Shown one piece after another: positions 1 to 64,000 of a stretch of 64,000 bases of DNA. The position numbers and the translations under genes were made by a program. The stretch lies in IMG/VR virus record IMGVR_UViG_3300009161_000045, positions 1-64,000 of that record. One strand, 5' to 3'. The notes beneath the pieces are model-generated. The model made no database searches and was not told the DNA's origin. It saw only the letters and a program-made list of their open reading frames with translations. Source of the DNA: a virus. The stretch's first letter is position 1; every line of letters starts with the position of its first letter.

Positions 1-111
1 ATAGCCAAACAGGCAGGCTTTATGCCCTCTGCTTGGTTAGCGATTAATAGTCTGTCATATGATCGCACACCAGAGGGGAATACCCCGGGGTCCCAGGAGA
101 CCAGAGTGTAA
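1..111 (+). CDS. 3' end of a protein gene cut by the window edge
   Basis: An open frame enters at base 1 and ends at TAA 109-111, giving the last 36 residues (ending ...GSQETRV). A strong intrinsic terminator follows 24 bases later, which supports a real gene end. The fragment is too short to assign a function. Confidence 0.55.
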   Translation: MAKQAGFMPSAWLAINSLSYDRTPEGNTPGSQETRV

Positions 112-135
112 TAAAATACACGCTAACTCCAAAGG

Positions 136-165
136 ACCCCAGGACTAAACACCCTGGGGTTTTTG
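136..165 (+). terminator. Intrinsic terminator
   Basis: Perfect 8-bp stem ACCCCAGG (136-143) with CCTGGGGT (153-160), 9-nt loop, then a T-rich run. It closes the upstream unit before the tRNA array. Confidence 0.85.
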
Positions 166-276
166 CTTTTCGAGTGTGAAGATACAGGTAACGAGGACCT
201 GACAGCGCACTATAAACATGCTGTAAACGGGCGGTGACGAGGATGGCTTATCTTCTTGTAGATAAAAAAATTCGTC
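166..276. other. Gene-free stretch with small hairpins
   Basis: No credible gene. CAGGT/ACCTG with a 7-nt loop lies near 186-202, and TTATCT/AGATAA followed by an A-run near 248-270. It may be the leader of the array; no consensus promoter is visible. Confidence 0.4.
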
Positions 277-369
277 ATATTAAAGCATATACTTGCCTGA
301 CTGTAAACGTCGTGGTAAACTACTAGAGAAAGGGGTTCGAATCCCCGGGACTGGTATGTGCTTTAATAT
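277..369 (+). ncRNA. Family B hairpin element B0 (tRNA-like insert)
   Basis: A 16-bp uninterrupted terminal stem (277-292 with 354-369) encloses 61 nt. Inside is a T-arm-like hairpin, GGGG-TTCGAAT-CCCC (332-346), and a short hairpin with a 7-nt loop (299-311). The terminal arms match the other B elements (right-arm consensus close to RTGTGYTTYWATATGG). It is one of six copies in the tRNA array. It is not a tRNA: no acceptor/CCA geometry. Function unknown. Confidence 0.7.
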
Positions 370-431
370 ACACACTCGTTCTGAGTACATAGTACAAAGA
401 GGCAGAAAGATAAACTGCTAGAGTGTGTTTT

Positions 432-517
432 GGAGACGTGGCAGAGAGGTTGATTGCACCAGACTGTAAATCTGGCCCGTAAAAAGCACGATGGTTCGAA
501 TCCATCCGTCTCCACCA
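432..517 (+). tRNA. tRNA-Tyr(GTA)
   Basis: Acceptor GGAGACG/CGTCTCC is perfect. Anticodon loop CTGTAAA, class II variable arm as usual for bacterial Tyr, T loop TTCGAAT, encoded CCA. Confidence 0.93.
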
Positions 518-523
518 TATTTC

Positions 524-599
524 GGGGGATTGGTATACTTGGCTAACACACCTGGTTTGCAACCAGGAGCAAACGGTTCGAATCCGTTATCCTCCACCA
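524..599 (+). tRNA. tRNA-Ala(TGC)
   Basis: Acceptor GGGGGAT/ATCCTCC (one G-U), anticodon loop TTTGCAA, T arm AACGG-TTCGAAT-CCGTT, discriminator A and encoded CCA. Confidence 0.92.
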
Positions 600-604
600 A
601 GTTT

Positions 605-678
605 GCTCTGTTAGTATAATGGTATTACACCTGTTTTGTAATCAGGTTACGGCAGTTCGATTCTGTCACGGAGCACCA
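605..678 (+). tRNA. tRNA-Thr(TGT)
   Basis: Acceptor GCTCTGT/ACGGAGC, anticodon loop TTTGTAA with one mismatch closing the anticodon stem, T loop TTCGATT, encoded CCA. A second TGT isoacceptor lies at 11399. Confidence 0.88.
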
Positions 679-684
679 AGTTAC

Positions 685-759
685 GGCCTCATCATATAGT
701 GGTTATTATACCGGCCTGTCTAGTCGGATATCGGAGTTCGATTCTCCGTGGGGTCGCCA
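685..759 (+). tRNA. tRNA-Asp(GTC)
   Basis: Acceptor GGCCTCA/TGGGGTC, anticodon loop CTGTCTA, T arm CGGAG-TTCGATT-CTCCG. Discriminator G is the expected base for Asp. Encoded CCA. Confidence 0.9.
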
Positions 760-764
760 GTTTT

Positions 765-830
765 AGGATAGCAACAGCAAACTCAAAAATTTCAATGTTT
801 ATGAAACCAAAATGCTATCCTGTTTTATTA
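765..830 (+). ncRNA. Family A element A1
   Basis: Closing stem AGGATAGCA (765-773) with TGCTATCCT (813-821), conserved ACAGCAAAC after the left arm, an inner hairpin TTTCA/TGAAA with a 7-nt loop, and a U-rich tail GTTTTATTA. It shares layout and sequence with copies at 1933, 5887, 13300 and 13483. Conserved AACAG (773-777) can pair with CTGTT (820-824) across the closing stem, so a pseudoknot or alternative fold is possible. It could also act as a terminator with a large loop. Confidence 0.7.
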
Positions 831-831
831 T

Positions 832-906
832 ACTCCGGTCGTCTAGTGGCTAGGACGCCAGCCTTTCAAGTTGGAGAAGCGGGATCGAAACCCGTTCGGA
901 GTACCA
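832..906 (+). tRNA. tRNA-Glu(TTC)
   Basis: Acceptor ACTCCGG/TCGGAGT, anticodon loop CTTTCAA, T loop ATCGAAA (unusual first base), encoded CCA. Confidence 0.88.
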
Positions 907-914
907 AGTTTTAT

Positions 915-992
915 CTGTGTGTGAGAAAGTCTGGTTAATCTACTCGCCTTGGAAGTGAGAAATCGTAGGTTCAAATCCTACCACACAGACCA
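915..992 (+). tRNA. tRNA-Pro(TGG)
   Basis: Acceptor CTGTGTG/CACACAG is perfect, anticodon loop CTTGGAA, T arm GTAGG-TTCAAAT-CCTAC, encoded CCA. Confidence 0.88.
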
Positions 993-997
993 TATAT

Positions 998-1072
998 GCC
1001 GTTGTAGTCCTCTGGGAGGGCACTGGATTGTCTATCCAATTAAGGCGGGTTCGATTCCCGTCGACGGCGCCA
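998..1072 (+). tRNA. tRNA-Asp(GTC), second copy
   Basis: Acceptor GCCGTTG/CGACGGC, anticodon loop TTGTCTA with a mismatch at the outer anticodon-stem pair, discriminator G as in Asp, encoded CCA. Clearly diverged from the copy at 685. Confidence 0.82.
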
Positions 1073-1079
1073 AGTTTAT

Positions 1080-1155
1080 GTCCCATTCATCTAGAGGCCT
1101 AGGATAGTACCCTTTCACGGTATTCACAGCGGTTCGAATCCGCTATGGGACGCCA
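1080..1155 (+). tRNA. tRNA-Glu(TTC), second copy
   Basis: Acceptor GTCCCAT/ATGGGAC is perfect, anticodon loop CTTTCAC, T arm AGCGG-TTCGAAT-CCGCT, discriminator G, encoded CCA. Confidence 0.87.
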
Positions 1156-1162
1156 AGTTTAT

Positions 1163-1233
1163 GCGCTGGATTGACATTGCGAGTTGGATTTGAAGCCAAA
1201 CGCAGACAGGTTTGATTCCTGTCAGGTGCACCA
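1163..1233 (+). tRNA. Degenerate tRNA-like gene (Gln TTG?)
   Basis: Acceptor GCGCTGG/CAGGTGC has one mismatch; T arm ACAGG-TTTGATT-CCTGT and encoded CCA are intact. The D arm is shortened and the anticodon arm is TTGG/CCAA with an 8-nt loop (ATTTGAAG), so the anticodon is uncertain. TGCG/CGCA can extend the central stem instead. Confidence 0.5.
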
Positions 1234-1240
1234 AGTTTAT

Positions 1241-1317
1241 GCGTGGTTAGCTCAGTTTGGTAGAGCATCGGGTTGCCAACTCGAAGGTCGCAGGTTCGAA
1301 CCCTGTACCCCGCACCA
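1241..1317 (+). tRNA. tRNA-Gly(GCC)
   Basis: Acceptor GCGTGGT/ACCCCGC with one T-C mismatch, anticodon loop TTGCCAA, T loop TTCGAAC, encoded CCA. Another GCC copy lies at 5654. Confidence 0.88.
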
Positions 1318-1326
1318 AAAATTTAT

Positions 1327-1404
1327 GTCTAGGTGGCGGAGTGGCCCAACGCGACAGTCTGCAAAACTGTAACACCGTCGGTTCAAATCCGACCCTAGAT
1401 TCCA
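1327..1404 (+). tRNA. tRNA-Cys(GCA)
   Basis: Acceptor GTCTAGG/CCTAGAT, anticodon stem ACAGT/ACTGT with loop CTGCAAA, T arm GTCGG-TTCAAAT-CCGAC. Discriminator T is typical of Cys. Encoded CCA. Confidence 0.9.
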
Positions 1405-1408
1405 ATAT

Positions 1409-1485
1409 GCGTGGTTAGTGTTTAACGGCGAGCACGGTTGGCTTCCACCCAGCAAGAAGGAGTTCGAATCTCCTACCCCGCACCA
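1409..1485 (+). tRNA. tRNA-Gly(TCC)
   Basis: Acceptor GCGTGGT/ACCCCGC with the same mismatch as the Gly at 1241, anticodon loop CTTCCAC, T arm AGGAG-TTCGAAT-CTCCT, encoded CCA. Confidence 0.88.
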
Positions 1486-1489
1486 AGTT

Positions 1490-1850
1490 TTGTAAGTGTC
1501 AGCAAGAGAAAGACTCGCTAGGAAGATTCTTCGAAGGTCGACCCAGTGTAAAAGTAGATCCGGTTCGAATCCGGCTTGGCTACGGAGCGTCTATGTCGAG
1601 TATCCCGAGTGACTTACCTCCTCCCGTCCGGACTTGCATGAATCGGGTGAATGGTTGCGATTACAGAGGTGCAACTACTTACAAATTCAATAAGTAAGAA
1701 TCAAGTGGAAAGCAAGAGCCACAAAGTAAATAGTAGACTATCATGCTACCGCGGTAGTCTTTGCAGTGTATACTGCGTCGGTAAAGTGTAACAGCGGAAT
1801 CGAGAAACACTGGGGTAAGAGTCCCAACGTAGCGGTAAGCAGAAATTTAT
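1490..1850 (+). ncRNA. Candidate large structured RNA, 360 nt
   Basis: Gene-free but rich in helices. GTAAGT (1492-1497) can pair with ACTTAC (1612-1617) and encloses a tRNA T-arm hairpin CCGG-TTCGAAT-CCGG. Further on come GTTGC/GCAAC, CTTAC/GTAAG, the self-complementary CTACCGCGGTAG, GCAGT/ACTGC and GGG/CCC hairpins. GC content looks higher than in neighbouring spacers. An embedded tRNA-like part next to tRNA genes recalls GOLLD-type RNAs of phages, but I see no motif that proves this. The conserved cores of tmRNA and RNase P RNA were not found. Confidence 0.55.
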
Positions 1851-1926
1851 TCCGCAGTAGCTCAGTCGGTAGAGTAGTTGACTGTTAATCAATTGGTCCC
1901 TGGTTCGAGCCCAGGCTGTGGAGCCA
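1851..1926 (+). tRNA. tRNA-Asn(GTT)
   Basis: Acceptor TCCGCAG/CTGTGGA, canonical D arm, anticodon loop CTGTTAA, T loop TTCGAGC, discriminator G, encoded CCA. Confidence 0.94.
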
Positions 1927-1932
1927 AGTTTA

Positions 1933-2000
1933 AGGATGCTAACCGCAAATTTATACTCTGAACTTTTAATTCAACCAGTAAAAATGCATCCTGTTTTATT
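1933..2000 (+). ncRNA. Family A element A2
   Basis: Closing stem AGGATGC (1933-1939) with GCATCCT (1986-1992), then GTTTTATTTT. The inner hairpin TGAA/TTCA has a 7-nt loop. The arms differ from A1 (TAGC to TGC) in a compensated way, which argues for a selected helix. It lies between tRNA-Asn and tRNA-Gln. Confidence 0.65.
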
Positions 2001-2004
2001 TTGT

Positions 2005-2080
2005 TGGGGTGTCGCCTAGTGGCCTAAGGCAACGGTCTTTGAAATCGTCATCATGAGTTCGAATCTCATCTCCCCTGCCA
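2005..2080 (+). tRNA. tRNA-Gln(TTG)
   Basis: It starts TGGGG with an unpaired first position and discriminator G, as in bacterial tRNA-Gln. Anticodon loop CTTTGAA, T arm ATGAG-TTCGAAT-CTCAT, encoded CCA. Confidence 0.9.
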
Positions 2081-2099
2081 AACATATTAGGAGAATGCA

Positions 2100-2228
2100 A
2101 TGGCTCACAAGCAACAAGGTATTCTAACAAAGAGTCCCCAATGGTGGAAGCACCTCAAGGACTGGAAACGTGTGTTCTGGAAATCAGAACGCCAAGCACA
2201 GAAACGTAACATTAAACAAGGAGAATGA
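2100..2228 (+). CDS. Small basic protein, 42 aa, unknown
   Basis: The ATG at 2100 follows an AGGAG ribosome site. The product starts MAHKQQGILTK and is rich in Lys, Arg and Trp (WWKHLKDWKRVFW), so nucleic-acid or membrane contact is possible but unproven. A second start with its own GGAG lies at 2230 and opens a frame of only seven residues (MKRSGKR), perhaps a decayed or leader frame. No family recognised. Confidence 0.5.
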   Translation: MAHKQQGILTKSPQWWKHLKDWKRVFWKSERQAQKRNIKQGE

Positions 2229-2252
2229 CATGAAACGTTCAGGTAAACGATA

Positions 2253-2292
2253 GTGTCAATCTTAGATCCCGTATATGGTCTAGGGTTGGCAC
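2253..2292 (+). ncRNA. Long imperfect hairpin
   Basis: GTGTCAATC (2253-2261) pairs with GGTTGGCAC (2284-2292), and the inner TAGATC/GGTCTA extends it to about 15 bp with G-U pairs. No T-run follows, so it is not an obvious terminator. It lies just before the two Lys tRNAs. Confidence 0.5.
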
Positions 2293-2319
2293 ATTAAAGA
2301 CAATTTAATATGCAATCAA

Positions 2320-2393
2320 CCCTCACAAACATTAAGGTGATGTAACCGGCTCTTAACCGGTAAAACACGGATCGTTACCGTGGTGTGGGACCA
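2320..2393 (+). tRNA. tRNA-Lys(CTT), atypical
   Basis: Anticodon stem ACCGG/CCGGT with loop CTCTTAA, T-stem CACGG/CCGTG with atypical loop ATCGTTA, acceptor CCCTCAC/GTGTGGG with one U-U mismatch, discriminator A, encoded CCA. Geometry is acceptable but the D arm is weak. Confidence 0.65.
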
Positions 2394-2399
2394 ATATAT

Positions 2400-2473
2400 G
2401 GGATCGTAACTTAAAAGTAAAGTATCGGACTTTTAATCCGACTAAGAAGGGGCAGTACCTTCCGGTCTCACCA
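2400..2473 (+). tRNA. tRNA-Lys(TTT)
   Basis: Acceptor GGGATCG/CGGTCTC, anticodon stem TCGGA/TCCGA with loop CTTTTAA, T-stem GAAGG/CCTTC with unusual loop GGCAGTA, encoded CCA. Its terminal ACCA is also the start of hairpin B1. Confidence 0.75.
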
Positions 2474-2552
2474 TATAAAAACACATTGTCCTAGGCTGTG
2501 ACCTAGTCCATCAGAAGTCCTTTGAGACAGAAACAATGTGTTTCTATATGGT
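2470..2552 (+). ncRNA. Family B hairpin element B1
   Basis: 20-nt arms (2470-2489 with 2533-2552) pair at 19 of 20 positions. The left arm begins with the ACCA of tRNA-Lys, so tRNA and hairpin share bases. The 43-nt interior holds a CTAGG/CCTAG hairpin. Same arm consensus as the other B copies. Confidence 0.75.
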
Positions 2553-2617
2553 AAAGAAGAAGCCGACATGGAAAGGTAGTGCAAAGGTATACAGTTGGTC
2601 TGGTTCGAAACAGAGTA

Positions 2618-2694
2618 AACTGATTGTATAATGAGCGTAGCACAACCCGCATCGCACGGGTAGTTAGTGGGTTCGATTCCCATCTTTGTTATCA
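2618..2694 (+). tRNA. Degenerate tRNA-like gene
   Basis: T arm GTGGG-TTCGATT-CCCAT and anticodon-type stem ACCCG/CGGGT with loop CATCGCA (A at position 33) are present. The acceptor pairs poorly (AACTGAT/CTTTGTT) and the tail is TCA, not CCA. Probably a decayed tRNA or a tRNA mimic. An extended hairpin with another TTCGAAA loop lies just upstream (2588-2630). Confidence 0.45.
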
Positions 2695-2809
2695 TACATG
2701 AACACATTCAACGGTAAACAGGATACCTGGCAACTGGACGCAGGGGCTATCCCGAAGATGTAGGGCACTACCACCGTAAAGTCAGGAAATGAGTGTGTTC
2801 CTATATGGT
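2691..2809 (+). ncRNA. Family B hairpin element B2
   Basis: 20-nt arms (2691-2710 with 2790-2809) pair at 18 of 20 positions. An inner ACGGT/ACCGT helix closes a large interior. The right arm ends on the first bases of tRNA-His, so processing of the two must be coupled. Confidence 0.7.
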
Positions 2810-2882
2810 GTCTTTAGTGTAGTGGCCTGCACCCTGCTCTGTGAAAGCGGTAGTACCGGATCGATACCGGTAAGGCACCCCA
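2807..2882 (+). tRNA. tRNA-His(GTG)
   Basis: Acceptor GTGTCTT/AAGGCAC with an extra 5' G and discriminator C, the His identity pair. Anticodon loop CTGTGAA, T arm ACCGG-ATCGATA-CCGGT, encoded CCA. Confidence 0.88.
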
Positions 2883-2891
2883 ATATTTATT

Positions 2892-2924
2892 GTAGAGCAT
2901 AAATACATTTATAAGGTGCTCTGC
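2892..2924 (+). promoter_or_regulatory. Late promoter inside an RBS-masking hairpin
   Basis: CATAAATA (2898-2905) matches the T4 late motif. Bases 2892-2899 can pair with 2917-2924 (8 bp with one G-U), covering the ribosome site of the HNH gene. A transcript starting from the late promoter (about 2912) lacks the left arm. Confidence 0.65.
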
Positions 2925-2925
2925 A

Positions 2926-3309
2926 ATGTTAAACTCAATATGTAAAAATTGTTCAAAAGAATTTATTAAAGGTCGAAATACAACAGGGACATACTGTTCA
3001 CTACCTTGCACTTTTGAATCTCAAAAAAAAGAAAGAAGAGAAAATTTCTTAGAAGGAAAAATGGTTAACCGTGGATTAATGAAACAACATATGGTTGATA
3101 TTCACAGTTGGCAATGTATGTGTTGTAAAAACACTGAATGGTTAGGAGTGCCAATTCCGTTGGAGTTGGATCACATTGATGGTAATGCAGGAGACAATCG
3201 ACCTGAAAATTTGCGATTGCTATGTCCAAACTGCCATGCACAGACTCCAACACATAAAGCAAAGAATAAAGGCAATGGCCGCGGGAGTCGCGGATTGCCC
3301 TGGTATTAA
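2926..3309 (+). CDS. HNH homing endonuclease, 127 aa
   Basis: Free-standing HNH nuclease. An N-terminal zinc-binding segment (CKNCSKEF with a later C-x3-C) is followed by a CMCC pair and the core LELDHIDGNAGDNRPENLRLLCPNC, in which DH, N and H of the beta-beta-alpha-metal fold are all visible. It sits between tRNA-His and tRNA-Ile. Such genes usually cut the homologous locus in phages that lack the insert. Expression is probably late, from the hairpin-embedded promoter just upstream. Confidence 0.9.
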   Translation: MLNSICKNCSKEFIKGRNTTGTYCSLPCTFESQKKERRENFLEGKMVNRGLMKQHMVDIHSWQCMCCKNTEWLGVPIPLELDHIDGNAGDNRPENLRLLCPNCHAQTPTHKAKNKGNGRGSRGLPWY

Positions 3310-3311
3310 TT

Positions 3312-3385
3312 CCTCTTGTAGTTAAATGGTATAACGGCCTCTTGATAAGTGGTTATTACAAGTTCGATTCTTGTCGAGAGGACCA
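3312..3385 (+). tRNA. tRNA-Ile(GAT)
   Basis: Acceptor CCTCTTG/CGAGAGG, anticodon loop TTGATAA with one stem mismatch, T arm ACAAG-TTCGATT-CTTGT, encoded CCA. Confidence 0.85.
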
Positions 3386-3392
3386 AGTTTAC

Positions 3393-3467
3393 GCCTGGTT
3401 AGTTCAGCGGAAGAACGTCTGCCCGATTAGCGGAATGTTGTAGGTTCGACTCCTACACCGGGTACCA
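3393..3467 (+). tRNA. tRNA-Ile(GAT)-like, second copy with C33
   Basis: Acceptor GCCTGGT/ACCGGGT, T arm GTAGG-TTCGACT-CCTAC, encoded CCA. The anticodon loop reads CCGATTA: C replaces the near-universal U33. Confidence 0.72.
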
Positions 3468-3474
3468 AATCAAT

Positions 3475-3549
3475 GCGCCCGTAGTATAATGGATAATACA
3501 CTAGGCTACGAACTTAGGAATGGTGGTTCGATTCCATCCGGGCGCACCA
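3475..3549 (+). tRNA. tRNA-Arg(ACG)
   Basis: Acceptor GCGCCCG/CGGGCGC is perfect, anticodon loop CTACGAA (A34 would be read as inosine), T loop TTCGATT, encoded CCA. Confidence 0.92.
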
Positions 3550-3557
3550 ATAGTTAA

Positions 3558-3647
3558 GGAAGCGTGGCAGAGCCCGGCTTATTGCAGCAGTCTTGAAAAC
3601 TGCCGACCCGAAAGGGTCCGTGAGTTCGAATCTCACCGCTTCCGCCA
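3558..3647 (+). tRNA. tRNA-Ser(TGA)
   Basis: Acceptor GGAAGCG/CGCTTCC, anticodon stem GCAGT/ACTGC with loop CTTGAAA, long variable arm ACCC/GGGT, discriminator G, encoded CCA. Confidence 0.94.
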
Positions 3648-3651
3648 ATAC

Positions 3652-3685
3652 AATAAATAAGTCTATGCGAATACATGAACTTATT
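3652..3685 (+). promoter_or_regulatory. Late promoter with overlapping hairpin
   Basis: AATAAATA (3652-3659) ends 6 nt before the ATG at 3665, so the late mRNA would be leaderless. AATAAGT (3656-3662) can pair with ACTTATT (3679-3685) and place the ATG in the loop of read-through RNA. Confidence 0.55.
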
Positions 3686-4408
3686 GTAGAAACTACTGAG
3701 GAAGATCGTGCTATCATTAGCCTTGCTGATGTTATCTATAAGGATCTACAGCAATATGCTGATACAGAATTAGACTACGATGAAACAGGTGTGATGCACA
3801 TTGGACGCATCGGTGATCTGTTTGATACTCCGATTCCCGGACTTGATCGCGTGAGATTAGAAATATCTTCAGATGAGTCCATAGTGGATCTGGCACGTAG
3901 ACTTCACGGTAAGGCTACACCGTCAGATAGTCATTTTGGACAATGGGATCCTATGGAGAAGGCGATATCTTTAAATGCTGATTACTTGAGCTCTAATCGT
4001 ATGCGTAGTGTCATAGCACATGAATTAAGACATGCCATGGACGATATGAAATCGTTGAATAGGGCTAACCAAAGTACACGATATCGTACAGCAAGGAAGC
4101 CCGAGCATCAAGCAGATAAAGATGGTGCTTATCAAGCACAACCTGCAGAAATCAATGCTAGGTTTATCGAAGCGTTGAATGTGTTAGTGCCCGTCATACC
4201 AAAGTTGGCAAATTTAGAACCTGCTGCATTTAGAACAAAGATGACAGCATATATAAACAAAGCATTTGAACTTAAAGACATCGCAGATTATTATCCAGAA
4301 AAGACAGCAAGTCCACACTATAAGAGATTGCTGCAACGAGCATGGGCTTTTATTGAAAAAGAGCTGGCTCACATACGATCACAAACAGTTGACACAGCGG
4401 CGGAATAA
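3665..4408 (+). CDS. Putative zinc metallopeptidase with capsid-targeting-like N terminus, 247 aa
   Basis: Start chosen at 3665 because the frame upstream lies inside tRNA-Ser and a late promoter ends 6 nt before this ATG. Residues 1-9, MRIHELIVE, match the pattern of the T4 internal-protein targeting peptide, with a possible I-x-E prohead protease site. A zinc-binding HExxH (HELRHAMDD) lies near residue 120. The C-terminal half is helical and charged. It may be a virion-packaged protease, but the family is not recognised. A sigma70-type promoter lies inside its last codons. Confidence 0.65.
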   Translation: MRIHELIVETTEEDRAIISLADVIYKDLQQYADTELDYDETGVMHIGRIGDLFDTPIPGLDRVRLEISSDESIVDLARRLHGKATPSDSHFGQWDPMEKAISLNADYLSSNRMRSVIAHELRHAMDDMKSLNRANQSTRYRTARKPEHQADKDGAYQAQPAEINARFIEALNVLVPVIPKLANLEPAAFRTKMTAYINKAFELKDIADYYPEKTASPHYKRLLQRAWAFIEKELAHIRSQTVDTAAE

Positions 4409-4417
4409 GTATATAAT
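4389..4417 (+). promoter_or_regulatory. Sigma70-type promoter inside the peptidase gene
   Basis: TTGACA (4389-4394), 17-bp spacer, TATAAT (4412-4417). The expected +1 falls on the first base of the tRNA-like gene at 4424. Confidence 0.85.
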
Positions 4418-4423
4418 ATACTT

Positions 4424-4532
4424 GCGACCGTGAGTGGAACATGGCAGACCTCCGGACCGGGGATTCTCGGCGAGGGATGGGGCGAAGTCTTAGACACAGC
4501 CTTTGTAGGTTCAAACCCTACCGGTCGTACCA
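4424..4532 (+). tRNA. Oversized tRNA-like gene, anticodon unclear
   Basis: Acceptor GCGACCG/CGGTCGT, T arm GTAGG-TTCAAAC-CCTAC and encoded CCA are sound. The central part is too long (109 nt overall), with GGC/GCC and GTC/GAC helices where a class II variable arm would lie and no clear 7-nt anticodon loop. Transcription appears to start exactly at its 5' end. Confidence 0.5.
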
Positions 4533-4544
4533 GTTAAGAATTAA

Positions 4545-4633
4545 GGAATGGTCCCATAATGGTATTGGAGCAGATTGCTAATCTGTCGGTCGTTTAATAC
4601 GGCTTCCGAGTTCGAGTCTCGGTCATTCCGCCA
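4545..4633 (+). tRNA. tRNA-Ser(GCT)
   Basis: Acceptor GGAATGG/TCATTCC, anticodon loop TTGCTAA, long variable arm, T arm CCGAG-TTCGAGT-CTCGG, discriminator G, encoded CCA. Confidence 0.92.
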
Positions 4634-4654
4634 AGTTGATAAAAGAAGAATTAT

Positions 4655-5452
4655 ATGATTTTAGATTGTGTTACATTTTTTAATGAGTTAGAATTATTAG
4701 AGGGTAGATTAGAATACCTGTATGATACCGTAGACTATTTTATCATAGTTGAAAGTGATACAACTCATAGTGGTCACCCTAAACCTTTAAACTATTTGCC
4801 TAACATACAGAGATATAAAAAATATCTGGACAAGATAATTTATTTTCCGTATCCGGCAGAAATTAAAGATCTAAATATCGATCAAACTCTTGATAAATTT
4901 GATTACGATTCCGCACATTGGAAAATAGAGAAAAGACAAAGAAGTCATATTCTTAATGCGATAAAATTTTTCAAGGATGACGATATAGTATTGATCAGTG
5001 ATGTTGATGAGATTCCTTCTAAATCTGCTATCGAGATAGCATCCGAGCAGTTAGGAAAATCAGCAGCAGCATTTTCATTATCACAGGATTTTTTCTTTTA
5101 TAATTTTGCTCAGAGGCAAAGTTTTCCGTGGAAAGGTACTGTTGTTTCTACAAACAAATTTGTTCAACAACAAGGTCCGCAGTGGCTTCGTGATATGCGT
5201 TGGGATATTCCAACAATATTTCAAGGTGGATATCATTTGAGCTACTGGGGTGATCCAGAACGTATCGCAACTAAGATACAGAACTTTGCACATCAGGAAC
5301 TCAACAAAGAAACCTTTACAGATACCGAACGTATAAAAGAAAGAATTAAATCAGGTAACGATCCGTTTGATCGTCAACCATTGATTCCTGTAGAACCGGA
5401 ATCAATTCCAAAAGACATTTATGACATATTCAACAAATATGGCAGTAGTTAA
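4655..5452 (+). CDS. GT17-like N-acetylglucosaminyltransferase, 265 aa
   Basis: The whole protein resembles glycosyltransferase family 17 (bisecting GlcNAc-transferase type). It opens MILDCVTFFNELELLEGRL, then FIIVESDTTHSG near residue 30 and an acidic ISDVDEIPSK near 110 of DxD type for metal and sugar nucleotide. No signal peptide or membrane segment. It lies alone between two tRNA-Ser genes and could decorate phage or host glycans. Acceptor and donor are unknown. No clear promoter is visible, only an A-rich AAGAAGAA upstream. Confidence 0.8.
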   Translation: MILDCVTFFNELELLEGRLEYLYDTVDYFIIVESDTTHSGHPKPLNYLPNIQRYKKYLDKIIYFPYPAEIKDLNIDQTLDKFDYDSAHWKIEKRQRSHILNAIKFFKDDDIVLISDVDEIPSKSAIEIASEQLGKSAAAFSLSQDFFFYNFAQRQSFPWKGTVVSTNKFVQQQGPQWLRDMRWDIPTIFQGGYHLSYWGDPERIATKIQNFAHQELNKETFTDTERIKERIKSGNDPFDRQPLIPVEPESIPKDIYDIFNKYGSS

Positions 5453-5458
5453 TTTGTA

Positions 5459-5545
5459 TCTCTGGTGTAATGGTATTGGAGCGGATTGCTAATCCGTCGA
5501 GTTGCGAAAGCAGCTTTCTGAGTTCGAGTCTCAGTCATTCCGCCA
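5459..5545 (+). tRNA. Degenerate tRNA-Ser(GCT) copy
   Basis: Near-duplicate of the Ser tRNA at 4545 from the D loop onward (anticodon loop TTGCTAA, T arm CTGAG-TTCGAGT-CTCAG, CCA). Its 5' acceptor strand (TCTCTGG) no longer pairs with TCATTCC, so it is probably a pseudogene. Confidence 0.7.
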
Positions 5546-5552
5546 AATAAAT

Positions 5553-5629
5553 GAGTCAGTAGTTCCAATTGGCAGAACGTTGGTCTCCAAAACCAAATGT
5601 TGTAGGTTCAAATCCTACCTGGCTCGCCA
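5553..5629 (+). tRNA. tRNA-Trp(CCA)
   Basis: Acceptor GAGTCAG/CTGGCTC, anticodon stem TTGGT/ACCAA with loop CTCCAAA, T arm GTAGG-TTCAAAT-CCTAC, discriminator G, encoded CCA. Confidence 0.92.
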
Positions 5630-5653
5630 AACAAAGATAGTAAATAATAGTAT

Positions 5654-5727
5654 GCGGGTATGATGTAAAGGTAACCTGAAACCTTGCCAAGGTTTATTTG
5701 AGAGTTCGATTCTCTCTACCCGCTCCA
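5654..5727 (+). tRNA. tRNA-Gly(GCC), second copy
   Basis: Acceptor GCGGGTA/TACCCGC is perfect, anticodon stem AAACC/GGTTT with loop TTGCCAA, T arm GAGAG-TTCGATT-CTCTC, encoded CCA. Confidence 0.92.
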
Positions 5728-5729
5728 AA

Positions 5730-5841
5730 TAGGCCGGACCTGTATCCATATTCCGGCTCCGCTGACGCGAAAACAGGATGGGCTGCGCTCACGGGGTTTG
5801 ATTGTTTCCCGACACAACAATAACAATCACCAAACATATGG
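5730..5841 (+). ncRNA. Structured spacer RNA
   Basis: No gene. GCCGG/CCGGC and CCTGT/ACAGG helices and a T-arm-like GGGG-TTTGATT segment occur before a terminator, so a short stable RNA ending at 5886 is plausible. Confidence 0.4.
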
Positions 5842-5886
5842 CCTCACCCTCTAGCAACATAGTTCTACGGTGAGGTTTTCTTTTTT
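5842..5886 (+). terminator. Intrinsic terminator
   Basis: CCTCACC (5842-5848) pairs with GGTGAGG (5869-5875), followed by TTTTCTTTTTT. The T-run abuts element A3. Confidence 0.85.
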
Positions 5887-5957
5887 AGGATAGCAACAGC
5901 AAACATTTAAAAACTTTTCTTGAACAAAAGCCAAAAATGCTATCCTGTTTTATTATG
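5887..5957 (+). ncRNA. Family A element A3
   Basis: Left arm and following bases (AGGATAGCAACAGCAAAC) are identical to A1. Right arm TGCTATCCT (5938-5946), then GTTTTATTAT. The inner hairpin CTTTT/AAAAG keeps a 7-nt loop although its sequence differs from A1. Confidence 0.75.
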
Positions 5958-6032
5958 CCATAGTAGCTCCAATGGTAGAGCAGCGGACTGAAAATTCGTG
6001 TGTTGCTGGTTCGAATCCAGCCTATGGTACCA
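5957..6032 (+). tRNA. tRNA-Phe(GAA)
   Basis: Acceptor GCCATAG/CTATGGT, anticodon loop CTGAAAA, T arm GCTGG-TTCGAAT-CCAGC, encoded CCA. Confidence 0.9.
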
Positions 6033-6040
6033 ATTTATAA

Positions 6041-6048
6041 TATAAATA
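6041..6048 (+). promoter_or_regulatory. T4-type late promoter
   Basis: TATAAATA ends 5 nt before the ATG at 6054, with no ribosome site between. Confidence 0.6.
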
Positions 6049-6053
6049 TTTTT

Positions 6054-6773
6054 ATGAAAATTGCAATATTACTATCCGGACAACCAAGATTTACTCAAGA
6101 GTTTCAATTATTTTTAGATAATTTAGTAGGTTATGATCAAGCAGATTGGTTTGTTTACATGACCAATAATAATCACGATCCTTTTAAAGATAATCGCATT
6201 AAAATTCCAGAGACCTGGATAAATTATGAAATAGATTGGGCCAGAGAGACTATAACAAGAAATCTTCCTCCTAACAATTTTCTCAGACGTTTCGAAATAT
6301 CGAATGTACACGAACAAATTTTTCCAACTCTTCGAGAAGAACATCTATCTGGTAATCAAGCTATTTTCAAAATGCACTATAATATATTTAAAACAAATCA
6401 ATTAAGAGAAGAATATGAAACCTCTTATAATTTTAAATACGATGCAATTGTTAGAGCCCGCCCCGATGTTGGACTTAATCAGATAATAGATCTTCGAAAA
6501 TTTGATTTGTCGACCAGGGGAGTCTTTATGCCTTGCCCTTTTTATGGACACCCAGGGAGAGAGTCTAATGATTTGATTGGATTTGGTAATTCGGAGGTCA
6601 TGTCTATTTACAGTAATGCCTTACATCATTTCAAAGAATATAGTGATGCTGGAGAAATAGTTTGCCCTGAAACACTATTATCACGGCACTTGATTACAAA
6701 TAATGTATCACGTATAAAATCTGATTTTAGTCACATTTTTCGAACTCTGCCTTTAGATCCTAAATGGTTTTGA
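6054..6773 (+). CDS. Glycosyltransferase-like paralogue 1, 239 aa
   Basis: Start set at MKIAILLSGQPRF, because two relatives in this window (minus strand, 11942-12673 and 17251-18069) begin the same way. Shared features are the N-terminal I-L-L-x-G-[QE]-P-R-F strand, a D-Q-A-D-W-F block near residue 30 and [KY]-Y-D-x-[IV]-[IV]-R-[AT]-R-x-D near 140. The last recalls the R-x-R-x-D motif of some LPS-type transferases. Soluble. Placed by a late promoter between tRNA-Phe and tRNA-Ser. Substrate unknown. Confidence 0.65.
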   Translation: MKIAILLSGQPRFTQEFQLFLDNLVGYDQADWFVYMTNNNHDPFKDNRIKIPETWINYEIDWARETITRNLPPNNFLRRFEISNVHEQIFPTLREEHLSGNQAIFKMHYNIFKTNQLREEYETSYNFKYDAIVRARPDVGLNQIIDLRKFDLSTRGVFMPCPFYGHPGRESNDLIGFGNSEVMSIYSNALHHFKEYSDAGEIVCPETLLSRHLITNNVSRIKSDFSHIFRTLPLDPKWF

Positions 6774-6792
6774 GTGTCTGAACTAATTACAT

Positions 6793-6879
6793 GGAAGATA
6801 GAAGTGCCGGGCACTAAGCAACTTGGAAAGTTGTTCCACTCTGAAAGGGGTGACAGTTCGACTCTGTTATCTTCCTCCA
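6793..6879 (+). tRNA. tRNA-Ser(GGA)
   Basis: Acceptor GGAAGAT/ATCTTCC is perfect, anticodon stem GCAAC/GTTGT with loop TTGGAAA, long variable arm, T loop TTCGACT, encoded CCA. Confidence 0.92.
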
Positions 6880-6899
6880 ACACACTAAAGGAGCATAAC

Positions 6900-6962
6900 A
6901 TGTTAGTAATAGGATTATTAGTAATCATGGGTATGCTCTATTTGATTATTAGAAAGTTATAA
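6900..6962 (+). CDS. 20-residue membrane peptide
   Basis: The ATG follows AAGGAGCATAAC. The product (MLVIGLLVIMGMLYLIIRKL) is one hydrophobic helix with a basic end, like small phage membrane peptides. The short length leaves room for doubt, but the ribosome site is strong. Confidence 0.5.
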   Translation: MLVIGLLVIMGMLYLIIRKL

Positions 6963-6963
6963 T

Positions 6964-7039
6964 GGTAGAGTAGCATAGCGGCTAATGCACCAGCTTCATA
7001 CGCTGTCGATCGTGGGTTCGAGTCCCACCTCTACTACCA
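6964..7039 (+). tRNA. tRNA-Met(CAT)
   Basis: Acceptor GGTAGAG/CTCTACT (G-U at the first pair), anticodon loop TTCATAC, T arm GTGGG-TTCGAGT-CCCAC, encoded CCA. It could be an Ile tRNA read with lysidine. Confidence 0.88.
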
Positions 7040-7045
7040 ATCAAT

Positions 7046-7164
7046 GTCGTTGTCGTCTAATGGTAGGACGCTTATAAAAGGTTATCCTGTTAAGGATACA
7101 GTCAGCACAATCAAATTCCATGTCAAGGAAGAGATCTGGGTTCGAATCCCAGCTGCGACCCCCA
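7046..7164 (+). tRNA. tRNA-like gene with central insertion
   Basis: Acceptor GTCGTTG/CTGCGAC, a normal D arm and T arm CTGGG-TTCGAAT-CCCAG frame an extra 30-40 nt containing TATCC/GGATA. The best anticodon hairpin is TTCC/GGAA with loop ATGTCAA (GTC, Asp). The 3' end has one extra C before CCA. Confidence 0.5.
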
Positions 7165-7170
7165 GTTTAT

Positions 7171-7246
7171 GTACATGAGCCCGAAGATTGAGGGTACCGT
7201 TAATTGAGACGGCGAAAGGCGATTGAGATGATACCCATGTACGCCA
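7171..7246 (+). ncRNA. CCA-terminated structured RNA without a T arm
   Basis: Perfect 7-bp end stem GTACATG (7171-7177) with CATGTAC (7236-7242), then G and CCA, exactly like a tRNA acceptor. The 58-nt interior has CCC/GGG, CCGT/ACGG and GGTA/TACC helices and no TTC loop. Probably a tRNA mimic. Confidence 0.55.
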
Positions 7247-7405
7247 AGTTTCGAGATAGACGTAGAGATCGAGTCCCCTGTACGCTAGTGCCCTATTTCT
7301 TGAGCATGACACACCAGTAGCAGTATCGGGTCAAGCAAAACTCTCTCATACGAGACAAACCAATGAGTCCTTGAGAAAGATAGTTGGAGGCTCGAAAACC
7401 TATAT
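7247..7405. other. Gene-free spacer
   Basis: No gene, promoter or CCA end seen. Weak helices only (CTCTC/GAGAC region near 7340-7362). It may be part of a processed array transcript. Confidence 0.35.
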
Positions 7406-7491
7406 GCTCTGGTGCAGGGAATTGGAAGACCGGCAACGTTGAGAACGTTGTGACCTAACAGGTGTGGGTTCGAGTCCCACCCAGAGCACCA
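7406..7491 (+). tRNA. tRNA-Leu(GAG)
   Basis: Acceptor GCTCTGG/CCAGAGC is perfect, anticodon stem CAACG/CGTTG with loop TTGAGAA, variable arm ACCT/AGGT, T arm GTGGG-TTCGAGT-CCCAC, encoded CCA. Confidence 0.93.
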
Positions 7492-7495
7492 ATTT

Positions 7496-7569
7496 AGTTC
7501 CTTAGTTTAATGGCAGAACACTACCTCGACACGGTGACAATGAAAGTTCGATTCTTTCAGGAACTACCA
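7496..7569 (+). tRNA. tRNA-Val(GAC)-like with C33
   Basis: Acceptor AGTTCCT/AGGAACT is perfect, normal D arm, T arm GAAAG-TTCGATT-CTTTC, encoded CCA. The anticodon loop TCGACAC has C at position 33 and a weak stem. Its last 30 bases are repeated exactly at 7658-7687. Confidence 0.7.
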
Positions 7570-7687
7570 TATATAAAAACATATTAGGCCCTCGGTCGTA
7601 GACTTGAGTTGCGGGTATAGTGCCTTCCAAGCCGTGGACTCGAATGTGTTTTTATATATGAAAGTTCGATTCTTTCAGGAACTACCA
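7540..7687 (+). repeat. 30-nt direct repeat of a tRNA 3' end flanking B3
   Basis: Bases 7540-7569 (3' end of tRNA-Val, from the T arm to CCA) recur identically at 7658-7687, immediately after hairpin B3 and one base before tRNA-Arg. The second copy has no 5' part. Confidence 0.9.
7568..7660 (+). ncRNA. Family B hairpin element B3
   Basis: 18-bp terminal stem without mismatch (7568-7585 with 7643-7660, one G-U), starting at the CA of the tRNA-Val tail. It sits between two exact copies of a tRNA 3' end. Confidence 0.75.
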
Positions 7688-7688
7688 A

Positions 7689-7763
7689 CTCTCTATAGTT
7701 CAATGGATAGAACACATTCCTCCTAAGAATGGGATGCAGGTTCGATTCCTGCTGGAGAGACCA
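7689..7763 (+). tRNA. tRNA-Arg(CCT)
   Basis: Acceptor CTCTCTA/TGGAGAG, anticodon stem CATTC/GAATG with loop CTCCTAA, T arm GCAGG-TTCGATT-CCTGC, encoded CCA. Confidence 0.92.
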
Positions 7764-7775
7764 AATAAATATTAT

Positions 7776-7852
7776 GCCCCGTTACGCTAATTGGTAGTGC
7801 GGATTCTCTCAAAAGGAGTTGGCTGTCTGTTCGAATCAGACACGGGGTACCA
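7776..7852 (+). tRNA. Class I tRNA with Leu anticodon CAA
   Basis: Acceptor GCCCCGT/ACGGGGT, D arm CGC/GCG, anticodon stem ATTCT/GGAGT with loop CTCAAAA, a 5-nt variable loop, T arm GTCTG-TTCGAAT-CAGAC, encoded CCA. CAA is a Leu anticodon but Leu tRNAs have a long variable arm, so identity is doubtful. AATAAATA (7764-7771) lies just upstream. Confidence 0.7.
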
Positions 7853-7857
7853 CTTAT

Positions 7858-7932
7858 CGGTCTTTAGTGAAATGGATATCATCTTTGTCTTCGAAACAAA
7901 AGTTGTGGGTTCGATCCCTGCAAGACCGGCCA
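7858..7932 (+). tRNA. tRNA-Arg(TCG)
   Basis: Acceptor CGGTCTT/AAGACCG is perfect, anticodon stem TTTGT/ACAAA with loop CTTCGAA, T loop TTCGATC, discriminator G, encoded CCA. Confidence 0.92.
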
Positions 7933-7936
7933 ATCT

Positions 7937-8010
7937 GCTCCTATAGGTAAATGGTATACCAGCACTTTGGTAAAGTGCAATTACAAGTTCGATTCTTGTT
8001 AGGAGCACCA
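7937..8010 (+). tRNA. tRNA-Thr(GGT)
   Basis: Acceptor GCTCCTA/TAGGAGC is perfect, anticodon stem GCACT/AGTGC with loop TTGGTAA, T arm ACAAG-TTCGATT-CTTGT, encoded CCA. Confidence 0.93.
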
Positions 8011-8018
8011 AAAAAAAC

Positions 8019-8047
8019 TTGACACACCGACAGAAATACAGTATAAT
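8019..8047 (+). promoter_or_regulatory. Sigma70-type promoter
   Basis: TTGACA (8019-8024), 17 bp, TATAAT (8042-8047): a perfect consensus. It restarts transcription of the array ahead of tRNA-Leu(TAA), leaving a leader of about 60 nt that contains ACAGCAAAC as in family A. Confidence 0.92.
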
Positions 8048-8112
8048 TACTACATAGACAGCAAACGATAGAGTTAGTTGTTGTGTGTTCATTAACAATA
8101 CAAGTTGGTTTT

Positions 8113-8196
8113 GCGGGTGTGGTGGAATGGTATACACAGCAGACTTAAAATCTGCCGCTGAAAAGCATGCCGGTTCGAGTCCGGCCACCCGCACCA
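8113..8196 (+). tRNA. tRNA-Leu(TAA)
   Basis: Acceptor GCGGGTG/CACCCGC is perfect, anticodon stem GCAGA/TCTGC with loop CTTAAAA, variable arm present, T arm GCCGG-TTCGAGT-CCGGC, encoded CCA that overlaps hairpin B4. Confidence 0.94.
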
Positions 8197-8302
8197 TATT
8201 GAAACACATTGTGGAGAGCACTGTGTAGATTGAGAAGGTTTGATTCCGACTCACTACATCACTCGGTATCCTGCGGCCGCAACAGTGTGCTTCAATATGG
8301 TG
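8192..8302 (+). ncRNA. Family B hairpin element B4 (tRNA-like insert)
   Basis: 21-nt arms (8192-8212 with 8282-8302) pair at 20 positions. The interior contains TGTAG/CTACA around TGAG/CTCA and a TTTGATT loop, much like a T arm on a stem. The left arm starts in the acceptor of tRNA-Leu(TAA). Confidence 0.75.
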
Positions 8303-8304
8303 TT

Positions 8305-8423
8305 ATATTAAAATATACTTTTCGTCTCCAGTAGCCCAAACCCGGGGGAATCGCATATTGAGAATGTGCATAGCACAACGGTACAGCAAGCATAAGACAC
8401 TTGTTGGAAGTATGTTTTAATAT
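8305..8423 (+). ncRNA. Family B hairpin element B5
   Basis: 16-bp terminal stem without mismatch (8305-8320 with 8408-8423, one G-U), beginning two bases after B4. The interior of 87 nt shows no clear tRNA mimicry. The B4-B5 pair is the only tandem. Confidence 0.7.
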
Positions 8424-8425
8424 GA

Positions 8426-8473
8426 TTCCCTGGCGTTCGTATAATGGATAATACAGGGGATTTAGTATAAATA
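8426..8473 (+). pseudogene. 5' half of a tRNA, with late promoter
   Basis: The segment has a tRNA D arm (TCGTATAATGGATAATACA) and the start of an anticodon stem, then breaks off. TATAAATA (8466-8473) overlaps its end, and its expected +1 is the first base of tRNA-Arg(TCT) at 8481. Confidence 0.6.
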
Positions 8474-8480
8474 GATATAT

Positions 8481-8557
8481 GCGACTGTAGCTCAGTTGGA
8501 TAGAGTACCCGGCTTCTACCCGGATTGTCGGGGGTTCGAATCCCTCCAGTCGCACCA
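8481..8557 (+). tRNA. tRNA-Arg(TCT)
   Basis: Acceptor GCGACTG/CAGTCGC is perfect, canonical D arm, anticodon loop CTTCTAC, T loop TTCGAAT, encoded CCA. Confidence 0.92.
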
Positions 8558-8572
8558 TTTAGTAGAAAATGT

Positions 8573-9211
8573 ATGTATCAAAAACTAACAAACTGTAAGC
8601 ATTGTAATATCTCTTTAGAGAGTATGAATGCCAACGAAAGGGCAAACCATTCGAGATGGTGTACATCAAACCCTAAACGGGTTGAATATGTAAATGCGCT
8701 GGCCAAGCATAGAGAAAATATTGTCGCTCCTCGAAATCAATTTGTTAAAGCAAAAGACGAGGGACGACCTGTTCCAAAAGGAACAATGACCGGAAAACCC
8801 GGAACGATGTTAGGTAAGAAACATTCTCTGGAAACAAAGCAACATCTTAAAGAAAAAGCGTTAGCAAGCCCACATAGAAGATTAGTTAGGTCCATTAGAA
8901 AATATACACAAAAGGATGGAACTATTGTTAATTTAGATTCTTCTTGGGAAGAAGCATTGGCAATTCGCCTTGATGAACTTAATGTTAATTGGATCCGACC
9001 CAAGCCGATAAAATGGATAGATGACAATGGTATAACCCATAACTATTTTCCAGACTTTTATCTTGTTGATTTCGACGTATATTTAGATCCAAAAAATCCT
9101 TATGCTATTAAGGCACAGGAAAGCAAAATAAAATGTTTGACAAAACAGATAAAAAATCTTATAATCATAAGAGGATTAGAAGAGTGTAAAAATTATACCC
9201 CTATAGTTTAA
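8573..9211 (+). CDS. Free-standing homing endonuclease, zinc finger-NUMOD3-PDDEXK/EDxHD-like, 212 aa
   Basis: Start set at the ATG in frame after the tRNA. Residues 6-32 form a zinc finger (CKHC ... H-x3-C). Residues 75-100 (GTMLGKKHSLETKQHLKEKA) are a NUMOD3 DNA-binding motif. Residues 120-200 carry SSWEEALAIRLDELNVNW, then HNYFPDFYL and a Lys, in the order of the EDxHD/PD-(D/E)xK homing nucleases known from cyanophages. Its stop codon lies inside the following tRNA remnant. Cleavage would target the tRNA array of insert-free relatives. Confidence 0.8.
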   Translation: MYQKLTNCKHCNISLESMNANERANHSRWCTSNPKRVEYVNALAKHRENIVAPRNQFVKAKDEGRPVPKGTMTGKPGTMLGKKHSLETKQHLKEKALASPHRRLVRSIRKYTQKDGTIVNLDSSWEEALAIRLDELNVNWIRPKPIKWIDDNGITHNYFPDFYLVDFDVYLDPKNPYAIKAQESKIKCLTKQIKNLIIIRGLEECKNYTPIV

Positions 9212-9270
9212 TGGTAAAACGGCGGATTTCTACTCCCTAAATAGCAGTTCGATTCTGTTACGCCGGACCA
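9197..9270 (+). tRNA. Degenerate tRNA-Arg(TCT)-like gene
   Basis: D arm, anticodon loop TTTCTAC, T arm AGCAG-TTCGATT-CTGTT and CCA are present. The 5' acceptor (ACCCCTA) does not pair with ACGCCGG. Its first 15 bases are also the end of the nuclease gene. Confidence 0.6.
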
Positions 9271-9281
9271 AAGATTTTATT

Positions 9282-9371
9282 GCGAGCGAGACTTGGAGTC
9301 CGAGGGGTCTTATATGCCCTTTCCGCCAGATTAGCGGCTTTGAGAGAGTTCGATTCTCTCCGCTCGTACCA
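9282..9371 (+). tRNA. tRNA-like gene with anticodon TAT
   Basis: Acceptor GCGAGCG/CGCTCGT, T arm GAGAG-TTCGATT-CTCTC and encoded CCA are sound. The anticodon stem GGGGT/GCCCT holds CTTATAT (TAT, AUA codons), followed by a class II variable arm CCGC/GCGG. The D arm is minimal. TAT with a long variable arm is odd. Confidence 0.55.
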
Positions 9372-9420
9372 CCTATCACAATTAGGTTCTTTTGTTAAAA
9401 TATCATATAATTAATATATT

Positions 9421-10122
9421 ATGAACAATGAAAAACATCAACCTATTACAGTGGTAGTGCCTACCATGTGGAGACATTCTCCATTTTTAGATTTTGCACA
9501 GGACTTCTTAGAATTAAATGTAGTCGAACATTTAATCATCATCGACAATGATATCTCAAGAAGACCCAACCATCCGGTATTGACCAATTCCAAAATAACT
9601 ATTTTTGAATTTGGAAAAAATATATTTGTCAATCCTGCTTGGAACTTAGGAGTCAACAACAGCAAAACTAATATTGTTTGCATATTGAATGATGATTTAA
9701 ATTTTGATATCAGATTATTCAATAGAGTATCTAAGTTTATTAAACCTGATATGGGTGCAATAGGATTGAGTAACGGAATAGCAGAATTTGGACAAACAAT
9801 TTTAACTGACGGAATGATCAATTTTGAACCATTTCATGGACAGATATGTGAAGGATTTGGTAATCTCATGTTTGTACATAAATCTACATGGAAAGATATA
9901 CCCGAAGGGTTGAATATCGCATATGGAGATAATTTCATTTTCGAACAAAATCTTTACAACAATCGAACAAACTATTTTATTGTTAATATGTTTCATCACC
10001 ATGCAGCATCTACCACAGTTAAAGAAGTATTAAAAGATAAAGATGTGAAAGATGTTTTTTGGCTACGAGAAAGTCTTCTATATAAAGACATCAAGGTCAA
10101 ATTAATGAATAGAACATTTTAG
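9421..10122 (+). CDS. GT2-type glycosyltransferase, 233 aa
   Basis: GT-A fold signs: ITVVVPTMWRHSPFL at residues 9-23, LIIIDND near 40, NPAWNLGVNNSKTNIVCILNDDL near 75-97 (N-x-G-x-N and DD for nucleotide-sugar and metal), and MFHHHAAST near 195. Soluble. It lies between two tRNA genes, AT-rich like the GT17-like gene at 4655. Donor and acceptor unknown. Confidence 0.75.
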   Translation: MNNEKHQPITVVVPTMWRHSPFLDFAQDFLELNVVEHLIIIDNDISRRPNHPVLTNSKITIFEFGKNIFVNPAWNLGVNNSKTNIVCILNDDLNFDIRLFNRVSKFIKPDMGAIGLSNGIAEFGQTILTDGMINFEPFHGQICEGFGNLMFVHKSTWKDIPEGLNIAYGDNFIFEQNLYNNRTNYFIVNMFHHHAASTTVKEVLKDKDVKDVFWLRESLLYKDIKVKLMNRTF

Positions 10123-10132
10123 AAAGAATAGT

Positions 10133-10207
10133 GGGCTTTTAGCTTAATGGTAAAGCAGTCGACTCATAATCGATTGAGTGTAGGTTCAATTCCTACAAAG
10201 CCCACCA
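10133..10207 (+). tRNA. tRNA-Met(CAT), second copy
   Basis: Acceptor GGGCTTT/AAAGCCC is perfect, anticodon loop CTCATAA, T arm GTAGG-TTCAATT-CCTAC, encoded CCA. Elongator Met or lysidine-type Ile. Confidence 0.9.
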
Positions 10208-10216
10208 TATCTCAAA

Positions 10217-10237
10217 GTTAGAGATAAATACTCTAAC
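10217..10237 (+). promoter_or_regulatory. Late promoter in the loop of a hairpin
   Basis: GTTAGAG (10217-10223) and CTCTAAC (10231-10237) pair perfectly around the loop ATAAATA. The ribosome site CCGGAGC follows directly and the HNH gene starts at 10249. Confidence 0.7.
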
Positions 10238-10248
10238 CGGAGCACGTA

Positions 10249-10677
10249 ATGTTAAAAGAATATACATGTAAAGATTGTGGTAAAGAAGGAAAAGAAAATT
10301 TTTATCAATATCGATATCAATGCAAATCTTGTTGGAATAAACGCACATATCAATCAAGTAGAGATAAATTAGATTTACTCATACACGAAAGAGGCGGAAA
10401 ATGCGAAAGATGTGGATACAATAAATGCATGGATGCTTTACAGTGGCATCATATAGATCCTACAATTAAAGAGTTTGGAATAAGCAAACAACGAGGTGCA
10501 TCGATAGAAGTATTACGAAAAGAAATTGATAAGTGTTCTTTATTATGTGCAAACTGTCATGTCGAGGTACATGCAGAAATGCGAAATAAAGGATATAAAG
10601 TTGTCAGAATTACCCATCCAGAATTTAAAGAAAGATATTTTTCTGGTAAGGGATTTTTAGATTTAATGCGGGTGTGA
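10249..10677 (+). CDS. HNH homing endonuclease, 142 aa
   Basis: The N-terminal zinc ribbon has CKDCGKEG and CKSC pairs. The HNH core has CERCGYNKC, then LQWHHIDP near residue 67 and LLCANCHVEVHAE near 100, with both structural Cys pairs and the catalytic HH. The last codons overlap the first 10 bases of tRNA-Leu(TAG), as with the other array nucleases. Late expression is expected from the hairpin promoter. Confidence 0.9.
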   Translation: MLKEYTCKDCGKEGKENFYQYRYQCKSCWNKRTYQSSRDKLDLLIHERGGKCERCGYNKCMDALQWHHIDPTIKEFGISKQRGASIEVLRKEIDKCSLLCANCHVEVHAEMRNKGYKVVRITHPEFKERYFSGKGFLDLMRV

Positions 10678-10754
10678 TGAAATTGGTAGACTTCCGGTCC
10701 TTAGAAGTCCGGGTTCGAAAGAGCGTGCTGGTTCGAGTCCAGTCACCCGCACCA
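10668..10754 (+). tRNA. tRNA-Leu(TAG)
   Basis: Acceptor GCGGGTG/CACCCGC, anticodon stem CGGTC/GTCCG (one mismatch) with loop CTTAGAA, class II variable arm, T loop TTCGAGT, encoded CCA. Its 5' end overlaps the nuclease stop codon. Confidence 0.88.
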
Positions 10755-10761
10755 TTATAGG

Positions 10762-10790
10762 TTGACAACTTACCTACATAGTTGTATAAT
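10762..10790 (+). promoter_or_regulatory. Sigma70-type promoter
   Basis: TTGACA (10762-10767), 17 bp, TATAAT (10785-10790). It drives the three-gene unit that includes the omega homologue. Confidence 0.92.
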
Positions 10791-10811
10791 TAATTTTAAT
10801 AAAAGGAAAGT

Positions 10812-10988
10812 ATGAAAACAACTGCAACATTTCGATTGAATAAGCGTTTCAAAACACTTATCTCTGCTATGCCATTTAAGAGCCAAGAACAACGTGACCA
10901 TTTTCGTCACATGATGATCGAGGCACAGGTAGCAGCAAATACCATTGTCAAGAGTTCTAAGGACCGTAACAACAACCGAGGTGAATAA
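10812..10988 (+). CDS. Small basic protein, 58 aa, unknown
   Basis: The ATG follows AAAAGGAAAG. The product (MKTTATFRLNKRFKTLISAM...) is basic and helical, with a His/Arg-rich middle (RDHFRHMMIEAQ). First gene after a strong promoter; its stop overlaps the start of the omega-like gene, so the two are translationally coupled. No family recognised. Confidence 0.7.
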   Translation: MKTTATFRLNKRFKTLISAMPFKSQEQRDHFRHMMIEAQVAANTIVKSSKDRNNNRGE

Positions 10989-11212
10989 TGAAAACTCCAG
11001 ATTTTGTTAACAGTCTTGACACCGACAAGTGTGTGTCTAACATTGGTAGCCGATTTGATTTAGTTATTGTTGCTGCTATTCGTGCCCGCGAGTTGAATCG
11101 TGGTCATAGAAAAATGGTCAATAGTCCAAATGGTAATATTGTTAGTGCTCTGCAAGAAATCGAAGCAGGACACATTGGGCGTGATTACTTGCGAAAGGTT
11201 CGTCGACCATGA
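10988..11212 (+). CDS. rpoZ: RNA polymerase omega subunit homologue, 74 aa
   Basis: The conserved omega core is present: NIGSRFDLVIVAAIRARELN at residues 18-37 and NIVSALQEIEAGHIGRDYL at 50-68. This matches the bacterial pattern (FDLV-x-VAA-x-RAR ... AL-x-EI-x-x-G). It is shorter than the E. coli protein (91 aa) and lacks its acidic tail. In bacteria omega folds around the beta-prime C terminus and helps assemble core polymerase. A phage copy could mark or remodel host polymerase, possibly for the late-promoter switch. It overlaps both neighbours by 1-3 bases, hence one operon. Confidence 0.85.
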   Translation: MKTPDFVNSLDTDKCVSNIGSRFDLVIVAAIRARELNRGHRKMVNSPNGNIVSALQEIEAGHIGRDYLRKVRRP

Positions 11213-11385
11213 GCAAAGGTTCCAGACAGCGTCCAACAGATCTAAATAAGTTTCGATCAAACTACGATGCTATCTTCCGAAAGCCTTCTCCAAAAGAAGT
11301 AGATGATGCTCAAGCAGAAGATGAAGCATTCAAGAGAGTTGAAGAACAGCAATCACAAGTTCGAGACAGTGACCAAGGCGGCTAA
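11209..11385 (+). CDS. Conserved small phage protein, 58 aa
   Basis: The ATGA overlap with the omega gene gives the start. The sequence opens MSKGSRQRPTDLNKFRSNYD, a pattern I associate with short proteins of unknown role in many phages, and ends in an acidic, Gln-rich helix. No catalytic motif. Confidence 0.7.
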   Translation: MSKGSRQRPTDLNKFRSNYDAIFRKPSPKEVDDAQAEDEAFKRVEEQQSQVRDSDQGG

Positions 11386-11391
11386 TAAATA
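11384..11391 (+). promoter_or_regulatory. Late promoter upstream of tRNA-Thr
   Basis: AATAAATA ends 7 nt before the first base of tRNA-Thr (11399). Confidence 0.45.
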
Positions 11392-11398
11392 GAGATGC

Positions 11399-11472
11399 GC
11401 CCTACTAGTACAATGGTAGTACACTGGTTTTGTAATCCTGTGATGGCAGTTCGATTCTGTCGTAGGGCACCA
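11399..11472 (+). tRNA. tRNA-Thr(TGT), second copy
   Basis: Acceptor GCCCTAC/GTAGGGC is perfect, anticodon loop TTTGTAA in a weak stem, T arm GGCAG-TTCGATT-CTGTC, encoded CCA. Confidence 0.88.
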
Positions 11473-11480
11473 AGAGATAT

Positions 11481-11554
11481 GCGGGGTTCGTAAAATGGTA
11501 TTACCTTAGCCTTCCAAGCTAAAGTCAGGAGTTCGATTCTCCTACCCCGCTCCA
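11481..11554 (+). tRNA. tRNA-Gly(TCC), second copy
   Basis: Acceptor GCGGGGT/ACCCCGC is perfect, anticodon stem TTAGC/GCTAA with loop CTTCCAA, T arm AGGAG-TTCGATT-CTCCT, encoded CCA. The opposite-strand HNH gene ends inside it. Confidence 0.93.
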
Positions 11555-11820
11555 AGTCTATGCAATATGTTTAGTGCTCTATTACGCAGCCGTTGAGTAA
11601 ACTCCGACTCTGATAACACGCCTTTAGCAAGATTACACTTGCGACATGTTACTTGTAAGTTATTGAAATCAGTGGTGCCACCTTGTGATTCTGGAATGAC
11701 ATGATCCATATGTATTTCAGAGTCTGACAAATCGTCATCACAATAAACACAGTAGAGGCCATCGCGTTCAATAACTCTACGGCGTAGATTTAATGGTATG
11801 CGTTCTTTTTTTTGTAGCAT
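11542..11820 (-). CDS. HNH endonuclease, 92 aa
   Basis: The classic compact HNH domain fills the protein: RRRVIERDGLYCVYCDDDLS, then IHMDHVIPESQGGTTDFNNL and VTCRKCNLAKG, with D-H, N and zinc Cys pairs. Start at the ATG at 11820, about 7 nt past a CTAAATA late-like motif. The 3' end overlaps tRNA-Gly(TCC) by 13 bases. Probably a homing gene placed by its target tRNA. Confidence 0.88.
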   Translation of the reverse strand: MLQKKERIPLNLRRRVIERDGLYCVYCDDDLSDSEIHMDHVIPESQGGTTDFNNLQVTCRKCNLAKGVLSESEFTQRLRNRALNILHRLGAG

Positions 11821-11858
11821 CAAAAATATTTAGTAAATAGAGTTTTAATGTATTAAGA

Positions 11859-11933
11859 GCCTGGTTAGCTCAGGGGGAGAGCGGCTGCTTTACACGCAGC
11901 GGGTCGGCGGTTCGAAACCGTCACCGGGTACCA
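11859..11933 (+). tRNA. tRNA-Val(TAC)
   Basis: Acceptor GCCTGGT/ACCGGGT, anticodon stem GCTGC/GCAGC with loop TTTACAC, T arm GGCGG-TTCGAAA-CCGTC, encoded CCA. Confidence 0.93.
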
Positions 11934-11941
11934 GTTTTATT

Positions 11942-12673
11942 TTAAATCCATCTTGGATCCAATGGTAAATCTCTCAGAGAATTATCAAAATTTCCGGGTG
12001 TATAAGAAATTTTGTTTGAATTTAAATGATGTCCAAGAATAGCTTCTGGACCAAAATCCAATACTTGTTTTTCATATTCTTCAAGATGATTTATGACATC
12101 CGAATAGATTGTCATAACATCAGAGTTTCCAAATGCAAATTGATCGTTTGACTGAGAAACCTCTCCATACCATCTATTGCCAGGCATGATAACAACTTGA
12201 GAACTTAGATCATAATTGTTGATATTTAATTCAATTGGTAATCCAATATCAGTTCGTGTTCTAATTACTGCATCATATTTAAAATTATTCTCTTGTTCGT
12301 AGTTTACTCTTAACTGATTAACCTTGTATAGATTATAATACATATTGAATATATTATCGGTACCTATACCTCGATAATCTCGAACAGGAGGCCATTGTTG
12401 AAGATGAACATCGGATATTTCAAATTTTTTAAGAAAATTGTTGTTTGGTAAATTTTCAATTATTTTGGATGTAGCCCATTCAATGTCATAATTAATCCAT
12501 TTATCGTGAGGTGGAATAATATGAGAATTTTTTATTTTTAAGTCTTCTCTGGTAGGACTGTTGGTAAGATACACAAACCAATCTGCCTGATTGTAACCTT
12601 TTAAATTATTTAGAAAATTTCTGAGGTCGCCGGTGAATCTCGGTTCTCCAGGAAGTAGTATAGCTATTCTCAT
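11942..12673 (-). CDS. Glycosyltransferase-like paralogue 2, 243 aa
   Basis: Begins MRIAILLPGEPRFTGDLRNF and is clearly related to the proteins at 6054 and 17251 throughout: NQADWFVYLTN near residue 30, NNFKYDAVIRTRTDIGLP near 130-150, DQFAFGNSDVMTIYSD near 185. The late motif 7 nt before the ATG would give a leaderless mRNA. Transcribed against its neighbours. A role in surface or DNA glycosylation is possible; the substrate is not known. Confidence 0.65.
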   Translation of the reverse strand: MRIAILLPGEPRFTGDLRNFLNNLKGYNQADWFVYLTNSPTREDLKIKNSHIIPPHDKWINYDIEWATSKIIENLPNNNFLKKFEISDVHLQQWPPVRDYRGIGTDNIFNMYYNLYKVNQLRVNYEQENNFKYDAVIRTRTDIGLPIELNINNYDLSSQVVIMPGNRWYGEVSQSNDQFAFGNSDVMTIYSDVINHLEEYEKQVLDFGPEAILGHHLNSNKISYTPGNFDNSLRDLPLDPRWI

Positions 12674-12687
12674 AAATAATATTTATG
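12671..12687 (-). promoter_or_regulatory. Late promoter with start codon in hairpin
   Basis: On the minus strand CATAAATA (12687-12680) ends 7 nt before the ATG at 12673. CATAAAT pairs with ATTTATG, which contains that ATG. Confidence 0.55.
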
Positions 12688-12704
12688 TTAGCATATAACG
12701 ATGA

Positions 12705-12941
12705 TTGATTGATTATTTATTGGCTTTTTTTGCTATCTTCTTCACTGACATCTTTTATACATATTACTTGAAGGCTGTGCATGAAGAGCAAACACTAAAG
12801 GCCAGTTGCTGGGCAACGATAGTCTATGTGGTTGCGGCAGTGGCAATTATAGAGTATAATAGTAATCATATGTTATTGATTCCAGCGGCAGCGGGTGCAT
12901 TTTGTGGCACTTGGGTTGGAATGAAAATTAGAAAGAGATAA
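12705..12941 (+). CDS. Small membrane protein, 78 aa
   Basis: The frame opens at TTG 12705; the ATG at 12701 leads to an immediate stop. Two to three hydrophobic segments are visible (LLAFFAIFFTDIFYTYYL, TIVYVVAAVAIIEY, LLIPAAAGAFCGTWVGM) with a basic C terminus (KIRKR). No clear ribosome site. Function unknown. Confidence 0.6.
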   Translation: MIDYLLAFFAIFFTDIFYTYYLKAVHEEQTLKASCWATIVYVVAAVAIIEYNSNHMLLIPAAAGAFCGTWVGMKIRKR

Positions 12942-12942
12942 T

Positions 12943-13021
12943 CTCCGGTTCGCCTAACCTGGTTATGGCACCTCGTTTGGGACGAGGAATAATGTGAGTT
13001 CGAATCCCACACTGGAGACCA
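12943..13021 (+). tRNA. tRNA-Pro(TGG), second copy
   Basis: Acceptor CTCCGGT/ACTGGAG, anticodon stem CCTCG/CGAGG with loop TTTGGGA, T loop TTCGAAT with one T-stem mismatch, encoded CCA. Confidence 0.88.
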
Positions 13022-13220
13022 AAGAACAGCGGATAAGTTACATTATCCAGTATGAGTCGCTAAGGTAGGTACCTAATCCTTAGGGCAAGTAATAGTACAC
13101 AATAGCGATGTAACAGGAAGTAGTGATCTACTCACCGGGACGGGCCTCAAAACGAATCCCACCAAGTTAACTCGCCATGGCACACGGCGTACAATAGGAC
13201 AAATTGTGTGGCACGAATAT
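13022..13220 (+). ncRNA. Structured gene-free region
   Basis: Helices include GGATAA/TTATCC (13031-13048), CTAAGG/CCTTAG, GTAG/CTAC and CGCC/GGCG. A tRNA-like tail (AATCCCACCA) occurs near 13155. No open frame of note. It may be one or two tRNA mimics or a larger RNA. Confidence 0.45.
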
Positions 13221-13294
13221 TGCGGGATAGAGTAACGGTAATTCAGAAGTCTCATAAGCTTCAAATCTTGGTTCGATTCCAGGTCCCGCTTCCA
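13221..13294 (+). tRNA. tRNA-Met(CAT), third copy
   Basis: Anticodon stem GAAGT/GCTTC with loop CTCATAA, T loop TTCGATT, encoded CCA. The acceptor has an unpaired first position (U1/U72). Initiators also lack pair 1-72, but the anticodon stem has no GGG/CCC, so the identity is open. Confidence 0.82.
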
Positions 13295-13299
13295 GTTTT

Positions 13300-13415
13300 A
13301 GGATGCATCCAGCAAACACTTTTTGCCACCAAAATCAGGCAGGCCGTGCAATTGGGCACCGTAGTTGAAATAGGGGTTCGATTCCCGGCGATACTACAGC
13401 ATCCTGTTTTCCCAA
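13300..13415 (+). ncRNA. Family A element A4 with tRNA-like insert
   Basis: AGGATGC and GCATCCT close the element, with CAGCAAAC after the left arm and CTGTTTT after the right, as in the other A copies. About 50 nt longer than the rest: the insert holds a GGGG-TTCGATT-CCCG T-arm-like hairpin within GTAGT/ACTAC. Confidence 0.6.
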
Positions 13416-13421
13416 ATTGTC

Positions 13422-13450
13422 TTGACAAGACGCGAGTTTTGTTATACAAT
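13422..13450 (+). promoter_or_regulatory. Sigma70-type promoter of the DUF2828-like gene
   Basis: TTGACA (13422-13427), 17 bp, TACAAT (13445-13450). It leaves a leader of about 235 nt. Confidence 0.85.
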
Positions 13451-13482
13451 ATGTACATGTTAAGAAATTAACAGTAAGTTTT

Positions 13483-13614
13483 AGGTTAGGTACAGCAACT
13501 ATTCATTACTATGGACTGCTACTTATCACATTCGGACATCAAACTCCGAATTTAAGTAGATAGAGGAGTTTCGATAAGTCTCCTCGATAAAAATAAAAAG
13601 TAGACAACTAACCT
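13483..13614 (+). promoter_or_regulatory. Family A element A5 in the mRNA leader
   Basis: AGGTTAG (13483-13489) pairs with CTAACCT (13608-13614). ACAGCAA follows the left arm and CTGTT the right, exactly the A-family layout. The A-to-T change in the left arm is matched by T-to-A in the right. Inside are TCGGA/TCCGA and GAGGAG/CTCCTC hairpins. It may regulate the gene at 13693. Confidence 0.65.
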
Positions 13615-13692
13615 GTTGAATATAGAATGTTAACAGCAATCTTATATTTCATTTATATCGAAAATAAAATACATTCTGAAAGGTAAATTAAA

Positions 13693-15108
13693 ATGAACGC
13701 ATTTGTAAACGCAATCGCAAACCAAGAAGCCCGTACTGCCAATGGCATGAAGGCTCGTAAGTCAACCGCCAACAAGTGTGTTGACCTGTTCTACAACATC
13801 GGTGCAAGCCGTGGTAAGAACATCATCCCTGCATTCACTGCGGCTTATGTTGAAAACTTTGACATGGCTCTGCGTATCGCACAATGGGCTCGTGATGTCC
13901 GTGGTGGTGCAGGCGAACGTGAACTATTCCGTAGTGTACTTGTACACTTGGAAAAGACTGATCCAGATGCCGCTATGGCTCTGTTGAAGAAGATCCCAGA
14001 AGTGGGTCGTTGGGATGACATCTTTGTCTTTCAAACTCCTGCGTTGAAGTCTGCTGCTTACACAATGTTGGGTGACGCACTACGTGCATCAAACGGATTG
14101 GCAGCTAAGTGGACACCACGTAAGGGCAAGATCGCAGCAGAAGTCCGTGAGTTCTTCGGAATGAGCCCAAAGTTCTACCGTAAGAGTCTTGTGGCTCTGA
14201 CCAAGGTCGTTGAAACACAAATGTGTGCCAAGGACTGGGACAACATCAACTTCAGTCACGTACCAAGCGTGGCTGCTCGTAACTACAAGAAGGCTTTCGG
14301 ACGTAACACTCCAAAGTTTGCTGAGTACGTGGCTGCATTGGTTAAGGGCACACCTGGTGTGAAGGTTAACGCTAACGCGATTTTCCCACACGATGTGTTG
14401 AAGGGTCTAATTGGTTCGTACAACCGTACCAAGTTGTCTAAGACAGATCTGGATCACATCACTGCACAATGGAACGCTTTGCCAAACTACGTTGGAGATG
14501 CCAGCATCCTTCCAATCGTGGACGTAAGCGGCTCTATGAGTTGCAAGGCAGGTGGTGAAGGTACTGTTACCTGTATGGATATTTCTGTTAGCCTTGGCTT
14601 GTACTTGGCTGATAAGAACAAGGGCGTGTTCAAGGACACATTCTTGACATTCAGTGACAAGCCTGATTTGATGACTCTTAAGGGCGACATCGTCCAAAAG
14701 TTGGATCAAATGGAAACAAGCGACTGGGGTATGAGCACAAATCTACACGCAGCATTTGAAAAGATTCTGAGTGTGGCAGTTAAGGGCAATGCTCCTCAAG
14801 AAGACATGCCAGCAATGGTACTAATCTTGAGCGACATGCAATTTAACCAATGTGTTAAGCATGACGACAGTGCCATGGAAATGATCGAACGCAAGTTCGA
14901 AGCAGCCGGATACACTTGTCCAAAGGTTGTTTTCTGGAACCTAAACAGTTCTGGCAATGTACCAGTCAAGTCAGATAAGAGCGGTGCCGCTCTTGTAAGT
15001 GGATTTAGTCCAGCAATCATGGCCAGCTTGCTGGGTGCGGATGTGGAACAATTCACTCCAGAAGGTATCATGCGTAAGACTGTAATGGTTCCACGCTACG
15101 ATCTGTAA
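13693..15108 (+). CDS. DUF2828-like protein with vWA domain (Ro60/TROVE-like plan), 471 aa
   Basis: Residues 1-260 are helical, with the signature ARKSTANKCVDLFYNIGASR near 21-40, then WARDVRGGAGERELFRSVL and KKIPEVGRWDDIFVF, as in DUF2828 proteins. Residues 270-471 form a von Willebrand A domain: the metal-ion site is seen as IVDVSGSMS near 276, STNLHAAFE (Thr) and LILSDMQFN (Asp). This helical-repeat plus vWA order is that of Ro60/Rsr, which bind Y RNAs and misfolded RNAs. RNA binding is inferred, not shown. GC- and codon-richer than the array genes and highly polished, suggesting strong expression. It has its own promoter, a structured leader and a terminator. Confidence 0.75.
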   Translation: MNAFVNAIANQEARTANGMKARKSTANKCVDLFYNIGASRGKNIIPAFTAAYVENFDMALRIAQWARDVRGGAGERELFRSVLVHLEKTDPDAAMALLKKIPEVGRWDDIFVFQTPALKSAAYTMLGDALRASNGLAAKWTPRKGKIAAEVREFFGMSPKFYRKSLVALTKVVETQMCAKDWDNINFSHVPSVAARNYKKAFGRNTPKFAEYVAALVKGTPGVKVNANAIFPHDVLKGLIGSYNRTKLSKTDLDHITAQWNALPNYVGDASILPIVDVSGSMSCKAGGEGTVTCMDISVSLGLYLADKNKGVFKDTFLTFSDKPDLMTLKGDIVQKLDQMETSDWGMSTNLHAAFEKILSVAVKGNAPQEDMPAMVLILSDMQFNQCVKHDDSAMEMIERKFEAAGYTCPKVVFWNLNSSGNVPVKSDKSGAALVSGFSPAIMASLLGADVEQFTPEGIMRKTVMVPRYDL

Positions 15109-15130
15109 CAGTTATAGAGATATAACTCCA

Positions 15131-15176
15131 AACCCTGCCAACCTCGGTTGACAGGGTTTTTTTTTGAGTGTATAAT
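15131..15176 (+). terminator. Terminator with embedded promoter
   Basis: Hairpin AACCCTG-(CAACC/GGTTG)-CAGGGTT (15131-15158) plus a T-run ends the DUF2828 unit. TTGACA (15148-15153) lies in its right half and TATAAT (15171-15176) 17 bp on, so the next promoter is built into the terminator. Confidence 0.9.
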
Positions 15177-15182
15177 ATAGTC

Positions 15183-15410
15183 ATGTATAAAGTAACTTAT
15201 GACAACATAGAAATAAACTGTTCTTCATTGGAAGAAGCAATGTCTTTCTCAAAGAAGACTAACAAATTTGTAAACATCAAAGGTCCGGACTTCGAAGTCT
15301 GTGGTATATTCGGTGTTGACAGTGTTCGGGATGGTAAGACACCAGATGGAGTAGCATACACATGGAACAAGGCCAGCCGCATTGGCCGTGTCCAGAAAGC
15401 ACTTGTATAA
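15183..15410 (+). CDS. Unknown protein, 75 aa, leaderless
   Basis: The ATG at 15183 is 7 nt past the TATAAT, so transcription should begin at the start codon. Product MYKVTYDNIEINCSSLEEAM..., a mixed alpha/beta small protein with a GPDFEVCGIFGVDSVRDGKTPD centre. No family recognised; soluble. Confidence 0.7.
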   Translation: MYKVTYDNIEINCSSLEEAMSFSKKTNKFVNIKGPDFEVCGIFGVDSVRDGKTPDGVAYTWNKASRIGRVQKALV

Positions 15411-15414
15411 AATC

Positions 15415-15975
15415 ATGGATAAAAATCTCGAATCTTATGTAAGAGTATATACAGATGTGTTTAGCCATGATTTTTGTAAACAAGCCGTAGAAGAACTAAA
15501 AAATTCAAATTTTGAAATTCATAGATTTTATGACCCTAAAAAAAATTCATATCAATCATTTGATAAAGAATTATCGGTAAGCAATTATAAAATTTCAAGA
15601 GAGGTAGAATTATATGAAGGAGTATGGAATTCCTTACAAAATTATGTATATGATTTTAAATTTCCATGGTTCGCCGGATGGAATGGTTTCCTTGAAATAC
15701 GATTCAACCAGTACAAAATAAATACCCAAATGGCAGAACATTGTGATCACATTCATAGCATGTTTGATGGACAGAGAAAAGGAATACCGGTTTTGAGCGT
15801 GGTAGGAGTATTAAACGACGATTACGAAGGTGGTGAGTTTATTATGTGGCAGGACACCAAAATAGAACTTATAACCGGAGATGTTTTGATATTTCCTTCT
15901 AATTTCTTGTACCCCCACCGTGTAAATGAAGTAACCAAAGGTACACGTAATACATTTGTATCCTGGGTATGGTAA
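15415..15975 (+). CDS. 2-oxoglutarate/Fe(II) dioxygenase, 186 aa
   Basis: Prolyl-4-hydroxylase-like double-stranded beta helix. The iron triad is visible as H-x-D in AEHCDHIHSM (about residue 110) and the distal His in LYPHRVNEVTKGTRNTFVSW (about 165-184), with the Arg for 2-oxoglutarate 10 residues on. VVGVLNDDYEGGEF is a typical strand pair. Start placed after the preceding stop. Such phage enzymes may hydroxylate protein or nucleic acid; the substrate is unknown. Confidence 0.82.
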   Translation: MDKNLESYVRVYTDVFSHDFCKQAVEELKNSNFEIHRFYDPKKNSYQSFDKELSVSNYKISREVELYEGVWNSLQNYVYDFKFPWFAGWNGFLEIRFNQYKINTQMAEHCDHIHSMFDGQRKGIPVLSVVGVLNDDYEGGEFIMWQDTKIELITGDVLIFPSNFLYPHRVNEVTKGTRNTFVSWVW

Positions 15976-15984
15976 GGATGAATC

Positions 15985-16179
15985 ATGAAAATTAATAGAA
16001 TAGTTAACGAACACTTAAAGGCTTACCAAATTACCCAACAGACTTTGGAAAAGCAAAAGGAACAACAGTTCCAACATGCTGTAGAAAAGAAAAGACTGGA
16101 TAGGATTGAGGAAACCCGAGTCGAAAGAGCCAAAAGATTAGGACTGGATAAAGGTACTAATGTAGATTTAGATTGTTAA
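15985..16179 (+). CDS. Coiled-coil protein with targeting-like N terminus, 64 aa
   Basis: MKINRIVNEHL resembles the N termini of the proteins at 3665 and 20550 (M-x-I-x-x-[LI]-[VIL]-x-E). The rest is a charged Gln/Lys/Glu helix. Possibly packaged in the head. No late promoter directly upstream. Confidence 0.6.
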   Translation: MKINRIVNEHLKAYQITQQTLEKQKEQQFQHAVEKKRLDRIEETRVERAKRLGLDKGTNVDLDC

Positions 16180-16193
16180 CAGAAAGGTAAATC

Positions 16194-16430
16194 ATGACAT
16201 ATAGAACAATTACCACAGATGTTGAAGTTGACTTGTCAGAGTTCGACACTGAGGATCTTATCGAAGAGTTAGAAGACCGGGGAGAATGGCCCGGAATCAG
16301 TTCCGGTGACGTTCAATTTGATGCTAAAGAATTGCTGGAAACAATCTGGAAGAAGCGTCGACTGGGAAACCACGATTACCAAACAGAACTGGACCAGTTG
16401 ATCTATGCTGTATTAGGTCATGTCATATAA
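16194..16430 (+). CDS. Acidic unknown protein, 78 aa
   Basis: The ATG follows AGAAAGGTAAATC. Acidic N-terminal half (DLSEFDTEDLIEELEDRGEW), helical C-terminal half. Its stop TAA overlaps the next ATG by one base, so the two are coupled. No family recognised. Confidence 0.7.
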   Translation: MTYRTITTDVEVDLSEFDTEDLIEELEDRGEWPGISSGDVQFDAKELLETIWKKRRLGNHDYQTELDQLIYAVLGHVI

Positions 16431-16543
16431 TGTATATTACCAACCAGCGCGGCGACATTAAATTGCCATATGAACCCGGATTGTTAGAATGGTTGAATGA
16501 GAAATATCCATATTCAAAATATCGTATCGTAGAAAGTAAATAA
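16430..16543 (+). CDS. Unknown protein, 37 aa
   Basis: Starts in TAATG overlap with the upstream stop and ends in TAATG overlap with the kinase gene. Product MYITNQRGDIKLPYEPGLLE... Coupling on both sides supports a real gene despite its size. Confidence 0.6.
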   Translation: MYITNQRGDIKLPYEPGLLEWLNEKYPYSKYRIVESK

Positions 16544-17004
16544 TGCCAAAATTGTATATGTTGGTTGGAGTGCCGTGTTCCGGTAAAAGTTCGTGGCATT
16601 GTGATCAAGAATGGCTGCAGGATGCTGCTTATATCTCCACAGATCGCTATGTTGAAGAATACGCTAAGAATGCAGGCAAGACCTACAGCGAAGTCTTTAA
16701 AGAAGTCATGCCCGAATGCGTGAAATACATGACCGGAGATGTTGTCCATGCCCGTGAAGCAGGGCAAGATATCGTTTGGGATCAGACCAGCACCACTGTG
16801 GCGAGTCGTGCTCGTAAGTTCAAGATGTTGCCCGATTACTATTCTATCGCAGTGGTATTCCGTACCCCTCCTCGAGATGAATTGGATGTGCGACTGTCAG
16901 GCCGTCCTGGCAAGCATATTCCAAAATCGGTCATCGACAGCATGATCGAAGGATGGGAAGAACCCTCTATGGACGAAGGCTTTAAGGAAATTTGGTATGT
17001 CTAA
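16543..17004 (+). CDS. P-loop kinase, polynucleotide-kinase-like, 153 aa
   Basis: Walker A GVPCSGKSSW at residues 8-17, then STDRYVEEYAK near 38, IVWDQTSTTVASRARK near 78-93 and VVFRTPPRDELDVRLSGRPGK near 105-125. This is the order of the T4 Pnk 5'-kinase domain. No phosphatase half is attached. Nucleic-acid repair is likely, perhaps tRNA or DNA end healing given the tRNA array. Confidence 0.75.
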   Translation: MPKLYMLVGVPCSGKSSWHCDQEWLQDAAYISTDRYVEEYAKNAGKTYSEVFKEVMPECVKYMTGDVVHAREAGQDIVWDQTSTTVASRARKFKMLPDYYSIAVVFRTPPRDELDVRLSGRPGKHIPKSVIDSMIEGWEEPSMDEGFKEIWYV

Positions 17005-17254
17005 AGCAGAAATCGTACATAAAGACAAACTAGGACGAGTATTGAACATTGGAGATGCAGTTTGCTATCCGGATCGTAATAGTCTCGAGTTTGGAACTGT
17101 TAGGAAAATCAATCCCAAAATGATCACAGTTTGGGAAATGGGGTCTCACAGCACATGGTACACAGGCAGTAGAAAATACCCTCAGGATCTAATTAAAGTA
17201 GAGGGTCCAGAAGTTACTATGTATTTGCTCAAAATGAATGCTGCTGGCAATTAA
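16997..17254 (+). CDS. SH3/KOW-like small protein, 85 aa
   Basis: Overlaps the kinase gene by 8 bases. LGRVLNIGDAVCYPDRNSLE and GTVRKINPKMITVWE look like a small SH3-type barrel, as in other short proteins of this window (25573, 27654). Function unknown. Confidence 0.65.
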   Translation: MSKAEIVHKDKLGRVLNIGDAVCYPDRNSLEFGTVRKINPKMITVWEMGSHSTWYTGSRKYPQDLIKVEGPEVTMYLLKMNAAGN

Positions 17255-18069
17255 TGCCAGCTTGGATCATCTATAACGGTTCGACATAGTTGTCTAAATC
17301 CACCGCGTTGATAAGAAATATTATTCACAGTTAAATGATAACCTAACAACGTTTCTGGTCCAAGGTCTACTCCTCGATCATTATACATTTTTATATGATT
17401 TACAAGATCAGTATATATGGTCATATTATCCGAGTTACCAAATGCAAATTGATCATTGATAGGAGTAGATGATCCATGCCAATCGTTATCAGGCAGGATT
17501 ATAGTATTAGGACCTAAATTAAAATTTCTTAAATCTACTTCATTTAATAATGCACTATCTGCCCTTGTCCTAATCACTAAGTCATATTTAAAATTATGTA
17601 ATTTTTCATATTCGGTTCTTAGTTGATTCGATTTGAATATATTGTAGAATTGCGAAAATATCCTGCGAGGGGTATACCATTTCATGAGATCTGATTTTCC
17701 ATACTTCTCGTATAACGATACCACATCCGGCCAGGTTTGACTTTCAACATCCGATATTTCAAATCCTTTAATAGAATTATTAGAAGGAAGGTGTTCTGTT
17801 ATCTTATCGATAGCCCATTTTTTACCATAATTTGCCCACGAATTGGGTATAGTGCCGTGATGAAAACGTGGAGAGTTTTTCTCCCATTCCTCATCGGTAT
17901 GTAAAGTGGGATCCCACTTTACTGTTTTATAAGAAGGATCGGGTGGTGTATAGTTATTAGTTAGATAACAAAACCAATCTGCTTGATCGTATCCTTTTAA
18001 ATTATTTACAAATATACGAAAGTCTCCGGTGAATCTGGGTTCACCCGGTAATAAAATTGCTATTCTCAT
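17251..18069 (-). CDS. Glycosyltransferase-like paralogue 3, 272 aa
   Basis: Third member of the MRIAILLPGEPRF family, with YDQADWFCYLTN, LHNFKYDLVIRTRADSALL near residue 165 and INDQFAFGNSDNMTIYTD near 215. About 30 residues longer than the other two, with an insert after residue 40. Convergent with 16997 (4-base overlap). Substrate unknown. Confidence 0.65.
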   Translation of the reverse strand: MRIAILLPGEPRFTGDFRIFVNNLKGYDQADWFCYLTNNYTPPDPSYKTVKWDPTLHTDEEWEKNSPRFHHGTIPNSWANYGKKWAIDKITEHLPSNNSIKGFEISDVESQTWPDVVSLYEKYGKSDLMKWYTPRRIFSQFYNIFKSNQLRTEYEKLHNFKYDLVIRTRADSALLNEVDLRNFNLGPNTIILPDNDWHGSSTPINDQFAFGNSDNMTIYTDLVNHIKMYNDRGVDLGPETLLGYHLTVNNISYQRGGFRQLCRTVIDDPSWH

Positions 18070-18121
18070 GAAGTATTTAATTAAACACTATTCTTTCAAT
18101 ATAAAGTTTGAAAGTGTTTGG

Positions 18122-18150
18122 TTGACATCTAACGGTTTTTACTGTATAAT
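18122..18150 (+). promoter_or_regulatory. Sigma70-type promoter
   Basis: TTGACA (18122-18127), 17 bp, TATAAT (18145-18150), ahead of the phosphoesterase gene. Confidence 0.92.
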
Positions 18151-18170
18151 AATAACATAAAGGAAACATC

Positions 18171-18761
18171 ATGCCAGCAGTATTTTTAGTCAGTGACACA
18201 CATTTTGGACACAAAGGTGTATGCCACTTCACACGGAATGACGGTGTGACCAAATTACGCCCATGGGATACGCCTGAGGAAATGGACGAGGCCATGGTCA
18301 AGTCCTGGAACGAACGTGTGGGTCCCAAAGACAAAGTCTACCATTTAGGTGATGTTGTTATCAACCGTAAATCGTTGGTCACCATGTCCAGATTAAATGG
18401 AGACAAGGTGTTAATCCGCGGCAACCACGATATCTTTCCAGATGATGAGTATCGCAAGTATTTCCGTGAATTACGGGCATACCATGTGGTTGAAGGAATG
18501 ATCATGAGCCACATCCCTATACATGAAGAATCATTGGGGAGGTTTGGTGTGAACATCCATGGTCACTTGCATGCCAACAGGGTCATGAAGCGTGGCCCAG
18601 CTGCTGGTGAATTTGTTACTCAAGTTGTTGATCCACGGTATCATTGTGTATGCGTAGAGCATACTGACTTCGCTCCTATCTTATTTGAAGATGTTAAAAA
18701 GCGTATCGTCGATGAAGGTGGCGAGATTGGGTTTAGGAGCGGCAACGGTCCTACAATGTAA
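18171..18761 (+). CDS. Calcineurin-like metallophosphoesterase, 196 aa
   Basis: All motifs of the fold are seen in order: FLVSDTHFGHKG (D-x-H), YHLGDVVINRK (GD), LIRGNHDIF (GNHD), MSHIPIH and NIHGHLHANR (GHxH). Binuclear metal phosphoesterase; phages use such enzymes in nucleic acid or nucleotide turnover, but the substrate is unknown. Good AAAGGAAAC ribosome site. Confidence 0.9.
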   Translation: MPAVFLVSDTHFGHKGVCHFTRNDGVTKLRPWDTPEEMDEAMVKSWNERVGPKDKVYHLGDVVINRKSLVTMSRLNGDKVLIRGNHDIFPDDEYRKYFRELRAYHVVEGMIMSHIPIHEESLGRFGVNIHGHLHANRVMKRGPAAGEFVTQVVDPRYHCVCVEHTDFAPILFEDVKKRIVDEGGEIGFRSGNGPTM

Positions 18762-18770
18762 ACAAGGTAG

Positions 18771-18799
18771 TTGACATCTTGATAAAACCGTGCTATAAT
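18771..18799 (+). promoter_or_regulatory. Sigma70-type promoter
   Basis: TTGACA (18771-18776), 17 bp, TATAAT (18794-18799), ahead of a three-gene unit. Confidence 0.92.
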
Positions 18800-18832
18800 A
18801 TTGTTTTAACTAAGCGATTTCGGAGTTGAATG

Positions 18833-19069
18833 ATGAACGAACGAATTAAACAACTTGCTCTACAGGCTGGATTTAATGAATATATCAATGAAAATTTATG
18901 GCCTGAAGAACAACCTGAGTTTAATAACCTAATGGAAAAGTTTGCCGAGTTAATTGTTCAGGAATGTATTGATATTATTGCCCCTTATTCTGTTAGAATG
19001 ATTAAACCAGGTGAAAGATACCTACACCCTATTCAAGAAATACAAAAAAATTTCGGAGTTGAAGAATGA
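18833..19069 (+). CDS. FGVEE-repeat family protein 1, 78 aa
   Basis: The second of two adjacent ATGs is used, because its GGAG spacing then equals that of the next gene. Shares KFAELIVQECIDII and the C-terminal FGVEE with the protein at 19066. Helical. Small proteins of this type are common in phages; role unknown. Confidence 0.7.
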   Translation: MNERIKQLALQAGFNEYINENLWPEEQPEFNNLMEKFAELIVQECIDIIAPYSVRMIKPGERYLHPIQEIQKNFGVEE

Positions 19070-19323
19070 ACAAACAAATTCAAAAACTTTATGATCAGGC
19101 TGACAAGTTTGCCAAAGAGAATCGCACACAAAACATTGCTGCCCCAGGCAACAACTACTTTGAACTGTTTCACGAAAAGTTCGCCGAGTTGATTGTTCGG
19201 GAATGTGTTGACAGGGTAACATCAAAGGCAAATGGGTGGGGTGATATGACTGGGTTTGCGATCAAAGAATCTATCCTAGATTGTGCTAAAGATTTGAAAG
19301 AACATTTCGGAGTTGAAGAATGA
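19066..19323 (+). CDS. FGVEE-repeat family protein 2, 85 aa
   Basis: Paralogue of 18833: EKFAELIVRECVDRV near residue 40 and the same HFGVEE end. The codons for that end double as the ribosome site of the following gene (CGGAGTTGAAGAATG). Confidence 0.7.
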   Translation: MNKQIQKLYDQADKFAKENRTQNIAAPGNNYFELFHEKFAELIVRECVDRVTSKANGWGDMTGFAIKESILDCAKDLKEHFGVEE

Positions 19324-19544
19324 TAGAAATTTTTATTCCCGTGCTGTTCATGTGCCTGAATGGCAACTGTGAGTTTATGCAGGCAAAGATACATTATCGC
19401 AACGAAGAAAAATGCAGAGAATCAATCGAAGAACAGAAAACCTATATGCTTACTATGGTCAAAAAGACCGGGAAGAAGGAATTTGATGTTTTAGAGGGCA
19501 CTTGTATTAATGCCAAAGTTGACGATATGAAAAATAAAGTATAA
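19320..19544 (+). CDS. Unknown, probably exported, 74 aa
   Basis: Hydrophobic start MIEIFIPVLFMCLNG followed by Cys-containing, charged sequence (C at about 12, 17, 33 and 65). It may be a small periplasmic or membrane-linked protein. ATGA-coupled to 19066. Confidence 0.6.
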   Translation: MIEIFIPVLFMCLNGNCEFMQAKIHYRNEEKCRESIEEQKTYMLTMVKKTGKKEFDVLEGTCINAKVDDMKNKV

Positions 19545-19557
19545 ACACCGAAATCAC

Positions 19558-19586
19558 TTGACATCATTAACTTTATAGTTTATACT
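19558..19586 (+). promoter_or_regulatory. Sigma70-type promoter
   Basis: TTGACA (19558-19563), 17 bp, TATACT (19581-19586), upstream of the SleB-type hydrolase. Confidence 0.85.
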
Positions 19587-19633
19587 GGTAGATTGTTGAT
19601 AACTACTTAACCGCTAACCAGAAGGAGGTCTTT

Positions 19634-20203
19634 ATGACTACTATCGAGCTAGAACGGGGAGAAAAAGATACAGGATCAGTCGCAAAAATACTCAATTGGG
19701 TGTTAATGATTGTGGCTCTTGTGTGTAGTGTATGGCTGCTAAACTGGGCAGTTGAAGATAAATTTTCCCGAAGTGATGTGCCTGAAAATTCTACAGTCAC
19801 AGCAGAAATGCGAGAACGACAATTAGGTTGTCTTGCTAAAAATATATATTACGAAGCCGGAGGTGAACCTTTCGAAGGAAAGATTGCTGTGGCACAAGTT
19901 ACTATGAATCGTGTAAACAGCGGCCAATTTCCCGGCGATGTTTGTAAAGTCATTTACCAAAAGAATGTATTCTACGAAAAGGTAGTTTGCCAATTCAGTT
20001 GGGTTTGCGATCGTGTATCCGCATTTAAACCCGCTAATGGCAACAACTATGACGAAAGCATGGTTGCCGCACAGAAGGTGCTATTAGAGGATTACCGTCT
20101 TCCGAGCCTGAAAGAAGCATTGTATTACCATGCTGACTATATAAACCCAGGGTGGAAGAAAGAGAAAGTTGCGAAAATCGGACATCACATTTTTTACAAG
20201 TAA
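19634..20203 (+). CDS. SleB-type cell wall hydrolase, membrane-anchored, 189 aa
   Basis: A hydrophobic segment (ILNWVLMIVALVCSVWLLNW, residues 19-38) acts as N-in anchor or SAR-type signal. The hydrolase_2 domain follows: CLAKNIYYEAGGEPFEGKIA with the catalytic Glu, VTMNRV, then FSWVCD and ALYYHADYINPGW. It cleaves peptidoglycan glycan strands in spore and phage relatives. It has its own promoter and GGAGG site, apart from the later GH19 lysis cassette. Confidence 0.85.
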   Translation: MTTIELERGEKDTGSVAKILNWVLMIVALVCSVWLLNWAVEDKFSRSDVPENSTVTAEMRERQLGCLAKNIYYEAGGEPFEGKIAVAQVTMNRVNSGQFPGDVCKVIYQKNVFYEKVVCQFSWVCDRVSAFKPANGNNYDESMVAAQKVLLEDYRLPSLKEALYYHADYINPGWKKEKVAKIGHHIFYK

Positions 20204-20212
20204 GGAAATATT

Positions 20213-20539
20213 ATGAGCTCACCATTTTTGGATTATGTAGAACGCATTCCAAATAAAATCTATGTGTTTCTGGATGAACATCTTGGACACATCAGTGCCA
20301 GAACTTTGGGCTGGATCACTATCATCCTGCTACACTTTGCCAGTATTCCTACACTATTAGCAGTGTTGATGGCTAAAAGTGATAGATTGCCTCCTATCGA
20401 TCTAATGGTGTTTGTTTGGGCTGCTTTGATCACATTGTTCTTCAAGAGCTTGATTGAACGAAATACTTTGTATATCGCGACAATCTGTATGGGATTTGCG
20501 GCACAGACTTTCTTGATGGGACTAATCCTTTTCAAATAA
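20213..20539 (+). CDS. Membrane protein with three hydrophobic helices, 108 aa
   Basis: Hydrophobic stretches near residues 30-55, 64-82 and 85-107. Follows the SleB-type enzyme by 9 bases; a holin-like role is possible from position only. Confidence 0.6.
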   Translation: MSSPFLDYVERIPNKIYVFLDEHLGHISARTLGWITIILLHFASIPTLLAVLMAKSDRLPPIDLMVFVWAALITLFFKSLIERNTLYIATICMGFAAQTFLMGLILFK

Positions 20540-20556
20540 TAAATACTTGATGCAAA
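20538..20556 (+). promoter_or_regulatory. Late promoter with start-codon hairpin
   Basis: AATAAATA (20538-20545) ends 4 nt before the ATG at 20550. CTTGAT (20546-20551) can pair with ATCAAG (20556-20561) around GCAA, burying that ATG in read-through RNA. Confidence 0.55.
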
Positions 20557-20801
20557 TCAAGGAACTACTCGCCGAAAAGACTTTGCCCACACCCACTGCC
20601 AGTCAGTGTTCGATTGGGCATTCTCGTTTGAGCAATGTGCGTTATTCACAATGCGTCAGTCATGGATTATTGGCACATGACAGTGATCATACTGCTGGAA
20701 CTGGAAAACAAGGTGTTAAAGGTTCCGGAGTGAAACTAAAAGGCAAAAAGATGAAAAGTGCTCGCCACGGTGGAACAGTCAAAGACTACAGCGGCAAGTA
20801 A
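20550..20801 (+). CDS. Basic protein with capsid-targeting-like N terminus, 83 aa
   Basis: MQIKELLAEKT fits the T4 internal-protein targeting pattern with an L-x-E cleavage site after residue 9. The rest is Lys/Gly/Ser-rich and basic (GSGVKLKGKKMKSARHGG), suited to DNA contact inside the head. Late promoter directly upstream. Role inferred. Confidence 0.65.
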   Translation: MQIKELLAEKTLPTPTASQCSIGHSRLSNVRYSQCVSHGLLAHDSDHTAGTGKQGVKGSGVKLKGKKMKSARHGGTVKDYSGK

Positions 20802-21143
20802 TCAATCGTCATCCATATTAAAGGTATCAACTGCCTTCTTCAACAATTCCTTGTGTGTTAGTCCAGCATATCTGTCATCCAACTCATAGAATTTTTCTTC
20901 CTTGATATCGGGTAATTCAACACCCAACATCTCCATAAGTTCAAGATAACTGATTTCTTCACAGCGTAGTTGACTTACCCATATGCAGGTAATGAACATA
21001 CACATGAATACGATTCGTTGATCGTCGACATAATTTTCATTACACCAATCTTGTGTTTTCTCAAGATAATGCGCGATGTCTTCTATGCGATCCTCTAATT
21101 GAGCAATCCATGCTTTAGTGTGTTCTCTGGACCAATAGTTCAT
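20802..21143 (-). CDS. Unknown helical protein of the Isc operon, 113 aa
   Basis: The start overlaps the IscA stop (ATGA), so it is the third gene of the minus-strand unit. Trp/Cys-rich helical protein (MNYWSREHTKAWIAQLEDR...), acidic C terminus. Not HscB: no J domain. Unknown. Confidence 0.65.
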   Translation of the reverse strand: MNYWSREHTKAWIAQLEDRIEDIAHYLEKTQDWCNENYVDDQRIVFMCMFITCIWVSQLRCEEISYLELMEMLGVELPDIKEEKFYELDDRYAGLTHKELLKKAVDTFNMDDD

Positions 21144-21463
21144 ACTCTGAAACTCTCTCCACATCCGCATCTGTCCCTCTCGTTAGGATTCTTGAATTCA
21201 AATCCTTCGTTAAGACCTTGTCTCACATAATCTATTTCCATATTTTGAAGATAGACTTCATGCTTGATATCAACTACAACAGCGAAGCTCGGTTGGATAT
21301 AATTGATAACACCAGGCTCGGGCTCAAATTTATCGATGTATTCTAACACATAGGCCAGTCCGGAACAGCCTGTTGTTTTCACTCCTACCTTGATACCAAC
21401 CCCTCCACGCTGTTCTAACAAGCGTTTGATCTTATTCGTGGCTGCATCAGTTAGCGTGATCAT
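21140..21463 (-). CDS. iscA: A-type Fe-S carrier IscA, 107 aa
   Basis: The three cluster-binding Cys are present: VKTTGCSGLAYVLEY near residue 33 and DRCGCGESFRV at the end. Length equals bacterial IscA (107). The GLNEGFEFKNPN segment is close to proteobacterial IscA, suggesting acquisition from a host-like bacterium. It overlaps the IscU gene by 17 bases. Confidence 0.93.
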   Translation of the reverse strand: MITLTDAATNKIKRLLEQRGGVGIKVGVKTTGCSGLAYVLEYIDKFEPEPGVINYIQPSFAVVVDIKHEVYLQNMEIDYVRQGLNEGFEFKNPNERDRCGCGESFRV

Positions 21464-21833
21464 GCTTTTCTCGATAGTCCTTTACCGCCGCTTTGATCGC
21501 ATCCTCTGCAAGTATTGAACAATGAATTTTAACTGGGGGGAGGGCAAGTTCATTAGCGATTTCGCTATTTTTGATGCTGCCCGCTTGATCAAGACTCATC
21601 CCTTTAACCATTTCAGTAATGAGCGAACTGCTGGCAATGGCACTACCGCAACCGTATGTCTTGAATCGTGCATCTGTGATGATACCATCCTTACCGACTT
21701 TGATTTGTAGTTTCATCACATCCCCACAAGCAGGTGCTCCCACCATACCTGTGCCAATTGTATCGTCGATATCAAATTTACCTACATTGCGTGGGTTTTC
21801 ATAATGGTCAATCACTTTGTCGCTGTAAGCCAT
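21447..21833 (-). CDS. iscU: Fe-S cluster scaffold IscU, 128 aa
   Basis: Start at MAYSDKVIDHYENPRNVGKF, after an AGGAAG ribosome site. The three scaffold Cys occur in GAPACGDVMKLQ, KTYGCGSAIASSS and KIHCSILAEDA, and the HscA-recognition motif LPPVK is intact. 128 residues, as in E. coli. The high similarity to proteobacterial IscU points to recent gene transfer. IscS, HscA and HscB are not in this window, so it probably works with host partners. Confidence 0.95.
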   Translation of the reverse strand: MAYSDKVIDHYENPRNVGKFDIDDTIGTGMVGAPACGDVMKLQIKVGKDGIITDARFKTYGCGSAIASSSLITEMVKGMSLDQAGSIKNSEIANELALPPVKIHCSILAEDAIKAAVKDYREKHDHAN

Positions 21834-21920
21834 AGTATCTTCCTTTTTTGTTGTATTGCCAAGGTATTTATAGTATAATAAATTGTGGTACATAAATATA
21901 TATGCTATCAAAGGAGCACT

Positions 21921-22646
21921 ATGGTCCCTACAGTCGATTGGTCATCGTTGGATCGAAAAGGCCTCGCCGAGTATATTTGGTCGCTGGCTCCGAAAATAAT
22001 AAACCAACCTCTAAGTGTTGATCAATTCCACGGTATGATATATCGCCGTTTGAAAAAGCATCTTCCATTACGCATCACTAAAACACGATACGATAAAGTA
22101 GAACCCAACACTGTATTCGTTGGTGGATGCTATTACAGCATATGGGACCAAAAGAATAAGAACTGTATCGAATTGTCATTGTTTTACAATCCCGTTGATA
22201 ACCATTTAAAGATCAATGCCCGTAAATTTCAAAGAATATGCATAGTGATTGCAGACACAATACTGCATGAAATCATACATATGAGACAATTCCGCAGACG
22301 TGATTTCAAAGATCTCCCAGATTATCCCAGCACAGCACGGAGAGCATCTAAACGAGAAGAACAGAGTTATTTGGGCAACAGTGACGAAATTGATGCATAT
22401 GGATTCAACATAGCCTGCGATCTAATGGATAGATATCAACAAAATACCAACGATGTAGTCAAACATTTGAATCTGGATCAACGAGACAAACGATTAAAAT
22501 GTGACGAATGGTATATGTATCTCAAGGCATTTGATCACGATCACGATCATCCCATCATCAAAAAAGTAAAGAAGAAGGTTTTACAATATCTACCAAATGC
22601 CATAATTGGTAAACCATATCGAGATCGGTATTGGATAAATCAATAA
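21921..22646 (+). CDS. Putative zinc metallopeptidase (HExxH), 241 aa
   Basis: Start at 21921 behind AAAGGAGC. HEIIHMRQ near residue 121 is a zinc-binding HExxH, with EEQSYLGNSDEIDAYG about 35 residues on as a possible third ligand region, reminiscent of SprT-type proteins. Basic, with a DHDHDHP patch near 210. Substrate unknown. Confidence 0.65.
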   Translation: MVPTVDWSSLDRKGLAEYIWSLAPKIINQPLSVDQFHGMIYRRLKKHLPLRITKTRYDKVEPNTVFVGGCYYSIWDQKNKNCIELSLFYNPVDNHLKINARKFQRICIVIADTILHEIIHMRQFRRRDFKDLPDYPSTARRASKREEQSYLGNSDEIDAYGFNIACDLMDRYQQNTNDVVKHLNLDQRDKRLKCDEWYMYLKAFDHDHDHPIIKKVKKKVLQYLPNAIIGKPYRDRYWINQ

Positions 22647-22675
22647 TTGACATAGTATAACATTCATGCTATACT
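22647..22675 (+). promoter_or_regulatory. Sigma70-type promoter for a leaderless gene
   Basis: TTGACA (22647-22652), 17 bp, TATACT (22670-22675). The ATG at 22682 is 7 nt downstream. Confidence 0.85.
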
Positions 22676-22681
22676 GTTAGC

Positions 22682-22912
22682 ATGACATTTAAAACTCACC
22701 AAAGTCGGATACGAACTATTAAACCAGGTGATCCGCGATTTAACATTGTGGATAAATTTGTCACCGCTCCTCGAGCAGGATTTGAGATCAGTCAACGATG
22801 TCCGGAAAATTATCGTGACCTATTACAGGAATGTATTGGGCATGGTTGGATCAAACCTGTTGCTCATGTGCATGAGCGAGAATTACTTTTTATGGGACTC
22901 AGTCAAGAATGA
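22682..22912 (+). CDS. Unknown protein, 76 aa, leaderless
   Basis: No ribosome site; the predicted transcript starts at the ATG. Product MTFKTHQSRIRTIKPGDPRF..., basic N terminus, ending ELLFMGLSQE. ATGA-coupled to the dehydrogenase gene. No family recognised. Confidence 0.7.
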   Translation: MTFKTHQSRIRTIKPGDPRFNIVDKFVTAPRAGFEISQRCPENYRDLLQECIGHGWIKPVAHVHERELLFMGLSQE

Positions 22913-23763
22913 ATATGCAGATGCCAGGCACCATGGGAGGTGCTAAACTAAACTTTGATAGACCAAAATACGATAGTATAGGAATTATAGGTCTAGGATT
23001 TGTGGGCACTGCCATCGAACGTTCTTTAGAATTTGATACAAAACTTGTCATCATGGATCCTGCCAAAGGCCATAATGCTACATATAAAGATCTAATGGAA
23101 TGTAGTGGAATCTTTGTATGTGTACCAACTCCGCAAGACGACGACGGTACTTGCGATACCAGTATAGTGGAGGAAATCCTAAACAATTTATATGCTTGTA
23201 GATATCAAGGTGTCATTATCAGTAAATGCACAGCACCACCCGATCAGTATGACCTATGGAATCTACAACATCCCAATTTAGTTCATGCTCCAGAATTCCT
23301 TACTGCTGCCAATGCCAATGATGATTATGCGGTGGGCAAATTTGCTTTTGTTGGTGGCCGGGTTCCTGCTTATGTACGAGAGGCAGAAAGAATCATCCGC
23401 ATGTCACAACGCAGTTTAGAAACCGTTGTTCATTGTACCGCAGGTGAAGCGGCAATGGCCAAATATGCCATCAATACGTTTATGGCCACTAAAGTTGTGT
23501 TTATGAACGAGATACAAGAACTATGTTCTAAAACTGGCGTAGACTATAATCGGGTTGCTCATATGGTTGTACAAGACAATAGGATTGGTAAAAGCCATAT
23601 GCAGGTGCCAGGGCCAGATGGTGCTTATGGATTTGGAGGTGCATGTTTCCCCAAAGATACCAGTGCCTTGTTGAAATATGCCGAACAGAATGGTTCCGTA
23701 ATGAATGTTCTTGATGCAGCGGTAAAGAAAAATACAATACTTAGGTTGACGGAACCTAAATAA
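22909..23763 (+). CDS. ugd: UDP-glucose/GDP-mannose dehydrogenase family, 284 aa
   Basis: Oxidises UDP-glucose to UDP-glucuronate (UGD) or a related sugar. Rossmann GIIGLGFVGTAIERSL near residue 25, the family motif VCVPTP near 68, STKC-like ISKCTAPP, substrate segment HAPEFLTAANA, and the catalytic GFGGACFPKD with Cys near 246. Compact: it lacks most of the usual C-terminal domain (bacterial UGD is about 390 aa), like some phage forms. With the UDP-xylose synthase at 37593 it would supply UDP-xylose. Confidence 0.85.
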   Translation: MNMQMPGTMGGAKLNFDRPKYDSIGIIGLGFVGTAIERSLEFDTKLVIMDPAKGHNATYKDLMECSGIFVCVPTPQDDDGTCDTSIVEEILNNLYACRYQGVIISKCTAPPDQYDLWNLQHPNLVHAPEFLTAANANDDYAVGKFAFVGGRVPAYVREAERIIRMSQRSLETVVHCTAGEAAMAKYAINTFMATKVVFMNEIQELCSKTGVDYNRVAHMVVQDNRIGKSHMQVPGPDGAYGFGGACFPKDTSALLKYAEQNGSVMNVLDAAVKKNTILRLTEPK

Positions 23764-23793
23764 CAATGTATTATAAAGCATTGGAGAATAAAA

Positions 23794-24597
23794 TTGACAG
23801 AAGAAAATAGAGTGTTTAAACCAGATCCGTTGTTATCAAACGAGTCTGAAGAGTTTGTTCCGTTAGAAGGACAAAGAATTTATGTGAAGAAGAAAGATGC
23901 TCCCCAAGGTACATATCTTAGCACAGCCTTGCGAGAAAGGATGAAAACAGATGGTAAGAGATTCTGGGCAGGAGATAATGTCAGTGACTATATTACCGAA
24001 TTGGACAAGGAACACCTGATCAACGAAGCAACAGCAGCATTTGAAAAGGTCTTAGATACATTGCTAATCGATCGTGAAAATGATCCTAACAGCAAGGGCA
24101 CGGCACGACGTTTGGCCAAGATGTATTTCAATGAAATCATGGCTGGTAGATATGAACCGGGTCCGGATGCAACCGCATTTCCGAATGATAGTGATGACAG
24201 ATATGAAGGCATGTTAGTAGTTCGTAGTGAACTGAAATCCATGTGTAGTCATCATCACCAACCTGTTAGTGGTGTGGCTTATATCGGAATATTGGCCGCA
24301 CAGAAGTTAATAGGATTAAGTAAGTATACACGCATCGCACAATGGTGTGCTAGACGCGGTACTCTACAAGAAGAACTTTGTAACGACATTGCTCGTGAAA
24401 TCATGAAAGCCACAGACAGCCAAAATGTTGCAGTCTATATCCAGGCCACTCATGGTTGCTGTGAGAACCGTGGTATAATGGCACATAGTAGTCTAACCCA
24501 AACTACTGTATTGCGCGGCGCATTTAAAGATGATGCCAGCGTTAAGAAAGAGTTCTTTGACAATATCAAACTACAGCAAGAATTCGCTCCGAGATAA
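23794..24597 (+). CDS. folE: GTP cyclohydrolase I, 267 aa
   Basis: Converts GTP to 7,8-dihydroneopterin triphosphate. Start at TTG 23794 behind TTGGAG; no in-frame ATG is nearby. Zinc and catalytic motifs: SMCSHHHQPVSG near residue 150, GLSKYTRIAQWCARR, QEELCNDIA and ATHGCCENRGIMAHSS. The N-terminal 70 residues are extra relative to short bacterial FolE. Likely feeds a pterin or 7-deazaguanine route with the QueD-like protein at 36825. Confidence 0.92.
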   Translation: MTEENRVFKPDPLLSNESEEFVPLEGQRIYVKKKDAPQGTYLSTALRERMKTDGKRFWAGDNVSDYITELDKEHLINEATAAFEKVLDTLLIDRENDPNSKGTARRLAKMYFNEIMAGRYEPGPDATAFPNDSDDRYEGMLVVRSELKSMCSHHHQPVSGVAYIGILAAQKLIGLSKYTRIAQWCARRGTLQEELCNDIAREIMKATDSQNVAVYIQATHGCCENRGIMAHSSLTQTTVLRGAFKDDASVKKEFFDNIKLQQEFAPR

Positions 24598-24622
24598 AAC
24601 CTAATAACATATAAGGATAAAA

Positions 24623-25387
24623 ATGAAAAAAGGTAAACTAAACATTCCAAGTCGCACCCCTATTGCAAATGCAGCTGGTGCTATGCAACCACCATCCAGC
24701 TATATGCAAGCGGCAATGGGTCAACAGCAACAACCAATGCAAGCTCAGCGGCCATCCGGACAACGTCCAAGCGTTATGATCGCTGTTCCTGCTATGGAAA
24801 TGGTTAATGCAGAATTTGCACAACATTTAGCAATGGCGGCTGCTAATATGGTTGCTAATGGAATTAAAATCAACTGTGCATTTAACATTGGATCAGTTAT
24901 TACTATTGCTCGTCGTAATCTTGTTGATATCTTTATGAAATCAGACTTTGAGTATATCTGGTGGGTTGACAGTGATATGAAATTTCCAATTGATGCACCA
25001 TTACGTTTATTGAATCGTAACAAACCAATCGTAGGTGCTAACTATCGTCGTCGTCGTTTCCCTAATCCCAACTTCACCGGTATGAGTGGTGGTGCAGGCA
25101 CATTTACTGAATTTCAAACAACTGACAATAGTCCAGCAATGGAACTAATCGATGTTCTACCACATGGTATGGTATTGTGCAAACGTGAAGTATATGAGAA
25201 GATTCCACAACCACATTACTTACAAGAATATATTCCTCACCTAAATCTCGAAATTGGTGAAGACATTTTCTTCTGTCAACAAGCACAGAAGGCAGGATAT
25301 CAGTTGTGGTGTGATCAAGAACTAAGCCGCGAAATTGCACACATTGGTATTTTCCACTTTAACTACAACCTGAGTGTGCCTAAATAA
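24623..25387 (+). CDS. Glycosyltransferase, GT-A type, 254 aa
   Basis: After a Gln/Pro-rich N-terminal 45 residues comes PSVMIAVPAMEMVNAEF, then ITIARRNLVDIFMKSDFEYI, WWVDSDMKFP (DxD) near 115, GANYRRRRFPNP and GEDIFFCQQAQKAG near 212. Such proteins are common in large phages. Possible target: virion or DNA glycosylation. Confidence 0.78.
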   Translation: MKKGKLNIPSRTPIANAAGAMQPPSSYMQAAMGQQQQPMQAQRPSGQRPSVMIAVPAMEMVNAEFAQHLAMAAANMVANGIKINCAFNIGSVITIARRNLVDIFMKSDFEYIWWVDSDMKFPIDAPLRLLNRNKPIVGANYRRRRFPNPNFTGMSGGAGTFTEFQTTDNSPAMELIDVLPHGMVLCKREVYEKIPQPHYLQEYIPHLNLEIGEDIFFCQQAQKAGYQLWCDQELSREIAHIGIFHFNYNLSVPK

Positions 25388-25401
25388 AAGAAAGGATTCC
25401 T

Positions 25402-25566
25402 ATGTTTGAATCTATTGAAATACGCAAAGTTAAAAACGGTGTTATCGTTACTTTGCGTAGCGACGACGATGAAGATCAAGAATACGTTTATGATACCGAT
25501 CGCAAGGCTATCAAATTCGTAAAAGATCTTCTTGACGTCAAAACTAAAGAGCAAGCCCCGGCTTGA
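25402..25566 (+). CDS. Acidic unknown protein, 54 aa
   Basis: The ATG follows AAAGGATTCCT. Product MFESIEIRKVKNGVIVTLRS then DDDEDQEYVY. Two beta strands and an acidic loop are likely. No family recognised. Confidence 0.65.
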   Translation: MFESIEIRKVKNGVIVTLRSDDDEDQEYVYDTDRKAIKFVKDLLDVKTKEQAPA

Positions 25567-25572
25567 TAAATT

Positions 25573-26058
25573 ATGACAGTTAAGAAAAAATATGCGGTAG
25601 GTGATACTGTTTGGATATACGGTATTAATAGACTTGATAACAAGTCTGTACAGGGTACTGTAATAAAAGTGTTTACCATTGATTACGGCAACTATAATAA
25701 AGAGCCGAATTATCTTGTAGAAGTTCCTACCGAGATTGAACCATTGTTAGAAGTCCGTACATGGCATACTATTAGTCAAACCAAAGATGGCCATGTTGGC
25801 GGTATCCGTGATGCTTTTAGTAATACAGACGCTGCACATAAAATGTTGTTAAGAACCGGCGTGGCGATTATTTCAACAGATGATGAAGTATCTGATGATG
25901 GTACAGAAACTACCAATGAAGACGATATGTATGACGATGGACCAAGTCCTGAGCAAATTCATGCTGCTATGCTACGTTCACAAGAGTCCGGAACTGTTCC
26001 TCCCATGAGTCCTACCAAGTCATCTAAACGTCGATACTTTAAGAAAAAGAAAGTATGA
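25573..26058 (+). CDS. SH3-like protein with acidic linker and basic tail, 161 aa
   Basis: KYAVGDTVWIYGINRLDNKS and GTVIKVFTID at residues 6-36 look like an SH3/KOW barrel. A long Asp/Glu-rich region (105-130) and a very basic end (KSSKRRYFKKKKV) follow. It may bind nucleic acid; unknown. Confidence 0.65.
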   Translation: MTVKKKYAVGDTVWIYGINRLDNKSVQGTVIKVFTIDYGNYNKEPNYLVEVPTEIEPLLEVRTWHTISQTKDGHVGGIRDAFSNTDAAHKMLLRTGVAIISTDDEVSDDGTETTNEDDMYDDGPSPEQIHAAMLRSQESGTVPPMSPTKSSKRRYFKKKKV

Positions 26059-26369
26059 CAACCGATCCATGGCAGCATATGCTTCGGCAACTCGAACCAA
26101 AATATCACAATTGGAAATATCTTTTGGAAAAGGATTCTGTTTTTGTAGTTAACATTCATAAACTTGGAAAGTTAGGATGGCGTATTCGAATTACAGAACA
26201 GAACGGGTTTACCTATCCCGAAGGGCTCGATGAATGTGTTGAATGGGCTACTGAACAATTAGCATCATGGCCCGACTGTAAAAAGATGGCATGGGATATG
26301 TGGGACTTTAAGCATCGTAGGGATGCTGAAAAATTTAAAACATTGTTTACATTAAAATGGGCAAGGTAA
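26055..26369 (+). CDS. Unknown Trp-rich protein, 104 aa
   Basis: ATGA overlap with 25573. Rich in Trp and His; no motif. Its 3' end overlaps the next gene by 13 bases, so it belongs to the same operon. Confidence 0.65.
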   Translation: MTTDPWQHMLRQLEPKYHNWKYLLEKDSVFVVNIHKLGKLGWRIRITEQNGFTYPEGLDECVEWATEQLASWPDCKKMAWDMWDFKHRRDAEKFKTLFTLKWAR

Positions 26370-26668
26370 GATGGGAACGATCCTACGATGGCGACCAAGT
26401 TGTCATCAAAGAGATTCATAAGGCTGTGGTTCATCGTTTTCGATTAGGTGATGTAGAAGACCCGGACTTGTATGCTGCTCAACCTTTATACGAATGGGAA
26501 AAGAGTGACCCGGGCCAGTTTGTCATGAAACATGCCGTAGATAAACCGGAATGGCATAGGCATCTTGATCAGTTTAGTTACGGATATGAATATGCTATAG
26601 TAGCAGAGTTAGAGATGAAGAAGTTAAGTGAGTTTTATTTAAGGTGGGGACCGGTGGGGAAATTATAA
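26357..26668 (+). CDS. Unknown protein, 103 aa
   Basis: Starts inside the end of 26055. Product MGKVRWERSYDGDQVVIKEI..., mixed alpha/beta. No family recognised. Confidence 0.65.
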   Translation: MGKVRWERSYDGDQVVIKEIHKAVVHRFRLGDVEDPDLYAAQPLYEWEKSDPGQFVMKHAVDKPEWHRHLDQFSYGYEYAIVAELEMKKLSEFYLRWGPVGKL

Positions 26669-26680
26669 AAAGGAACAATA

Positions 26681-27649
26681 ATGAAAATACTATTTCACAA
26701 TAATCAACTCGATATAAGAGGTACCACAGTATCTGTAACCGATTATGCAAGGTATAATCAAGAAATATTAGGTAATGAGAGTATTATCTGCTACGATGCT
26801 ACTATAAGACCAGATGGAAACAACGGAACAGATCCCGGGGTACGCGAAGGACTTGAAAACTCATTTAAAATAATTGGTCACCAAGGACCCGATGATGTTA
26901 AAAAAATCATCGATCGAGAAAAAATCGATTTTGCTTATTTCCAAAGAGGTGGGTGGCCTGAATTTATACCAGATAATTGCAAAACTGGAGTACATGCAGT
27001 ATTTCAATGTAATGACCCACACGGTGATATATATGCCTATATATCAGAATGGTTATCTGAGGCCATGGCACAAAAGCACGGGATATCTCCTCGACCGTGG
27101 GTTCCATACCCTGTATATCTTCCACCTCCTACAAGAAATTATAGAGAGGATTGGGGTATTCGCCCGGACCAATTTATTTTTGGTAGGCACGGTGGACGTT
27201 TTACTTTCGATTTAGGATTTGTTCAGAAACAAATTGCTTATCTGTTAGATACTCGAGATGATTTTGTTTTTGTATTCATGGGAACAGACCCTTGGATAAA
27301 TCATCCTAATGTTAGATTTTTAAATCCAGTACATGATCTACAAACCAAATCTAATATCATAAACACCTGGGATGCAATGATACACGGCAGATCACATGGG
27401 GAAAGTTTTGGTGCAGCGGTGGCAGAAGCATTGTTTTTAAATAAACCTGTACTATCGTGGGAGGGAGGAAATGATCTACATCATGCTAAAGTTTTAAATA
27501 ATTCCGGTTTACTTTATTCAGAAAATACACTTTGGGAAAAAATGAATAACATACGAGAATTGGCCAAGAAAGAAGATTGGTCAAAACGAGTAGAACAATT
27601 TAAACCAGCAGTGGTGATGGATAGATTTGATAAAGTTTTTTTAAGGTAA
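26681..27649 (+). CDS. GT4-like glycosyltransferase (GT-B), 322 aa
   Basis: N-terminal Rossmann half begins MKILFHNNQLDIRGTTVSVT with the G-T-x-V-x-V loop typical of GT-B donors. The C-terminal half carries FIFGRHGGRFTFD and HGRSHGESFGAAVAEALFLN near residues 228-247, containing the E-x7-E donor-binding signature. Soluble. One of several transferases in the window; the sugar could come from the UDP-glucuronate/xylose route. Confidence 0.8.
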   Translation: MKILFHNNQLDIRGTTVSVTDYARYNQEILGNESIICYDATIRPDGNNGTDPGVREGLENSFKIIGHQGPDDVKKIIDREKIDFAYFQRGGWPEFIPDNCKTGVHAVFQCNDPHGDIYAYISEWLSEAMAQKHGISPRPWVPYPVYLPPPTRNYREDWGIRPDQFIFGRHGGRFTFDLGFVQKQIAYLLDTRDDFVFVFMGTDPWINHPNVRFLNPVHDLQTKSNIINTWDAMIHGRSHGESFGAAVAEALFLNKPVLSWEGGNDLHHAKVLNNSGLLYSENTLWEKMNNIRELAKKEDWSKRVEQFKPAVVMDRFDKVFLR

Positions 27650-27653
27650 TATA

Positions 27654-27836
27654 ATGGAAGCACAATTTAAAGTAGGTGATCTTGTTGAAAAGGTTGGTGG
27701 TGACTACACATTCGTGGGTCATGTAGTAGCAGTATTTGCTAAACTAAGTGGAGCAATTCGTTTGGTCGTTGAAGATGATCGCGGTGTTCTTCATGTATAT
27801 AGCGAAAAGATTCTTCGTTTGGTGGAGGCACAATGA
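27654..27836 (+). CDS. SH3-like small protein, 60 aa
   Basis: FKVGDLVEKVGGDYTFVGHV and VVEDDRGVLHVYS form a likely five-stranded small barrel. Stop overlaps the next start by four bases. Unknown. Confidence 0.7.
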   Translation: MEAQFKVGDLVEKVGGDYTFVGHVVAVFAKLSGAIRLVVEDDRGVLHVYSEKILRLVEAQ

Positions 27837-28192
27837 CCAATCCTTTTCGTGATCAAGAAAAATTTATGAGGGCTTGCGACCAAAGTGTCACAGGTGATCA
27901 AAAACAATACGATATGTACATCAGTCTAATTGAAGAAGAAGTTAACGAACTACAAGAAGCAGAAGATGATACAGAAACATTAGATGCACTTATTGATATA
28001 CTTGTGGTCACCATTGGTGCTATCCATAGTATGGGTGCAGATGGTGAAGGTGCTTGGAAAGAAGTTATGGCAACTAACTTTGCCAAAATAGATCGAGAGA
28101 CAGGTAAGGTACGCAAACGTGAGGATGGAAAAGTCTTAAAGCCTATTGGGTGGACACCTCCTGAGTTATCTCCATTTGTAAGGAAAGAATGA
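27833..28192 (+). CDS. MazG/PRA-PH-like nucleotide pyrophosphohydrolase, 119 aa
   Basis: All-alpha NTP pyrophosphohydrolase: LIEEEVNELQEAEDDTETLD (E-E-x-x-E) near residue 30-50, ALIDILVVTIGAIHSMG (D near 54), then MATNFAKIDRETGK. Expected to hydrolyse non-canonical or signalling nucleotides in the phage-infected cell. A second, distinct MazG-like protein is at 37328. Confidence 0.85.
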   Translation: MTNPFRDQEKFMRACDQSVTGDQKQYDMYISLIEEEVNELQEAEDDTETLDALIDILVVTIGAIHSMGADGEGAWKEVMATNFAKIDRETGKVRKREDGKVLKPIGWTPPELSPFVRKE

Positions 28193-28440
28193 TGGCAACT
28201 AAAAAGAAATCCAAAGTAATCGAATCTGCTGATGTAGCAGAAATGATTAATAAGCCTTCGGGCGGTTGGCCCATGATGAATCAAGGTACACATCTAACAG
28301 TAAAAACATTCGAAGATGGTAGAACTGAACTAATTTGGAACGATGCGGCATTGACACAAGAAGTTAATGCTGCTATACTAAGTACAGAGAATAAAACTAT
28401 AGCGATTACATCAGAATCAAAACGTAAAAAAGTAAAATAA
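28189..28440 (+). CDS. Unknown basic protein, 83 aa
   Basis: ATGA overlap with the MazG-like gene (an ATG three bases on is equally possible). Lys-rich ends, with LTVKTFEDGRTELIWN in the middle. No family recognised. Confidence 0.65.
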   Translation: MMATKKKSKVIESADVAEMINKPSGGWPMMNQGTHLTVKTFEDGRTELIWNDAALTQEVNAAILSTENKTIAITSESKRKKVK

Positions 28441-28441
28441 A

Positions 28442-29170
28442 ATGTCAACAACAAAACAGGAAAACTATCCAAGCGATAAATCTTTTTGGCACGGATTTGA
28501 TGAATTCTACGAAAAGTATTTTGAAAATAGAACATTTAATAACATTGCCGAAATTGGGGCTGCAGGTGGAGCATCGATCAGGTGGTTGTTGGAACGTTTT
28601 CCTAACAGTCACATTTATGGTGCAGACATTATTGGACGCACAAATAAATGCCCGGTTGACGACCGATATAAATTATTTCAAATAGATCAAAGTAATGTTG
28701 AACAATTAAAATATTTCCTAACTCAAGCATCATATGATCTTATTATTGAAGATGGTTCCCATCATCCTGCCCATCAGATATTAAGTTTAATTGAGGGTAT
28801 CAAGGTACTTGTACCTAAAGGTATCTATATATTAGAGGATATTCATACCAGTATGAGTGCAATCGCTTCCGGAAATGCCGGAAACGCATTATCAGTATTG
28901 TTGGGTATTCAGCATTACAGGAGATTAAATATTTCAATTGATAGAGGTATTGCTCAAAAAATATCTTACAATAGTTTAATGTCTATAGATGAGGTCTTAC
29001 TATTAGAAGAACATATTGACACAATAGAACTATACAAGAGATCACGTCTGCCCGATTGGTGTGCTGTTTGTAAATCTATAGACTTTAATTTTAGTCAGTT
29101 TAGATGCGGATGTGGAACAGGAATTTTTAGCTACGATGATAGCATGACCTTTGTTATCGTTAAAAAATAA
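28442..29170 (+). CDS. Class I SAM-dependent methyltransferase, 242 aa
   Basis: SAM motif I IAEIGAAGGASIRWLLE near residue 36, IYGADI (motif II) near 60, YDLIIEDGSHHPAHQILSL (motif IV, acidic) near 98-115 and GIYILEDIHTS near 128. The layout resembles macrocin/TylF-type sugar O-methyltransferases, fitting a glycan-modifying set. The C terminus has Cys pairs (CAVCKS, CGCGTG) that could bind zinc. Confidence 0.8.
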   Translation: MSTTKQENYPSDKSFWHGFDEFYEKYFENRTFNNIAEIGAAGGASIRWLLERFPNSHIYGADIIGRTNKCPVDDRYKLFQIDQSNVEQLKYFLTQASYDLIIEDGSHHPAHQILSLIEGIKVLVPKGIYILEDIHTSMSAIASGNAGNALSVLLGIQHYRRLNISIDRGIAQKISYNSLMSIDEVLLLEEHIDTIELYKRSRLPDWCAVCKSIDFNFSQFRCGCGTGIFSYDDSMTFVIVKK

Positions 29171-29192
29171 TTATATTAACAGGAGACAGAAA

Positions 29193-29405
29193 ATGGCAAC
29201 AGCAAAATCGGTAAGCAATCTCAGCGACAAACTGGTAAAAGTAAATGAGAATTTCTCAATCAATATGTATGACAATGGCTTCATGATTGAAGTCGGCGGT
29301 CGTAATAAAAAAGGCGATTATACCAATGCTAAAATCATGTGCTCAAATGTTGAGCAACTTGTAGCATTGGTAGCAGAAGCCTGCTCAATGGAACGTGACT
29401 CATAA
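29193..29405 (+). CDS. Unknown protein, 70 aa
   Basis: The ATG follows AGGAGACAGAAA. FSINMYDNGFMIEVGGRNKKGD then VEQLVALVAEACS. Small alpha/beta protein common in phages; role unknown. Overlaps the next ATG. Confidence 0.7.
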   Translation: MATAKSVSNLSDKLVKVNENFSINMYDNGFMIEVGGRNKKGDYTNAKIMCSNVEQLVALVAEACSMERDS

Positions 29406-29689
29406 TGCAGATTAAAATCGCAGGTATCAAGTATGATATCATACTTAAATCAAGTGAAGAGATGCATGGTGGAATTGGCCTGGCTAATTTTAACACACAA
29501 GAAATTTGGGTCAATGAAACATTTTCTTCTCAAACTAAAACAATAGCATATTGGCATGAGACTATACATATCTTAAGTGATTCATATAATCTCAAATTAA
29601 ATGAAGAGAACGTCAAATATTTGACTCATGCACTTATAGCATTGCTCGAAGATAACCCTGGAATAGTTGAACAATTTAAAGGAAATTAA
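29405..29689 (+). CDS. Small HExxH protein, 94 aa
   Basis: IAYWHETIHILSDSY near residue 48-62 is a zinc-binding HExxH; NTQEIWVNETF precedes it as in ImmA/IrrE-type proteins. Too small for a full peptidase of known type. Third HExxH protein in the window. Confidence 0.65.
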   Translation: MQIKIAGIKYDIILKSSEEMHGGIGLANFNTQEIWVNETFSSQTKTIAYWHETIHILSDSYNLKLNEENVKYLTHALIALLEDNPGIVEQFKGN

Positions 29690-29690
29690 A

Positions 29691-30197
29691 ATGGCAATCT
29701 GGACCGTTAGCACATACTACAAAAAATCTTGTCAAGAAGTTGAACATTGGGTCCGCCAAAATGGTGATGGTAAAATAATCACAACCAACGGATTCCGTTT
29801 TGGTGAATGGACTGTGGAAACTACAGACGACAATCCTCCGGAGTTTGAATTCACTTATGTTCCAGGCGGTGATGGTCGTCGAGACAGCCTCGACATGTGC
29901 AACCTTGAAGGCAACAACATCGAAAGTTCAGAACTTGTTGAAATGTTCGACGGTGGTTGCTGGTTTGAAACTGATTTCTATGACCTTGATGATGCGGAAC
30001 AAGAAGAACTTGAAAACTTCATCGAAGAAAACAGCATCTATGATTTAGAGGATCGCGAAGATGATCCATGGTATCCGGATGAAACTGAATGGTGGATATG
30101 GGGACCTATTGAGATTAAGAACGCTGACGGCGACCGTGTGCGTATCATTATTGCAGACGACGACGGCAATGTCGTTGATTTTAAAGACGAAGAATAA
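29691..30197 (+). CDS. Very acidic unknown protein, 168 aa
   Basis: Start at 29691 behind AAAGGAAATTAAA. Rich in Asp, Glu and Trp, e.g. DLDDAEQEELENFIEENS. Its charge suggests a DNA mimic or metal binder, but nothing specific supports that. Confidence 0.65.
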   Translation: MAIWTVSTYYKKSCQEVEHWVRQNGDGKIITTNGFRFGEWTVETTDDNPPEFEFTYVPGGDGRRDSLDMCNLEGNNIESSELVEMFDGGCWFETDFYDLDDAEQEELENFIEENSIYDLEDREDDPWYPDETEWWIWGPIEIKNADGDRVRIIIADDDGNVVDFKDEE

Positions 30198-31042
30198 TGG
30201 CACAACACAGTAACTATTGGAGTTGTAGTCCTTTCGCAGATTGGATCCGAGGTACTACCAAATTAAAAATGGGTACCAGCGAAGAATGGCACGAGTGGGA
30301 ATCTCGTGCAAAACGAGATTATCCCATCCGTTGGTGGATTGCAGAAGAAGGTCTTGGGCATCTACAAGACTTCGTTACATGGCCCGTAAGGAAAATATAT
30401 GATATCAAATACTACATTAACAACCGTTGGATTAGTCACACTCATGCTCTTACCGCTCATCCCCGGGATATTAAGCCGGGTGAATGGAGGGATGTGGGCA
30501 ACCGCTTTCTGCCTTGCTTATTCAATGAGTTGGTTGATTTTGTTGAAATAGAACAAGCCTGGCATCACATTGCCTGGAACGATGAATCCAAAGAGAAGTT
30601 CAAAGCACCATTCTGGGCCAGTGGTTGGTTCCGTTGGAGAACTTGGCGTTGTCCCGAAGCAGGTATTGCTTCACTTGATTGGTCAATGAGTTTGGTTTGG
30701 GACAAGGACTGGGGTGTAGACGAAACAAGTCCAGAATTTGGCAAGCCTACCAGTCAAGCAATCCGTGCTAAGGAAATCAAAGAACTATATCTATGGTGGA
30801 CCACTGTATATCCTGCTCGACCAGATCCCATGGATGCCAGTGGGTGGAGTGAATACTGCGATCGTCTGCGTATAGAACAAGGTAGTGACCGCTGGATTGG
30901 AATGAAATCAAAGAGCCCCGAGACCGAAAAGATGGGAAAGAAAGCACTCAAACTATCACAAAAGATTGAAGAGGCCTACGATAAAGAAGATGAGGCTATG
31001 ATGATTCGTTTGATTAAGATAAGAGATAGCCTATGGACCTAA
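30197..31042 (+). CDS. Trp-rich unknown phage protein, 281 aa
   Basis: Starts MAQHSNYWSCSPFADWIRGT and contains many Trp (WHEWE, RWWIAEEGLGHLQDF, WFRWRTWR). No catalytic motif, soluble. It overlaps neighbours on both sides, so it is part of the long early operon. Confidence 0.7.
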   Translation: MAQHSNYWSCSPFADWIRGTTKLKMGTSEEWHEWESRAKRDYPIRWWIAEEGLGHLQDFVTWPVRKIYDIKYYINNRWISHTHALTAHPRDIKPGEWRDVGNRFLPCLFNELVDFVEIEQAWHHIAWNDESKEKFKAPFWASGWFRWRTWRCPEAGIASLDWSMSLVWDKDWGVDETSPEFGKPTSQAIRAKEIKELYLWWTTVYPARPDPMDASGWSEYCDRLRIEQGSDRWIGMKSKSPETEKMGKKALKLSQKIEEAYDKEDEAMMIRLIKIRDSLWT

Positions 31043-31203
31043 GTTGCCCTAAATGCGATACAAAATCATACTCTTCTGAATATGATACTTACTACTGCGA
31101 ATCTTGTAACGAGTGGTTAGAGGACATCTGCACAGACCGAGATTGTAAATTTTGTAATAGTAGACCTGCCAAGCCCAATGACCGACATATCCAGGAGTCC
31201 TAA
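31033..31203 (+). CDS. Zinc-ribbon protein, 56 aa
   Basis: CPKC and CESC pairs (residues 5-8, 22-25) form one ribbon; CTDRDCKFC may bind a second metal. It overlaps the upstream gene by 10 bases and the downstream gene by 26. Confidence 0.65.
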   Translation: MDLSCPKCDTKSYSSEYDTYYCESCNEWLEDICTDRDCKFCNSRPAKPNDRHIQES

Positions 31204-31765
31204 TCGGCATACCTTTCAAAGAGACAACTATATCAAACGTTGTCTCGAGGAAGGCAAAAGTCTCGACGATCCAAATGTTAAAGCTATGATTGATATGTAT
31301 AACAGTTGGGCGCTTAGAGATGAAGAAAATCTAACCGACACCGAGTGGCAAGAGAACAATATGGAGTTCGATATGCGTAGTGCCGACTGGATGGTTGCCA
31401 AGGTCCGCGAAAGTCGAGTCTACGCTCAACACCTCTATGCTGCCATGTGCAATAATGAGTTCCAAAAACTCGAAGTGTTCCCTATTCTTAAAGACCAGCG
31501 TTGGAGTGCCAGTTGGAGATATGCTGGTGGCATAGTAGCGGACATGCGCGGAGAAGGTGATTACATCGATTGGTATTGCTCTGGTATTGGAAATAGCGAT
31601 CCGTTAGAGGACGGTGAATGGGAACGAATGACCGCTGAGCAGCAAACCGTCTATAAAGAAAAAGAAGCATCTGTCGGCGAAGGCATGATCACTGATGAGA
31701 TCAAAGATGACCTAAAGCGGTTAGGTTGGATATTCCGTGACGGCGATTTTGATGACATGCGATGA
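31178..31765 (+). CDS. Unknown protein, 195 aa
   Basis: MTDISRSPNRHTFQRDNYIK...; WSASWRYAGGIVADMRGEGDY near residue 110-130 is the most distinctive part, and the end is acidic (DGDFDDMR). It has the composition of a conserved phage protein; no family assigned. Confidence 0.7.
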   Translation: MTDISRSPNRHTFQRDNYIKRCLEEGKSLDDPNVKAMIDMYNSWALRDEENLTDTEWQENNMEFDMRSADWMVAKVRESRVYAQHLYAAMCNNEFQKLEVFPILKDQRWSASWRYAGGIVADMRGEGDYIDWYCSGIGNSDPLEDGEWERMTAEQQTVYKEKEASVGEGMITDEIKDDLKRLGWIFRDGDFDDMR

Positions 31766-32052
31766 GTAAACCTGTTGTCCTGACCGAAGATCAATGGGCT
31801 AAAGTATACGATATCATTGCCAAAACCTATCCACATAGTGTGTTGTTAATACGCAACAGGATGAAGGAAGTTCTGGGTTTCACTGTACGCAGACATGCAG
31901 AATGGCTCAAATATGATGGAGAGGATCACGAATTTGTCCCTCGACATTCATACAAAGAACTGATATGTTTAGATTTCTACAATGAGCCAAAAAGAACCAT
32001 GTTTTTGTTGAGATATTCGGACATAATTGGTAAAACCACTCTTGACAATTAG
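31762..32052 (+). CDS. Unknown protein, 96 aa
   Basis: ATGA-coupled to 31178. Basic alpha/beta protein (MSKPVVLTEDQWAKVYDIIA...). Last gene before a new promoter. Confidence 0.65.
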   Translation: MSKPVVLTEDQWAKVYDIIAKTYPHSVLLIRNRMKEVLGFTVRRHAEWLKYDGEDHEFVPRHSYKELICLDFYNEPKRTMFLLRYSDIIGKTTLDN

Positions 32053-32070
32053 ACAAAATCGCTGTATAAT
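32042..32070 (+). promoter_or_regulatory. Sigma70-type promoter
   Basis: TTGACA (32042-32047), 17 bp, TATAAT (32065-32070), overlapping the end of 31762 and driving 32104. Confidence 0.92.
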
Positions 32071-32103
32071 TACTATATTGAACAGCAACACTTGGAGTAA
32101 TAT

Positions 32104-33306
32104 ATGGTAACAGCAGTTAAAAAAGTAGCAGTAAAGAAGGTTCGCGTAACTTCGCAAAGCATTCGTGAAAATGCCAAACGCGATTTGAGCCCAAAATGGG
32201 ACGGTGCTGGAGACATGAGCCCAACTGAATATGCTGCTTATTTCCGCGAAGCAATGAAATACTACCGTTTGGAAAGTTCTGGCAAAGAACTCAAGCCAAA
32301 AGTCATCGATTGGATGGGTCGTAACGATTACACCCGTGATCAAATACAAGCATTCAAGAAAACTAAAGAGTGGCGTTGTAACCTGACCATGGGTGCTATC
32401 GCAAGTTGCTTGCTCAAAGGTATGCCAGCAACTAAACAAGGTTGGAACAACAATGCAAGTTCTGCAGAATGGCTCAAAGAGCAAATCGCCGATGCTGTAG
32501 AAGCAGGCAAGTGGGATATTGAGGAAGTCGAAGCGGTTAAGACTGCCAAAGCAGTGGCGCCAGTTATGAACATCCAAGATCGCATCCGTGAGCAGGCAGT
32601 GGGCATGAGCGATGAGATCGATGCTGCTATCGATTCGTGGATCGTTGATCCTAATGCTTTTGATCCCAAAGCATTCAAGATGGTTAGTCTGTTGCGTGGC
32701 AAGGGTGCCAAGGCAGCACAGGCTCGCTATATCAAAGGTTTCTTTGCTAACGGTCTGGCAGAACTCAAAGAACTCGCCAGTGGACATGCTGATGACCAAT
32801 TGAAAGAAGGTTATCGACATGTTAGTCGTAAGAATGTCAACAAGTTGATCGAGTTCTACGAAAGCATTGCACAGGCTTGCGAGCAGATTGCCGCAGAAGC
32901 CAAAGTGTTGAAGAAGCCCCGTGCTAAAAAGGTCAAGCCCGCAGAGGAATTGGTCAAGCGTATCAAGTTTAAGATGACTGATGACAAGTTGGGTGTGGCT
33001 TCAGTGCCGGCTGCTGGTTTGATTGGTGCCCAGGCTGCTATTGTTTACAATTCCAAGACTCGCAAGTTTGGTATGTATATCGCTAAAACTTCAGCAGGCT
33101 TGAATGTTAAAGGTACCAGCATCATCGACTTTACTGAGAAATCAGTACAGAAAACTTTGCGTAAGCCTGCAGAACAGTTGAAAGACTTTAAACTGCAAAA
33201 TACGCAACGGCGTGTTGAGACTTGGTTGGGTGCCATCAAGGCCACTGATACTATGTTGAATGGACGCATGAATGCAGACATCATGATCTTAAAAGTGTTC
33301 AAGTGA
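32104..33306 (+). CDS. Unknown protein, 400 aa
   Basis: Starts behind TTGGAGTAAT. Lys-rich N terminus (VKKVAVKKVRV), helical middle with WMGRNDYTRDQIQAFKKTKE near 70, LLRGKGAKAAQARYIKGFF near 200, a basic linker near 285 (KKPRAKKVKP) and a beta-rich C terminus. Strong promoter and polished codon use imply abundant early expression. No family recognised; DNA binding is plausible from charge. Confidence 0.7.
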   Translation: MVTAVKKVAVKKVRVTSQSIRENAKRDLSPKWDGAGDMSPTEYAAYFREAMKYYRLESSGKELKPKVIDWMGRNDYTRDQIQAFKKTKEWRCNLTMGAIASCLLKGMPATKQGWNNNASSAEWLKEQIADAVEAGKWDIEEVEAVKTAKAVAPVMNIQDRIREQAVGMSDEIDAAIDSWIVDPNAFDPKAFKMVSLLRGKGAKAAQARYIKGFFANGLAELKELASGHADDQLKEGYRHVSRKNVNKLIEFYESIAQACEQIAAEAKVLKKPRAKKVKPAEELVKRIKFKMTDDKLGVASVPAAGLIGAQAAIVYNSKTRKFGMYIAKTSAGLNVKGTSIIDFTEKSVQKTLRKPAEQLKDFKLQNTQRRVETWLGAIKATDTMLNGRMNADIMILKVFK

Positions 33307-33443
33307 TCAACAGAGATATTATTTTAGCGGTAAGAGAAATGACTGATCGTCATTTCACAGTATCGGATATTGCTGCTAAACTTAATATCGGCGTTGAACT
33401 TGTTCAAATGGCTATTGATTTTATTAACAATATGTTAACATAG
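33303..33443 (+). CDS. Small helix-turn-helix-like protein, 46 aa
   Basis: GTG start overlapping the upstream TGA. FTVSDIAAKLNIGVELVQMA fits a helix-turn-helix. Short but coupled, so probably real. Confidence 0.55.
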   Translation: MINRDIILAVREMTDRHFTVSDIAAKLNIGVELVQMAIDFINNMLT

Positions 33444-33450
33444 GTGTAAT

Positions 33451-33807
33451 ATGACAGGCTGGAATACAATCAAAAATCTTCGAGATATTGAAGCACGGGC
33501 AGACTTGCTGGGTATGATGTTGGCACCTTACCGTCATGATGATCGTTATGGCGAAAATGTAGCACTGGTGCCCAAGGATCAGAACTCATTGCCCATCTAC
33601 ACCCGTGATGCTCAGCTATTTGCTGGCTCACTCGAAGGTGCTAATCATTTCATGCAAGGTATCATGTGGGCACGAGATTACGATCTTTTCACCATTGATA
33701 AAAATCTCAATGCCAAGCGAGCTCGAAAAGAACAAGACCTGCGTAATAAAGAATTGATGGAAATTATTAAAAATAGTGATAAGCGAGATAAAAATGAAAC
33801 TGTCTGA
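33451..33807 (+). CDS. Unknown phage protein, 118 aa
   Basis: RDIEARADLLGMMLAPYRHD at the start, VALVPKDQNSLPIYTRDAQL in the middle, charged coiled C terminus. I have seen similar proteins in phages without a known role. Confidence 0.7.
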   Translation: MTGWNTIKNLRDIEARADLLGMMLAPYRHDDRYGENVALVPKDQNSLPIYTRDAQLFAGSLEGANHFMQGIMWARDYDLFTIDKNLNAKRARKEQDLRNKELMEIIKNSDKRDKNETV

Positions 33808-34210
33808 TCATAGTAAACAACGACTGCAGGCGACTTTTACTGAATGGGGCGTGGACGAATTGGACTACATGGGCCCTATGTATGAATATTTGATCAATGG
33901 ATTTGAGCCAGGTAGTTTCTTTACTGCGGTGTTGGCTAATAACTTCATGGATGCCGTGAGGTCCAGCCATCCTGCTAACACTATTCCTGCTCTTAAAAAA
34001 TTAGCAGGATGGATTACTGAACACATGCCCAAGCAAGCCTGGGGCAGTTACAATCAAGTGAAATCCTGGCTGGCCTTGGCAGATCACGAGCGTAGAGCAA
34101 TATTGGAAGAATGTCGTCTGATCTATACGACCAAACAGGAAGTCATGTTGATCTTGAAGGGTATGCCTGTCATACACACTGATGATTTTTTGAGAATGGA
34201 GAATTGCTAA
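33794..34210 (+). CDS. Unknown protein, 138 aa
   Basis: The ATG at 33794 is preferred over a GTG at 33776 because of its GCGAGA-A-rich lead. MKLSDHSKQRLQATFTEWGV..., helical. Overlaps 33451 by 14 bases. Confidence 0.65.
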   Translation: MKLSDHSKQRLQATFTEWGVDELDYMGPMYEYLINGFEPGSFFTAVLANNFMDAVRSSHPANTIPALKKLAGWITEHMPKQAWGSYNQVKSWLALADHERRAILEECRLIYTTKQEVMLILKGMPVIHTDDFLRMENC

Positions 34211-34211
34211 T

Positions 34212-34502
34212 ATGAGCACAGAAGAAGATAAATTCAAACACAGCCGGCGATTGCTCAAAGACGATAATGCTGTAAAGAAACAGACTAAGATTGCTAAAAC
34301 TTTTGGAGTGCCGGTTAAGGAGCCACATAAGTTTGCTAAACAACATGCTATGGATTGCGGTAATCCACAATGTTTGCTTTGCTCAAGTGAAAAAGTTTTA
34401 GGAAGAAAGACTATTAAAGAAAGACGATTTGATCAAGATGTGGATACACCTTCCGACCGACGCAGTAATGGAGTAAAACCCAATGAAGAAGATCTACTAT
34501 GA
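34212..34502 (+). CDS. Basic protein with a Cys pair, 96 aa
   Basis: CGNPQCLLC near residues 49-57 may bind metal; otherwise Lys/Arg/Asp-rich. Overlaps the next gene by 20 bases. Confidence 0.65.
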   Translation: MSTEEDKFKHSRRLLKDDNAVKKQTKIAKTFGVPVKEPHKFAKQHAMDCGNPQCLLCSSEKVLGRKTIKERRFDQDVDTPSDRRSNGVKPNEEDLL

Positions 34503-34938
34503 AAAAGTCGGCGCACGGTATGTTCCCGTAGCCGAATATGATAGCGAATACTTGGATAGTTTCTCCAAAGGTACTCACATTGTCATGTGCTATCCAGGTG
34601 GACAAAGTCGTAGATACAACATCGATCCTGACTATGCTGGAATGATTGCCGCCGGGCGTGTGGCCGAAGAAGCCATGGGCAAGGCCATGTATGACGCCAG
34701 TCAACTGAAGCCAAGCAAGAAACCAATTACATCTGGACAACGACGAGCATGGCGGAAACTGGCCAAAGAGTTTGGTGAGGAACTATATCAATTGAATGGA
34801 GTCAGCACACACGATATTGTCCAAGAAGGCCTAAAGGCTTTACATAAGGAAGCAGATGTGTTATACTCTAATCCAGCAGTGAAAAAAGCATACGATCACT
34901 TTATTTTAATGTGTAAACTAACCAAGGAACAATCATGA
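34483..34938 (+). CDS. Unknown protein, 151 aa
   Basis: MKKIYYEKVGARYVPVAEYD..., with YPGGQSRRYNIDPDYAGMIA near 37-56 and a helical basic second half (TSGQRRAWRKLAKEFGEELY). ATGA-coupled to 34935. No family. Confidence 0.68.
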   Translation: MKKIYYEKVGARYVPVAEYDSEYLDSFSKGTHIVMCYPGGQSRRYNIDPDYAGMIAAGRVAEEAMGKAMYDASQLKPSKKPITSGQRRAWRKLAKEFGEELYQLNGVSTHDIVQEGLKALHKEADVLYSNPAVKKAYDHFILMCKLTKEQS

Positions 34939-35471
34939 TCACTCTTAAAGATTTTATGGAAACAGTCAACTACCGTATCACAGAAGGTAGCAACTATGGC
35001 TGGAGTTGTTTTGGATTCAATGCCTATATATTGGATTATTGGAATGGTGACCATAGTGGTTACAGCATGGTCATCACATTTGATACTAAAACTCAAGTGG
35101 TTTACATGGTAGAGGCACACGATTTTAAAAATCAGAGAGCATATCGTATGATCAACCCTGCCTTCACAGCGGCACACGATACTGAAGTTAAGACCCGTGG
35201 TATTGAAGATCAAGCATGGGAAGATGATAACGGCGAGCCTGTCAAATACACTGATCTCGATGTAGATGCTGACTTCTTAGAAAAGGCTCGTGCTATCGTT
35301 GCTGGTGAAGACTACGATACTCGTGTCCAGATTTCAGTTGATTTCACGAATGAAGAACTATTGCAGTATGCTATAATGGCACATGAACAAGATATCACCC
35401 TGAATGCACTTATCGAAGGTGCTCTTCGTGATATGATTGACCGCCACGATTTATTGAAAGAATGGAAGTAA
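34935..35471 (+). CDS. Unknown protein, 178 aa
   Basis: MITLKDFMETVNYRITEGSN then WSCFGFNAYILDYWNGDHSG and a beta-rich stretch; the last 35 residues (VDFTNEELLQYAIMAHEQDI...) form a helix typical of ribbon-helix-like tails. No family assigned. Confidence 0.68.
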   Translation: MITLKDFMETVNYRITEGSNYGWSCFGFNAYILDYWNGDHSGYSMVITFDTKTQVVYMVEAHDFKNQRAYRMINPAFTAAHDTEVKTRGIEDQAWEDDNGEPVKYTDLDVDADFLEKARAIVAGEDYDTRVQISVDFTNEELLQYAIMAHEQDITLNALIEGALRDMIDRHDLLKEWK

Positions 35472-35744
35472 ATGACATTGCCCGATGAACGCTATCGTGC
35501 GGTCATGGAAACTATGCGTTTCCTTACAGATTTACAATCCACAGAAGTATATCCCAGGGTGCCTAAAATAGTGAGGAAACATGCCCTAAGCCTGTTGCGT
35601 CATTATCCCAGTGCTTGGGATATGAAGGTAGCATCTGAGAATGCGCCAAATATATTCCAAAAAGAAATGGAACCACTTTATCGTATGGTTAAGAAATACG
35701 ATATGGAAAAGAAAGAACAGAATGAAAATCGGCCTGAGTTATAG
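35472..35744 (+). CDS. BPSL0761-like protein, 90 aa
   Basis: MTLPDERYRAVMETMRFLTD, PRVPKIVRKHALSLLRHYPS and NAPNIFQ follow the pattern of the BPSL0761 family of small proteins. Function unknown. Overlaps 35722. Confidence 0.7.
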   Translation: MTLPDERYRAVMETMRFLTDLQSTEVYPRVPKIVRKHALSLLRHYPSAWDMKVASENAPNIFQKEMEPLYRMVKKYDMEKKEQNENRPEL

Positions 35745-36144
35745 TCGTTGTATCCGAGACATCGTCGACGGTGTTGTGGATATCGATGATGTATTAGTAG
35801 TCATCTCCCGTACCAACTTTGATCCCAAAGATGACGAGCAGTGGGCGGGCATTTGGGCGGGCTATCACGACCGTAGCGGAGGATGGAGCAATAGCGAATG
35901 GTACGGCTATCCAGACACCGACGAAGTTAAATTCCGCGATGTAACAATCAAACTATGGGATGCTGGTAAGTTCCATCAACCTCGCAAGTTCGGAGCAAAC
36001 CCTGCTCGCCGTCCAGAATACTGGTTAGAGACTTGTTTGCCAAGCAGTGAGTTAGAGCGTAATCCAGCAGCCAAGATCGCATGGAATAACTTCCAAGTGG
36101 TTGCAGGATTGACCAATGTGACATTAGACAAAGATTATCAATAA
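35722..36144 (+). CDS. Unknown protein, 140 aa
   Basis: Start at 35722 (MKIGLSYSRCIRDIVDGVVD). WAGIWAGYHDRSGGWSNSEW near 45-65 is distinctive; C terminus helical. Conserved-looking, no family. Confidence 0.68.
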   Translation: MKIGLSYSRCIRDIVDGVVDIDDVLVVISRTNFDPKDDEQWAGIWAGYHDRSGGWSNSEWYGYPDTDEVKFRDVTIKLWDAGKFHQPRKFGANPARRPEYWLETCLPSSELERNPAAKIAWNNFQVVAGLTNVTLDKDYQ

Positions 36145-36153
36145 GGACATATT

Positions 36154-36738
36154 ATGTTAGTACCAATGGTAGTAGAGAAGACAGGTCAAGGCGAACGAGC
36201 CTTTGACATTTTTAGTAGATTATTGAACGAAAGAATTGTATTCCTAAATGGAGGAGTGGACGATCACAGTAGCAATCTTGTAGTGGCACAGATGCTACAT
36301 TTAGAGAGTGCCGATAGTGAGAAGGATATCCACTTTTATATCAACAGCCCCGGTGGCGTGATTACCAGTGGCATGGCTATCTACGATGTCATGCAATTTG
36401 TCAAACCAGATGTATGCACTTATGTCATGGGTCAAGCCTGTAGCATGGGCAGTTTCTTGGCACAGGCAGGAGCTAAAGATAAGCGTTATATCTTACCACA
36501 TGCTCGCCATATGATACACCAACCCAGTGGTGGTGCTCGTGGTATGCAGAGTGACATTGAGATCCAATACAAAGAAATCACACAGATGAAGAAGATGTTG
36601 ACAGACTTGTATGTTCAACATAATACGGCAGGCAAGACCTATGCTGACTTCGAGCGTGATATGGATCGTGATACATTTATGAGTGCTGAAGAAGCATTGG
36701 CATATGGATTGGTTGACAAAATTATCGATAAGCGTTAA
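36154..36738 (+). CDS. clpP: ClpP protease, 194 aa
   Basis: Catalytic triad at S97 (GQACSMGSF), H122 (MIHQPSGG) and D171 ([10 protein letters not shown]), the numbering of mature E. coli ClpP. Also VYINSPGG-type YINSPGGVI near 65 and the family end [12 protein letters not shown]. Full length, without propeptide. A ClpA-type unfoldase is encoded at 59705, so the phage could assemble its own ClpAP. Strong AAGGACATATT ribosome region. Confidence 0.95.
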
Positions 36739-36744
36739 ACTTAC

Positions 36745-36824
36745 GATAAATATCAACAGCGGTCTCCGAGCATCAACCCGCTATACAAATTCTGCTGCCT
36801 ATGCTATAACATAGGAGAAAAAGC
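36745..36824 (+). promoter_or_regulatory. Structured leader with late-like motif
   Basis: GATAAATA (36745-36752), then an AGCGG/CCGCT hairpin and TATG/CATA before the GGAG of the QueD-like gene. Confidence 0.4.
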
Positions 36825-37331
36825 ATGTCAACATTACAACCTGTACAATATAAGTACACCAGCACCAAAGAATACATCGACGCATTTCCATGCGCCTATC
36901 GACAATGGAGAGCCGATAGTCATTGCAATATGAATCACGGTTATTCATTTAGTATGAAGTTTTACTTTGGAACCAACGAGTTAGATGTCCGTAATTGGGC
37001 GGCAGACTATGGAGGATTGAAGGAACTTAAAAAAATCCTCGAAGATCAATTTGATCATACTACATTGGTCGCTTACGATGATCCAGAACTCGAGTTCTAT
37101 AAAGAAATGGAACGCCGCAAGTTAGCCAAACTTACAATCCTACCAAGATTAGGTTGTGAGAGTCTGGCAGACATGCTGTACAAGTATGTAAATGGTGTTT
37201 ATATTCCAGACTACTGGGGTGAAGGTGAGAGTAAGCGTCTATGGTGCTATCGCGTAGAAGTTCGCGAGACACAGGCTAATATGGCTTTCCGTGAAGGACA
37301 TCGTGAGTGGAATGAGGATCTGTTTGAATGA
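36825..37331 (+). CDS. queD: QueD/6-pyruvoyl-tetrahydropterin synthase-like, 168 aa
   Basis: Family landmarks are the C-x3-HG segment CNMNHGYSFSMKFYFG near residue 30, DVRNWAADYGGLKELKKILE near 50 (V-x-D-[FY]-G-x-L-K) and DQFDHTTL near 70 (DH-x-x-L). The usual zinc triad H/H/H is altered: the AAH position reads CAY and HGH reads HGY. It may be divergent in metal use or no longer a true QueD. Extra C-terminal segment (IPDYWGEGESKRLWC). Pairs logically with FolE. Confidence 0.7.
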   Translation: MSTLQPVQYKYTSTKEYIDAFPCAYRQWRADSHCNMNHGYSFSMKFYFGTNELDVRNWAADYGGLKELKKILEDQFDHTTLVAYDDPELEFYKEMERRKLAKLTILPRLGCESLADMLYKYVNGVYIPDYWGEGESKRLWCYRVEVRETQANMAFREGHREWNEDLFE

Positions 37332-37600
37332 ACGATAAAGAAAAAGAAGTAATGGACATTCTTCAAGAGGAATGTGCCGAAGTGATCCAAGCGGTTAGTA
37401 AATGTAGCCGCTTTGGTATCGACAATTACAAACCCGGCAAACCCTTAACCAACAGAGAGCACCTTGAAGAAGAACTCGGTGACCTGTTGGCTATGGTTGA
37501 TATCATGCTGGAACAAGGCATTGTAAGTATGGCCAAGTTAGATGAAGCCAAAGCAAATAAAAAACACAAACTCAGGAAATGGTCTACCATTTATGACTAA
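37328..37600 (+). CDS. MazG-like nucleotide pyrophosphohydrolase, 90 aa
   Basis: [17 protein letters not shown] (E-E-x-x-E) at residues 12-28 and [18 protein letters not shown] near 45-62 (E-x-x-D) give the metal site. Compact single MazG domain. ATGA overlaps the QueD-like gene. Confidence 0.88.
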
Positions 37601-38522
37601 AAAAGTATTAGTAACAGGTGGGGCTGGTTTCTTAGGAAGCCATCTTTGTGATAGATTAGTAGCACAGGGTCATCATGTTCTATGTGTTGACAACTACTTT
37701 ACGGGTAGTAAGAAAAACATTGAACATCTGTTGGATCATAAGAACTTCGAAGTGATCCGACAAGACATTTGTATTCCACTATATGTCGAAGTAGATGAGA
37801 TTTACAATCTCGCTTGTCCAGCAAGTCCACAGCATTATCAGCACGATCCAATCCAAACAATGAAAACATCAGTTATTGGGGCTTTCAATATGCTGGGTTT
37901 GGCCAAACGTACCGGTGCTAAGATTCTACAGGCCAGTACAAGTGAGTGTTATGGTGATCCAACTGTGCATCCACAACCTGAAGAATATTGGGGTAACGTG
38001 AATCCTGTAGGAATACGTAGTTGTTACGATGAAGGTAAACGTGCTGCTGAAACATTGTTTATGGACTATCACCGTAAACATAATGTCGATACTCGAATCA
38101 TGCGTATCTTCAATACCTACGGTCCGAGGATGGCAGAAGGTGACGGCCGAGTAGTCAGTAACTTCATTGTGCAGGCTCTGCGTGGTGAAGATATCACCAT
38201 TTACGGTGACGGAAGTCAAACTCGCAGTTTCTGTTACTATGAAGATAACTTAGATGGTATGATGGCGCTAATGGCGAGTGATTATCATGACCCAGTTAAC
38301 ATCGGCAATCCTGATGAGTTTACCATAAAAGAACTGGCCGAAGCTGTAGTTTATATGATCAAAAGCCCCAGTAAAATCATATATTTGCCCTTGCCACAGG
38401 ATGATCCAAAACAAAGAAAACCCGATATCGCCAGAGCGAAAGAGATTTTAAATTGGGAACCCTCGGTACTGTTAGCAATTGGATTGGATAAAACGATTGA
38501 CTATTTCCGTGAAATCGTGTAA
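37593..38522 (+). CDS. UDP-glucuronate decarboxylase (UDP-xylose synthase), SDR, 309 aa
   Basis: Extended [16 protein letters not shown] motif at residues 9-18, [20 protein letters not shown] near 76, catalytic S-T-S then Y-x3-K in [13 protein letters not shown] near 150, [11 protein letters not shown] near 175. These match UXS closely. Converts UDP-glucuronate to UDP-xylose, the step after the UGD-type enzyme at 22909. Confidence 0.88.
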
Positions 38523-38525
38523 AAT
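38497..38525 (+). promoter_or_regulatory. Sigma70-type promoter for a leaderless gene
   Basis: TTGACT (38497-38502), 17 bp, TAAAAT (38520-38525). The ATG at 38532 is 7 nt downstream. It overlaps the end of the SDR gene. Confidence 0.7.
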
Positions 38526-38531
38526 AATACT

Positions 38532-38648
38532 ATGAACTATACTATTCGCTGGCAACAATTTTATCACAATTGGCAACCTATTGAGTTACCGATTACTGAT
38601 TTTACTGAAGCATTGGCGGTTATTAACATGATTAAGGCAAAGAAATGA
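38532..38648 (+). CDS. Unknown protein, 38 aa, leaderless
   Basis: MNYTIRWQQFYHNWQPIELP...; no ribosome site. Its ATG-proximal promoter and ATGA coupling to 38645 suggest a small two-gene unit, in the manner of an antitoxin or regulator pair, but no partner toxin is recognised. Confidence 0.55.
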   Translation: MNYTIRWQQFYHNWQPIELPITDFTEALAVINMIKAKK

Positions 38649-38824
38649 CAACTACAGCAACATCCTGGACAGTTACATTAGAAGAAGCAGACGACGGTAG
38701 CGGCGACCTTGTCATGCCATTGCCCGAAGAGTTCTTAGCCATGCAAGGATGGAAAGAAGGCGATACGCTGGATTGGCAAGATAACGAAGACGGTTCATGG
38801 ACTCTATCGAAAGTTGAAAAATGA
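38645..38824 (+). CDS. AbrB/SpoVT-fold-like protein, 59 aa
   Basis: GDLVMPLPEEFLAMQGWKEG then DTLDWQDNEDGSWTLSK follows the swapped-hairpin AbrB pattern (LP-x-E-x-L-x-x-x-G-x-x-x-GD-x-L). Such proteins bind DNA or act as antitoxins; target unknown. Confidence 0.65.
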   Translation: MTTTATSWTVTLEEADDGSGDLVMPLPEEFLAMQGWKEGDTLDWQDNEDGSWTLSKVEK

Positions 38825-38864
38825 CTAATTCCACCGAGATGTGATCATTCCTTTTTTCCAACCT

Positions 38865-39623
38865 TTAAAGAATTTTATTTTTACATTGGTTACCGTGCCA
38901 TCTTTTATACATAGACGGACTTGCTAGTTTGTTACAGTGTCCGCATTTAATCTTAGGAATATTTTTCAATTTTTGTTTATGTTCTTCGGATAATTTTTTA
39001 CCTTTTAATTTTTCTGATATTGCTTTCTTATGATCTTCTGATTTTAATATCCCCTTATTGTAAGAATGCCCGGCATTTTTATTAGATATTAATTTTTTAG
39101 ATTCGTCTGAATGAGTCTTTCCAAACATAAAATTATTTTCACCCGAATTAGATTTAGAAATTTTTTGTTTATGGGCATCTGTTAACACTTTTCCAGAATT
39201 CCATGGTTGTTTTCCTAAGTGAGCATTAGACATTCTTTGTCTAGACTCAAGTGAATGAAATTTTCCATACATTGGATTCCCTGATCTGGACATAGCCATA
39301 GACTGTTCGTTTGCAAATATTTTCCTCGAGTTCTCATACAACTTTGATCTATATCTATTTTGATAAGGATTGTTAAGATTTGATAGCGCATTGAGCGCAA
39401 AAATCATCGATCTTTTATTTTTTCCAAAAGTAATTTTAGTTAATAATAGATGGCAAATAAAATGTTCTTTGGCAGTTAGGTCTACTAAATTTTCTTTATT
39501 GTTTGACCCTCCCATTGACCTTGGAATAATATGATGTGATTCAACATATCCGTCGATAACTCTTGACTTTGCCCTATATATGATGTTATAATAATATTTG
39601 AAATACTTATTTTCGACGAACAT
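38865..39623 (-). CDS. HNH-NUMOD3 homing endonuclease, 252 aa
   Basis: The N-terminal HNH (YVESHHIIPRSMGGSNNKEN, then LTAKEHFICHLLL) carries the catalytic HH and N-x8-H. Residues 115-225 hold about five NUMOD3-type repeats (MYGKFHSLESRQRMSNAHLG, FGKTHSDESKKLISNKNAG and others). The C terminus has a zinc finger (CGHCN ... H-x4-C). Same architecture as phage GIY/HNH free-standing homing genes. Opposite orientation to neighbours, late promoter on its strand. Confidence 0.9.
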   Translation of the reverse strand: MFVENKYFKYYYNIIYRAKSRVIDGYVESHHIIPRSMGGSNNKENLVDLTAKEHFICHLLLTKITFGKNKRSMIFALNALSNLNNPYQNRYRSKLYENSRKIFANEQSMAMSRSGNPMYGKFHSLESRQRMSNAHLGKQPWNSGKVLTDAHKQKISKSNSGENNFMFGKTHSDESKKLISNKNAGHSYNKGILKSEDHKKAISEKLKGKKLSEEHKQKLKNIPKIKCGHCNKLASPSMYKRWHGNQCKNKIL

Positions 39624-39643
39624 TGCAATCTCCCTGTGTGTTT

Positions 39644-39651
39644 ATTTATAC
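39644..39651 (-). promoter_or_regulatory. T4-type late promoter
   Basis: TATAAATA on the minus strand, 21 nt before the HNH gene's ATG; GGGAG lies between. Confidence 0.6.
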
Positions 39652-39676
39652 TAACGAAGTCCTACTTGTTTACAAA

Positions 39677-40696
39677 ATGACAATCAAAAAAATTGGGTTT
39701 GCTTGCAAAATTTCAGAATTTAATTCTAAAAATGAAGTAGTATCTATCCCAGAATATAATTCTAGAAGCACTACAGTCTCTTGGTTAAATAGACAGAGTA
39801 AAGATGTTGCTGAAACAAAATTGTGGGAATTAATGGAACACAATATTGAAGCGGCTAAAAAGGCGGTAGAATATGTTGGAAATTTGGAAAAAAGTCTTAG
39901 GTGTTTTCGCCTTAGTAGCGATATGCTGCCTGTTTATACCCAGTCTGATTGGAGTTATTTCTGGCGTAGGAATGATGTTCGCGACTATTGTGATCGCAAT
40001 CTTCTCGTTGTTGGGGATAGTGCTCGTAGCAATAATGTACGCCTTAGCTTTCATCCTGGGCAGTTCACTGTTCTTGCTTCTATTAATCCCGGTATTGTTG
40101 ACAGGTCTATAGATGAGTTCGAATATCACGCCGATCTCGCCCGCTGGATGGGTTTTGGAAAATCGTTCCAAGATTTCAAAATCAACGTCCACATATCGGG
40201 TAAAGAAGGCCCTGATGGTATCCGCCGCGCCTACAACCGACTTAGCACCGAAGCCCGTAATTGTATTACGATTGAAAACGAAGAGAACGCATGGGGATTA
40301 AATGATTGTCTTACACTTACTGATATCTTACCTATCGTCCTTGATGTCCATCATCATTGGATCAACTCGGGAGAATATATTTCCCCTAATGACCCGCGTG
40401 TTCAACAAGTTATTAATAGTTGGAGGGGTGTTCGCCCTACTATGCATTACAGTGTTAGCCGCGAAGATATACTCCCAGGCTTTTCCACTGTTGATCGCCC
40501 AGAGTTGGAGTTATTGCTAGAAGATGGATACAAAAAGCAGAAACTCAGAGCACATTCTGATTTCTACTGGAATACAGCAGTGAACGAATGGGCACTGAGC
40601 TTTTTGGATCGATTCGACATCATGGCAGAGAGTAAAGGCAAGAATTTAGCCAGCTTCGCATTGCACGAGCAGGCTAAACAATTAGGCCTTCTGTGA
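39677..40696 (+). CDS. uvdE: UV damage endonuclease UvdE, 339 aa
   Basis: TIM-barrel UVDE family: IGFACKISEF at the N terminus, RLSSDMLPVYT near 75, RLSFHPGQFTVLASINP near 120-136, NCITIENEENAWG near 200 and PIVLDVHHHW near 225 supply the metal-binding His/Glu/Asp. It nicks 5' to UV photoproducts. Start at MTIKKIG; upstream in-frame ATGs overlap the divergent HNH leader. Confidence 0.92.
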   Translation: MTIKKIGFACKISEFNSKNEVVSIPEYNSRSTTVSWLNRQSKDVAETKLWELMEHNIEAAKKAVEYVGNLEKSLRCFRLSSDMLPVYTQSDWSYFWRRNDVRDYCDRNLLVVGDSARSNNVRLSFHPGQFTVLASINPGIVDRSIDEFEYHADLARWMGFGKSFQDFKINVHISGKEGPDGIRRAYNRLSTEARNCITIENEENAWGLNDCLTLTDILPIVLDVHHHWINSGEYISPNDPRVQQVINSWRGVRPTMHYSVSREDILPGFSTVDRPELELLLEDGYKKQKLRAHSDFYWNTAVNEWALSFLDRFDIMAESKGKNLASFALHEQAKQLGLL

Positions 40697-41035
40697 TTTA
40701 GTTTTCTTTTCAGCTTTAACAACTGTTAATTTAGGAGCCTTGGCTTTTGCCGGGGCTTTTTCTTTAACAGGTTTTTCCGCAACTACTGCTACCTTAGGGG
40801 TACGTGGTTTACGTGGCTTCTTGGCAGGTTCCGCAACAACTTCAGGAGCAGTAACTGCTGGTGGAATAAATTCCAATGTAGTCATTCCCTGAGTTGGAGG
40901 AACATCATATGCATGAGACACTGGTGGTTCAACTTTATATGGTGCAGCAGGTGTAGTCACTGCATCTAATGGATGAGCAAAATTACGTTCACTTGCGGGT
41001 TTACCTACGAAAAACTCTTTGATTTTTTTAAACAT
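40682..41035 (-). CDS. Pro/Ala/Lys-rich protein, 117 aa
   Basis: MFKKIKEFFVGKPASERNF, then low-complexity sequence with KKPRKPRTPK and KAKAPK blocks like histone H1 tails. Good AAAGGAAATG ribosome region. Convergent 15-base overlap with UvdE. May bind DNA. Confidence 0.65.
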   Translation of the reverse strand: MFKKIKEFFVGKPASERNFAHPLDAVTTPAAPYKVEPPVSHAYDVPPTQGMTTLEFIPPAVTAPEVVAEPAKKPRKPRTPKVAVVAEKPVKEKAPAKAKAPKLTVVKAEKKTKSQKA

Positions 41036-41108
41036 GATTCATTTCCTTTAAGAATTAAATGTTACTATTATTTACCTCGGCTAAATATCTGACAATAAAA
41101 ATATATAT

Positions 41109-41318
41109 ATGATTGATCAAAATGACGAGGAAGTACACGATTATGATGACGAATTTGGACCCGGAGACTTTGGTTTTGTGATAGGACCAGATGGGGAATT
41201 AAAAAGTATGATGATTCCAGAGGATTTAATGGAAGATCCTCCAAAAAATATCAAAAGAATAATGAAAATATTTGGTATACGTGATCTTCAAGAGGTCACA
41301 ATTAAAACTCTGCACTAA
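41109..41318 (+). CDS. Acidic unknown protein, 69 aa
   Basis: MIDQNDEEVHDYDDEFGPGD..., acidic first half. It lies just before the fibre gene. A run of AT repeats precedes the ATG; no clear ribosome site. Confidence 0.6.
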   Translation: MIDQNDEEVHDYDDEFGPGDFGFVIGPDGELKSMMIPEDLMEDPPKNIKRIMKIFGIRDLQEVTIKTLH

Positions 41319-41337
41319 TTTCAAGTTAATATTTAAG

Positions 41338-41360
41338 TACCTAAATTAATAAATAAGGTA
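41338..41360 (+). promoter_or_regulatory. Late promoter in a hairpin loop
   Basis: AATAAATA (41348-41355) lies in the loop between TACCT (41338-41342) and AGGTA (41356-41360), upstream of the fibre gene. Confidence 0.6.
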
Positions 41361-41384
41361 TAGATTAACTATGGACACCAAATT

Positions 41385-44333
41385 ATGACCGTAAGAGCAC
41401 CCCTATCAGAAGTTTTAGCAGACCCAGGGCTAACCAATCCCACATTAGCAGACACACTTTTTATAGTCGCTCAGGGTGGGGTAGAGCAAAAACTTACTGC
41501 GACTCGTGCAGGTTTATTGTTGAGTAACACCGGTTATGTAGGAAGTCGAGGATATACTGGATTTACTGGCAGTTATGGATATACTGGAAGTCGAGGATAT
41601 ACTGGAAGTACCGGTTATGTAGGAAGTCGAGGATATGCCGGAAGTTATGGATATACTGGAAGTTATGGATACACTGGTTCAAGAAGTACAGCAACCGGAT
41701 ATACTGGTAGTTATGGTTATTCGGGTAGTAGGGGATTCAGTTATGCGGGTAGTAGAGGAATAACCGGATATGCCGGTAGTAAAGGTGATCAAGGACCTCC
41801 AGGAAATAGCGTTCCAAATCCATACTCTAATACAACAACAAATATTGCCGGAGGAATAGCTGGAAATATACCTATACAACGAGCTACCAGTTCAACAGCA
41901 TTTATATCAACTGGCTCTATAGGCAGTTTATTACAATATCAGGCAGGAAATACTGCCACCTGGGTTAGTACTTCTACTCTTAAAGTAGGAATTTCCGGAA
42001 AAAGTGATCAAATTTACGTAACAAGTCTTCCGGCTTCAGGAAGAACCGGAGATCAATACCTAATGCTATCGAATGGTGTTAGTGACTATTATGGGGCTGG
42101 AATACAATCAGACATAACATATAATGTTACTAATAAGGTATTAACTGTTCCATACGTATCTATAACAAGCACAGACGAATCATTGTCAACTATTACCGGT
42201 GCATTACAAGTTGTCGGCGGTGTTGGTATAGGTGGTTCTATAAATGTATTCAATACTGCTACAATATTTAATAATACCCCGTCTATATCTACAGTAACAG
42301 GTGCATTGATCGTAACAGGCGGGGGCGGGATCGGAGGTGATTTGTGGGTTGGTGGAATAATCCATGGGACAATATCAGGAAGTATTTCTTCAGCAAACGA
42401 TATTAATGGAGGAACCGCTGGACGATTATTATATCAAAGAGCAGTCAATGATACCGACTTTCTAAGTGCTGGAAACAGTGGACAAATATTAATTAGTGCA
42501 GGAGCATCGGCAAATGGGCCGACATGGACAAATACATCAAGCCTAAGAGTAGGATATGCTACAAATATCATAGGTGGTAGAGCAGGATATATGCCTTATC
42601 AATCCGCAGTTGATGCAACACGATTCCTTGCTATAGGTACAGCAGGATATGTATTAACTGTTAATGCTGCTGGAACCGCTCCGGAGTGGGCCGAAAATAC
42701 AGGTGGCGGTGGCGGTAGTGTAAATGTTGATACTGCTAACAATTTAGCAGGTGGACTTTCTGGCGTTATACCTTACCAACAACTTGCAGGCTTGACAGGA
42801 TTTACAGCACAAGGAAATATCGGTGATGTATTAACCAGTGGAGGTACTGGTGAGCCAACTTGGGCCGCTGCCAATAGTGTAATAACCGACTTCCAGGGCG
42901 GGGCAGCAGGTAGTTTAATTTACCAATCGGCAACTGATAACACGGCATTTTTAGATATCGGAACAGCGGATCAGGTATTGGTTGTGAATGCAGGTGCAAC
43001 TGCGCCTCAATGGAAAACATTAACAAGTTTAAATGCCGATTATGCAGGAACTGCTACAAATATAAAAAATGGATCAGCAAGTCAGATTCCTTACCAGGTA
43101 AGTGCAGGCTTAACTGCATTCTTTGGTCCAGGTACCAAAGGACAATTATTAGTTAGTGCTGGTACTACTTCAACTGGTCCTGTATTTACAAATACGGCCA
43201 GTATTATAGTCGGCTATTCTTCAAATATTGTAAATGGAACCATTGGGCAATTATTATATCAATCCAGCACCAGTACTACTGGTTTCGTTGGACCCGGCAC
43301 CACAGGACAGCTTTTAGTTAGTCAGGGATCAGCTGCACCACAATATAAAGGTGCATCAACTATAACAGTTGGATACGCAAGTAATTTAGCAGGCGGTGGT
43401 GTAGGACAAATACCTTATCAAAATGGAGTTGGAAGTACAAGATTCACCAACACCGGTACGACCGGGCAAATTCTAATGAGTGACGGAGTAAATGGCCCTT
43501 ATTGGATCAATACCTCAACTTTAAAGTCCAATAGTACCAATTATGCTGATATTGCTGGTTCTCTTACCAATTCGTTAACAATCGGTACAGGGTTATCAGG
43601 AAGTACAAGCAGTACATATAATGGATCTGCTGCAATTACAATTACCAATGCCGGTGTTACCAGTAATGTAGCAGGTACCGGCATTGGAGTAAATAGTTCA
43701 ACCGGTGCTGTTACTATTACAAACAATGGTGTTACCAGTATAATAGCAGGTACCGCTATTGGGGTAGATAGTTCAACAGGTGCGGTCACAATTACAAACA
43801 ATGGTGTAACCAGTGCAGTAGCAGGTACTGGAGTTGGTGTATCAGGATCGACCGGTGCGGTTACATTCAGCATTGGGCAAGCAGTCGGTACTGGAGATAA
43901 CGTACAATTTAATAGTTTAGGTGTTGGAACAGCAGGAAGCGGCACCACTGGTGAGATACGTGCTACTAATGAAATTACAGCTTACTATTCAGACCGTAGA
44001 CTCAAAGAAAATGTTAAAGTTATTAATAACGCAGTTGAAAAAGTATTAAAATTAAACGGCATTACCTATACACCAAACGATCTTGCCGAATCATATGGAT
44101 ATGATAAAACTAAAAAATTAGTTGGACTATTTGCCGATGAAGTTGAAGCAGTTTTACCAGAAGCAACACGCCCTGCACCATTTGATACTGATGAGAATGG
44201 AAATAGTAAATCTGGTGAAAATTATAAAACTATTCAATATGAAAAACTTGTTCCATTGTTAATTGAGGCAATAAAAGAATTGTCCAACGAAATTAATAAT
44301 TTAAAAAATAAAGCCGGTAATCGTATCCTATAA
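41385..44333 (+). CDS. Tail fibre/adhesin with collagen-like repeats and S74 chaperone, 982 aa
   Basis: Residues 1-50 may be the virion-attachment part. Residues about 51-145 are G-Y-T-G-S/G-S-R-G repeats, collagen-like. Residues 150-850 are a long beta-rich region with repeated A-G-x-I-P-Y-Q-x and G-T-x-G-Q-[IL]-L-x-S-x-G units. From residue 868 SDRRLKENVKVINNAVEKVL begins the intramolecular chaperone (peptidase S74), whose Ser-Asp self-cleaves after trimerisation; a coiled coil ends the protein. Receptor-binding role likely. Confidence 0.88.
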   Translation: MTVRAPLSEVLADPGLTNPTLADTLFIVAQGGVEQKLTATRAGLLLSNTGYVGSRGYTGFTGSYGYTGSRGYTGSTGYVGSRGYAGSYGYTGSYGYTGSRSTATGYTGSYGYSGSRGFSYAGSRGITGYAGSKGDQGPPGNSVPNPYSNTTTNIAGGIAGNIPIQRATSSTAFISTGSIGSLLQYQAGNTATWVSTSTLKVGISGKSDQIYVTSLPASGRTGDQYLMLSNGVSDYYGAGIQSDITYNVTNKVLTVPYVSITSTDESLSTITGALQVVGGVGIGGSINVFNTATIFNNTPSISTVTGALIVTGGGGIGGDLWVGGIIHGTISGSISSANDINGGTAGRLLYQRAVNDTDFLSAGNSGQILISAGASANGPTWTNTSSLRVGYATNIIGGRAGYMPYQSAVDATRFLAIGTAGYVLTVNAAGTAPEWAENTGGGGGSVNVDTANNLAGGLSGVIPYQQLAGLTGFTAQGNIGDVLTSGGTGEPTWAAANSVITDFQGGAAGSLIYQSATDNTAFLDIGTADQVLVVNAGATAPQWKTLTSLNADYAGTATNIKNGSASQIPYQVSAGLTAFFGPGTKGQLLVSAGTTSTGPVFTNTASIIVGYSSNIVNGTIGQLLYQSSTSTTGFVGPGTTGQLLVSQGSAAPQYKGASTITVGYASNLAGGGVGQIPYQNGVGSTRFTNTGTTGQILMSDGVNGPYWINTSTLKSNSTNYADIAGSLTNSLTIGTGLSGSTSSTYNGSAAITITNAGVTSNVAGTGIGVNSSTGAVTITNNGVTSIIAGTAIGVDSSTGAVTITNNGVTSAVAGTGVGVSGSTGAVTFSIGQAVGTGDNVQFNSLGVGTAGSGTTGEIRATNEITAYYSDRRLKENVKVINNAVEKVLKLNGITYTPNDLAESYGYDKTKKLVGLFADEVEAVLPEATRPAPFDTDENGNSKSGENYKTIQYEKLVPLLIEAIKELSNEINNLKNKAGNRIL

Positions 44334-44350
44334 ATAATATAAACAACCGG
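44314..44350 (+). promoter_or_regulatory. Late promoter in an RBS-masking hairpin
   Basis: TATAAATA (44329-44336), exact T4 consensus, lies between CCGGT (44314-44318) and ACCGG (44346-44350); the right arm contains the GG of the GGAG site for 44360. Confidence 0.65.
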
Positions 44351-44359
44351 AGTTAAACC

Positions 44360-44692
44360 GTGTCAAGCACAATAACAAATTATAGTAATTTAATCGATGT
44401 AAATTTTCCTGTACCAGGGGCAGATAATGATACTCAAGGATTTAGGACCAATTTTATTGAGATCCAAGAAGCATTAAAAGTTGCCAGTAACGAGATAACT
44501 GCTCTACAATTGGCTAATAGTAATCCTTCTAACGTCAAGCTGAATAGTTATTCAGCAACAGAACTTAGTAATTTAGGAACCAACCTCGATGATGGTACTA
44601 TGGTGTTTTTAGCCAGTGGGTATAATAGACCCGCATATTTCCATTCCGGTACATGGTATATAACTACCGGAACTGCTATTTCTCTTACATAA
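44360..44692 (+). CDS. Small virion-type protein, 110 aa
   Basis: GTG start behind CCGGAG. DTQGFRTNFIEIQEALKVA recalls the N-terminal helix of baseplate/fibre-type proteins (compare ALVKTNENFDEVY at 63113). Late promoter and place after the fibre support a structural role. Confidence 0.65.
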   Translation: MSSTITNYSNLIDVNFPVPGADNDTQGFRTNFIEIQEALKVASNEITALQLANSNPSNVKLNSYSATELSNLGTNLDDGTMVFLASGYNRPAYFHSGTWYITTGTAISLT

Positions 44693-44938
44693 ATGTTTCA
44701 TCCATTGCTTCCGGATTTGTCAACATTAAAAGACGAAGACGTAGACAAAAAAATAACCGAATTAATGCAGAAATATTTCCAAGCATCGAGATCCGGACAG
44801 AGCGGTGTGATGCAACAAATCTCCGTTATTTTGGAATCTTATAAAAACGAACAATATGCCAGGCAAAAAAGAGCCAGCGAGAAATTGATGCAGAATAGAA
44901 ATCAAGATCTGGACAGTTTTATCAATGTAGATCGTTGA
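44693..44938 (+). CDS. Conserved small phage protein, 81 aa
   Basis: MFHPLLPDLSTLKDEDVDKK ... ELMQKYFQASRSGQ ... EQYARQKRASEKL. I recognise this pattern from T4-like marine phages, where its role is unknown. Starts at the codon after 44360's stop. Confidence 0.7.
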   Translation: MFHPLLPDLSTLKDEDVDKKITELMQKYFQASRSGQSGVMQQISVILESYKNEQYARQKRASEKLMQNRNQDLDSFINVDR

Positions 44939-44963
44939 CATCTTAGAAAAGATAGTATAAACT
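44935..44963 (+). promoter_or_regulatory. Sigma70-type promoter for a leaderless gene
   Basis: TTGACA (44935-44940), 17 bp, TAAACT (44958-44963; TATAAA overlaps at shorter spacing). ATG at 44970. Confidence 0.65.
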
Positions 44964-44969
44964 ACTAAG

Positions 44970-45488
44970 ATGAATATTGATAAATTTGGTGCTGTATTTG
45001 TGTCTGCTGAGGAAATGTTTGATAGCATTTATTCAGGTAAGATCAAAACATTCGATAATATCTACTTAGATAAAACAACCGTAAATCAATTTAATTCGGC
45101 AAAAAATACCAACAGAGATAAATTTGATTCTTTCAAAGAACAAGATCCTAATGATATATCGTTAGAGAAATTTGATACCAATTTACAAAACAATTGGTTT
45201 ATGCCCGAGAAATATAAGAGTTTTGATATCAAAGGGTGGTGTTTAGATTGCTGTACAACACCTACACAAATTGCCCGGGTAAATGAAGAATTAGAATTAT
45301 TTGCCCAATATGATATGATCGACCTGTTGTGTTATCTTAAATACTTGGTAGATACAATGAGAGAGCACAATATAGTATGGGGAGTAGGTCGTGGTAGTAG
45401 CGTAGCCAGTTATTGCTTATACTTGTTAGGTGTTCATAAAATAGACAGTATTAAATACGATCTCGATATTCGAGAATTCTTAAAATAA
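44970..45488 (+). CDS. DNA polymerase III alpha-like fragment, 172 aa
   Basis: The last 50 residues (MREHNIVWGVGRGSSVASYC ... DSIKYDLDIREFL) match the G-x-GRGS palm segment of bacterial DnaE/PolC, but the frame ends before the catalytic PDFDIDF. The first 120 residues have no DnaE likeness. It cannot be a polymerase; a stand-alone nucleotide- or partner-binding role, or a decoy, is possible. Leaderless start. Confidence 0.7.
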   Translation: MNIDKFGAVFVSAEEMFDSIYSGKIKTFDNIYLDKTTVNQFNSAKNTNRDKFDSFKEQDPNDISLEKFDTNLQNNWFMPEKYKSFDIKGWCLDCCTTPTQIARVNEELELFAQYDMIDLLCYLKYLVDTMREHNIVWGVGRGSSVASYCLYLLGVHKIDSIKYDLDIREFLK

Positions 45489-45498
45489 GGAGAATTAA

Positions 45499-45801
45499 AT
45501 GGGAATTATACATAGAACCATGCAAGGAAAAGTAGTTGACATGGAAAAATTAATGAGCCAACATGAGCTCATGCCAGCCATCGGTAACGTAAAAGTAAAT
45601 GCCAGAGGCGACGAATTAGGACCCGGCGGTAAAATTATTAAAAAGCGCGAGGATATCATGGCCGAATATTACGAAAGTAATCCTAAAGCCGTTCCTGAAA
45701 ACTCTCGCCCTGTACAGGCAAAACCTCCAAGAGAAGCTCCTGTACAACAAGAGGCAGTGACTCCTACCAGAAAAACAAAGGCCAATACTGATGAAAGTTA
45801 A
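45499..45801 (+). CDS. Conserved phage protein, 100 aa
   Basis: VKVNARGDELGPGGKIIKKR near residues 31-50 is a pattern seen in T4-like cyanophage proteins of unknown role. Pro/Lys-rich C terminus. AAGGAG site. Overlaps the co-chaperonin gene by 11 bases. Confidence 0.7.
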   Translation: MGIIHRTMQGKVVDMEKLMSQHELMPAIGNVKVNARGDELGPGGKIIKKREDIMAEYYESNPKAVPENSRPVQAKPPREAPVQQEAVTPTRKTKANTDES

Positions 45802-46129
45802 AGGTAAAATTATTCCGATACGAGATTCGGTAATTGTGTCGGATATGAATTTCGATATGGAGAGAACTACCACTGGACTTTATATCCCAACCGACAATGG
45901 TAAAACACAAGGTATACACCCTCGATGGGGCCGTGTATGGGCTATTGGTCCTGATCAACAGGATGTTGCTATCGGTGATTGGGTTTTAGTAGAACATGGT
46001 CGATGGACAAGAACTATAGAGTTTGAAGTCGATAATGGTAATATCGTTGAACTACGTAGAGTAGATACTAATGCTATCATGGCAACTGCTGAGGAAAAAC
46101 CGCAAGACTGGATGCGGTCCATAGCATAA
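45791..46129 (+). CDS. GroES-like co-chaperonin, 112 aa
   Basis: Cpn10 beta-barrel features: KIIPIRDSVIVSDM at the start, the mobile-loop equivalent with TTTGLYIPTD near residue 26, WGRVWAIGPDQQDVAIGDWV near 47-66. Functionally comparable to T4 gp31, which partners host GroEL to fold the capsid protein. Slightly longer than GroES (97 aa). Confidence 0.8.
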   Translation: MKVKGKIIPIRDSVIVSDMNFDMERTTTGLYIPTDNGKTQGIHPRWGRVWAIGPDQQDVAIGDWVLVEHGRWTRTIEFEVDNGNIVELRRVDTNAIMATAEEKPQDWMRSIA

Positions 46130-46133
46130 AAAT

Positions 46134-46159
46134 AAAAGGGCTTATTAAGCCCTTTTTTT
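46134..46159. terminator. Bidirectional terminator
   Basis: AAAAGGGCTTA with TAAGCCCTTTT, then T-run, between convergent genes 45791 and 46164. Confidence 0.88.
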
Positions 46160-46163
46160 ACGA

Positions 46164-46745
46164 TTAAACAAAATTCTTTTTAATTAGTTCTATTATGTTG
46201 GGATCTCTCGAAGCAACTCCAAGTCCTGCAGAATGAATAAAATTTATTTTATAGGGCATTTCAAATTCATGAAAAAATCTGCCAACGTCTGCCGGAAATG
46301 CTTCAGTATCATGAAACATAACTACTGACTCATCTTTTAGAAAATCTTTCCAGGTGTTCCAATCATATGTCACTGCATCATATGTATGAAATCCATCGAT
46401 ATGTAATATATCAATTTTCTTTTGCCATGTTTTTGCTACCTGATCAAAGAACCCTTTAATAAATGTAATATTATTAAATTCATATTTGTCTTTTGTGGTA
46501 TTAACATATTGGAAAGTATCCCTAATACCTGCATGATAGTCACCTTCGAAACTATCAACACCATATACATTTCCAATACCCATTTCGGCAAGATAAAAAG
46601 TACTATGTCCAAAATCTACACCTAAATCAACTGTGATATCCGGTCTCATAGTTTTTACTAACCAGTTGGCAAAACTTCTATGACCTAACCATGCACTCGG
46701 CCGTTCTTGAGTAATTATATCACATGCTAAATGTTTGTTTGACAT
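46164..46745 (-). CDS. Class I SAM methyltransferase, 193 aa
   Basis: VDLGVDFGHSTFYLAEMGIG (motif I) near 40, VYGVDSFEGDYHAG near 60, ILHIDGFHTYDAVTYDWNTW (motif IV, D-x-H) near 114, SVVMFHDTEAFP near 140. Layout of Methyltransf_24/cephalosporin hydroxylase-like enzymes, often acting on sugars or small molecules. It has a late promoter on its strand and an AAAGGA site. Confidence 0.8.
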   Translation of the reverse strand: MSNKHLACDIITQERPSAWLGHRSFANWLVKTMRPDITVDLGVDFGHSTFYLAEMGIGNVYGVDSFEGDYHAGIRDTFQYVNTTKDKYEFNNITFIKGFFDQVAKTWQKKIDILHIDGFHTYDAVTYDWNTWKDFLKDESVVMFHDTEAFPADVGRFFHEFEMPYKINFIHSAGLGVASRDPNIIELIKKNFV

Positions 46746-46769
46746 AGAATCCTTTATATTGGTATATTA

Positions 46770-46777
46770 TATTTATA
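46770..46777 (-). promoter_or_regulatory. T4-type late promoter
   Basis: TATAAATA on the minus strand, 24 nt before the methyltransferase ATG. Confidence 0.6.
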
Positions 46778-46783
46778 AACCCG

Positions 46784-46812
46784 TTGACTTATAGACTAAC
46801 AAATTGTATAAT
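46784..46812 (+). promoter_or_regulatory. Sigma70-type promoter for a leaderless gene
   Basis: TTGACT (46784-46789), 17 bp, TATAAT (46807-46812). ATG at 46818. Confidence 0.85.
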
Positions 46813-46817
46813 ATAGT

Positions 46818-47021
46818 ATGAAGACAAGAGAACAAATTATTACCGGTATGTGCATGACTTACAGGCACGATTACGGTTTAGACAAACATCCTGACGATGC
46901 TGCTTTTGTGGCAGGTATGACCGGATCTCAACGCAAAGCATTATGGAATCAAATGGCACAAATATTTGATAACGACATTTGGCCACACATGATGTTTCGA
47001 TACGGGGATGACTGGCGATGA
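46818..47021 (+). CDS. Unknown protein, 67 aa, leaderless
   Basis: MKTREQIITGMCMTYRHDYG..., ending in Trp/His/Asp-rich sequence (IWPHMMFRYGDDWR). The start codon sits 6 nt past the -10. No family. Confidence 0.68.
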   Translation: MKTREQIITGMCMTYRHDYGLDKHPDDAAFVAGMTGSQRKALWNQMAQIFDNDIWPHMMFRYGDDWR

Positions 47022-47049
47022 TTAACTTTTGAGATATTACATGTCTGAG

Positions 47050-47074
47050 TATAAATAGTATTTTAGGATACTAT
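47050..47074 (+). promoter_or_regulatory. Late promoter overlapping an RBS hairpin
   Basis: TATAAATA (47050-47057). ATAGTAT (47055-47061) pairs with ATACTAT (47068-47074) just before the ATG at 47076, with the AGG site in the loop. Late +1 (about 47064) removes the left arm. Confidence 0.65.
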
Positions 47075-47075
47075 T

Positions 47076-47798
47076 ATGAGCAAAAAAGCAACCTTATCAG
47101 AATTTATAGTAAAAGCAGAAAATATACATAAAAAATTTTATACATATGAAAATGCTGTATATATTGATGCATTAACAAAGTTATCTATCACATGCAAAGA
47201 ACATGGAGAATTCTGGCAAACTCCTGGTGATCATGTTTATGGACACGGATGTCCGCAATGCAAGGCGGTTAAAAGATCATGTAAATGGACTGATATAATT
47301 TTGTTATTTCAAGAAAAACATAATGGGTACTATTCATACGACGAAACTACATACATAAGAAATAGCATAAAAATGAGAATAATATGCCCCGTGCATGGAG
47401 AATTTTGGCAAAAACCCGAGTTGCATAAAAACGGATCAGGCTGTAAACTATGTACTGCAAGTGGTGGTCCCGGAAAGTATTGCGAAACAATTTTTAATAG
47501 AAATCCTGAACTCAAGTTAAAGAATGGATATTTGTATTTTATAGAATTACATGATGCAGATGGTTCTAAATTTTATAAAATAGGAATTACTGTTTCAATG
47601 AAAAATAGATTTTATAAATTTATAGAAAAAAATAATGGAAAAATATGTTGGATCAATGAAGATACATTATACAACTGTTTTTTAAAAGAACAATATGTAC
47701 TTAAAAAATATAAACATGTATCATACATACCTTCCAGTTTAAAAATAGGAGGAAAACACGAATGCTTTTCAAAGGAATTATATACAGATGATATTTAA
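47076..47798 (+). CDS. GIY-YIG-type homing endonuclease with zinc repeats, 240 aa
   Basis: Two DUF723-like zinc repeats: ITCKEHGEFWQTPGDHVYGH then GCPQC (residues 38-63), and IICPVHGEFWQKPELHKNGS with GCKLC (103-127). The C-terminal nuclease starts GYLYFIELHDADGSKFYKIG near 152, where the GIY/YIG pair is degenerate (GYLYFI ... YKIGIT), then R of KNRFYKF. AT-rich relative to neighbours. Late, hairpin-controlled expression expected. Confidence 0.82.
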   Translation: MSKKATLSEFIVKAENIHKKFYTYENAVYIDALTKLSITCKEHGEFWQTPGDHVYGHGCPQCKAVKRSCKWTDIILLFQEKHNGYYSYDETTYIRNSIKMRIICPVHGEFWQKPELHKNGSGCKLCTASGGPGKYCETIFNRNPELKLKNGYLYFIELHDADGSKFYKIGITVSMKNRFYKFIEKNNGKICWINEDTLYNCFLKEQYVLKKYKHVSYIPSSLKIGGKHECFSKELYTDDI

Positions 47799-48252
47799 CA
47801 AACTCAAAGATCTTAAATCTCAAAATAAAAAAATTGGTATTGTTTTTAGTGCATGGGACCTTTTTCATGCTGGCCATATTGCTATGTTAGCAGAAGCAAA
47901 GAATCATTGTGATTACTTGATTGCAGCATTACAAACTGATCCAACCATTGATCGCCCAGACAGTAAAAATCCACCAATCCAAACTATTGTAGAACGACAA
48001 ATACAGGTCAGCACTAATCGCAATGTGGACGAAGTAGTTGTATATCAGACAGAAAAAGACTTGGAAGACCTCTTGCTTATTTTGCCTGTTGATGTTAGAA
48101 TATTAGGTGTAGAGTATAAAGACAAAGACTTCACTGGTAAGGATATTTGTCTCAAGCGCGGAATTGAAATTGTCTACAATGGACGAGATCATTCCTTTAG
48201 TAGTAGCAGCCTACGCAAGCGTGTGGCAGAAGCAGAAGGAAGAAAGAAATGA
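47788..48252 (+). CDS. Cytidylyltransferase-like nucleotidyltransferase, 154 aa
   Basis: HxGH-type site FSAWDLFHAGHIAMLAEAK near residues 20-38, ALQTDPTIDRPDSKNPP near 47 and the S-x-S-x-x-R motif SFSSSSLRKRV near 135. Close in plan to RfaE-C/TagD-type enzymes that make ADP- or CDP-activated sugars or glycerol. It overlaps the homing gene by 11 bases. Product unknown; could feed the glycosyltransferases. Confidence 0.8.
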   Translation: MIFNKLKDLKSQNKKIGIVFSAWDLFHAGHIAMLAEAKNHCDYLIAALQTDPTIDRPDSKNPPIQTIVERQIQVSTNRNVDEVVVYQTEKDLEDLLLILPVDVRILGVEYKDKDFTGKDICLKRGIEIVYNGRDHSFSSSSLRKRVAEAEGRKK

Positions 48253-48542
48253 ACTGGTTAAAACGACGACTACGTATTTGGGCATTTAGCGACAATGAAT
48301 CCGACCTGATAACATCAAATAAGGTAAGGAAGGGATCCCTTACTATATCCGCCGACGAAACTCTTAGCTCAGACCCATTACGTCTAAGCATCTATCGTGC
48401 CAACGGTGGAATAGTTGTTGAGACTCGTACATATGATCGTCAGAAGGATCGTAATCAAACTCAACTACACATCGTAGGGCATGATGAAGATCTCGGTCGC
48501 AGTCTAAGTAAAATCATCACCATGGAGTCATTACGTGGATAA
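48249..48542 (+). CDS. Unknown protein, 97 aa
   Basis: ATGA-coupled to 47788. Basic start MNWLKRRLRIWAF, beta-rich remainder (GGIVVETRTYDRQKDRNQTQ). No family. Confidence 0.65.
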   Translation: MNWLKRRLRIWAFSDNESDLITSNKVRKGSLTISADETLSSDPLRLSIYRANGGIVVETRTYDRQKDRNQTQLHIVGHDEDLGRSLSKIITMESLRG

Positions 48543-48786
48543 GTGTACCATCTGTAAAAAAGAATATAGTCCAGATTGCGACTACAATCAAGGACGCTGC
48601 CCACATCATCCACCAATGCTGAATATCCAACCCAAAGATACCAGCAAAGGACATTTTTATGTTAGTATTGTAAAGAGTATGTTTCGTATTGGGGCAGGCG
48701 GATGCCTAATGCAAGGCAACTTGTTTTTTGCCGGCTTCTTACTAATCTTTGCGGAAATATTAGGCATTGTCGAGGAGTTAGTGTAA
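48535..48786 (+). CDS. Zinc-motif membrane protein, 83 aa
   Basis: GTG start inside 48249. CTICKKEYSPDC with a later CPHHPP is a small metal site; residues 55-80 (AGGCLMQGNLFFAGFLLIFA) are hydrophobic, one or two membrane helices. Confidence 0.6.
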   Translation: MDKCTICKKEYSPDCDYNQGRCPHHPPMLNIQPKDTSKGHFYVSIVKSMFRIGAGGCLMQGNLFFAGFLLIFAEILGIVEELV

Positions 48787-48787
48787 A

Positions 48788-48979
48788 ATGTATGATAAAG
48801 AAGCAGTAAGAAAACGCATGAATGAATTAATGGAACCAATTGATCGTCAGATTATGATGAGTGATTCCAGAGAAGAATTGTTGATGTTGGCATGTGCTAT
48901 GCAACAACGCACAACTGAAATTTTTGATGCCGAACTTGGTGTGAATGGTAGAAAACGAATGTATGAGGATTATGTATGA
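48788..48979 (+). CDS. Helical unknown protein, 63 aa
   Basis: MYDKEAVRKRMNELMEPIDR..., helical. ATGA-coupled to the clamp loader gene. No family. Confidence 0.65.
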   Translation: MYDKEAVRKRMNELMEPIDRQIMMSDSREELLMLACAMQQRTTEIFDAELGVNGRKRMYEDYV

Positions 48980-49896
48980 TTGAATTATGGGTCGAGGCAT
49001 ATAGGCCAAAAAAAGTCAGCGACTATGTGTTCAGAGATGACGCACAGCGTAGACAAGTTAACTCTTGGATCAAGGAAGGCAGTATTCCTCATCTATTGTT
49101 GAGCGGTGCGGCTGGCATTGGCAAGACCACGTTGGCCAAAGTTCTATGCAATGAACTCAACATCGAAGAATATGATATATTAGAGATCAATGCGTCGCGT
49201 GATAACAACGTAGAAACGGTACGTGATAAGATCATCAACTTTGTGCAGATGATTCCGTTTGGTCCTTTTAAGGTAGTATTATTAGATGAAGCAGATTATC
49301 TCACTCCTAACGCACAGGCAATCCTACGAGGAGTTATGGAGACCTACAGTAACCATAGTAGGTTTATTCTTACTTGCAATTATCCGAATAGAATTATTCC
49401 TGCTCTCCATAGCCGCTGCCAGGGCTTTCACATCGAAAAAACCGATCTAACTGAATACACGGCACGGGTGGCTACTATTCTTGTAGAAGAGGCTGTAGAG
49501 TTTGATCTCGATACATTGGATACATATGTCAAAGTAGCATATCCAGATTTACGTAAATGTATTAATATGGTACAGCAAAATGTCAGCGACGGTCGACTAC
49601 AAACTCCCACAGCAGGTGAAGAAGGTGTAAGTGACTACAAGATCGAAATGGTTGAGTTGTTTAAGAAAGGCAAGATTAAAGAAGCAAGGACATTGCTATG
49701 TGGTCGTGCTCGCCCAGAAGAAATGGGTGATATCTTTAGATGGTTATATGACAACTTAGATCTATTTGGCAAGACTGAAGAACAGAAAGATTCGGCATTG
49801 TTGATCATCAAACAAGGACTGTGTGACCATGCGATTTGTGCCGACAGCGAGATAAATTTAGCAGCAACTTTGACAAAACTGGCTCGTCTACAATAA
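48976..49896 (+). CDS. Sliding-clamp loader ATPase (T4 gp44-like), 306 aa
   Basis: AAA+ clamp loader: WVEAYRPKKVSDYVF (RFC box II) at the start, Walker A LLSGAAGIGKTTLAK near 41, Walker B VVLLDEADYLTP near 97, sensor 1 FILTCNYPNRI and the SRC arginine finger HSRCQGF near 147. It loads the phage clamp during DNA replication; the small subunit (gp62) is not in the window. Confidence 0.93.
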   Translation: MIELWVEAYRPKKVSDYVFRDDAQRRQVNSWIKEGSIPHLLLSGAAGIGKTTLAKVLCNELNIEEYDILEINASRDNNVETVRDKIINFVQMIPFGPFKVVLLDEADYLTPNAQAILRGVMETYSNHSRFILTCNYPNRIIPALHSRCQGFHIEKTDLTEYTARVATILVEEAVEFDLDTLDTYVKVAYPDLRKCINMVQQNVSDGRLQTPTAGEEGVSDYKIEMVELFKKGKIKEARTLLCGRARPEEMGDIFRWLYDNLDLFGKTEEQKDSALLIIKQGLCDHAICADSEINLAATLTKLARLQ

Positions 49897-49898
49897 AC

Positions 49899-49937
49899 AA
49901 ACCGCACAGTCGATGCAGGTCGAATACTGTGCGGTTT
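49899..49937. terminator. Hairpin between convergent genes
   Basis: AAACCGCACAGT (49899-49910) pairs perfectly with ACTGTGCGGTTT (49926-49937). The T-run is weak on the + strand; on the minus strand only TTT follows the stem. It separates the clamp loader and PhoH genes. Confidence 0.75.
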
Positions 49938-49958
49938 ATCGTTGTTATTGTAAGTTAG

Positions 49959-50723
49959 TTAATCGCTGGTTTCTTCCTTATAGATTTTTAATACTTCCTT
50001 AACGACTGGATGTCGTTCAATATCTCGAGTTTCAAATCTCGCCATTGCGATCATTCGGCAATCACCTCCTCCATCGAACAATCCGCAAAACTCTAGGAGA
50101 CCGTTTTCACTAGGACGGTCGGCTTGGTTTAAATCTCCAGTAACTACCATACGAGAATTGTTACCAATTCTTGTTAATAGCATCTTCATCTGACTCGGTG
50201 TAGCATTTTGCATTTCGTCAGCAATGACAAAAGCATTTTTAAATGTTCTACCTCTCATGTATGCCAATGGTGAAATCTCAATAGATCCATCCTCTAACAT
50301 ACTGGCTATCTCTTTAGGATGATAGTATTCTTCAAAGACATCAAATATAGGTCTTGTCCAGGGTGCCATTTTGGCATTTAGATCCCCGGGTAAAAACCCA
50401 TGTTCTTCATCTACCGAAACAGCGGGGCGGGTTACAATTATCTTACTGATAGACCCTTCCTTGTACAATTTAATTGCCATCTGTACGGCCAACATTGTTT
50501 TGCCCGTACCGGCTGGGCCGATGGCTAAAATAATGTATTTCTTGGGGTTTTTTAGCAATTCAAGATAGTTCTCTTGACTTAGGTTACGTGGAACTATATT
50601 GACTTGCTGGCTGCGTTTTAAGTAGGTCTTAATTTGTATTAAGTTACTATGTGGTTCTTTATGGAATCGTGGATCTCGTTGTTCACTCATATCCCTGTCC
50701 CTTCTTCTATTAGCTCTAGGCAA
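49959..50723 (-). CDS. phoH: PhoH-family ATPase, 254 aa
   Basis: Start set at TTG 50723 because AAGGAGGT precedes it by the right distance; the longer frame lacks a site. AIGPAGTGKTMLAVQMAIKL (Walker A) near 70, VTRPAVSVDEEHGFLPGD near 98, VIADEMQNATPSQMKMLLTR (Walker B) near 170, VVTGDLNQAD near 195. PhoH proteins are frequent in phages of aquatic bacteria; the RNA-related role is unproven. Confidence 0.92.
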   Translation of the reverse strand: MPRANRRRDRDMSEQRDPRFHKEPHSNLIQIKTYLKRSQQVNIVPRNLSQENYLELLKNPKKYIILAIGPAGTGKTMLAVQMAIKLYKEGSISKIIVTRPAVSVDEEHGFLPGDLNAKMAPWTRPIFDVFEEYYHPKEIASMLEDGSIEISPLAYMRGRTFKNAFVIADEMQNATPSQMKMLLTRIGNNSRMVVTGDLNQADRPSENGLLEFCGLFDGGGDCRMIAMARFETRDIERHPVVKEVLKIYKEETSD

Positions 50724-50836
50724 TTTTACCTCCTTGGTGAAGATCGACCTGCAACAATATTTAAAAGTTATTTCAAAATACCCGCTCAAAGGCATTGATT
50801 TTGGATCCCGGCTGATTTAAGGGTTAGTATCGGTTG

Positions 50837-50854
50837 AGAATGGATAAATATTCT
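50837..50854 (+). promoter_or_regulatory. Late promoter in a hairpin loop
   Basis: AGAAT (50837-50841) and ATTCT (50850-50854) bracket GATAAATA (50843-50850), upstream of 50870. Confidence 0.5.
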
Positions 50855-50869
50855 ATATAGAGAACCCCT

Positions 50870-51391
50870 ATGCACGACATTATAGACGTAATTAAAAACC
50901 TACAAACACTGAGTGAAAACAATAGTGCATTTAAAGTGCTCAAAGACTTTGAAAGAGTCATTGACGAATTAGATGTTTATGTGTTTAAAAATTGGGAAGA
51001 AGGCGAACTTATCGCCGGACCTGATGTAAATCGCTATGATGTAAAATGTAAGTTTATGTGGACACGCGAAAACATGCCTGATCCTAAAGGTGGCAAACGA
51101 TTAGTAGACTACGGTTGTCAAGTGGTATTTGCTAAAGAATCAGTTATGATTCCACGTAAGATTAAAGAACCAGGTGATTTCCGTCCTGGCACAAAGAAAG
51201 GCAAGATTGATGCACATCCTATTTGGACTGTGACTATTACTATGCCAAAAAAATTAATGCAAGATGTTTATGTGGGTAAAGAAAACAAAGAGAATAACCG
51301 AATGGCAGAATTAATGAAATATAGCCAACAAGATGCAGAAGTTGAAAATACCGCACAGGAATCACCAGAGGAGGCACCAACTAATGCGTAA
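50870..51391 (+). CDS. Unknown, probably late protein, 173 aa
   Basis: MHDIIDVIKNLQTLSENNSA..., GPDVNRYDVKCKFMWTRENM near 50-70; acidic Glu/Pro C terminus. Late promoter and no ribosome site. Structural role possible. Confidence 0.65.
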   Translation: MHDIIDVIKNLQTLSENNSAFKVLKDFERVIDELDVYVFKNWEEGELIAGPDVNRYDVKCKFMWTRENMPDPKGGKRLVDYGCQVVFAKESVMIPRKIKEPGDFRPGTKKGKIDAHPIWTVTITMPKKLMQDVYVGKENKENNRMAELMKYSQQDAEVENTAQESPEEAPTNA

Positions 51392-52124
51392 TTTAAATGA
51401 AGGACTAAGATCCGGAGACCTTGAAAACTATGTTTCGGAACTCTTTACTGTTGACCAATATAGAAGCAAAATGGGCGAAGACAGTGATGTTATAGTTTTA
51501 GGATTCCATGTGCGTGAAAAGAATCCTGCTATTGATATGATGGAATTTATCGAACGTGGATATGATTTTATTCTCGACGCCGACATGAGTGCCGGTGAAG
51601 AAAATGACGGACAATATCAAGTGTTTGTTGAAATTGAAAGAACCCCTAATCTCAAAACACAATTGAAAGAATTGTTAGGCGGAGTTGGACAATTATGTAA
51701 TTGCAGTGAATGGAGATTCCGCTATCAGAAGTCTAAAAATAGTTTGGAATTTAATGAAGAAAATATTACCGAGGCTATCCCAATGACTAAACAAGATTAC
51801 GAAGGCAAGATTATGGAAATTAAAAATACCGATATTAGAGAATTCTTTGATCAAGGTATAGTCAATGTCGATCTTGCGGAGGATAACACACTGATATTCA
51901 GCAAACCATATGCTGGCGATATCGCTGCTAAATTTATCGCGATTGGCGATTATGAAGATGTTAAGAATACTGTTCCTGGACCTATCTCTTTAGATGAGAG
52001 CAGCCAAAGCCAAATGTTCTTCTTGACCAAATATATTGGCAATTATGAAATTAATAAAATTGGTAATAAATTCCTAATCAGGAATGGAGATAGGGCAGTA
52101 GTCTTAGAAAAAGATAGGTGGTAA
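51384..52124 (+). CDS. Unknown protein, 246 aa
   Basis: Start at the ATG at 51384, overlapping 50870's end. DVIVLGFHVREKNPAIDMME near 35, VEIERTPNLKTQLKELLGGV near 95, GQLCNCSEWRFRYQ. Seems a conserved phage protein, possibly head or tail associated; no family assigned. Confidence 0.65.
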   Translation: MRNLNEGLRSGDLENYVSELFTVDQYRSKMGEDSDVIVLGFHVREKNPAIDMMEFIERGYDFILDADMSAGEENDGQYQVFVEIERTPNLKTQLKELLGGVGQLCNCSEWRFRYQKSKNSLEFNEENITEAIPMTKQDYEGKIMEIKNTDIREFFDQGIVNVDLAEDNTLIFSKPYAGDIAAKFIAIGDYEDVKNTVPGPISLDESSQSQMFFLTKYIGNYEINKIGNKFLIRNGDRAVVLEKDRW

Positions 52125-52125
52125 C

Positions 52126-52587
52126 ATGTGGTTAATGGATTTCATGCCTGACTGGATATTCCACGCAATACTATTGGCAGGTTCACTGGGCTTAATAGCC
52201 AGTTTCATATTAAATTTTATTCCTACTTTCAAACTTTATCATTTACCTCTGCAGGTCATATCTGTATTGCTAATCGCATTAGGTATTTGGTTCGAAGGTG
52301 CTATGAGTAATCAAGCAGAATGGGAGGCTAAGGTTAAAGATTTAGAAGTCAAGGTAGCAGAAGCACAGGCACAAAGCCAAGAAGAAAATATCAAGATCGT
52401 AACTAAAACGGTTAAACAAATACAAGTGATTCGAGAACAAGGACAAAATATTATCACCTATGTGGATAAGGAAGTAGTCAAGGACCGAGAGGTCGTTAAG
52501 TTTGTAGAGAACTGCCCTATTCCCGAAATCATCATCAGCACACATAATGCAGCAGCATTGAATAAAATCATCGAGGATAAGAAATGA
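52126..52587 (+). CDS. Inner-membrane spanin-like protein, 153 aa
   Basis: Two hydrophobic segments (residues 10-30 and 38-57) and a long Glu/Lys/Gln coiled coil (65-130) facing the periplasm. It overlaps by 4 bases a lipoprotein gene, the usual Rz/Rz1 order. Expected to fuse inner and outer membranes at lysis. Confidence 0.7.
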   Translation: MWLMDFMPDWIFHAILLAGSLGLIASFILNFIPTFKLYHLPLQVISVLLIALGIWFEGAMSNQAEWEAKVKDLEVKVAEAQAQSQEENIKIVTKTVKQIQVIREQGQNIITYVDKEVVKDREVVKFVENCPIPEIIISTHNAAALNKIIEDKK

Positions 52588-52874
52588 ACTTGATTAAATT
52601 ATTCGTCCTGGTAATTTTTATCATACTGGCATTTTTAATGACAGGATGTAGCACTACTGTTCCTGTAACAGCAAGATTCCCAGATGCACCTGTGTTGATA
52701 TTAGAAAAATGTCCACCATTGAAAACCATCGAAGGTGAAAAAGTTTCTATCACTGATCTCATTAAAACCGTCACCCAAAATTATACTACATATTACGAAT
52801 GTGCAGAAAAGAATAATGCTTGGGTAGAATGGTATCAAACACAAAAACCAATATTTGAAAAGGTAGGAAAATAA
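52584..52874 (+). CDS. Outer-membrane spanin-like lipoprotein, 96 aa
   Basis: Signal peptide with lipobox LMTGCS (Cys at 22), then a Pro-containing, short soluble domain. Partner of 52126. Followed without gap by the endolysin gene. Confidence 0.75.
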   Translation: MNLIKLFVLVIFIILAFLMTGCSTTVPVTARFPDAPVLILEKCPPLKTIEGEKVSITDLIKTVTQNYTTYYECAEKNNAWVEWYQTQKPIFEKVGK

Positions 52875-53498
52875 ATGTCAAACTTTATTTTAAACAAATC
52901 ACAGTTATCACAACTTATCCCAGGTAATCCATATATTGATTATTGGTATCACGCATTAGAACAAGCATTGCCGGATTATGATATTAATACTCCAAACCGT
53001 GTCGCTGCTTTCATGGCACAATGTGCTCACGAATCCGGTGGGTTTAGAGCACTGAAGGAGAACTTGAATTATCGTGCCGTTACGTTAAGAAAAGTATTTC
53101 CTAAATATTTCCCCAGTGACGATATCGCTAACGCATATGCAGGTAAACAAGAAATGATCGCTAACCGTGTTTATGGTGGACGTATGGGCAATGGAGATGA
53201 AAATAGTGGAGATGGATTTCGTTATTGTGGACGTGGTTTGATACAACTTACCGGTAAACAAAATTATCAAGCATTTGCCGACAGTATTGAAACACCAGTA
53301 GAAGATTTGCCAGAATATTTGGCCACATTTGAAGGTGCTGTCCAAAGTGCTTGCTGGTTCTGGGAAAGTAACAATTTAAATCAATTTGCCGACAAAGGTG
53401 ATATTTTAACAATGACTAAACGTATCAACGGTGGTACTATTGGTTTAGAGGATCGTATCAAACACTACGAACATGCATTACATGTATTAGGAGCATAA
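52875..53498 (+). CDS. GH19 chitinase-type endolysin, 207 aa
   Basis: Glycoside hydrolase 19/lysozyme-like: AAFMAQCAHESGGFRALKEN near residues 43-62 with catalytic Glu, then YRAVTLRKVFPKYFPS, FRYCGRGLIQLTGKQNYQAF near 115-134 and ITKRINGG-type MTKRINGGTIG near 180. Cuts peptidoglycan. No signal peptide, so it needs a holin. Confidence 0.9.
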   Translation: MSNFILNKSQLSQLIPGNPYIDYWYHALEQALPDYDINTPNRVAAFMAQCAHESGGFRALKENLNYRAVTLRKVFPKYFPSDDIANAYAGKQEMIANRVYGGRMGNGDENSGDGFRYCGRGLIQLTGKQNYQAFADSIETPVEDLPEYLATFEGAVQSACWFWESNNLNQFADKGDILTMTKRINGGTIGLEDRIKHYEHALHVLGA

Positions 53499-53499
53499 C

Positions 53500-53952
53500 A
53501 TGTCAACACAAGAACATGATATTGAAGCATTAGTTAAAGATGTAAAAGAATTACGGGATGCTCAGATGGCTGCTGCCAGTAAAGGTGGCCTGGTCGAGAA
53601 GATAACCTTTGCAGGAATACCCATCATGTTTTCATGCATAGTGTATCTCATGACGGCATTGAGTGCAGCCAGTCATGATCTAACTGTGCTACAAAGCAAA
53701 ATCAATGTGGTAGTGAGTGCCGAAAACAAGGCCATTCCGCCTCAAGGCACCACTATCGAGATGGAAAAGATCAAGGAAGAAGCAGCACTGGCCCGAGCAG
53801 CAATGACCCTGGAGCGTGTGAAAGACTTTGCTGCCATGAGAGAAGAATCAGCATTGAGCCGAGCAAAAATCCGTGAAGACTCGGCCTTGGCCCGTGCAGA
53901 TTTGGATAGTCGCATTGATTTACTTGAATACAAAGTATTTGGCAAAAGATAA
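53500..53952 (+). CDS. Membrane/coiled-coil lysis-region protein, 150 aa
   Basis: One membrane helix (ITFAGIPIMFSCIVYLMTAL, residues 35-54) and a heptad-like Ala/Glu/Arg tail with repeated [ES]-x-A-L-[AS]-R-A units. It may belong to the lysis module; role unknown. Confidence 0.6.
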   Translation: MSTQEHDIEALVKDVKELRDAQMAAASKGGLVEKITFAGIPIMFSCIVYLMTALSAASHDLTVLQSKINVVVSAENKAIPPQGTTIEMEKIKEEAALARAAMTLERVKDFAAMREESALSRAKIREDSALARADLDSRIDLLEYKVFGKR

Positions 53953-53963
53953 AGGAGCAGAAC

Positions 53964-54500
53964 ATGGCAGACGAAGCAAAACCATTATCACGTAGCGAGC
54001 GTGAAGCACAGATCAAAGACAAGTCGGGATTAGTCATTGTCTTTATGGCATTATTTTTAGCAGGTAATACCTACATTGCTAATAACTTTAGCAGTATTGC
54101 TCAAACTAACTTATTAAAAGCCAGTAACACATATGGATTTTATCAATCTAAAAGTATCAAGCAAAGTATTGCTGAAGGGCAATTAGAAGATGCCAAACGA
54201 GATAAGGACAAAGATCGTATCGCTAAATTAGAAGCAAAGATTGCTCGATATGAAAGTGAACCTGACAAAGGTGAAGGTAAGAAAGAACTTCTTGAAAAAG
54301 CAAGAGCACAAGACGCTGCTCGCGATGAAGCAAGATTGCATACTCCATGGCTAACATTTGCTGGTATGTTATTCCAATTAGCAATCGTGTTGTTATCTGC
54401 CGCTATATTAACTGTCAATAACAACATGTATAGAGCCAGTTGGGTAGTCGGCGGAGTAGGACTGTTTCTAATGGCACAGGGCTATTGGCTATTCTTTTAA
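53964..54500 (+). CDS. DUF4337-like membrane protein, 178 aa
   Basis: Hydrophobic helix near 22-40, charged coiled middle (YGFYQSKSIKQSIAEGQLED), then two or three helices near 128-178. Plan and YQSKSIK motif fit DUF4337. Ribosome site AAAGGAGC. Confidence 0.7.
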   Translation: MADEAKPLSRSEREAQIKDKSGLVIVFMALFLAGNTYIANNFSSIAQTNLLKASNTYGFYQSKSIKQSIAEGQLEDAKRDKDKDRIAKLEAKIARYESEPDKGEGKKELLEKARAQDAARDEARLHTPWLTFAGMLFQLAIVLLSAAILTVNNNMYRASWVVGGVGLFLMAQGYWLFF

Positions 54501-54529
54501 CTAAACTACATACTTAACTTTCCGCTCTA

Positions 54530-54563
54530 CCGCTTTAAATAATAGCATACTATTATGGAGCGG
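54530..54563 (+). promoter_or_regulatory. Late-type motif in an RBS-masking hairpin
   Basis: CCGCT (54530-54534) pairs with AGCGG (54559-54563) and inner ATAATAG with CTATTAT. TTTAAATA lies in the left arm and the GGAG of 54568 in the right. Confidence 0.55.
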
Positions 54564-54567
54564 CACA

Positions 54568-54771
54568 ATGTGGATTACAAAACCCGGAATAATGATCTCC
54601 GCAATCGCGACATTATTCCTTACGACCGCTGATCCACAACCAAAAAGCCCTGATAAAAATAAAGAATACGTATGTGTTCGTTGGTCAGGTTCCGGTGACT
54701 TTAGTCAAAATCAACCCAGCATCTGTTTACAATGGGAACTAAAGGATAAGCCTTGGTTTAGGAAGACTTAA
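54568..54771 (+). CDS. Small exported protein, 67 aa
   Basis: Signal-like MWITKPGIMISAIATLFLTT followed by a polar domain with two Cys (about 37 and 53) that could form a disulphide. Unknown. Confidence 0.6.
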   Translation: MWITKPGIMISAIATLFLTTADPQPKSPDKNKEYVCVRWSGSGDFSQNQPSICLQWELKDKPWFRKT

Positions 54772-55263
54772 ATGATAGATCCGTTTACCGCCTTTGCGTT
54801 GGCCCAAGGTGCTGTTGCTGGTATCAAACAGGCTGTGAAACTGGGCAAAGACATCAACGGACTCATACACGAGTTTAGTGATTTTTATAAGGCCGCAGAT
54901 GAAGTTCATAATGCCAGTATAAAATTAAAAGTTCAAAGCATCAGGATGAGTGATGCCGAAATTGGAGCACAGGCTTTGAAAATGGCTATGGCATCCAGAG
55001 CATTAAGACAGCATGAAAAAGAATTAAAAGATATATTGTTCTGGTCCGGCAATGCTGATGTTTACTATGAAATGCAGGCCGAACGCAAACGCATGATGGA
55101 AGAACGTCAGGCAGAAGAAAAACGTATAGAAGAACAGAAACAAAAAGACCGAGAGATGAAGGCTCAGGCTATAATGGCCACACTATGGCTCATGGGAAGC
55201 CTTTGTATCGTCATTCCCCTCTGCACTATCCTATTCCAATTAATAACCGTAAAACATCTGTAA
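54772..55263 (+). CDS. Membrane-tethered coiled-coil protein, 163 aa
   Basis: N-terminal helix FTAFALAQGAVAGIKQAVKL, long Arg/Glu/Gln coil (MQAERKRMMEERQAEEKRIE) near 100-125, one C-terminal membrane helix (AIMATLWLMGSLCIVIPLCT). Seen in phage structural/lysis regions; role unknown. Confidence 0.6.
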   Translation: MIDPFTAFALAQGAVAGIKQAVKLGKDINGLIHEFSDFYKAADEVHNASIKLKVQSIRMSDAEIGAQALKMAMASRALRQHEKELKDILFWSGNADVYYEMQAERKRMMEERQAEEKRIEEQKQKDREMKAQAIMATLWLMGSLCIVIPLCTILFQLITVKHL

Positions 55264-55264
55264 A

Positions 55265-55302
55265 TCCTAAAAGTGCATAAATACTGATACACTACACTAG
55301 GA
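55265..55302 (+). promoter_or_regulatory. Late promoter in an RBS-masking hairpin
   Basis: TCCTA (55265-55269) pairs with TAGGA (55298-55302) and AGTG with CACT; CATAAATA (55276-55283) is inside and the AGGAG site is in the right arm. Confidence 0.65.
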
Positions 55303-55310
55303 GCGTTATC

Positions 55311-57368
55311 GTGATTCAGAAAATAAAAAGTGGCCTCATGGCCGCCTTACTTGCCTTCGCGACCATTGGTCAGGCACAAAATGTAATAATAGAAAATGAA
55401 TATGTTAGAGCAGGTGTTAACTTGTCTACAGGAACGTTGGGCTCAGGGGGTGCCACACGTCCTGGACTACAATACGATAACACCGGAACGCATACTTGGC
55501 CTTGCAGTAGTTGCCAAGGCGACTATCTAACACCAGGTAGCCCATTTGAAGGCTTTACTGTTAGAATAGAAGATAGTTCAGGAACATTGATCCGTTCATA
55601 TACAAATAATAACACCGGAACTAAAAGTATCACAGGTGGTGTTTGGTCAGGAAGTCCTACAGCAGCCAGTGCCATATGGGCTGCATCTACAGTAGACTTT
55701 GATATTACACATACCTACAGTCTACCAAGCGGACAGAAATACATTGATATAAACACACAATTTACTGCATTGGCTGCTATGCCAAAGTTATATTTTGGTC
55801 GTTATATTGACCCGGACGCGATGCCTATGACAGGCGATACCAGTGCTACTGATAACGTATTAGGTTATGGTGCCATCCCTGCAAAGAACGTGGTATTCTC
55901 CGAAGCCACTGTCAGTCGTTATGCATTGGGCTTATACACATCACAAACCACAGGTAGTTATGGTGCAGGTATCAGTTCATCATGGTCTACTAATCCAAAA
56001 GATTATCTTAATAACACTGGAGGACTAACTGTAGTTAGAGGTGACTATACTATTGGATTAGGATTCATGGTAAGTGGAGTTAGCATAGGCGACATCGTTA
56101 ATTTCCAATATGCTTACATATTTGGACCAAATGCATTTAGTGCAGCAGATTCAGCAGTGACAGGTGGTGCCGGTGGTGGAACATCAGGTACAGTACCAGG
56201 CGGCGGCACATTAGTCGACGTTGGAAGTGCTACATCATCTGGTGGTAGTTCATCCACTTCTACTCCTACCGTAACTGGCACAAGCACAGCAACTATTACA
56301 GTTTCCGATACTACCGCGGCTTCAACAACATTGCCGGTGGTAAGAGGATCTTTAGCACATCATACAGCAAGCGAAAGTGATACTACACAAACTATCGCAA
56401 GAGAAACAACAACTACAGTAACAACTCCAATGGAAAGAAGATTGGTCACAAAAGTTAGAACAACTACTACATGGAGTGATGGTACTACAACTACAAGCGA
56501 TAGTGCTACTACTACAACTACTACTGTATCAAATTCAGTAGCGACCAGCGTAGCGAATGCAAGTTTCTCCGGACGTATTGATCAAGCAAGCCAACTATCC
56601 GGTATAAACAAAGATCTATTAAGTGGTATTGCTGTAAATCCATTCCGTGGAGATATGGTAGCAACTGAAGATGGACACTTTTTCATAGGTGGTGGACAAG
56701 CGACATCGGAGATGAAAAAGGGTTATGGTGCCAGCAGCGATTCCTTTAAACTTGGTGGAGATTTGAATATCAATAGTGATTGGCGTTTGGGTCTAAACTA
56801 CAACAAAATTGATACTACTCTTACAGGGTCTGATAGCAAGACCAAACAAGATAAACAGGCAGTGGGTCTATACAGCATCTACAAAACTGACGGCGATATT
56901 GTAATGGTGAATAATTTTAACTATGGACAAAATGACATCAGCAATAGTCGTAGCGTAGGCGGATTGTTCAACAATGCCTATACAACAACGGGAAGTGATT
57001 TATGGGTTAACCACAGAGTTTATGCTCCTGAAATTGACAATGCAATTCGTCCTTTTGCTGGATATTCTGTAATACATTCAGAAACAAATGGTTACAAAGA
57101 GTCCGGTAGTGTACAAAGTGCAAGAACAGTGGGCAGCACCAGCAGCGATACTGGATATGCAGAAGCAGGCGTTCGTGTTAGCAAAAGAATCAACGATTTT
57201 GCTGTAACAGGCGAATTTGCTATGAATTCTGATACAAAAGTTACTGCTGAAGCAGGTATTACATATTCTCCATACAAAGATATGAGTGTTGGTTTATATG
57301 GAACTACCCAACAAGGGCTTGAAAATAAGACAGATACGTGGGCTTTAAAAGGTGTAATGAGATTTTAA
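55311..57368 (+). CDS. Autotransporter-like outer-membrane beta-barrel protein, 685 aa
   Basis: GTG start. Sec signal peptide (MIQKIKSGLMAALLAFATIG, cut after QAQ). Residues 25-300 are beta-rich passenger-like, 300-430 a Ser/Thr/Gly linker, and about 435-685 alternate amphipathic strands (LNINSDWRLGLNYNKIDTTL, AGVRVSKRINDFAVTGEFAM) ending in ...VMRF, the terminal aromatic used by the Bam machine. A phage gene for a host outer-membrane protein; it could alter receptors or block superinfection. Late promoter. Confidence 0.78.
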   Translation: MIQKIKSGLMAALLAFATIGQAQNVIIENEYVRAGVNLSTGTLGSGGATRPGLQYDNTGTHTWPCSSCQGDYLTPGSPFEGFTVRIEDSSGTLIRSYTNNNTGTKSITGGVWSGSPTAASAIWAASTVDFDITHTYSLPSGQKYIDINTQFTALAAMPKLYFGRYIDPDAMPMTGDTSATDNVLGYGAIPAKNVVFSEATVSRYALGLYTSQTTGSYGAGISSSWSTNPKDYLNNTGGLTVVRGDYTIGLGFMVSGVSIGDIVNFQYAYIFGPNAFSAADSAVTGGAGGGTSGTVPGGGTLVDVGSATSSGGSSSTSTPTVTGTSTATITVSDTTAASTTLPVVRGSLAHHTASESDTTQTIARETTTTVTTPMERRLVTKVRTTTTWSDGTTTTSDSATTTTTTVSNSVATSVANASFSGRIDQASQLSGINKDLLSGIAVNPFRGDMVATEDGHFFIGGGQATSEMKKGYGASSDSFKLGGDLNINSDWRLGLNYNKIDTTLTGSDSKTKQDKQAVGLYSIYKTDGDIVMVNNFNYGQNDISNSRSVGGLFNNAYTTTGSDLWVNHRVYAPEIDNAIRPFAGYSVIHSETNGYKESGSVQSARTVGSTSSDTGYAEAGVRVSKRINDFAVTGEFAMNSDTKVTAEAGITYSPYKDMSVGLYGTTQQGLENKTDTWALKGVMRF

Positions 57369-57378
57369 TCCAAAAGAT

Positions 57379-57386
57379 AATAAATA
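57379..57386 (+). promoter_or_regulatory. T4-type late promoter
   Basis: AATAAATA, 25 nt before the holin-like gene's ATG, with TCCA/TGGA able to pair across it. Confidence 0.5.
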
Positions 57387-57411
57387 TCAGTACACTTAAC
57401 TGGAGTACACT

Positions 57412-57978
57412 ATGGCCGACGAAGAAGTCAAAATGAGCGCAAGCGAGAAGAAAAAAGAAGATTGGATGAATTCAAAATGGCGTCCAATGATGGGCTGGAT
57501 GTACATGTCCGTATGTACTTTTGATTTTGTACTTGCACCTGTTATGTGGAGTCTATTACAAAGTCTAAGCCACGGATCTGTGCAAACACAATGGCAACCA
57601 TTGACGTTACAAGGTGCTGGTTTATTCCACATCGCAATGGGTGCTGTTCTTGGTATTGCTGCACACGGTCGTACACAGGAAAAACTAAATGGTGCTAACA
57701 ACGGTGGAATGCAACTCCCTTCTAATGCAGGAACTACATATGTTCCACCGGGAGCAACACCACAAGCAGGAGGTATGAACAATGGCGGATTCAATGTACA
57801 AACAAGCAGTCCGTCAGCATTTGGCTCTCAGGCAGCAGGAGGAGTTAGCAACTCCGGTGGATTTGGCGCATCAGCACCAACAGGCTTTAATAGCAATCCA
57901 GGCTTTGGACCGCCTGCGGTTACTACAGGATTTGGAGGAAAACCAGCACCTGTACAACCACCACAACCTTTACTATAA
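57412..57978 (+). CDS. Holin-like protein (3TM GTA-holin type), 188 aa
   Basis: MNSKWRPMMGWMYMSVCTFD then FVLAPVMW and a helix at GAGLFHIAMGAVLGIAAHGR fit the GTA_holin_3TM plan (residues 18-90). The C-terminal 100 residues are Gly/Asn/Pro-rich and disordered. Ribosome site CTGGAG. Confidence 0.72.
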   Translation: MADEEVKMSASEKKKEDWMNSKWRPMMGWMYMSVCTFDFVLAPVMWSLLQSLSHGSVQTQWQPLTLQGAGLFHIAMGAVLGIAAHGRTQEKLNGANNGGMQLPSNAGTTYVPPGATPQAGGMNNGGFNVQTSSPSAFGSQAAGGVSNSGGFGASAPTGFNSNPGFGPPAVTTGFGGKPAPVQPPQPLL

Positions 57979-57987
57979 GGAGTAGGT

Positions 57988-58110
57988 ATGTTAGAAACAT
58001 TATTTTGGATCATCGTTGGAGCATTTATAGGATGGAATTTTCCACAACCTGCTTATGCTAAAATGCTACAAGAAAAATACTTACAAAAGTATATAGATAA
58101 ATTTAAATAG
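57988..58110 (+). CDS. Small membrane protein, 40 aa
   Basis: AAGGAG site, then MLETLFWIIVGAFIGWNFPQ: one membrane helix and a basic tail (KMLQEKYLQKYIDKFK). Placed in the lysis/late membrane cluster. Confidence 0.6.
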   Translation: MLETLFWIIVGAFIGWNFPQPAYAKMLQEKYLQKYIDKFK

Positions 58111-58118
58111 GAGTTGGT

Positions 58119-58328
58119 ATGAATAAACTATTAGAAATATTGTTATTAAGCATGGTAGTCAGCACAGCATATGCTGGTGGCGAGATGAAAGAAGTATGCC
58201 ACGATAAAATGGACAAGGCCGGCAAGCCTGTAATGAAGAACGGTCAGCCCGTTCAAGAGTGTAAGAAAATCAAAGTGCATAAGAAATTAGAAGGCACCGC
58301 GGTTCCAGAGGATAAGAAAAAGAAATAA
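58119..58328 (+). CDS. Small secreted protein, 69 aa
   Basis: Signal peptide MNKLLEILLLSMVVSTAYA (residues 1-19), then two Cys (about 27 and 48) and a Lys-rich end. AGGAG site. Periplasmic; unknown. Confidence 0.65.
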   Translation: MNKLLEILLLSMVVSTAYAGGEMKEVCHDKMDKAGKPVMKNGQPVQECKKIKVHKKLEGTAVPEDKKKK

Positions 58329-58334
58329 AAGTTC

Positions 58335-58381
58335 TTGACATCACTCGGAAGGTATAGTATAATTACTACTATACCTTTTTT
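58335..58381 (+). terminator. Terminator with promoter nested inside
   Basis: Perfect 10-bp stem AAGGTATAGT (58349-58358) with ACTATACCTT (58368-58377), then T-run, ends the upstream unit. TTGACA (58335-58340) and TATAAT (58358-58363) are a sigma70 promoter whose -10 lies at the loop, so transcripts for dnaJ start in the right arm and escape the hairpin. Confidence 0.85.
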
Positions 58382-58386
58382 CTATT

Positions 58387-59208
58387 ATGGATCATTATAC
58401 AACTTTAGGCGTTGACAGAAACGCAGGACCAGAAGACATCAAGCAGGCCTATCGAAAATTGGCCATGAAACATCACCCTGACCGAAATGGCGGAGATGAT
58501 AGCAAATTCAAACAACTACAGGAAGCATACGATACCTTGAGTGATCCGGGCAAACGTCAACAATACGACAACCCAATGCCACAAGGTTTCCACGGTGGAC
58601 CTCCTCCGGGATTTGAAGACATGTTCTCACATATGTTTGGAGGAAATCATCCATTTGGCGACATATTTGGACGTAGGCCACAACCTGTGAGAAACAGGAA
58701 TTTGAATATGCAAACAGATATTACCTTTGAAGAGTCATTCTTTGGTAAGAATCTCATTGCCACTATCCAACTACCGTCGGGTAGAGATCAAGTATTAGAA
58801 GTCAAAATACCAGCAGGTGTTGCCGACGGAACTACTTTACGTTTAGCAGGTATGGGTGACGATAGCATAGGAAATATGCCAAGAGGTGACATTCATCTAA
58901 CAGTACGTGTGGCTCCGCATCCTGAATATCAAAGACAAGGTGACGATCTGGTTCGATCACTATCTATCAATTGTTTAGATGCGATACTTGGTAAAACAGT
59001 AACATTCGAAACTATCGATCGTCGTAGATTAGAGATCAACATAACACCAGGTACGCAACATGGTCAAACATTAGCAGTACAAGGTTATGGTATGCCGAAT
59101 ATGTCTAACAGTTATATGAAAGGACGATTGCTATTAAATATCAATATCACCATTCCGACTAATTTAAATCAGAGACAAAAAGATCTCATTAGACAGGCCT
59201 TAGTATGA
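58387..59208 (+). CDS. dnaJ: DnaJ/CbpA-type co-chaperone, 273 aa
   Basis: J domain with HPD (MKHHPDRNGGDD, residues 28-39), a Gly/Phe/Pro region (60-105), and two C-terminal beta-barrel domains (DITFEESFFGKNLIATIQLP, KIPAGVADGTTLRLAGMG, GDIHLTVRVAPHPEYQR). No zinc-finger, so class B/CbpA-like. It would stimulate host DnaK. First gene of a chaperone-protease operon with PDF and ClpA. No ribosome site. Confidence 0.92.
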   Translation: MDHYTTLGVDRNAGPEDIKQAYRKLAMKHHPDRNGGDDSKFKQLQEAYDTLSDPGKRQQYDNPMPQGFHGGPPPGFEDMFSHMFGGNHPFGDIFGRRPQPVRNRNLNMQTDITFEESFFGKNLIATIQLPSGRDQVLEVKIPAGVADGTTLRLAGMGDDSIGNMPRGDIHLTVRVAPHPEYQRQGDDLVRSLSINCLDAILGKTVTFETIDRRRLEINITPGTQHGQTLAVQGYGMPNMSNSYMKGRLLLNINITIPTNLNQRQKDLIRQALV

Positions 59209-59705
59209 AGATAGTTAAATTTCCCGACGCTATACTACGTAAGAGTATGCCAGCATTTGATTTCAATAATCCCGTCATGGATCCAGTCAAACTTGAAACA
59301 GACATGATTGACGCTATGCTGGCATTAGATGGTATAGGTCTTGCTGCTAATCAAGTGGGTATTGAAACCCGTGTGTTTGTTATGGGACACAGAGATAATC
59401 CAGACGCAGCACAGGCATTCTTCAATCCGGTTGTTACTGATAATACAGAAGATATTGCCGATATGGAGGAAGGCTGCTTGAGTTTTCCTGGAATCTATGT
59501 TAAAGTTAAGAGACCTACAAAAATCAAAGCACGTTGGCAGAACAGCCAGGGTGAATTTGAGGAAGGTGAGTTTGATGGATATAACTGTAAGTGCTTCTTA
59601 CACGAATACGACCATCTTGAAGGAATCGTGTTCCAAGATAGAGTTAGCACTCTGAAATGGGCCATGGCAGTAAAGAAAACTAAACAAAAGAGAAAACACA
59701 AATAA
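59205..59705 (+). CDS. def: Peptide deformylase, 166 aa
   Basis: All three PDF motifs: GIGLAANQVGIE near residue 45, EEGCLSFPGI near 93 (metal Cys) and CFLHEYDHLEGIVF near 132 (HExDH). Removes N-formyl groups from new proteins. Lys-rich C-terminal tail. It overlaps DnaJ by 4 bases and ClpA by 1. Confidence 0.95.
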   Translation: MKIVKFPDAILRKSMPAFDFNNPVMDPVKLETDMIDAMLALDGIGLAANQVGIETRVFVMGHRDNPDAAQAFFNPVVTDNTEDIADMEEGCLSFPGIYVKVKRPTKIKARWQNSQGEFEEGEFDGYNCKCFLHEYDHLEGIVFQDRVSTLKWAMAVKKTKQKRKHK

Positions 59706-61987
59706 TGCTACAACCAAATAAAGACCTCGAAGATATTTTTGAATCAGCCGTTGGATATGCTAACGAGCATCGTCATGAATACCTTACATTGGAACACTTC
59801 TTATATGGTATGGTGAAGAACGAACAGTTTGCAAAACTATTGACAAACTTTGGTGCTAAAGTAGATACGATAATCTCCGATCTTGAAACATTCATTAATG
59901 AAAATTTAAAAGAAATCGTCAACGATAGCGTAGATCGTCCTAAGAAAACTGCCACTGTTGATCGTATGCTACATCGTGCATACAATACAGCATTATTCTC
60001 CGGAAGAAAAATAATTGAACCTGTGGACTGCTTTATCAGCATTTTCGCAGAGAAGAAAAGTCATGCATGTTACTTCGTAAGAAAAGCCAATATTGATAAA
60101 GACAAATTTATTAGTTATGTGCAGAAAGAGCAAGTAGAAGATGTTGAGGAAGAAGGTGAAAAACCGGTCAATCCTCAAGTTGAACGTATGCTTAATCAAT
60201 TCTGTGTCAATCTATCTGCTCGTGCTAAAGGTAAGAAGATTGATCCTGTTATTGGGCGCGAGAAAGAACTCGAAGAAGTTGAATTAGTATTGGCCCGTAG
60301 AAATAAATCTAACGTGATGCTGATTGGTGATCCGGGTGTGGGTAAGACTGCTATTGCTGAAGGACTTGCACGTAAGATACACGAAGGTGCTGTTCCTAAA
60401 TTCATCCAAGAACATACTGTTTACAGTCTCGATATTAGTGCATTGTTAGCAGGCAGCAAGTATCGTGGAGACTTTGAAGAACGTCTTAAAATGGTAATTG
60501 GTGCTCTCGAGAAGAAAAAGAACTGTATCTTGTTCATTGATGAGGCACATATGATGAGTGGTGCTGGTGCCAGTAGTGGTGGCAGTAATGATATGGCCAA
60601 TATGCTTAAACCAGCATTGAGCAAGGGCACTATCAAAGTGGTAGCCAGCACAACATGGGAAGAATATCGCAAGCACTTTGAAAAGGATCGTGCTCTAATG
60701 CGTAGATTCCAACGTGTTACTGTTGATGAGCCAAATGAAGCAACCTGTATTAAGATCCTTAAAGGACTTAAGAAGTATTACGAGAAACATCACGGTGTTA
60801 AGATCACCAACCAAGCAATCACCGATGCTGTAACTTACTCTGTCAAGTATATGACTGATAAGAAACTGCCGGACAAGGCCATCGATCTTATCGATTGTGC
60901 CAGTGCTCGCTTCAAGATCAAAGATGAGGAAAACGGTGTAGTGGATCACGATGAGATCATGTTTGAAGTGGCTAAGATCGCTAATCTTCCACTGGAACAG
61001 ATCAATGCCAAAGAAGGTAGCAATCTTGCAGGACTCGAAAAAGGCATGCGTGGTAAAGTGTTCGGACAAGAGAAAGCGATCGAAACATTGCTGGACAAGA
61101 TCTTTATTGCACAGGCAGGACTAAAAGCATTCAATAAACCCGTTGGTAGTTTCTTGTTTGTTGGCCCAACTGGTGTAGGTAAGACAGAAGTTGCTAAACA
61201 ACTGGCTTCTAACATGGGAATCAAACTAATACGCTTTGATATGAGTGAATTCCAAGAGAAACACAGCGTGGCCAAGTTCATCGGTGCACCTCCTGGATAT
61301 GTAGGCTTTGAAGATAACGCAGGACAACTGATCACTAACCTACAAGAAACACCAAACTGTGTGCTATTGTTAGATGAAGTTGAAAAAGCACATCCTGATG
61401 TTCTAACAGTCATGCTACAGTTGATGGACAATGGCTTTATCACCGGCAGCAATGGCAAGAAAGCAGACGGACGCAACGCTATTATCATCATGACCAGTAA
61501 CTTGGGTGCTGCTGATGCTGAAAAGAACGGTGTTGGATTTGGTAGTTTAGATCGCGATAGTGATCCTAAGGATGCTGTCAACAAGTTCTTTGCACCTGAA
61601 TTCCGCAATCGTTTAGATGGTATCATCAAGTTTGGTAAGTTGGATCAAACCAGCATGACTAAAGTGGTTAAGAAGTTTGTTGATGATCTGAACGCATTGA
61701 TCAAAGATAAGAATGTCAGTATTAAACCCAATGCAGAGGCTATTGAGTATCTGATCAAGAAAGGATTTGATAGCAAGATGGGTGCAAGACCACTACAGCG
61801 TACCATTGATGAATACATCAAGAAGCCATTGAGCAAGGAAATCTTGTTTGGCAAGTTGACTAACGGTGGAGTAGTTGAGATATCTGTTGAGAAAGATCAA
61901 CTAAAACTCAATGTGATTGAAGTATTGCCAGTTGAACGAGTTAAGGTAGTGGACAAAGATGCAGATACAGAAACTATCGTCCAGTAA
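59705..61987 (+). CDS. clpA: ClpA-type AAA+ unfoldase, 760 aa
   Basis: A Clp N-like domain (1-140), then D1 with LIGDPGVGKTAIAEGLARKI and the Walker B ILFIDEAHMM, and D2 with FVGPTGVGKTEVAKQL, LLLDEVEKAHPDV and sensor EFRNRLDGIIKF. No ClpB middle domain, so ClpA-like; length equals E. coli ClpA (758). VGFGSLD aligns with the IGL/IGF ClpP-binding loop of ClpA. A natural partner for the ClpP at 36154. Confidence 0.93.
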   Translation: MLQPNKDLEDIFESAVGYANEHRHEYLTLEHFLYGMVKNEQFAKLLTNFGAKVDTIISDLETFINENLKEIVNDSVDRPKKTATVDRMLHRAYNTALFSGRKIIEPVDCFISIFAEKKSHACYFVRKANIDKDKFISYVQKEQVEDVEEEGEKPVNPQVERMLNQFCVNLSARAKGKKIDPVIGREKELEEVELVLARRNKSNVMLIGDPGVGKTAIAEGLARKIHEGAVPKFIQEHTVYSLDISALLAGSKYRGDFEERLKMVIGALEKKKNCILFIDEAHMMSGAGASSGGSNDMANMLKPALSKGTIKVVASTTWEEYRKHFEKDRALMRRFQRVTVDEPNEATCIKILKGLKKYYEKHHGVKITNQAITDAVTYSVKYMTDKKLPDKAIDLIDCASARFKIKDEENGVVDHDEIMFEVAKIANLPLEQINAKEGSNLAGLEKGMRGKVFGQEKAIETLLDKIFIAQAGLKAFNKPVGSFLFVGPTGVGKTEVAKQLASNMGIKLIRFDMSEFQEKHSVAKFIGAPPGYVGFEDNAGQLITNLQETPNCVLLLDEVEKAHPDVLTVMLQLMDNGFITGSNGKKADGRNAIIIMTSNLGAADAEKNGVGFGSLDRDSDPKDAVNKFFAPEFRNRLDGIIKFGKLDQTSMTKVVKKFVDDLNALIKDKNVSIKPNAEAIEYLIKKGFDSKMGARPLQRTIDEYIKKPLSKEILFGKLTNGGVVEISVEKDQLKLNVIEVLPVERVKVVDKDADTETIVQ

Positions 61988-62651
61988 GTTATTCTATAAC
62001 AAATGGCCCTATAAGATCGAATGCGTGGTCAAAGGAGCCAGTAGGATTAGCCTTACCGGCATAGAAGAAACCAGATCTCTCTGTCTCGGACTGCGCCAGA
62101 ATGCGACTCCCTATTGGAGTCTCAGTGCCCTGAACAAAGAGGAAATGTCTGATCTATTGGCGTTTACTTACGCGGTGGAACCATTTGTGGGTCTCAAAGA
62201 TCAGTTACAGATCAGATGCGAAAATAGTCACTACAATATTTTTTGTAAAGATCTGGTATTTCTGGAAACCATCCATAACGCTTTAGAACCCTGGGTTTAT
62301 CGAGTAGTAGGTCCTACCACAGAAGAAGAGCGTGAATTCATGTTAGACAATGGATATAAGAAGATCCTGCGTGATACATTGCCCTATGGTGATTATCAAT
62401 ACAAAGTCTATTTCGAACCACTGTGGAATACGGCTGATCGACGGGATTTTTTTAAATGGGCTACACAGCGTCCGGACCTTTTCATCATAAAAACCGGTAC
62501 TGAAAAATGGTTGCAGGGTTCGAGATGGGTGCATGACCCACATATGTATGTAAAAGATGCAAAAACCATGACCATGTTAGGGTTGAAGATCAGCGGTTAT
62601 GTTAGACGAGTAGACGAATTCATACTACGGGAGAACTTAATGACGGCATAA
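61959..62651 (+). CDS. Unknown protein, 230 aa
   Basis: Overlaps ClpA by 29 bases. MQIQKLSSSKLFYNKWPYKI..., with ATPYWSLSALNKEEMSDLLA and PYGDYQYKVYFEPLWNTADR. Conserved-looking and soluble, with no known motif. Confidence 0.65.
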   Translation: MQIQKLSSSKLFYNKWPYKIECVVKGASRISLTGIEETRSLCLGLRQNATPYWSLSALNKEEMSDLLAFTYAVEPFVGLKDQLQIRCENSHYNIFCKDLVFLETIHNALEPWVYRVVGPTTEEEREFMLDNGYKKILRDTLPYGDYQYKVYFEPLWNTADRRDFFKWATQRPDLFIIKTGTEKWLQGSRWVHDPHMYVKDAKTMTMLGLKISGYVRRVDEFILRENLMTA

Positions 62652-62666
62652 ATACTTTATTATGCC
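62645..62666 (+). promoter_or_regulatory. Late promoter in a hairpin hiding the start codon
   Basis: GGCATAA (62645-62651) pairs perfectly with TTATGCC (62660-62666), which contains the ATG of 62662. CATAAATA (62647-62654) lies in the left arm and loop. Late RNA starting near 62661 would be leaderless and unfolded. Confidence 0.7.
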
Positions 62667-63102
62667 AGCATTAAGTCAATCCCTAACATTTAAAATCAAT
62701 AACAGTGACACCGTATCTGTAAGTTATCCGAATACGGGTACCACAGCACTAATTTACACCAGCGAACGCATCAAGGGGGATGGGTATTTCGGTGGTAGCG
62801 ACGGTGTTCATACCGTATTCTGGAGCGTGGCCGAGTTTGTAGGTACCATTGAAATACAAGGTACCTTAGCATCCGAGCCGGGTGATTCTGACTGGACCAG
62901 TGTAAGACTCACCGAACCTGGCACTAAATTCTATATTGACACCACTGGGTTAGTTACAGATGCAGGTGTTGATAGCACTCGATATGTGTTTGAGACCACC
63001 GCTAACAAATCTTATAATTTCACTGGAAATTTTGTCTGGCTACGCGGTCGTATCAGTGAATTTGAGCAAGGTGTGATGAATGGCATCAGTATAAACAGGT
63101 AA
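62662..63102 (+). CDS. Virion-type protein, 146 aa
   Basis: Beta-rich, Gly/Ser/Thr-rich (SLTFKINNSDTVSVSYPNTG, VGTIEIQGTLASEPGDSDWT). No ribosome site; leaderless late gene. Probably structural. Confidence 0.65.
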   Translation: MPALSQSLTFKINNSDTVSVSYPNTGTTALIYTSERIKGDGYFGGSDGVHTVFWSVAEFVGTIEIQGTLASEPGDSDWTSVRLTEPGTKFYIDTTGLVTDAGVDSTRYVFETTANKSYNFTGNFVWLRGRISEFEQGVMNGISINR

Positions 63103-63112
63103 TGGAATCACT

Positions 63113-64000
63113 ATGGCAAAACAAACAATAAATGTAGGAAGTGGAGAATATGCAGGTGATGGTGAAAGCCTGCGTTCAGCATTGGTTAAGACCAATGAAA
63201 ATTTCGACGAAGTTTACACAAATATTGATATTATCAATACTGCTGGTTATATAACTATTGATTCAGTACCAACCAATGTAGGTGATTTTAACAATGATGT
63301 TGGTTACCTAACCACAGAAACATTACCTGCATATCCTACAGTACCAACCAATGTAGGTGATTTTAACAATGATGTCGGTTACCTAACCACAGACACATTA
63401 CCTGCAACACCAACTGATCGATTAACAGCAGGGACAACTGCTACATTAGTATTGCTTGATGACGGAACACTCAAACTTACACATCCCACCGAATGGTGGA
63501 GTGGTGCTTATTCTTTAGAGATACAAAAAGACGCAGGTAACTATCATACTTTTAAGAGTTCCTATGGGTTAAGTCTACAGGCAACACCTGTTCCTAATGG
63601 CTATGGACTTAATACAAACACTAACTTTGTAGATATTTTCCACGATGGCGTCAGTGTTAATGTAAATGATAACACTTGGGGATTTGGAACAGATGGTAGT
63701 TTAGCATTTCCAACAGCGGGGGCAGAATGGCCTATAACAGAATATTATGTTCCTACTCTTATCGGTAAAGATCAAATATCTTTTGCTACATATAATGCTG
63801 AAAATAGCACAAGTTCATATGCCGTATCAACTCAGGATAACAAAAGTTGGGAAGTATTTGCTGAAGATGATGTGGTCGGTTATGGTTCTGGATGGGCATA
63901 TCTAAGGGTAGAATTACCCACAATAGATACCCCTCAAGTTAATATTGAAACCAGGAAAGGTATTGATGGTGTTGACTATACTTGGACATTTGACGCAGAT
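63113..64000 (+). CDS. Fibre/baseplate-type structural protein, 5' part (runs off window)
   Basis: Open from ATG 63113 to the last base (296 codons, no stop). SLRSALVKTNENFDEVYTNI near 20-40 is the N-terminal helix seen in phage fibre-attachment proteins. A repeated block follows (VPTNVGDFNNDVGYLTT twice), then beta-rich sequence. Follows 62662 by 10 bases. Confidence 0.72.
   Translation, partial: MAKQTINVGSGEYAGDGESLRSALVKTNENFDEVYTNIDIINTAGYITIDSVPTNVGDFNNDVGYLTTETLPAYPTVPTNVGDFNNDVGYLTTDTLPATPTDRLTAGTTATLVLLDDGTLKLTHPTEWWSGAYSLEIQKDAGNYHTFKSSYGLSLQATPVPNGYGLNTNTNFVDIFHDGVSVNVNDNTWGFGTDGSLAFPTAGAEWPITEYYVPTLIGKDQISFATYNAENSTSSYAVSTQDNKSWEVFAEDDVVGYGSGWAYLRVELPTIDTPQVNIETRKGIDGVDYTWTFDAD
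63262..63405 (+). repeat. Tandem 60-nt direct repeat inside the fibre gene
   Basis: Two copies about 80 bp apart, starting GTACCAACCAATGTAGGTG and running through CTAACCACAGA, with two visible differences. In frame, encoding VPTNVGDFNNDVGYLTT. Confidence 0.8.

What the first reader, a model, noticed from the sequence alone, without database searches (positions are those of the whole stretch)
277..15108. Possible phage Ro60-Y-RNA-like system: DUF2828/vWA protein beside families of tRNA-mimicking RNAs
Seen: the tRNA array contains at least six long-stem elements (B0-B5), five short-stem elements (A1-A5) and one CCA-ended RNA without a T arm. Several carry tRNA T-arm-like hairpins. The array is followed by a DUF2828-like helical plus vWA (DVSGS) gene whose own leader holds an A element. 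Known: bacterial Ro60/Rsr proteins combine helical repeats with a vWA domain and bind Y RNAs, and bacterial YrlA RNAs are a terminal helix closing a tRNA-like domain. Inferred: the A/B RNAs are ligands of this protein, perhaps for RNA quality control, tRNA sparing or nuclease tethering, with autoregulation through A5.
Basis: partly seen in the sequence, partly recalled or inferred. Interest (0 to 1): 0.9.

Follow-up and report, generated by a model that had tools for sequence, protein, structure and literature searches.

The report
Phage Ro60 with tRNA-mimic Y RNAs
A phage with a very large set of tRNA genes carries a relative of the Ro60 RNA-binding protein together with a family of small tRNA-imitating RNAs that accompanies this kind of protein in almost every cultured phage checked and closely resembles an RNA class thought to be unique to social amoebas.

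Summary
13693-15108 encodes a DUF2828/DUF7788 protein whose predicted model matches Ro60/Rsr over nearly its whole length (nine best Foldseek hits; Z 22). The "A elements" are one RNA module: A-G, 6-bp covarying terminal stem, two bases, ACAGCAA, variable cargo, closing strand, UG(U). The window has six (one new, on the gene's Shine-Dalgarno) plus one closed copy inside a tRNA-like gene. A covariance model built without the window finds four of them (E 6e-10 to 1e-11), the module in 17 of 18 cultured phages with this protein (E<=0.01), and in 0 of 30 control records without it. In 32 of 45 protein lineages the module flanks the gene. Cargoes imitate tRNA: anticodon arms, circularly permuted tRNAs (two YrlA-like RNAs beside such genes are A elements), or whole tRNAs holding the module between D and anticodon arms. 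Best reading: these are the phage's Y RNAs, displayed on a Ro60 particle, the leader copy giving feedback control. B elements are real and conserved, but nothing ties them to the protein. Surprise: the module closely resembles dictyostelid Class I RNAs, reported as unique to social amoebas. Binding and function remain untested.

The parts
432..13294 (+). tRNA array (41 tRNAs by ARAGORN, all 20 amino acids) in which the elements lie
764..824 (+). A1: open A element between tRNA-Asp and tRNA-Glu; stem GGATAGCA/TGCTATCC, ACAGCAA, TGTT
   Evidence: R1 E 9.1e-11
1932..1995 (+). A2: open A element (ACCGCAA variant) between tRNA-Asn and tRNA-Gln; inner hairpin TGAA-CTTTTAA-TTCA looks like a Lys(UUU) anticodon arm
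   Evidence: R1 E 9.3e-11; fold
5886..5949 (+). A3: open A element before tRNA-Phe; possible CTTTT-CTTGAAC-AAAAG hairpin (not the MFE fold)
   Evidence: R1 E 5.8e-10
13299..13408 (+). A4: open A element with longer cargo that includes a T-loop-like sequence, after tRNA-Met
   Evidence: R1 E 0.0013
13422..13450 (+). sigma-70-like promoter TTGACA-17-TACAAT upstream of A5 (11 of 12 consensus)
   Evidence: pattern match only, number of matches not above shuffles
13482..13617 (+). A5: leader A element, stem GGTTAG/CTAACC
13623..13680 (+). A6: leader A element, stem GAATGT/ACATTC; its 3' UGAA runs into the Shine-Dalgarno
   Evidence: R1 E 9.9e-12
13678..13683 (+). Shine-Dalgarno-like GAAAGG, 9 nt before the ATG, overlapping the 3' end of A6
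   Evidence: sequence
13693..15108 (+). Ro60-like protein (DUF2828 + DUF7788; phrog_850 RNA-binding protein), 471 aa, complete MIDAS
7046..7163 (+). tRNA-like RNA (anticodon loop ATGTCAA, GUC) with a closed, circularly permuted A module TATCC-TGTTAA-GGATA-cagt-CAGCA (about 7082-7107) between D arm and anticodon arm
   Evidence: tRNA 39.3 bits; (as L002)
277..369 (+). B0 long-stem element with a T-arm-like hairpin; no A module
2468..2554 (+). B1 long-stem element; no A module
2690..2808 (+). B2 long-stem element, imperfect stem
7568..7660 (+). B3 long-stem element
8191..8303 (+). B4 long-stem element
8299..8429 (+). B5 long-stem element

Best explanation
The window encodes a phage Ro60 ribonucleoprotein system. 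The DUF2828/vWA protein is a Ro60-fold ring. The A elements are its dedicated Y-RNA-like partners. Each is a portable binding module (terminal stem, ACAGCAA side, A-rich opposite side, UGU end) that presents a cargo, in many cases imitating part of a tRNA: an anticodon arm alone, a circularly permuted tRNA (the YrlA plan), or a complete tRNA with the module inserted between D arm and anticodon arm. Free copies in the tRNA array act as small RNAs; the copies in the leader, the last on the Shine-Dalgarno, let free protein repress its own translation. Shown: the Ro60-like fold (predicted model), the RNA module with covariation, the strong co-occurrence and leader placement, and tRNA mimicry of part of the cargo. 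Inferred: that the protein binds the module, the autoregulation, and the purpose. My favoured purpose is to offer tRNA-like decoys or docking sites that protect or triage the phage's large tRNA set when host tRNA-cleaving defences or tRNA damage act.
For: Fold: the nine best Foldseek hits in PDB are all Ro60/TROVE/Rsr (2i91_A E 3.8e-8, TM 0.67); VIA Z 22.1 to 1yvr over 402 residues, Thermus phage phiLo Ro60 Z 15.7, Rsr Z 13.3, best non-Ro row Z 10.3 covering the vWA half only; MIDAS residues D277, S279, S281, T349, D381 invariant in 30 sequences. RNA module: of 228 G-N7-ACAGCAA sites in 80 loci, 194 have the exact 6-nt stem partner and 187 are followed by TG, against 213 and 11 of 2471 for 104 permuted motifs. 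Co-occurrence: of 82 contigs found by the motif scan and holding a stem-checked element, 60 encode phrog_850 (29 of 33, 31 of 49 further ones), 22 of 23 among those of 55 kb or more; contigs from the same scan whose site has no stem partner, 1 of 26, and that one holds an A element elsewhere; contigs from a permuted pattern, 3 strong and 1 weak of 40. R1 at E<=0.01 in 17 of 18 isolates chosen for a homologue of the protein and in 0 of 30 control records without one. Two phrog_850 contigs of the permuted-pattern set, G047 and G051, have an R1 hit within 25 and 10 nt upstream of the gene match (E 0.035 and 0.0016). Flanking: 83 modules within 800 nt upstream or 1500 nt downstream of the gene in 45 lineages against 0.7 per permuted motif. 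tRNA mimicry: anticodon loop CUNNNAA in 13 of 58 non-redundant short elements against 0.16 in mononucleotide shuffles; closed modules with a T arm downstream in 17 of 20; permuted tRNA order.
Against: No binding, expression or phenotype data for this phage. Pfam's TROVE model was not among matches up to E 1; the protein hits DUF2828/DUF7788. R1 was trained on elements that form all six pairs, so its pair counts are flattered, and on relatives of the window's elements. 22 of 82 contigs with stem-checked A elements show no phrog_850: 21 are records of 4-44 kb, one (G008) has 114 kb. The strict finder sees no flanking module in 13 of 45 lineages, and its single hit in L325 is doubtful. In Listeria phage CKA15 the most abundant non-coding region (26,236-26,727) holds no A element. 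Most RBS-proximal elements lack an anticodon-like loop, and only 13 of 58 short elements have the clear form. The minimum-energy folds of A1 and A3 do not form the anticodon-like hairpin. The purpose is inference.
Confidence: 0.78

Rival explanations
1. A elements are purely cis-acting leader or processing structures (riboregulators, operon punctuation) and not stable Y-RNA-like partners of the protein.
For: Tandem copies sit directly upstream of the gene in most close relatives shown, the last abutting the Shine-Dalgarno; the leader cargoes of about 165 and 230 nt are conserved and do not look tRNA-like.
Against: Copies lie between tRNA genes (window A1-A3); in Mycobacterium, Felix O1-type and Klebsiella phages they follow the gene; cargoes imitate tRNA; two YrlA-like RNAs are A elements.
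Confidence: 0.12
2. The RNP is an RNA-repair or degradation platform: Ro60 plus Y RNA recruits phage RNA ligases or host PNPase to mend or clear damaged tRNA and rRNA, and the tRNA-like cargo is a recruiting handle rather than a decoy.
For: In phages PHA46 and pEa_SNUABM_47 an RNA ligase gene lies before the Ro60-like gene, with two and one small genes between; the D. radiodurans Rsr/Y RNA/PNPase precedent and the jumbo-phage review's TROVE platform for RNA repair (passages).
Against: No RNA ligase or PNPase family among the 40 window proteins scanned with PHROGs (not every ORF was scanned, and the record is partial); the variety of anticodon loops is not needed for a recruiting handle.
Confidence: 0.35
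3. A elements are passengers of tRNA-rich phage genomes (mobile or processing elements) and only coincide with the Ro60-like gene.
For: Many copies lie inside tRNA arrays; 22 of 82 contigs with elements show no gene, though nearly all are fragments.
Against: T4, S-PM2 and phiKZ, without phrog_850, have none; the module flanks the gene in 32 of 45 lineages, down to 34% protein identity.
Confidence: 0.05
4. The long-stem B elements are the true Y RNAs of the protein.
For: Long terminal stems with partly tRNA-like interiors; a recurrent stem sequence ACCATATnAAAACACATT / AGTGTGTTTnTATATGGT in many relatives, with paired changes.
Against: No ACAGCAA module in the stem region; of the 18 partial isolate loci (L082-L085, L293-L306) the scan lists a stem of this type in one (L082). 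Their position relative to the gene was not examined systematically.
Confidence: 0.1

Closest known systems
Bacterial Ro60/Rsr with YrlA Y RNA (Rfam RF02553)
   Same: Ro60-fold protein; RNA with a terminal stem closing a permuted tRNA-like domain (T arm, closed acceptor, D arm); gene adjacency. YrlA hits beside the gene in Klebsiella phage KP13-26 (40.1 and 32.5 bits) and Mycobacterium phage BobsGarage (21.7 bits) lie in A elements.
   Different: Terminal module is stem-n2-ACAGCAA...UGU, not the lower helix of the YrlA consensus; many copies per genome; many have only an anticodon-like arm or other cargo; below the YrlA gathering score; the protein hits DUF2828/DUF7788, not the Pfam TROVE model.
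Phage Ro60: Thermus phage phiLo (PDB 9l5y; 9kop 'Trove domain' is probably the same protein), mycobacteriophage 'Ro-like RNA binding protein', Listeria CKA15_055
   Same: Same fold as 9kop and 9l5y (VIA Z 17.0 and 15.7); the BobsGarage protein and A511 gp57, the Listeria relative, share DUF2828/DUF7788; Y RNAs are discussed for mycobacteriophages and CKA15 (PMC12282133, passages).
   Different: The ACAGCAA module and its cargo classes are not described in the passages read; in CKA15 the modules lie at 25,287-25,551, not in the most abundant non-coding region.
Dictyostelid Class I RNA (Rfam RF01414)
   Same: 42-65 nt, 6-bp stem joining the ends with invariant first G, conserved motif (ACAGCAA in the Rfam consensus) next to the 5' stem, CUGU end, variable middle (PMC7919456, passages; consensus).
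   Different: One more base between G and ACAGCAA (9 against 8); full AAG start in only 10 of 42 aligned A elements; best score 33.4 bits against a gathering score of 41.5; weak hits also in 3 of 26 control records; reported partner is the RRM protein Rnp1A; the host is a eukaryote.
phrog_850 / PF11443 DUF2828 / PF25043 DUF7788
   Same: The protein is a full-length member (phrog_850 E 1.7e-138).
   Different: Nothing; membership is clear, the RNA partner is what is new.

Membership tests
Ro60/TROVE protein family | Helical-repeat ring plus vWA domain in the Ro60 arrangement | tested here: met
   Model pLDDT 88.6, pTM 0.89; Foldseek ranks 1-9; VIA Z 22.1, 402 residues
Ro60/TROVE protein family | MIDAS DxSxS...T...D in the vWA domain | tested here: met
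   D277, S279, S281, T349, D381 invariant in 30 sequences
Ro60/TROVE protein family | Match to the Pfam TROVE profile | tested here: not met
   Only DUF7788, DUF2828 and weak VWA_2 up to E 1: a sister branch by sequence
Ro60/TROVE protein family | Binds Y RNA and structured RNA | not testable with these tools
   Needs a binding experiment
Bacterial Y RNA (YrlA, RF02553) | Reaches the Rfam gathering score of 69 bits | tested here: not met
   Window best 21.7 bits at 1176-1297, not an A element; best elsewhere 40.1
Bacterial Y RNA (YrlA, RF02553) | Encoded beside the Ro60 gene | tested here: met
   32 of 45 lineages have an A element within 800 nt upstream or 1500 nt downstream
Bacterial Y RNA (YrlA, RF02553) | tRNA-like T arm then D arm inside a terminal stem | tested here: inconclusive
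   Clear in part of the 90-150 nt class (20 of 37 with a T arm, at least 9 of these with a D arm after it); not seen in short elements; window A4 has a T-loop-like sequence only
Dictyostelid Class I RNA (RF01414) | Reaches the gathering score of 41.5 bits | tested here: not met
   Best 33.4 bits; window best 20.8
Dictyostelid Class I RNA (RF01414) | 6-bp end-joining stem with invariant first G, ACAGCAA beside it, CUGU end | tested here: met
   A2 alignment: first pair GC in 42 of 42, ACAGCAA and CUG invariant, UGU in 36 of 42; the picking of rows required pairing, ACAGCAA and TG; spacing differs by one base
Dictyostelid Class I RNA (RF01414) | DUSE promoter about 60 nt upstream | not tested
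   Eukaryotic promoter element, not expected in a phage
tRNA (RF00005), for 7046-7163 | Reaches the gathering score of 29 bits | tested here: met
   39.3 bits at 7046-7160 in the permissive search; not listed in the gathering search nor by ARAGORN

The most novel reading that the evidence does not exclude
DUF2828-type Ro60 proteins and the stem-ACAGCAA-UGU module form one ancient RNP system spanning phages and eukaryotes: dictyostelid Class I RNAs are Y RNAs of this type. In phages the RNP displays a library of anticodon arms and whole tRNA mimics as decoys against host tRNA-cleaving defences.
Probability: 0.25. Interest if true: 0.96.

Novelty: new variant of a known kind. Interest (0 to 1): 0.86.

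Why it matters
It gives phage Ro60 proteins a defined RNA partner that can be read from sequence and is present in cultured phages of laboratory hosts, so binding and function can be tested at once. It recasts YrlA-like RNAs as one cargo class of a more general module, shows tRNA-like genes and Y RNAs as circular permutations of one another around the same module, and offers a testable lead on dictyostelid Class I RNAs, whose occurrence was thought confined to social amoebas.

Tried and rejected
Rfam at gathering thresholds names only tRNAs in the window; with E up to 10, YrlA appears once at 1176-1297, which is not an A element. A pseudoknot between ACAG and CUGU was considered: both strands are nearly invariant and the ACCGCAA variants break it, so it cannot be judged. 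RF01414 alone is not specific: at E<=0.1 it hits 19 of 22 and 7 of 12 records with the protein (in the second set only W03, W07, W13, W15 and W19 at R1 sites) but also 0 of 8 and 3 of 18 negatives, one of these inside a T4 coding gene. T4 was checked because, as I recall, its stable RNAs C and D are unexplained; R1 has no match up to E 0.5 in the T4 genome. The CKA15 RNA-seq hot spot was checked as possible proof of expression and does not coincide with A elements. One viral-contig search returned Felix O1-type relatives plus one distant one. Papers not held: PMC10870794, PMC4201824. That the ACAGCAA module has not been described rests on searches of the open library only; the 2014 paper on bacterial Y RNAs could not be read.

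Row choices. R1 was built from 42 short elements that form all six pairs, none from the window or its near-identical contig, but including orthologous elements of relatives such as L004 (47 candidates, five left out); some come from isolates later searched or their close kin (A511, KP13-26, Ahp1, Felix O1-type). The isolate tally counts all 18; without those four it is 13 of 14. The isolates were chosen from tblastn hits. The tally of 27 motif-picked contigs includes sources of training sequences and is not used as evidence. Of the 36 permuted-pattern contigs without phrog_850, 27 were searched whole with R1; the fetched loci of all 59 were searched. Of these 92, 33 contigs, all of 22 kb or more, were queried, and 50 loci of any size (one lies in a contig already counted, so 49 new); nine were not queried. 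Contigs overlap in kind and are not all independent; three of the 33 were also fetched by the protein search. In one search four further contigs had been picked by the protein and are left out of 29 of 33. In one search the 40 queried of 59 are those above 16 kb; two of the three strong hits (G051, G063) have identical coordinates and are probably one phage.

Full report
What the protein is. The gene at 13693-15108 scores as DUF2828 plus DUF7788 in Pfam and over its full length as phrog_850, 'RNA-binding protein' (E 1.7e-138). An AlphaFold2 model from 30 phage sequences has mean pLDDT 88.6 and pTM 0.89. The nine best Foldseek matches in the PDB are all Ro60, TROVE or Rsr. The VIA alignment gives Z 22.1 with Ro autoantigen 1yvr over 402 residues, 15.7 with the Ro60 of Thermus phage phiLo (9l5y) and 13.3 with D. 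radiodurans Rsr (2nvo); the best other row covers only the vWA half, Z 10.3. The metal-site residues are invariant. Homologues occur in 682 of 50,697 phage records (tblastn). A review of jumbo phages already notes a TROVE protein in some of them, described as a platform for RNA repair with a tRNA-like partner in cells (PMC7824862, passages). The protein class is therefore known; its RNA side here is not.

The A element is one RNA module. Scanning the window and relatives showed a constant plan: A, then a 6-bp stem starting with G, two bases, ACAGCAA, a variable cargo, the closing strand, and usually UGU. The stem is the part that varies: of 228 G-N7-ACAGCAA sites in the 80 protein-picked loci, 194 have the exact 6-nt partner downstream and 187 have it followed by TG. 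For the 104 other orderings of the same seven letters the figures are 213 and 11 of 2471. In an alignment of 42 diverse short elements five of six pairs change on both sides, with the caveat that rows were chosen for pairing.

The model R1 built from those 42, none from the window or its near-identical contig though some from relatives, finds A6, A1, A2 and A3 in the window at E 9.9e-12 to 5.8e-10 and A4 at 0.0013. In 572 kb of control loci it gives two weak hits, E 0.09 and 0.74. A5 is seen by its stem and motif only.

The module goes with the protein. A scan for the 5' half of the motif, blind to the protein, gave 118 loci, 92 of them with a stem-checked element. Of 82 distinct contigs of this kind that were queried, 60 encode phrog_850: 29 of 33 and 31 of 49 further ones, many of them short fragments. 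Among contigs of 55 kb or more it is 22 of 23. Loci from the same scan whose motif has no stem partner give 1 of 26, and that contig holds an A element elsewhere. A permuted pattern gives 3 strong and 1 weak of 40, and 3 of 10 at 55 kb or more. Of the 22 contigs with elements but no gene, 21 have 4 to 44 kb; the other, G008 with 114 kb, has two of its three R1 hits within 400 bases of the contig end, pointing off it. R1 has a match at E<=0.01 in 17 of 18 cultured phages chosen for a homologue of the protein (the exception, Bacillus phage FADO, has E 0.15) and in none of 30 control records without it: 8, 19, and T4, S-PM2 and phiKZ. Two permuted-pattern contigs that happen to carry phrog_850, G047 and G051, have R1 hits within 25 and 10 nt upstream of the gene match (E 0.035 and 0.0016).

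Position. In 45 lineages of the protein (30 after a redundancy filter, 15 isolates) a strict finder sees 58 elements within 800 nt upstream and 25 within 1500 nt downstream, against 0.2 and 0.5 per permuted motif; 32 lineages have at least one, against at most 3 for any permuted motif (one of the 32, L325, rests on a doubtful hit). Close relatives of the window have two or three in tandem, the last ending about 10-16 nt before the start codon. In the window A6 runs into GAAAGG, the likely Shine-Dalgarno. Cultured phages with leader copies include Listeria A511, Aeromonas APT65, Synechococcus BUCT-ZZ01, Campylobacter NCTC12673 and Rhizobium RHph_I1_18; copies follow the gene in Mycobacterium BobsGarage, Klebsiella KP13-26, Cronobacter S13 and Felix O1-type phages. 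In other isolates the R1 matches lie elsewhere in the genome.

The cargo often imitates tRNA. (1) Short elements: 39 of 58 non-redundant inner sequences can form a hairpin with a 7-nt loop (shuffles 12.4), and 13 have the tRNA anticodon-loop form CUNNNAA (mononucleotide shuffles 0.16; other arrangements of the fixed letters 0-1). The anticodons are UUU (4), UGU (3) and CAU, GAU, GCA, GCU, UCU, UUC once each. Window A2 has such a loop, UUU. Nine-nt loops are also enriched (43 of 58), so the anticodon-like class is only part of the set. (2) Elements of 90-150 nt: 20 of 37 have a T arm, and at least 9 of these a D arm after it; several read anticodon arm, T arm, closed acceptor, D arm, which is a circularly permuted tRNA. 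The YrlA-like hits next to the gene in KP13-26 and BobsGarage lie in elements of this class. (3) Closed elements: the module occurs with its ends joined (stem', UGNNAA as a rule, stem, CAGCA) inside tRNA-like genes; 17 of 20 have a T arm downstream, against 49 modules in all for 29 permuted motifs. In the window this is 7046-7163: D arm, module, anticodon arm with loop ATGTCAA, T arm. Classes 2 and 3 have the same order of parts around the circle and differ in where the RNA is cut open.

B elements. They are real: long stems with the recurrent sequence ACCATATnAAAACACATT / AGTGTGTTTnTATATGGT, found in tRNA arrays of many relatives with paired changes. They lack the A module and I found nothing linking them to the protein.

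Dictyostelid Class I RNAs. With permissive thresholds the Rfam model RF01414 picks A6 in the window; its consensus, GAUCUCCUUACAGCAA...AGAUCUG, shows the same plan. The paper on these RNAs describes a 6-bp stem joining the ends, an invariant first G, an 11-nt motif beside it, AAG at the start, CUGU at the end and a variable middle, and finds none outside Dictyostelia; a search of its text for Ro60 and Y RNA found neither (PMC7919456, passages). RF01414 reaches E<=0.1 in 26 of 34 records with the protein and 3 of 26 controls, mostly at R1 sites, but never its gathering score, and the spacing differs by one base. I therefore do not file A elements as Class I RNAs. Common descent or a common kind of protein partner is an open, testable lead. 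As I recall, Pfam describes DUF2828 as found in eukaryotes and viruses; whether dictyostelids have it was not tested.

How it most likely works. The protein ring binds the module of each A RNA, which presents its cargo, often a tRNA-like face. When free protein accumulates it also binds A6 and blocks its own translation. With 41 tRNAs covering all amino acids, the phage evidently works to keep translation supplied; displaying anticodon arms and tRNA bodies on an RNP would suit a decoy or a docking site against tRNA-cleaving defences, or a repair station. RNA ligase genes close before the Ro60-like gene in two phages favour repair; the variety of anticodon loops favours decoys. A Listeria phage study detected its Ro60-like protein among proteins of purified particles and suggested that nearby abundant RNAs may be Y RNAs (PMC12282133, passages); the one region whose position I saw does not contain A elements, so it is not evidence for them.

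Noticed in passing
window 277-369, 2468-2554, 2690-2808, 7568-7660, 8191-8303, 8299-8429 and many relatives: B elements form a second conserved RNA family with long covarying stems in phage tRNA arrays, of unknown role; also in contig L149 (114 kb, no phrog_850 found), which has a close copy of B0 (92% over 93 nt).
   Followed up: partly
window 1490-1850, 7246-7405, 2085-2320, 13022-13215, 5728-5885: Intervals in the tRNA array that were not identified here but are conserved in other contigs (e.g. 83% over 141 nt, 86% over 155 nt); possibly further structured RNAs or small genes.
   Followed up: partly
L082 3737-4137 (Synechococcus phage BUCT-ZZ01): Overlapping Rfam matches to permuted tmRNA (111.9 bits) and betaproteobacterial tmRNA (94.5 bits) in a cyanophage genome, next to a B-like long stem.
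   Followed up: no
Listeria phage CKA15 26,236-26,727: A non-coding region reported to take most late phage transcripts lies upstream of the Ro60-like gene but has no A module; identity unknown.
   Followed up: partly
leader cargoes of about 165 and 230-260 nt in many of L005-L079: Conserved domains without obvious tRNA likeness inside leader A elements, with a recurring CUGGAG...UUGAAGGU internal loop, look like separate structured RNA domains.
   Followed up: no
window 2926-3309, 10249-10677, 11542-11823(-), 8525-9211: HNH and other endonuclease-like genes, possibly homing endonucleases, scattered through the tRNA array.
   Followed up: no
window 4655-5452, 6054-6773, 9421-10122, 11942-12673(-): A family 17 glycosyltransferase-like gene, a weak family 2 match and two phrog_13607 proteins embedded in the tRNA array.
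   Followed up: no
L084 6895-7137, L305 4391-4625: tRNA-like genes annotated tRNA-Ser or tRNA-OTHER (Cronobacter S13), or pseudo-tRNA or not at all (Citrobacter Ci1), hold a closed A module.
   Followed up: yes
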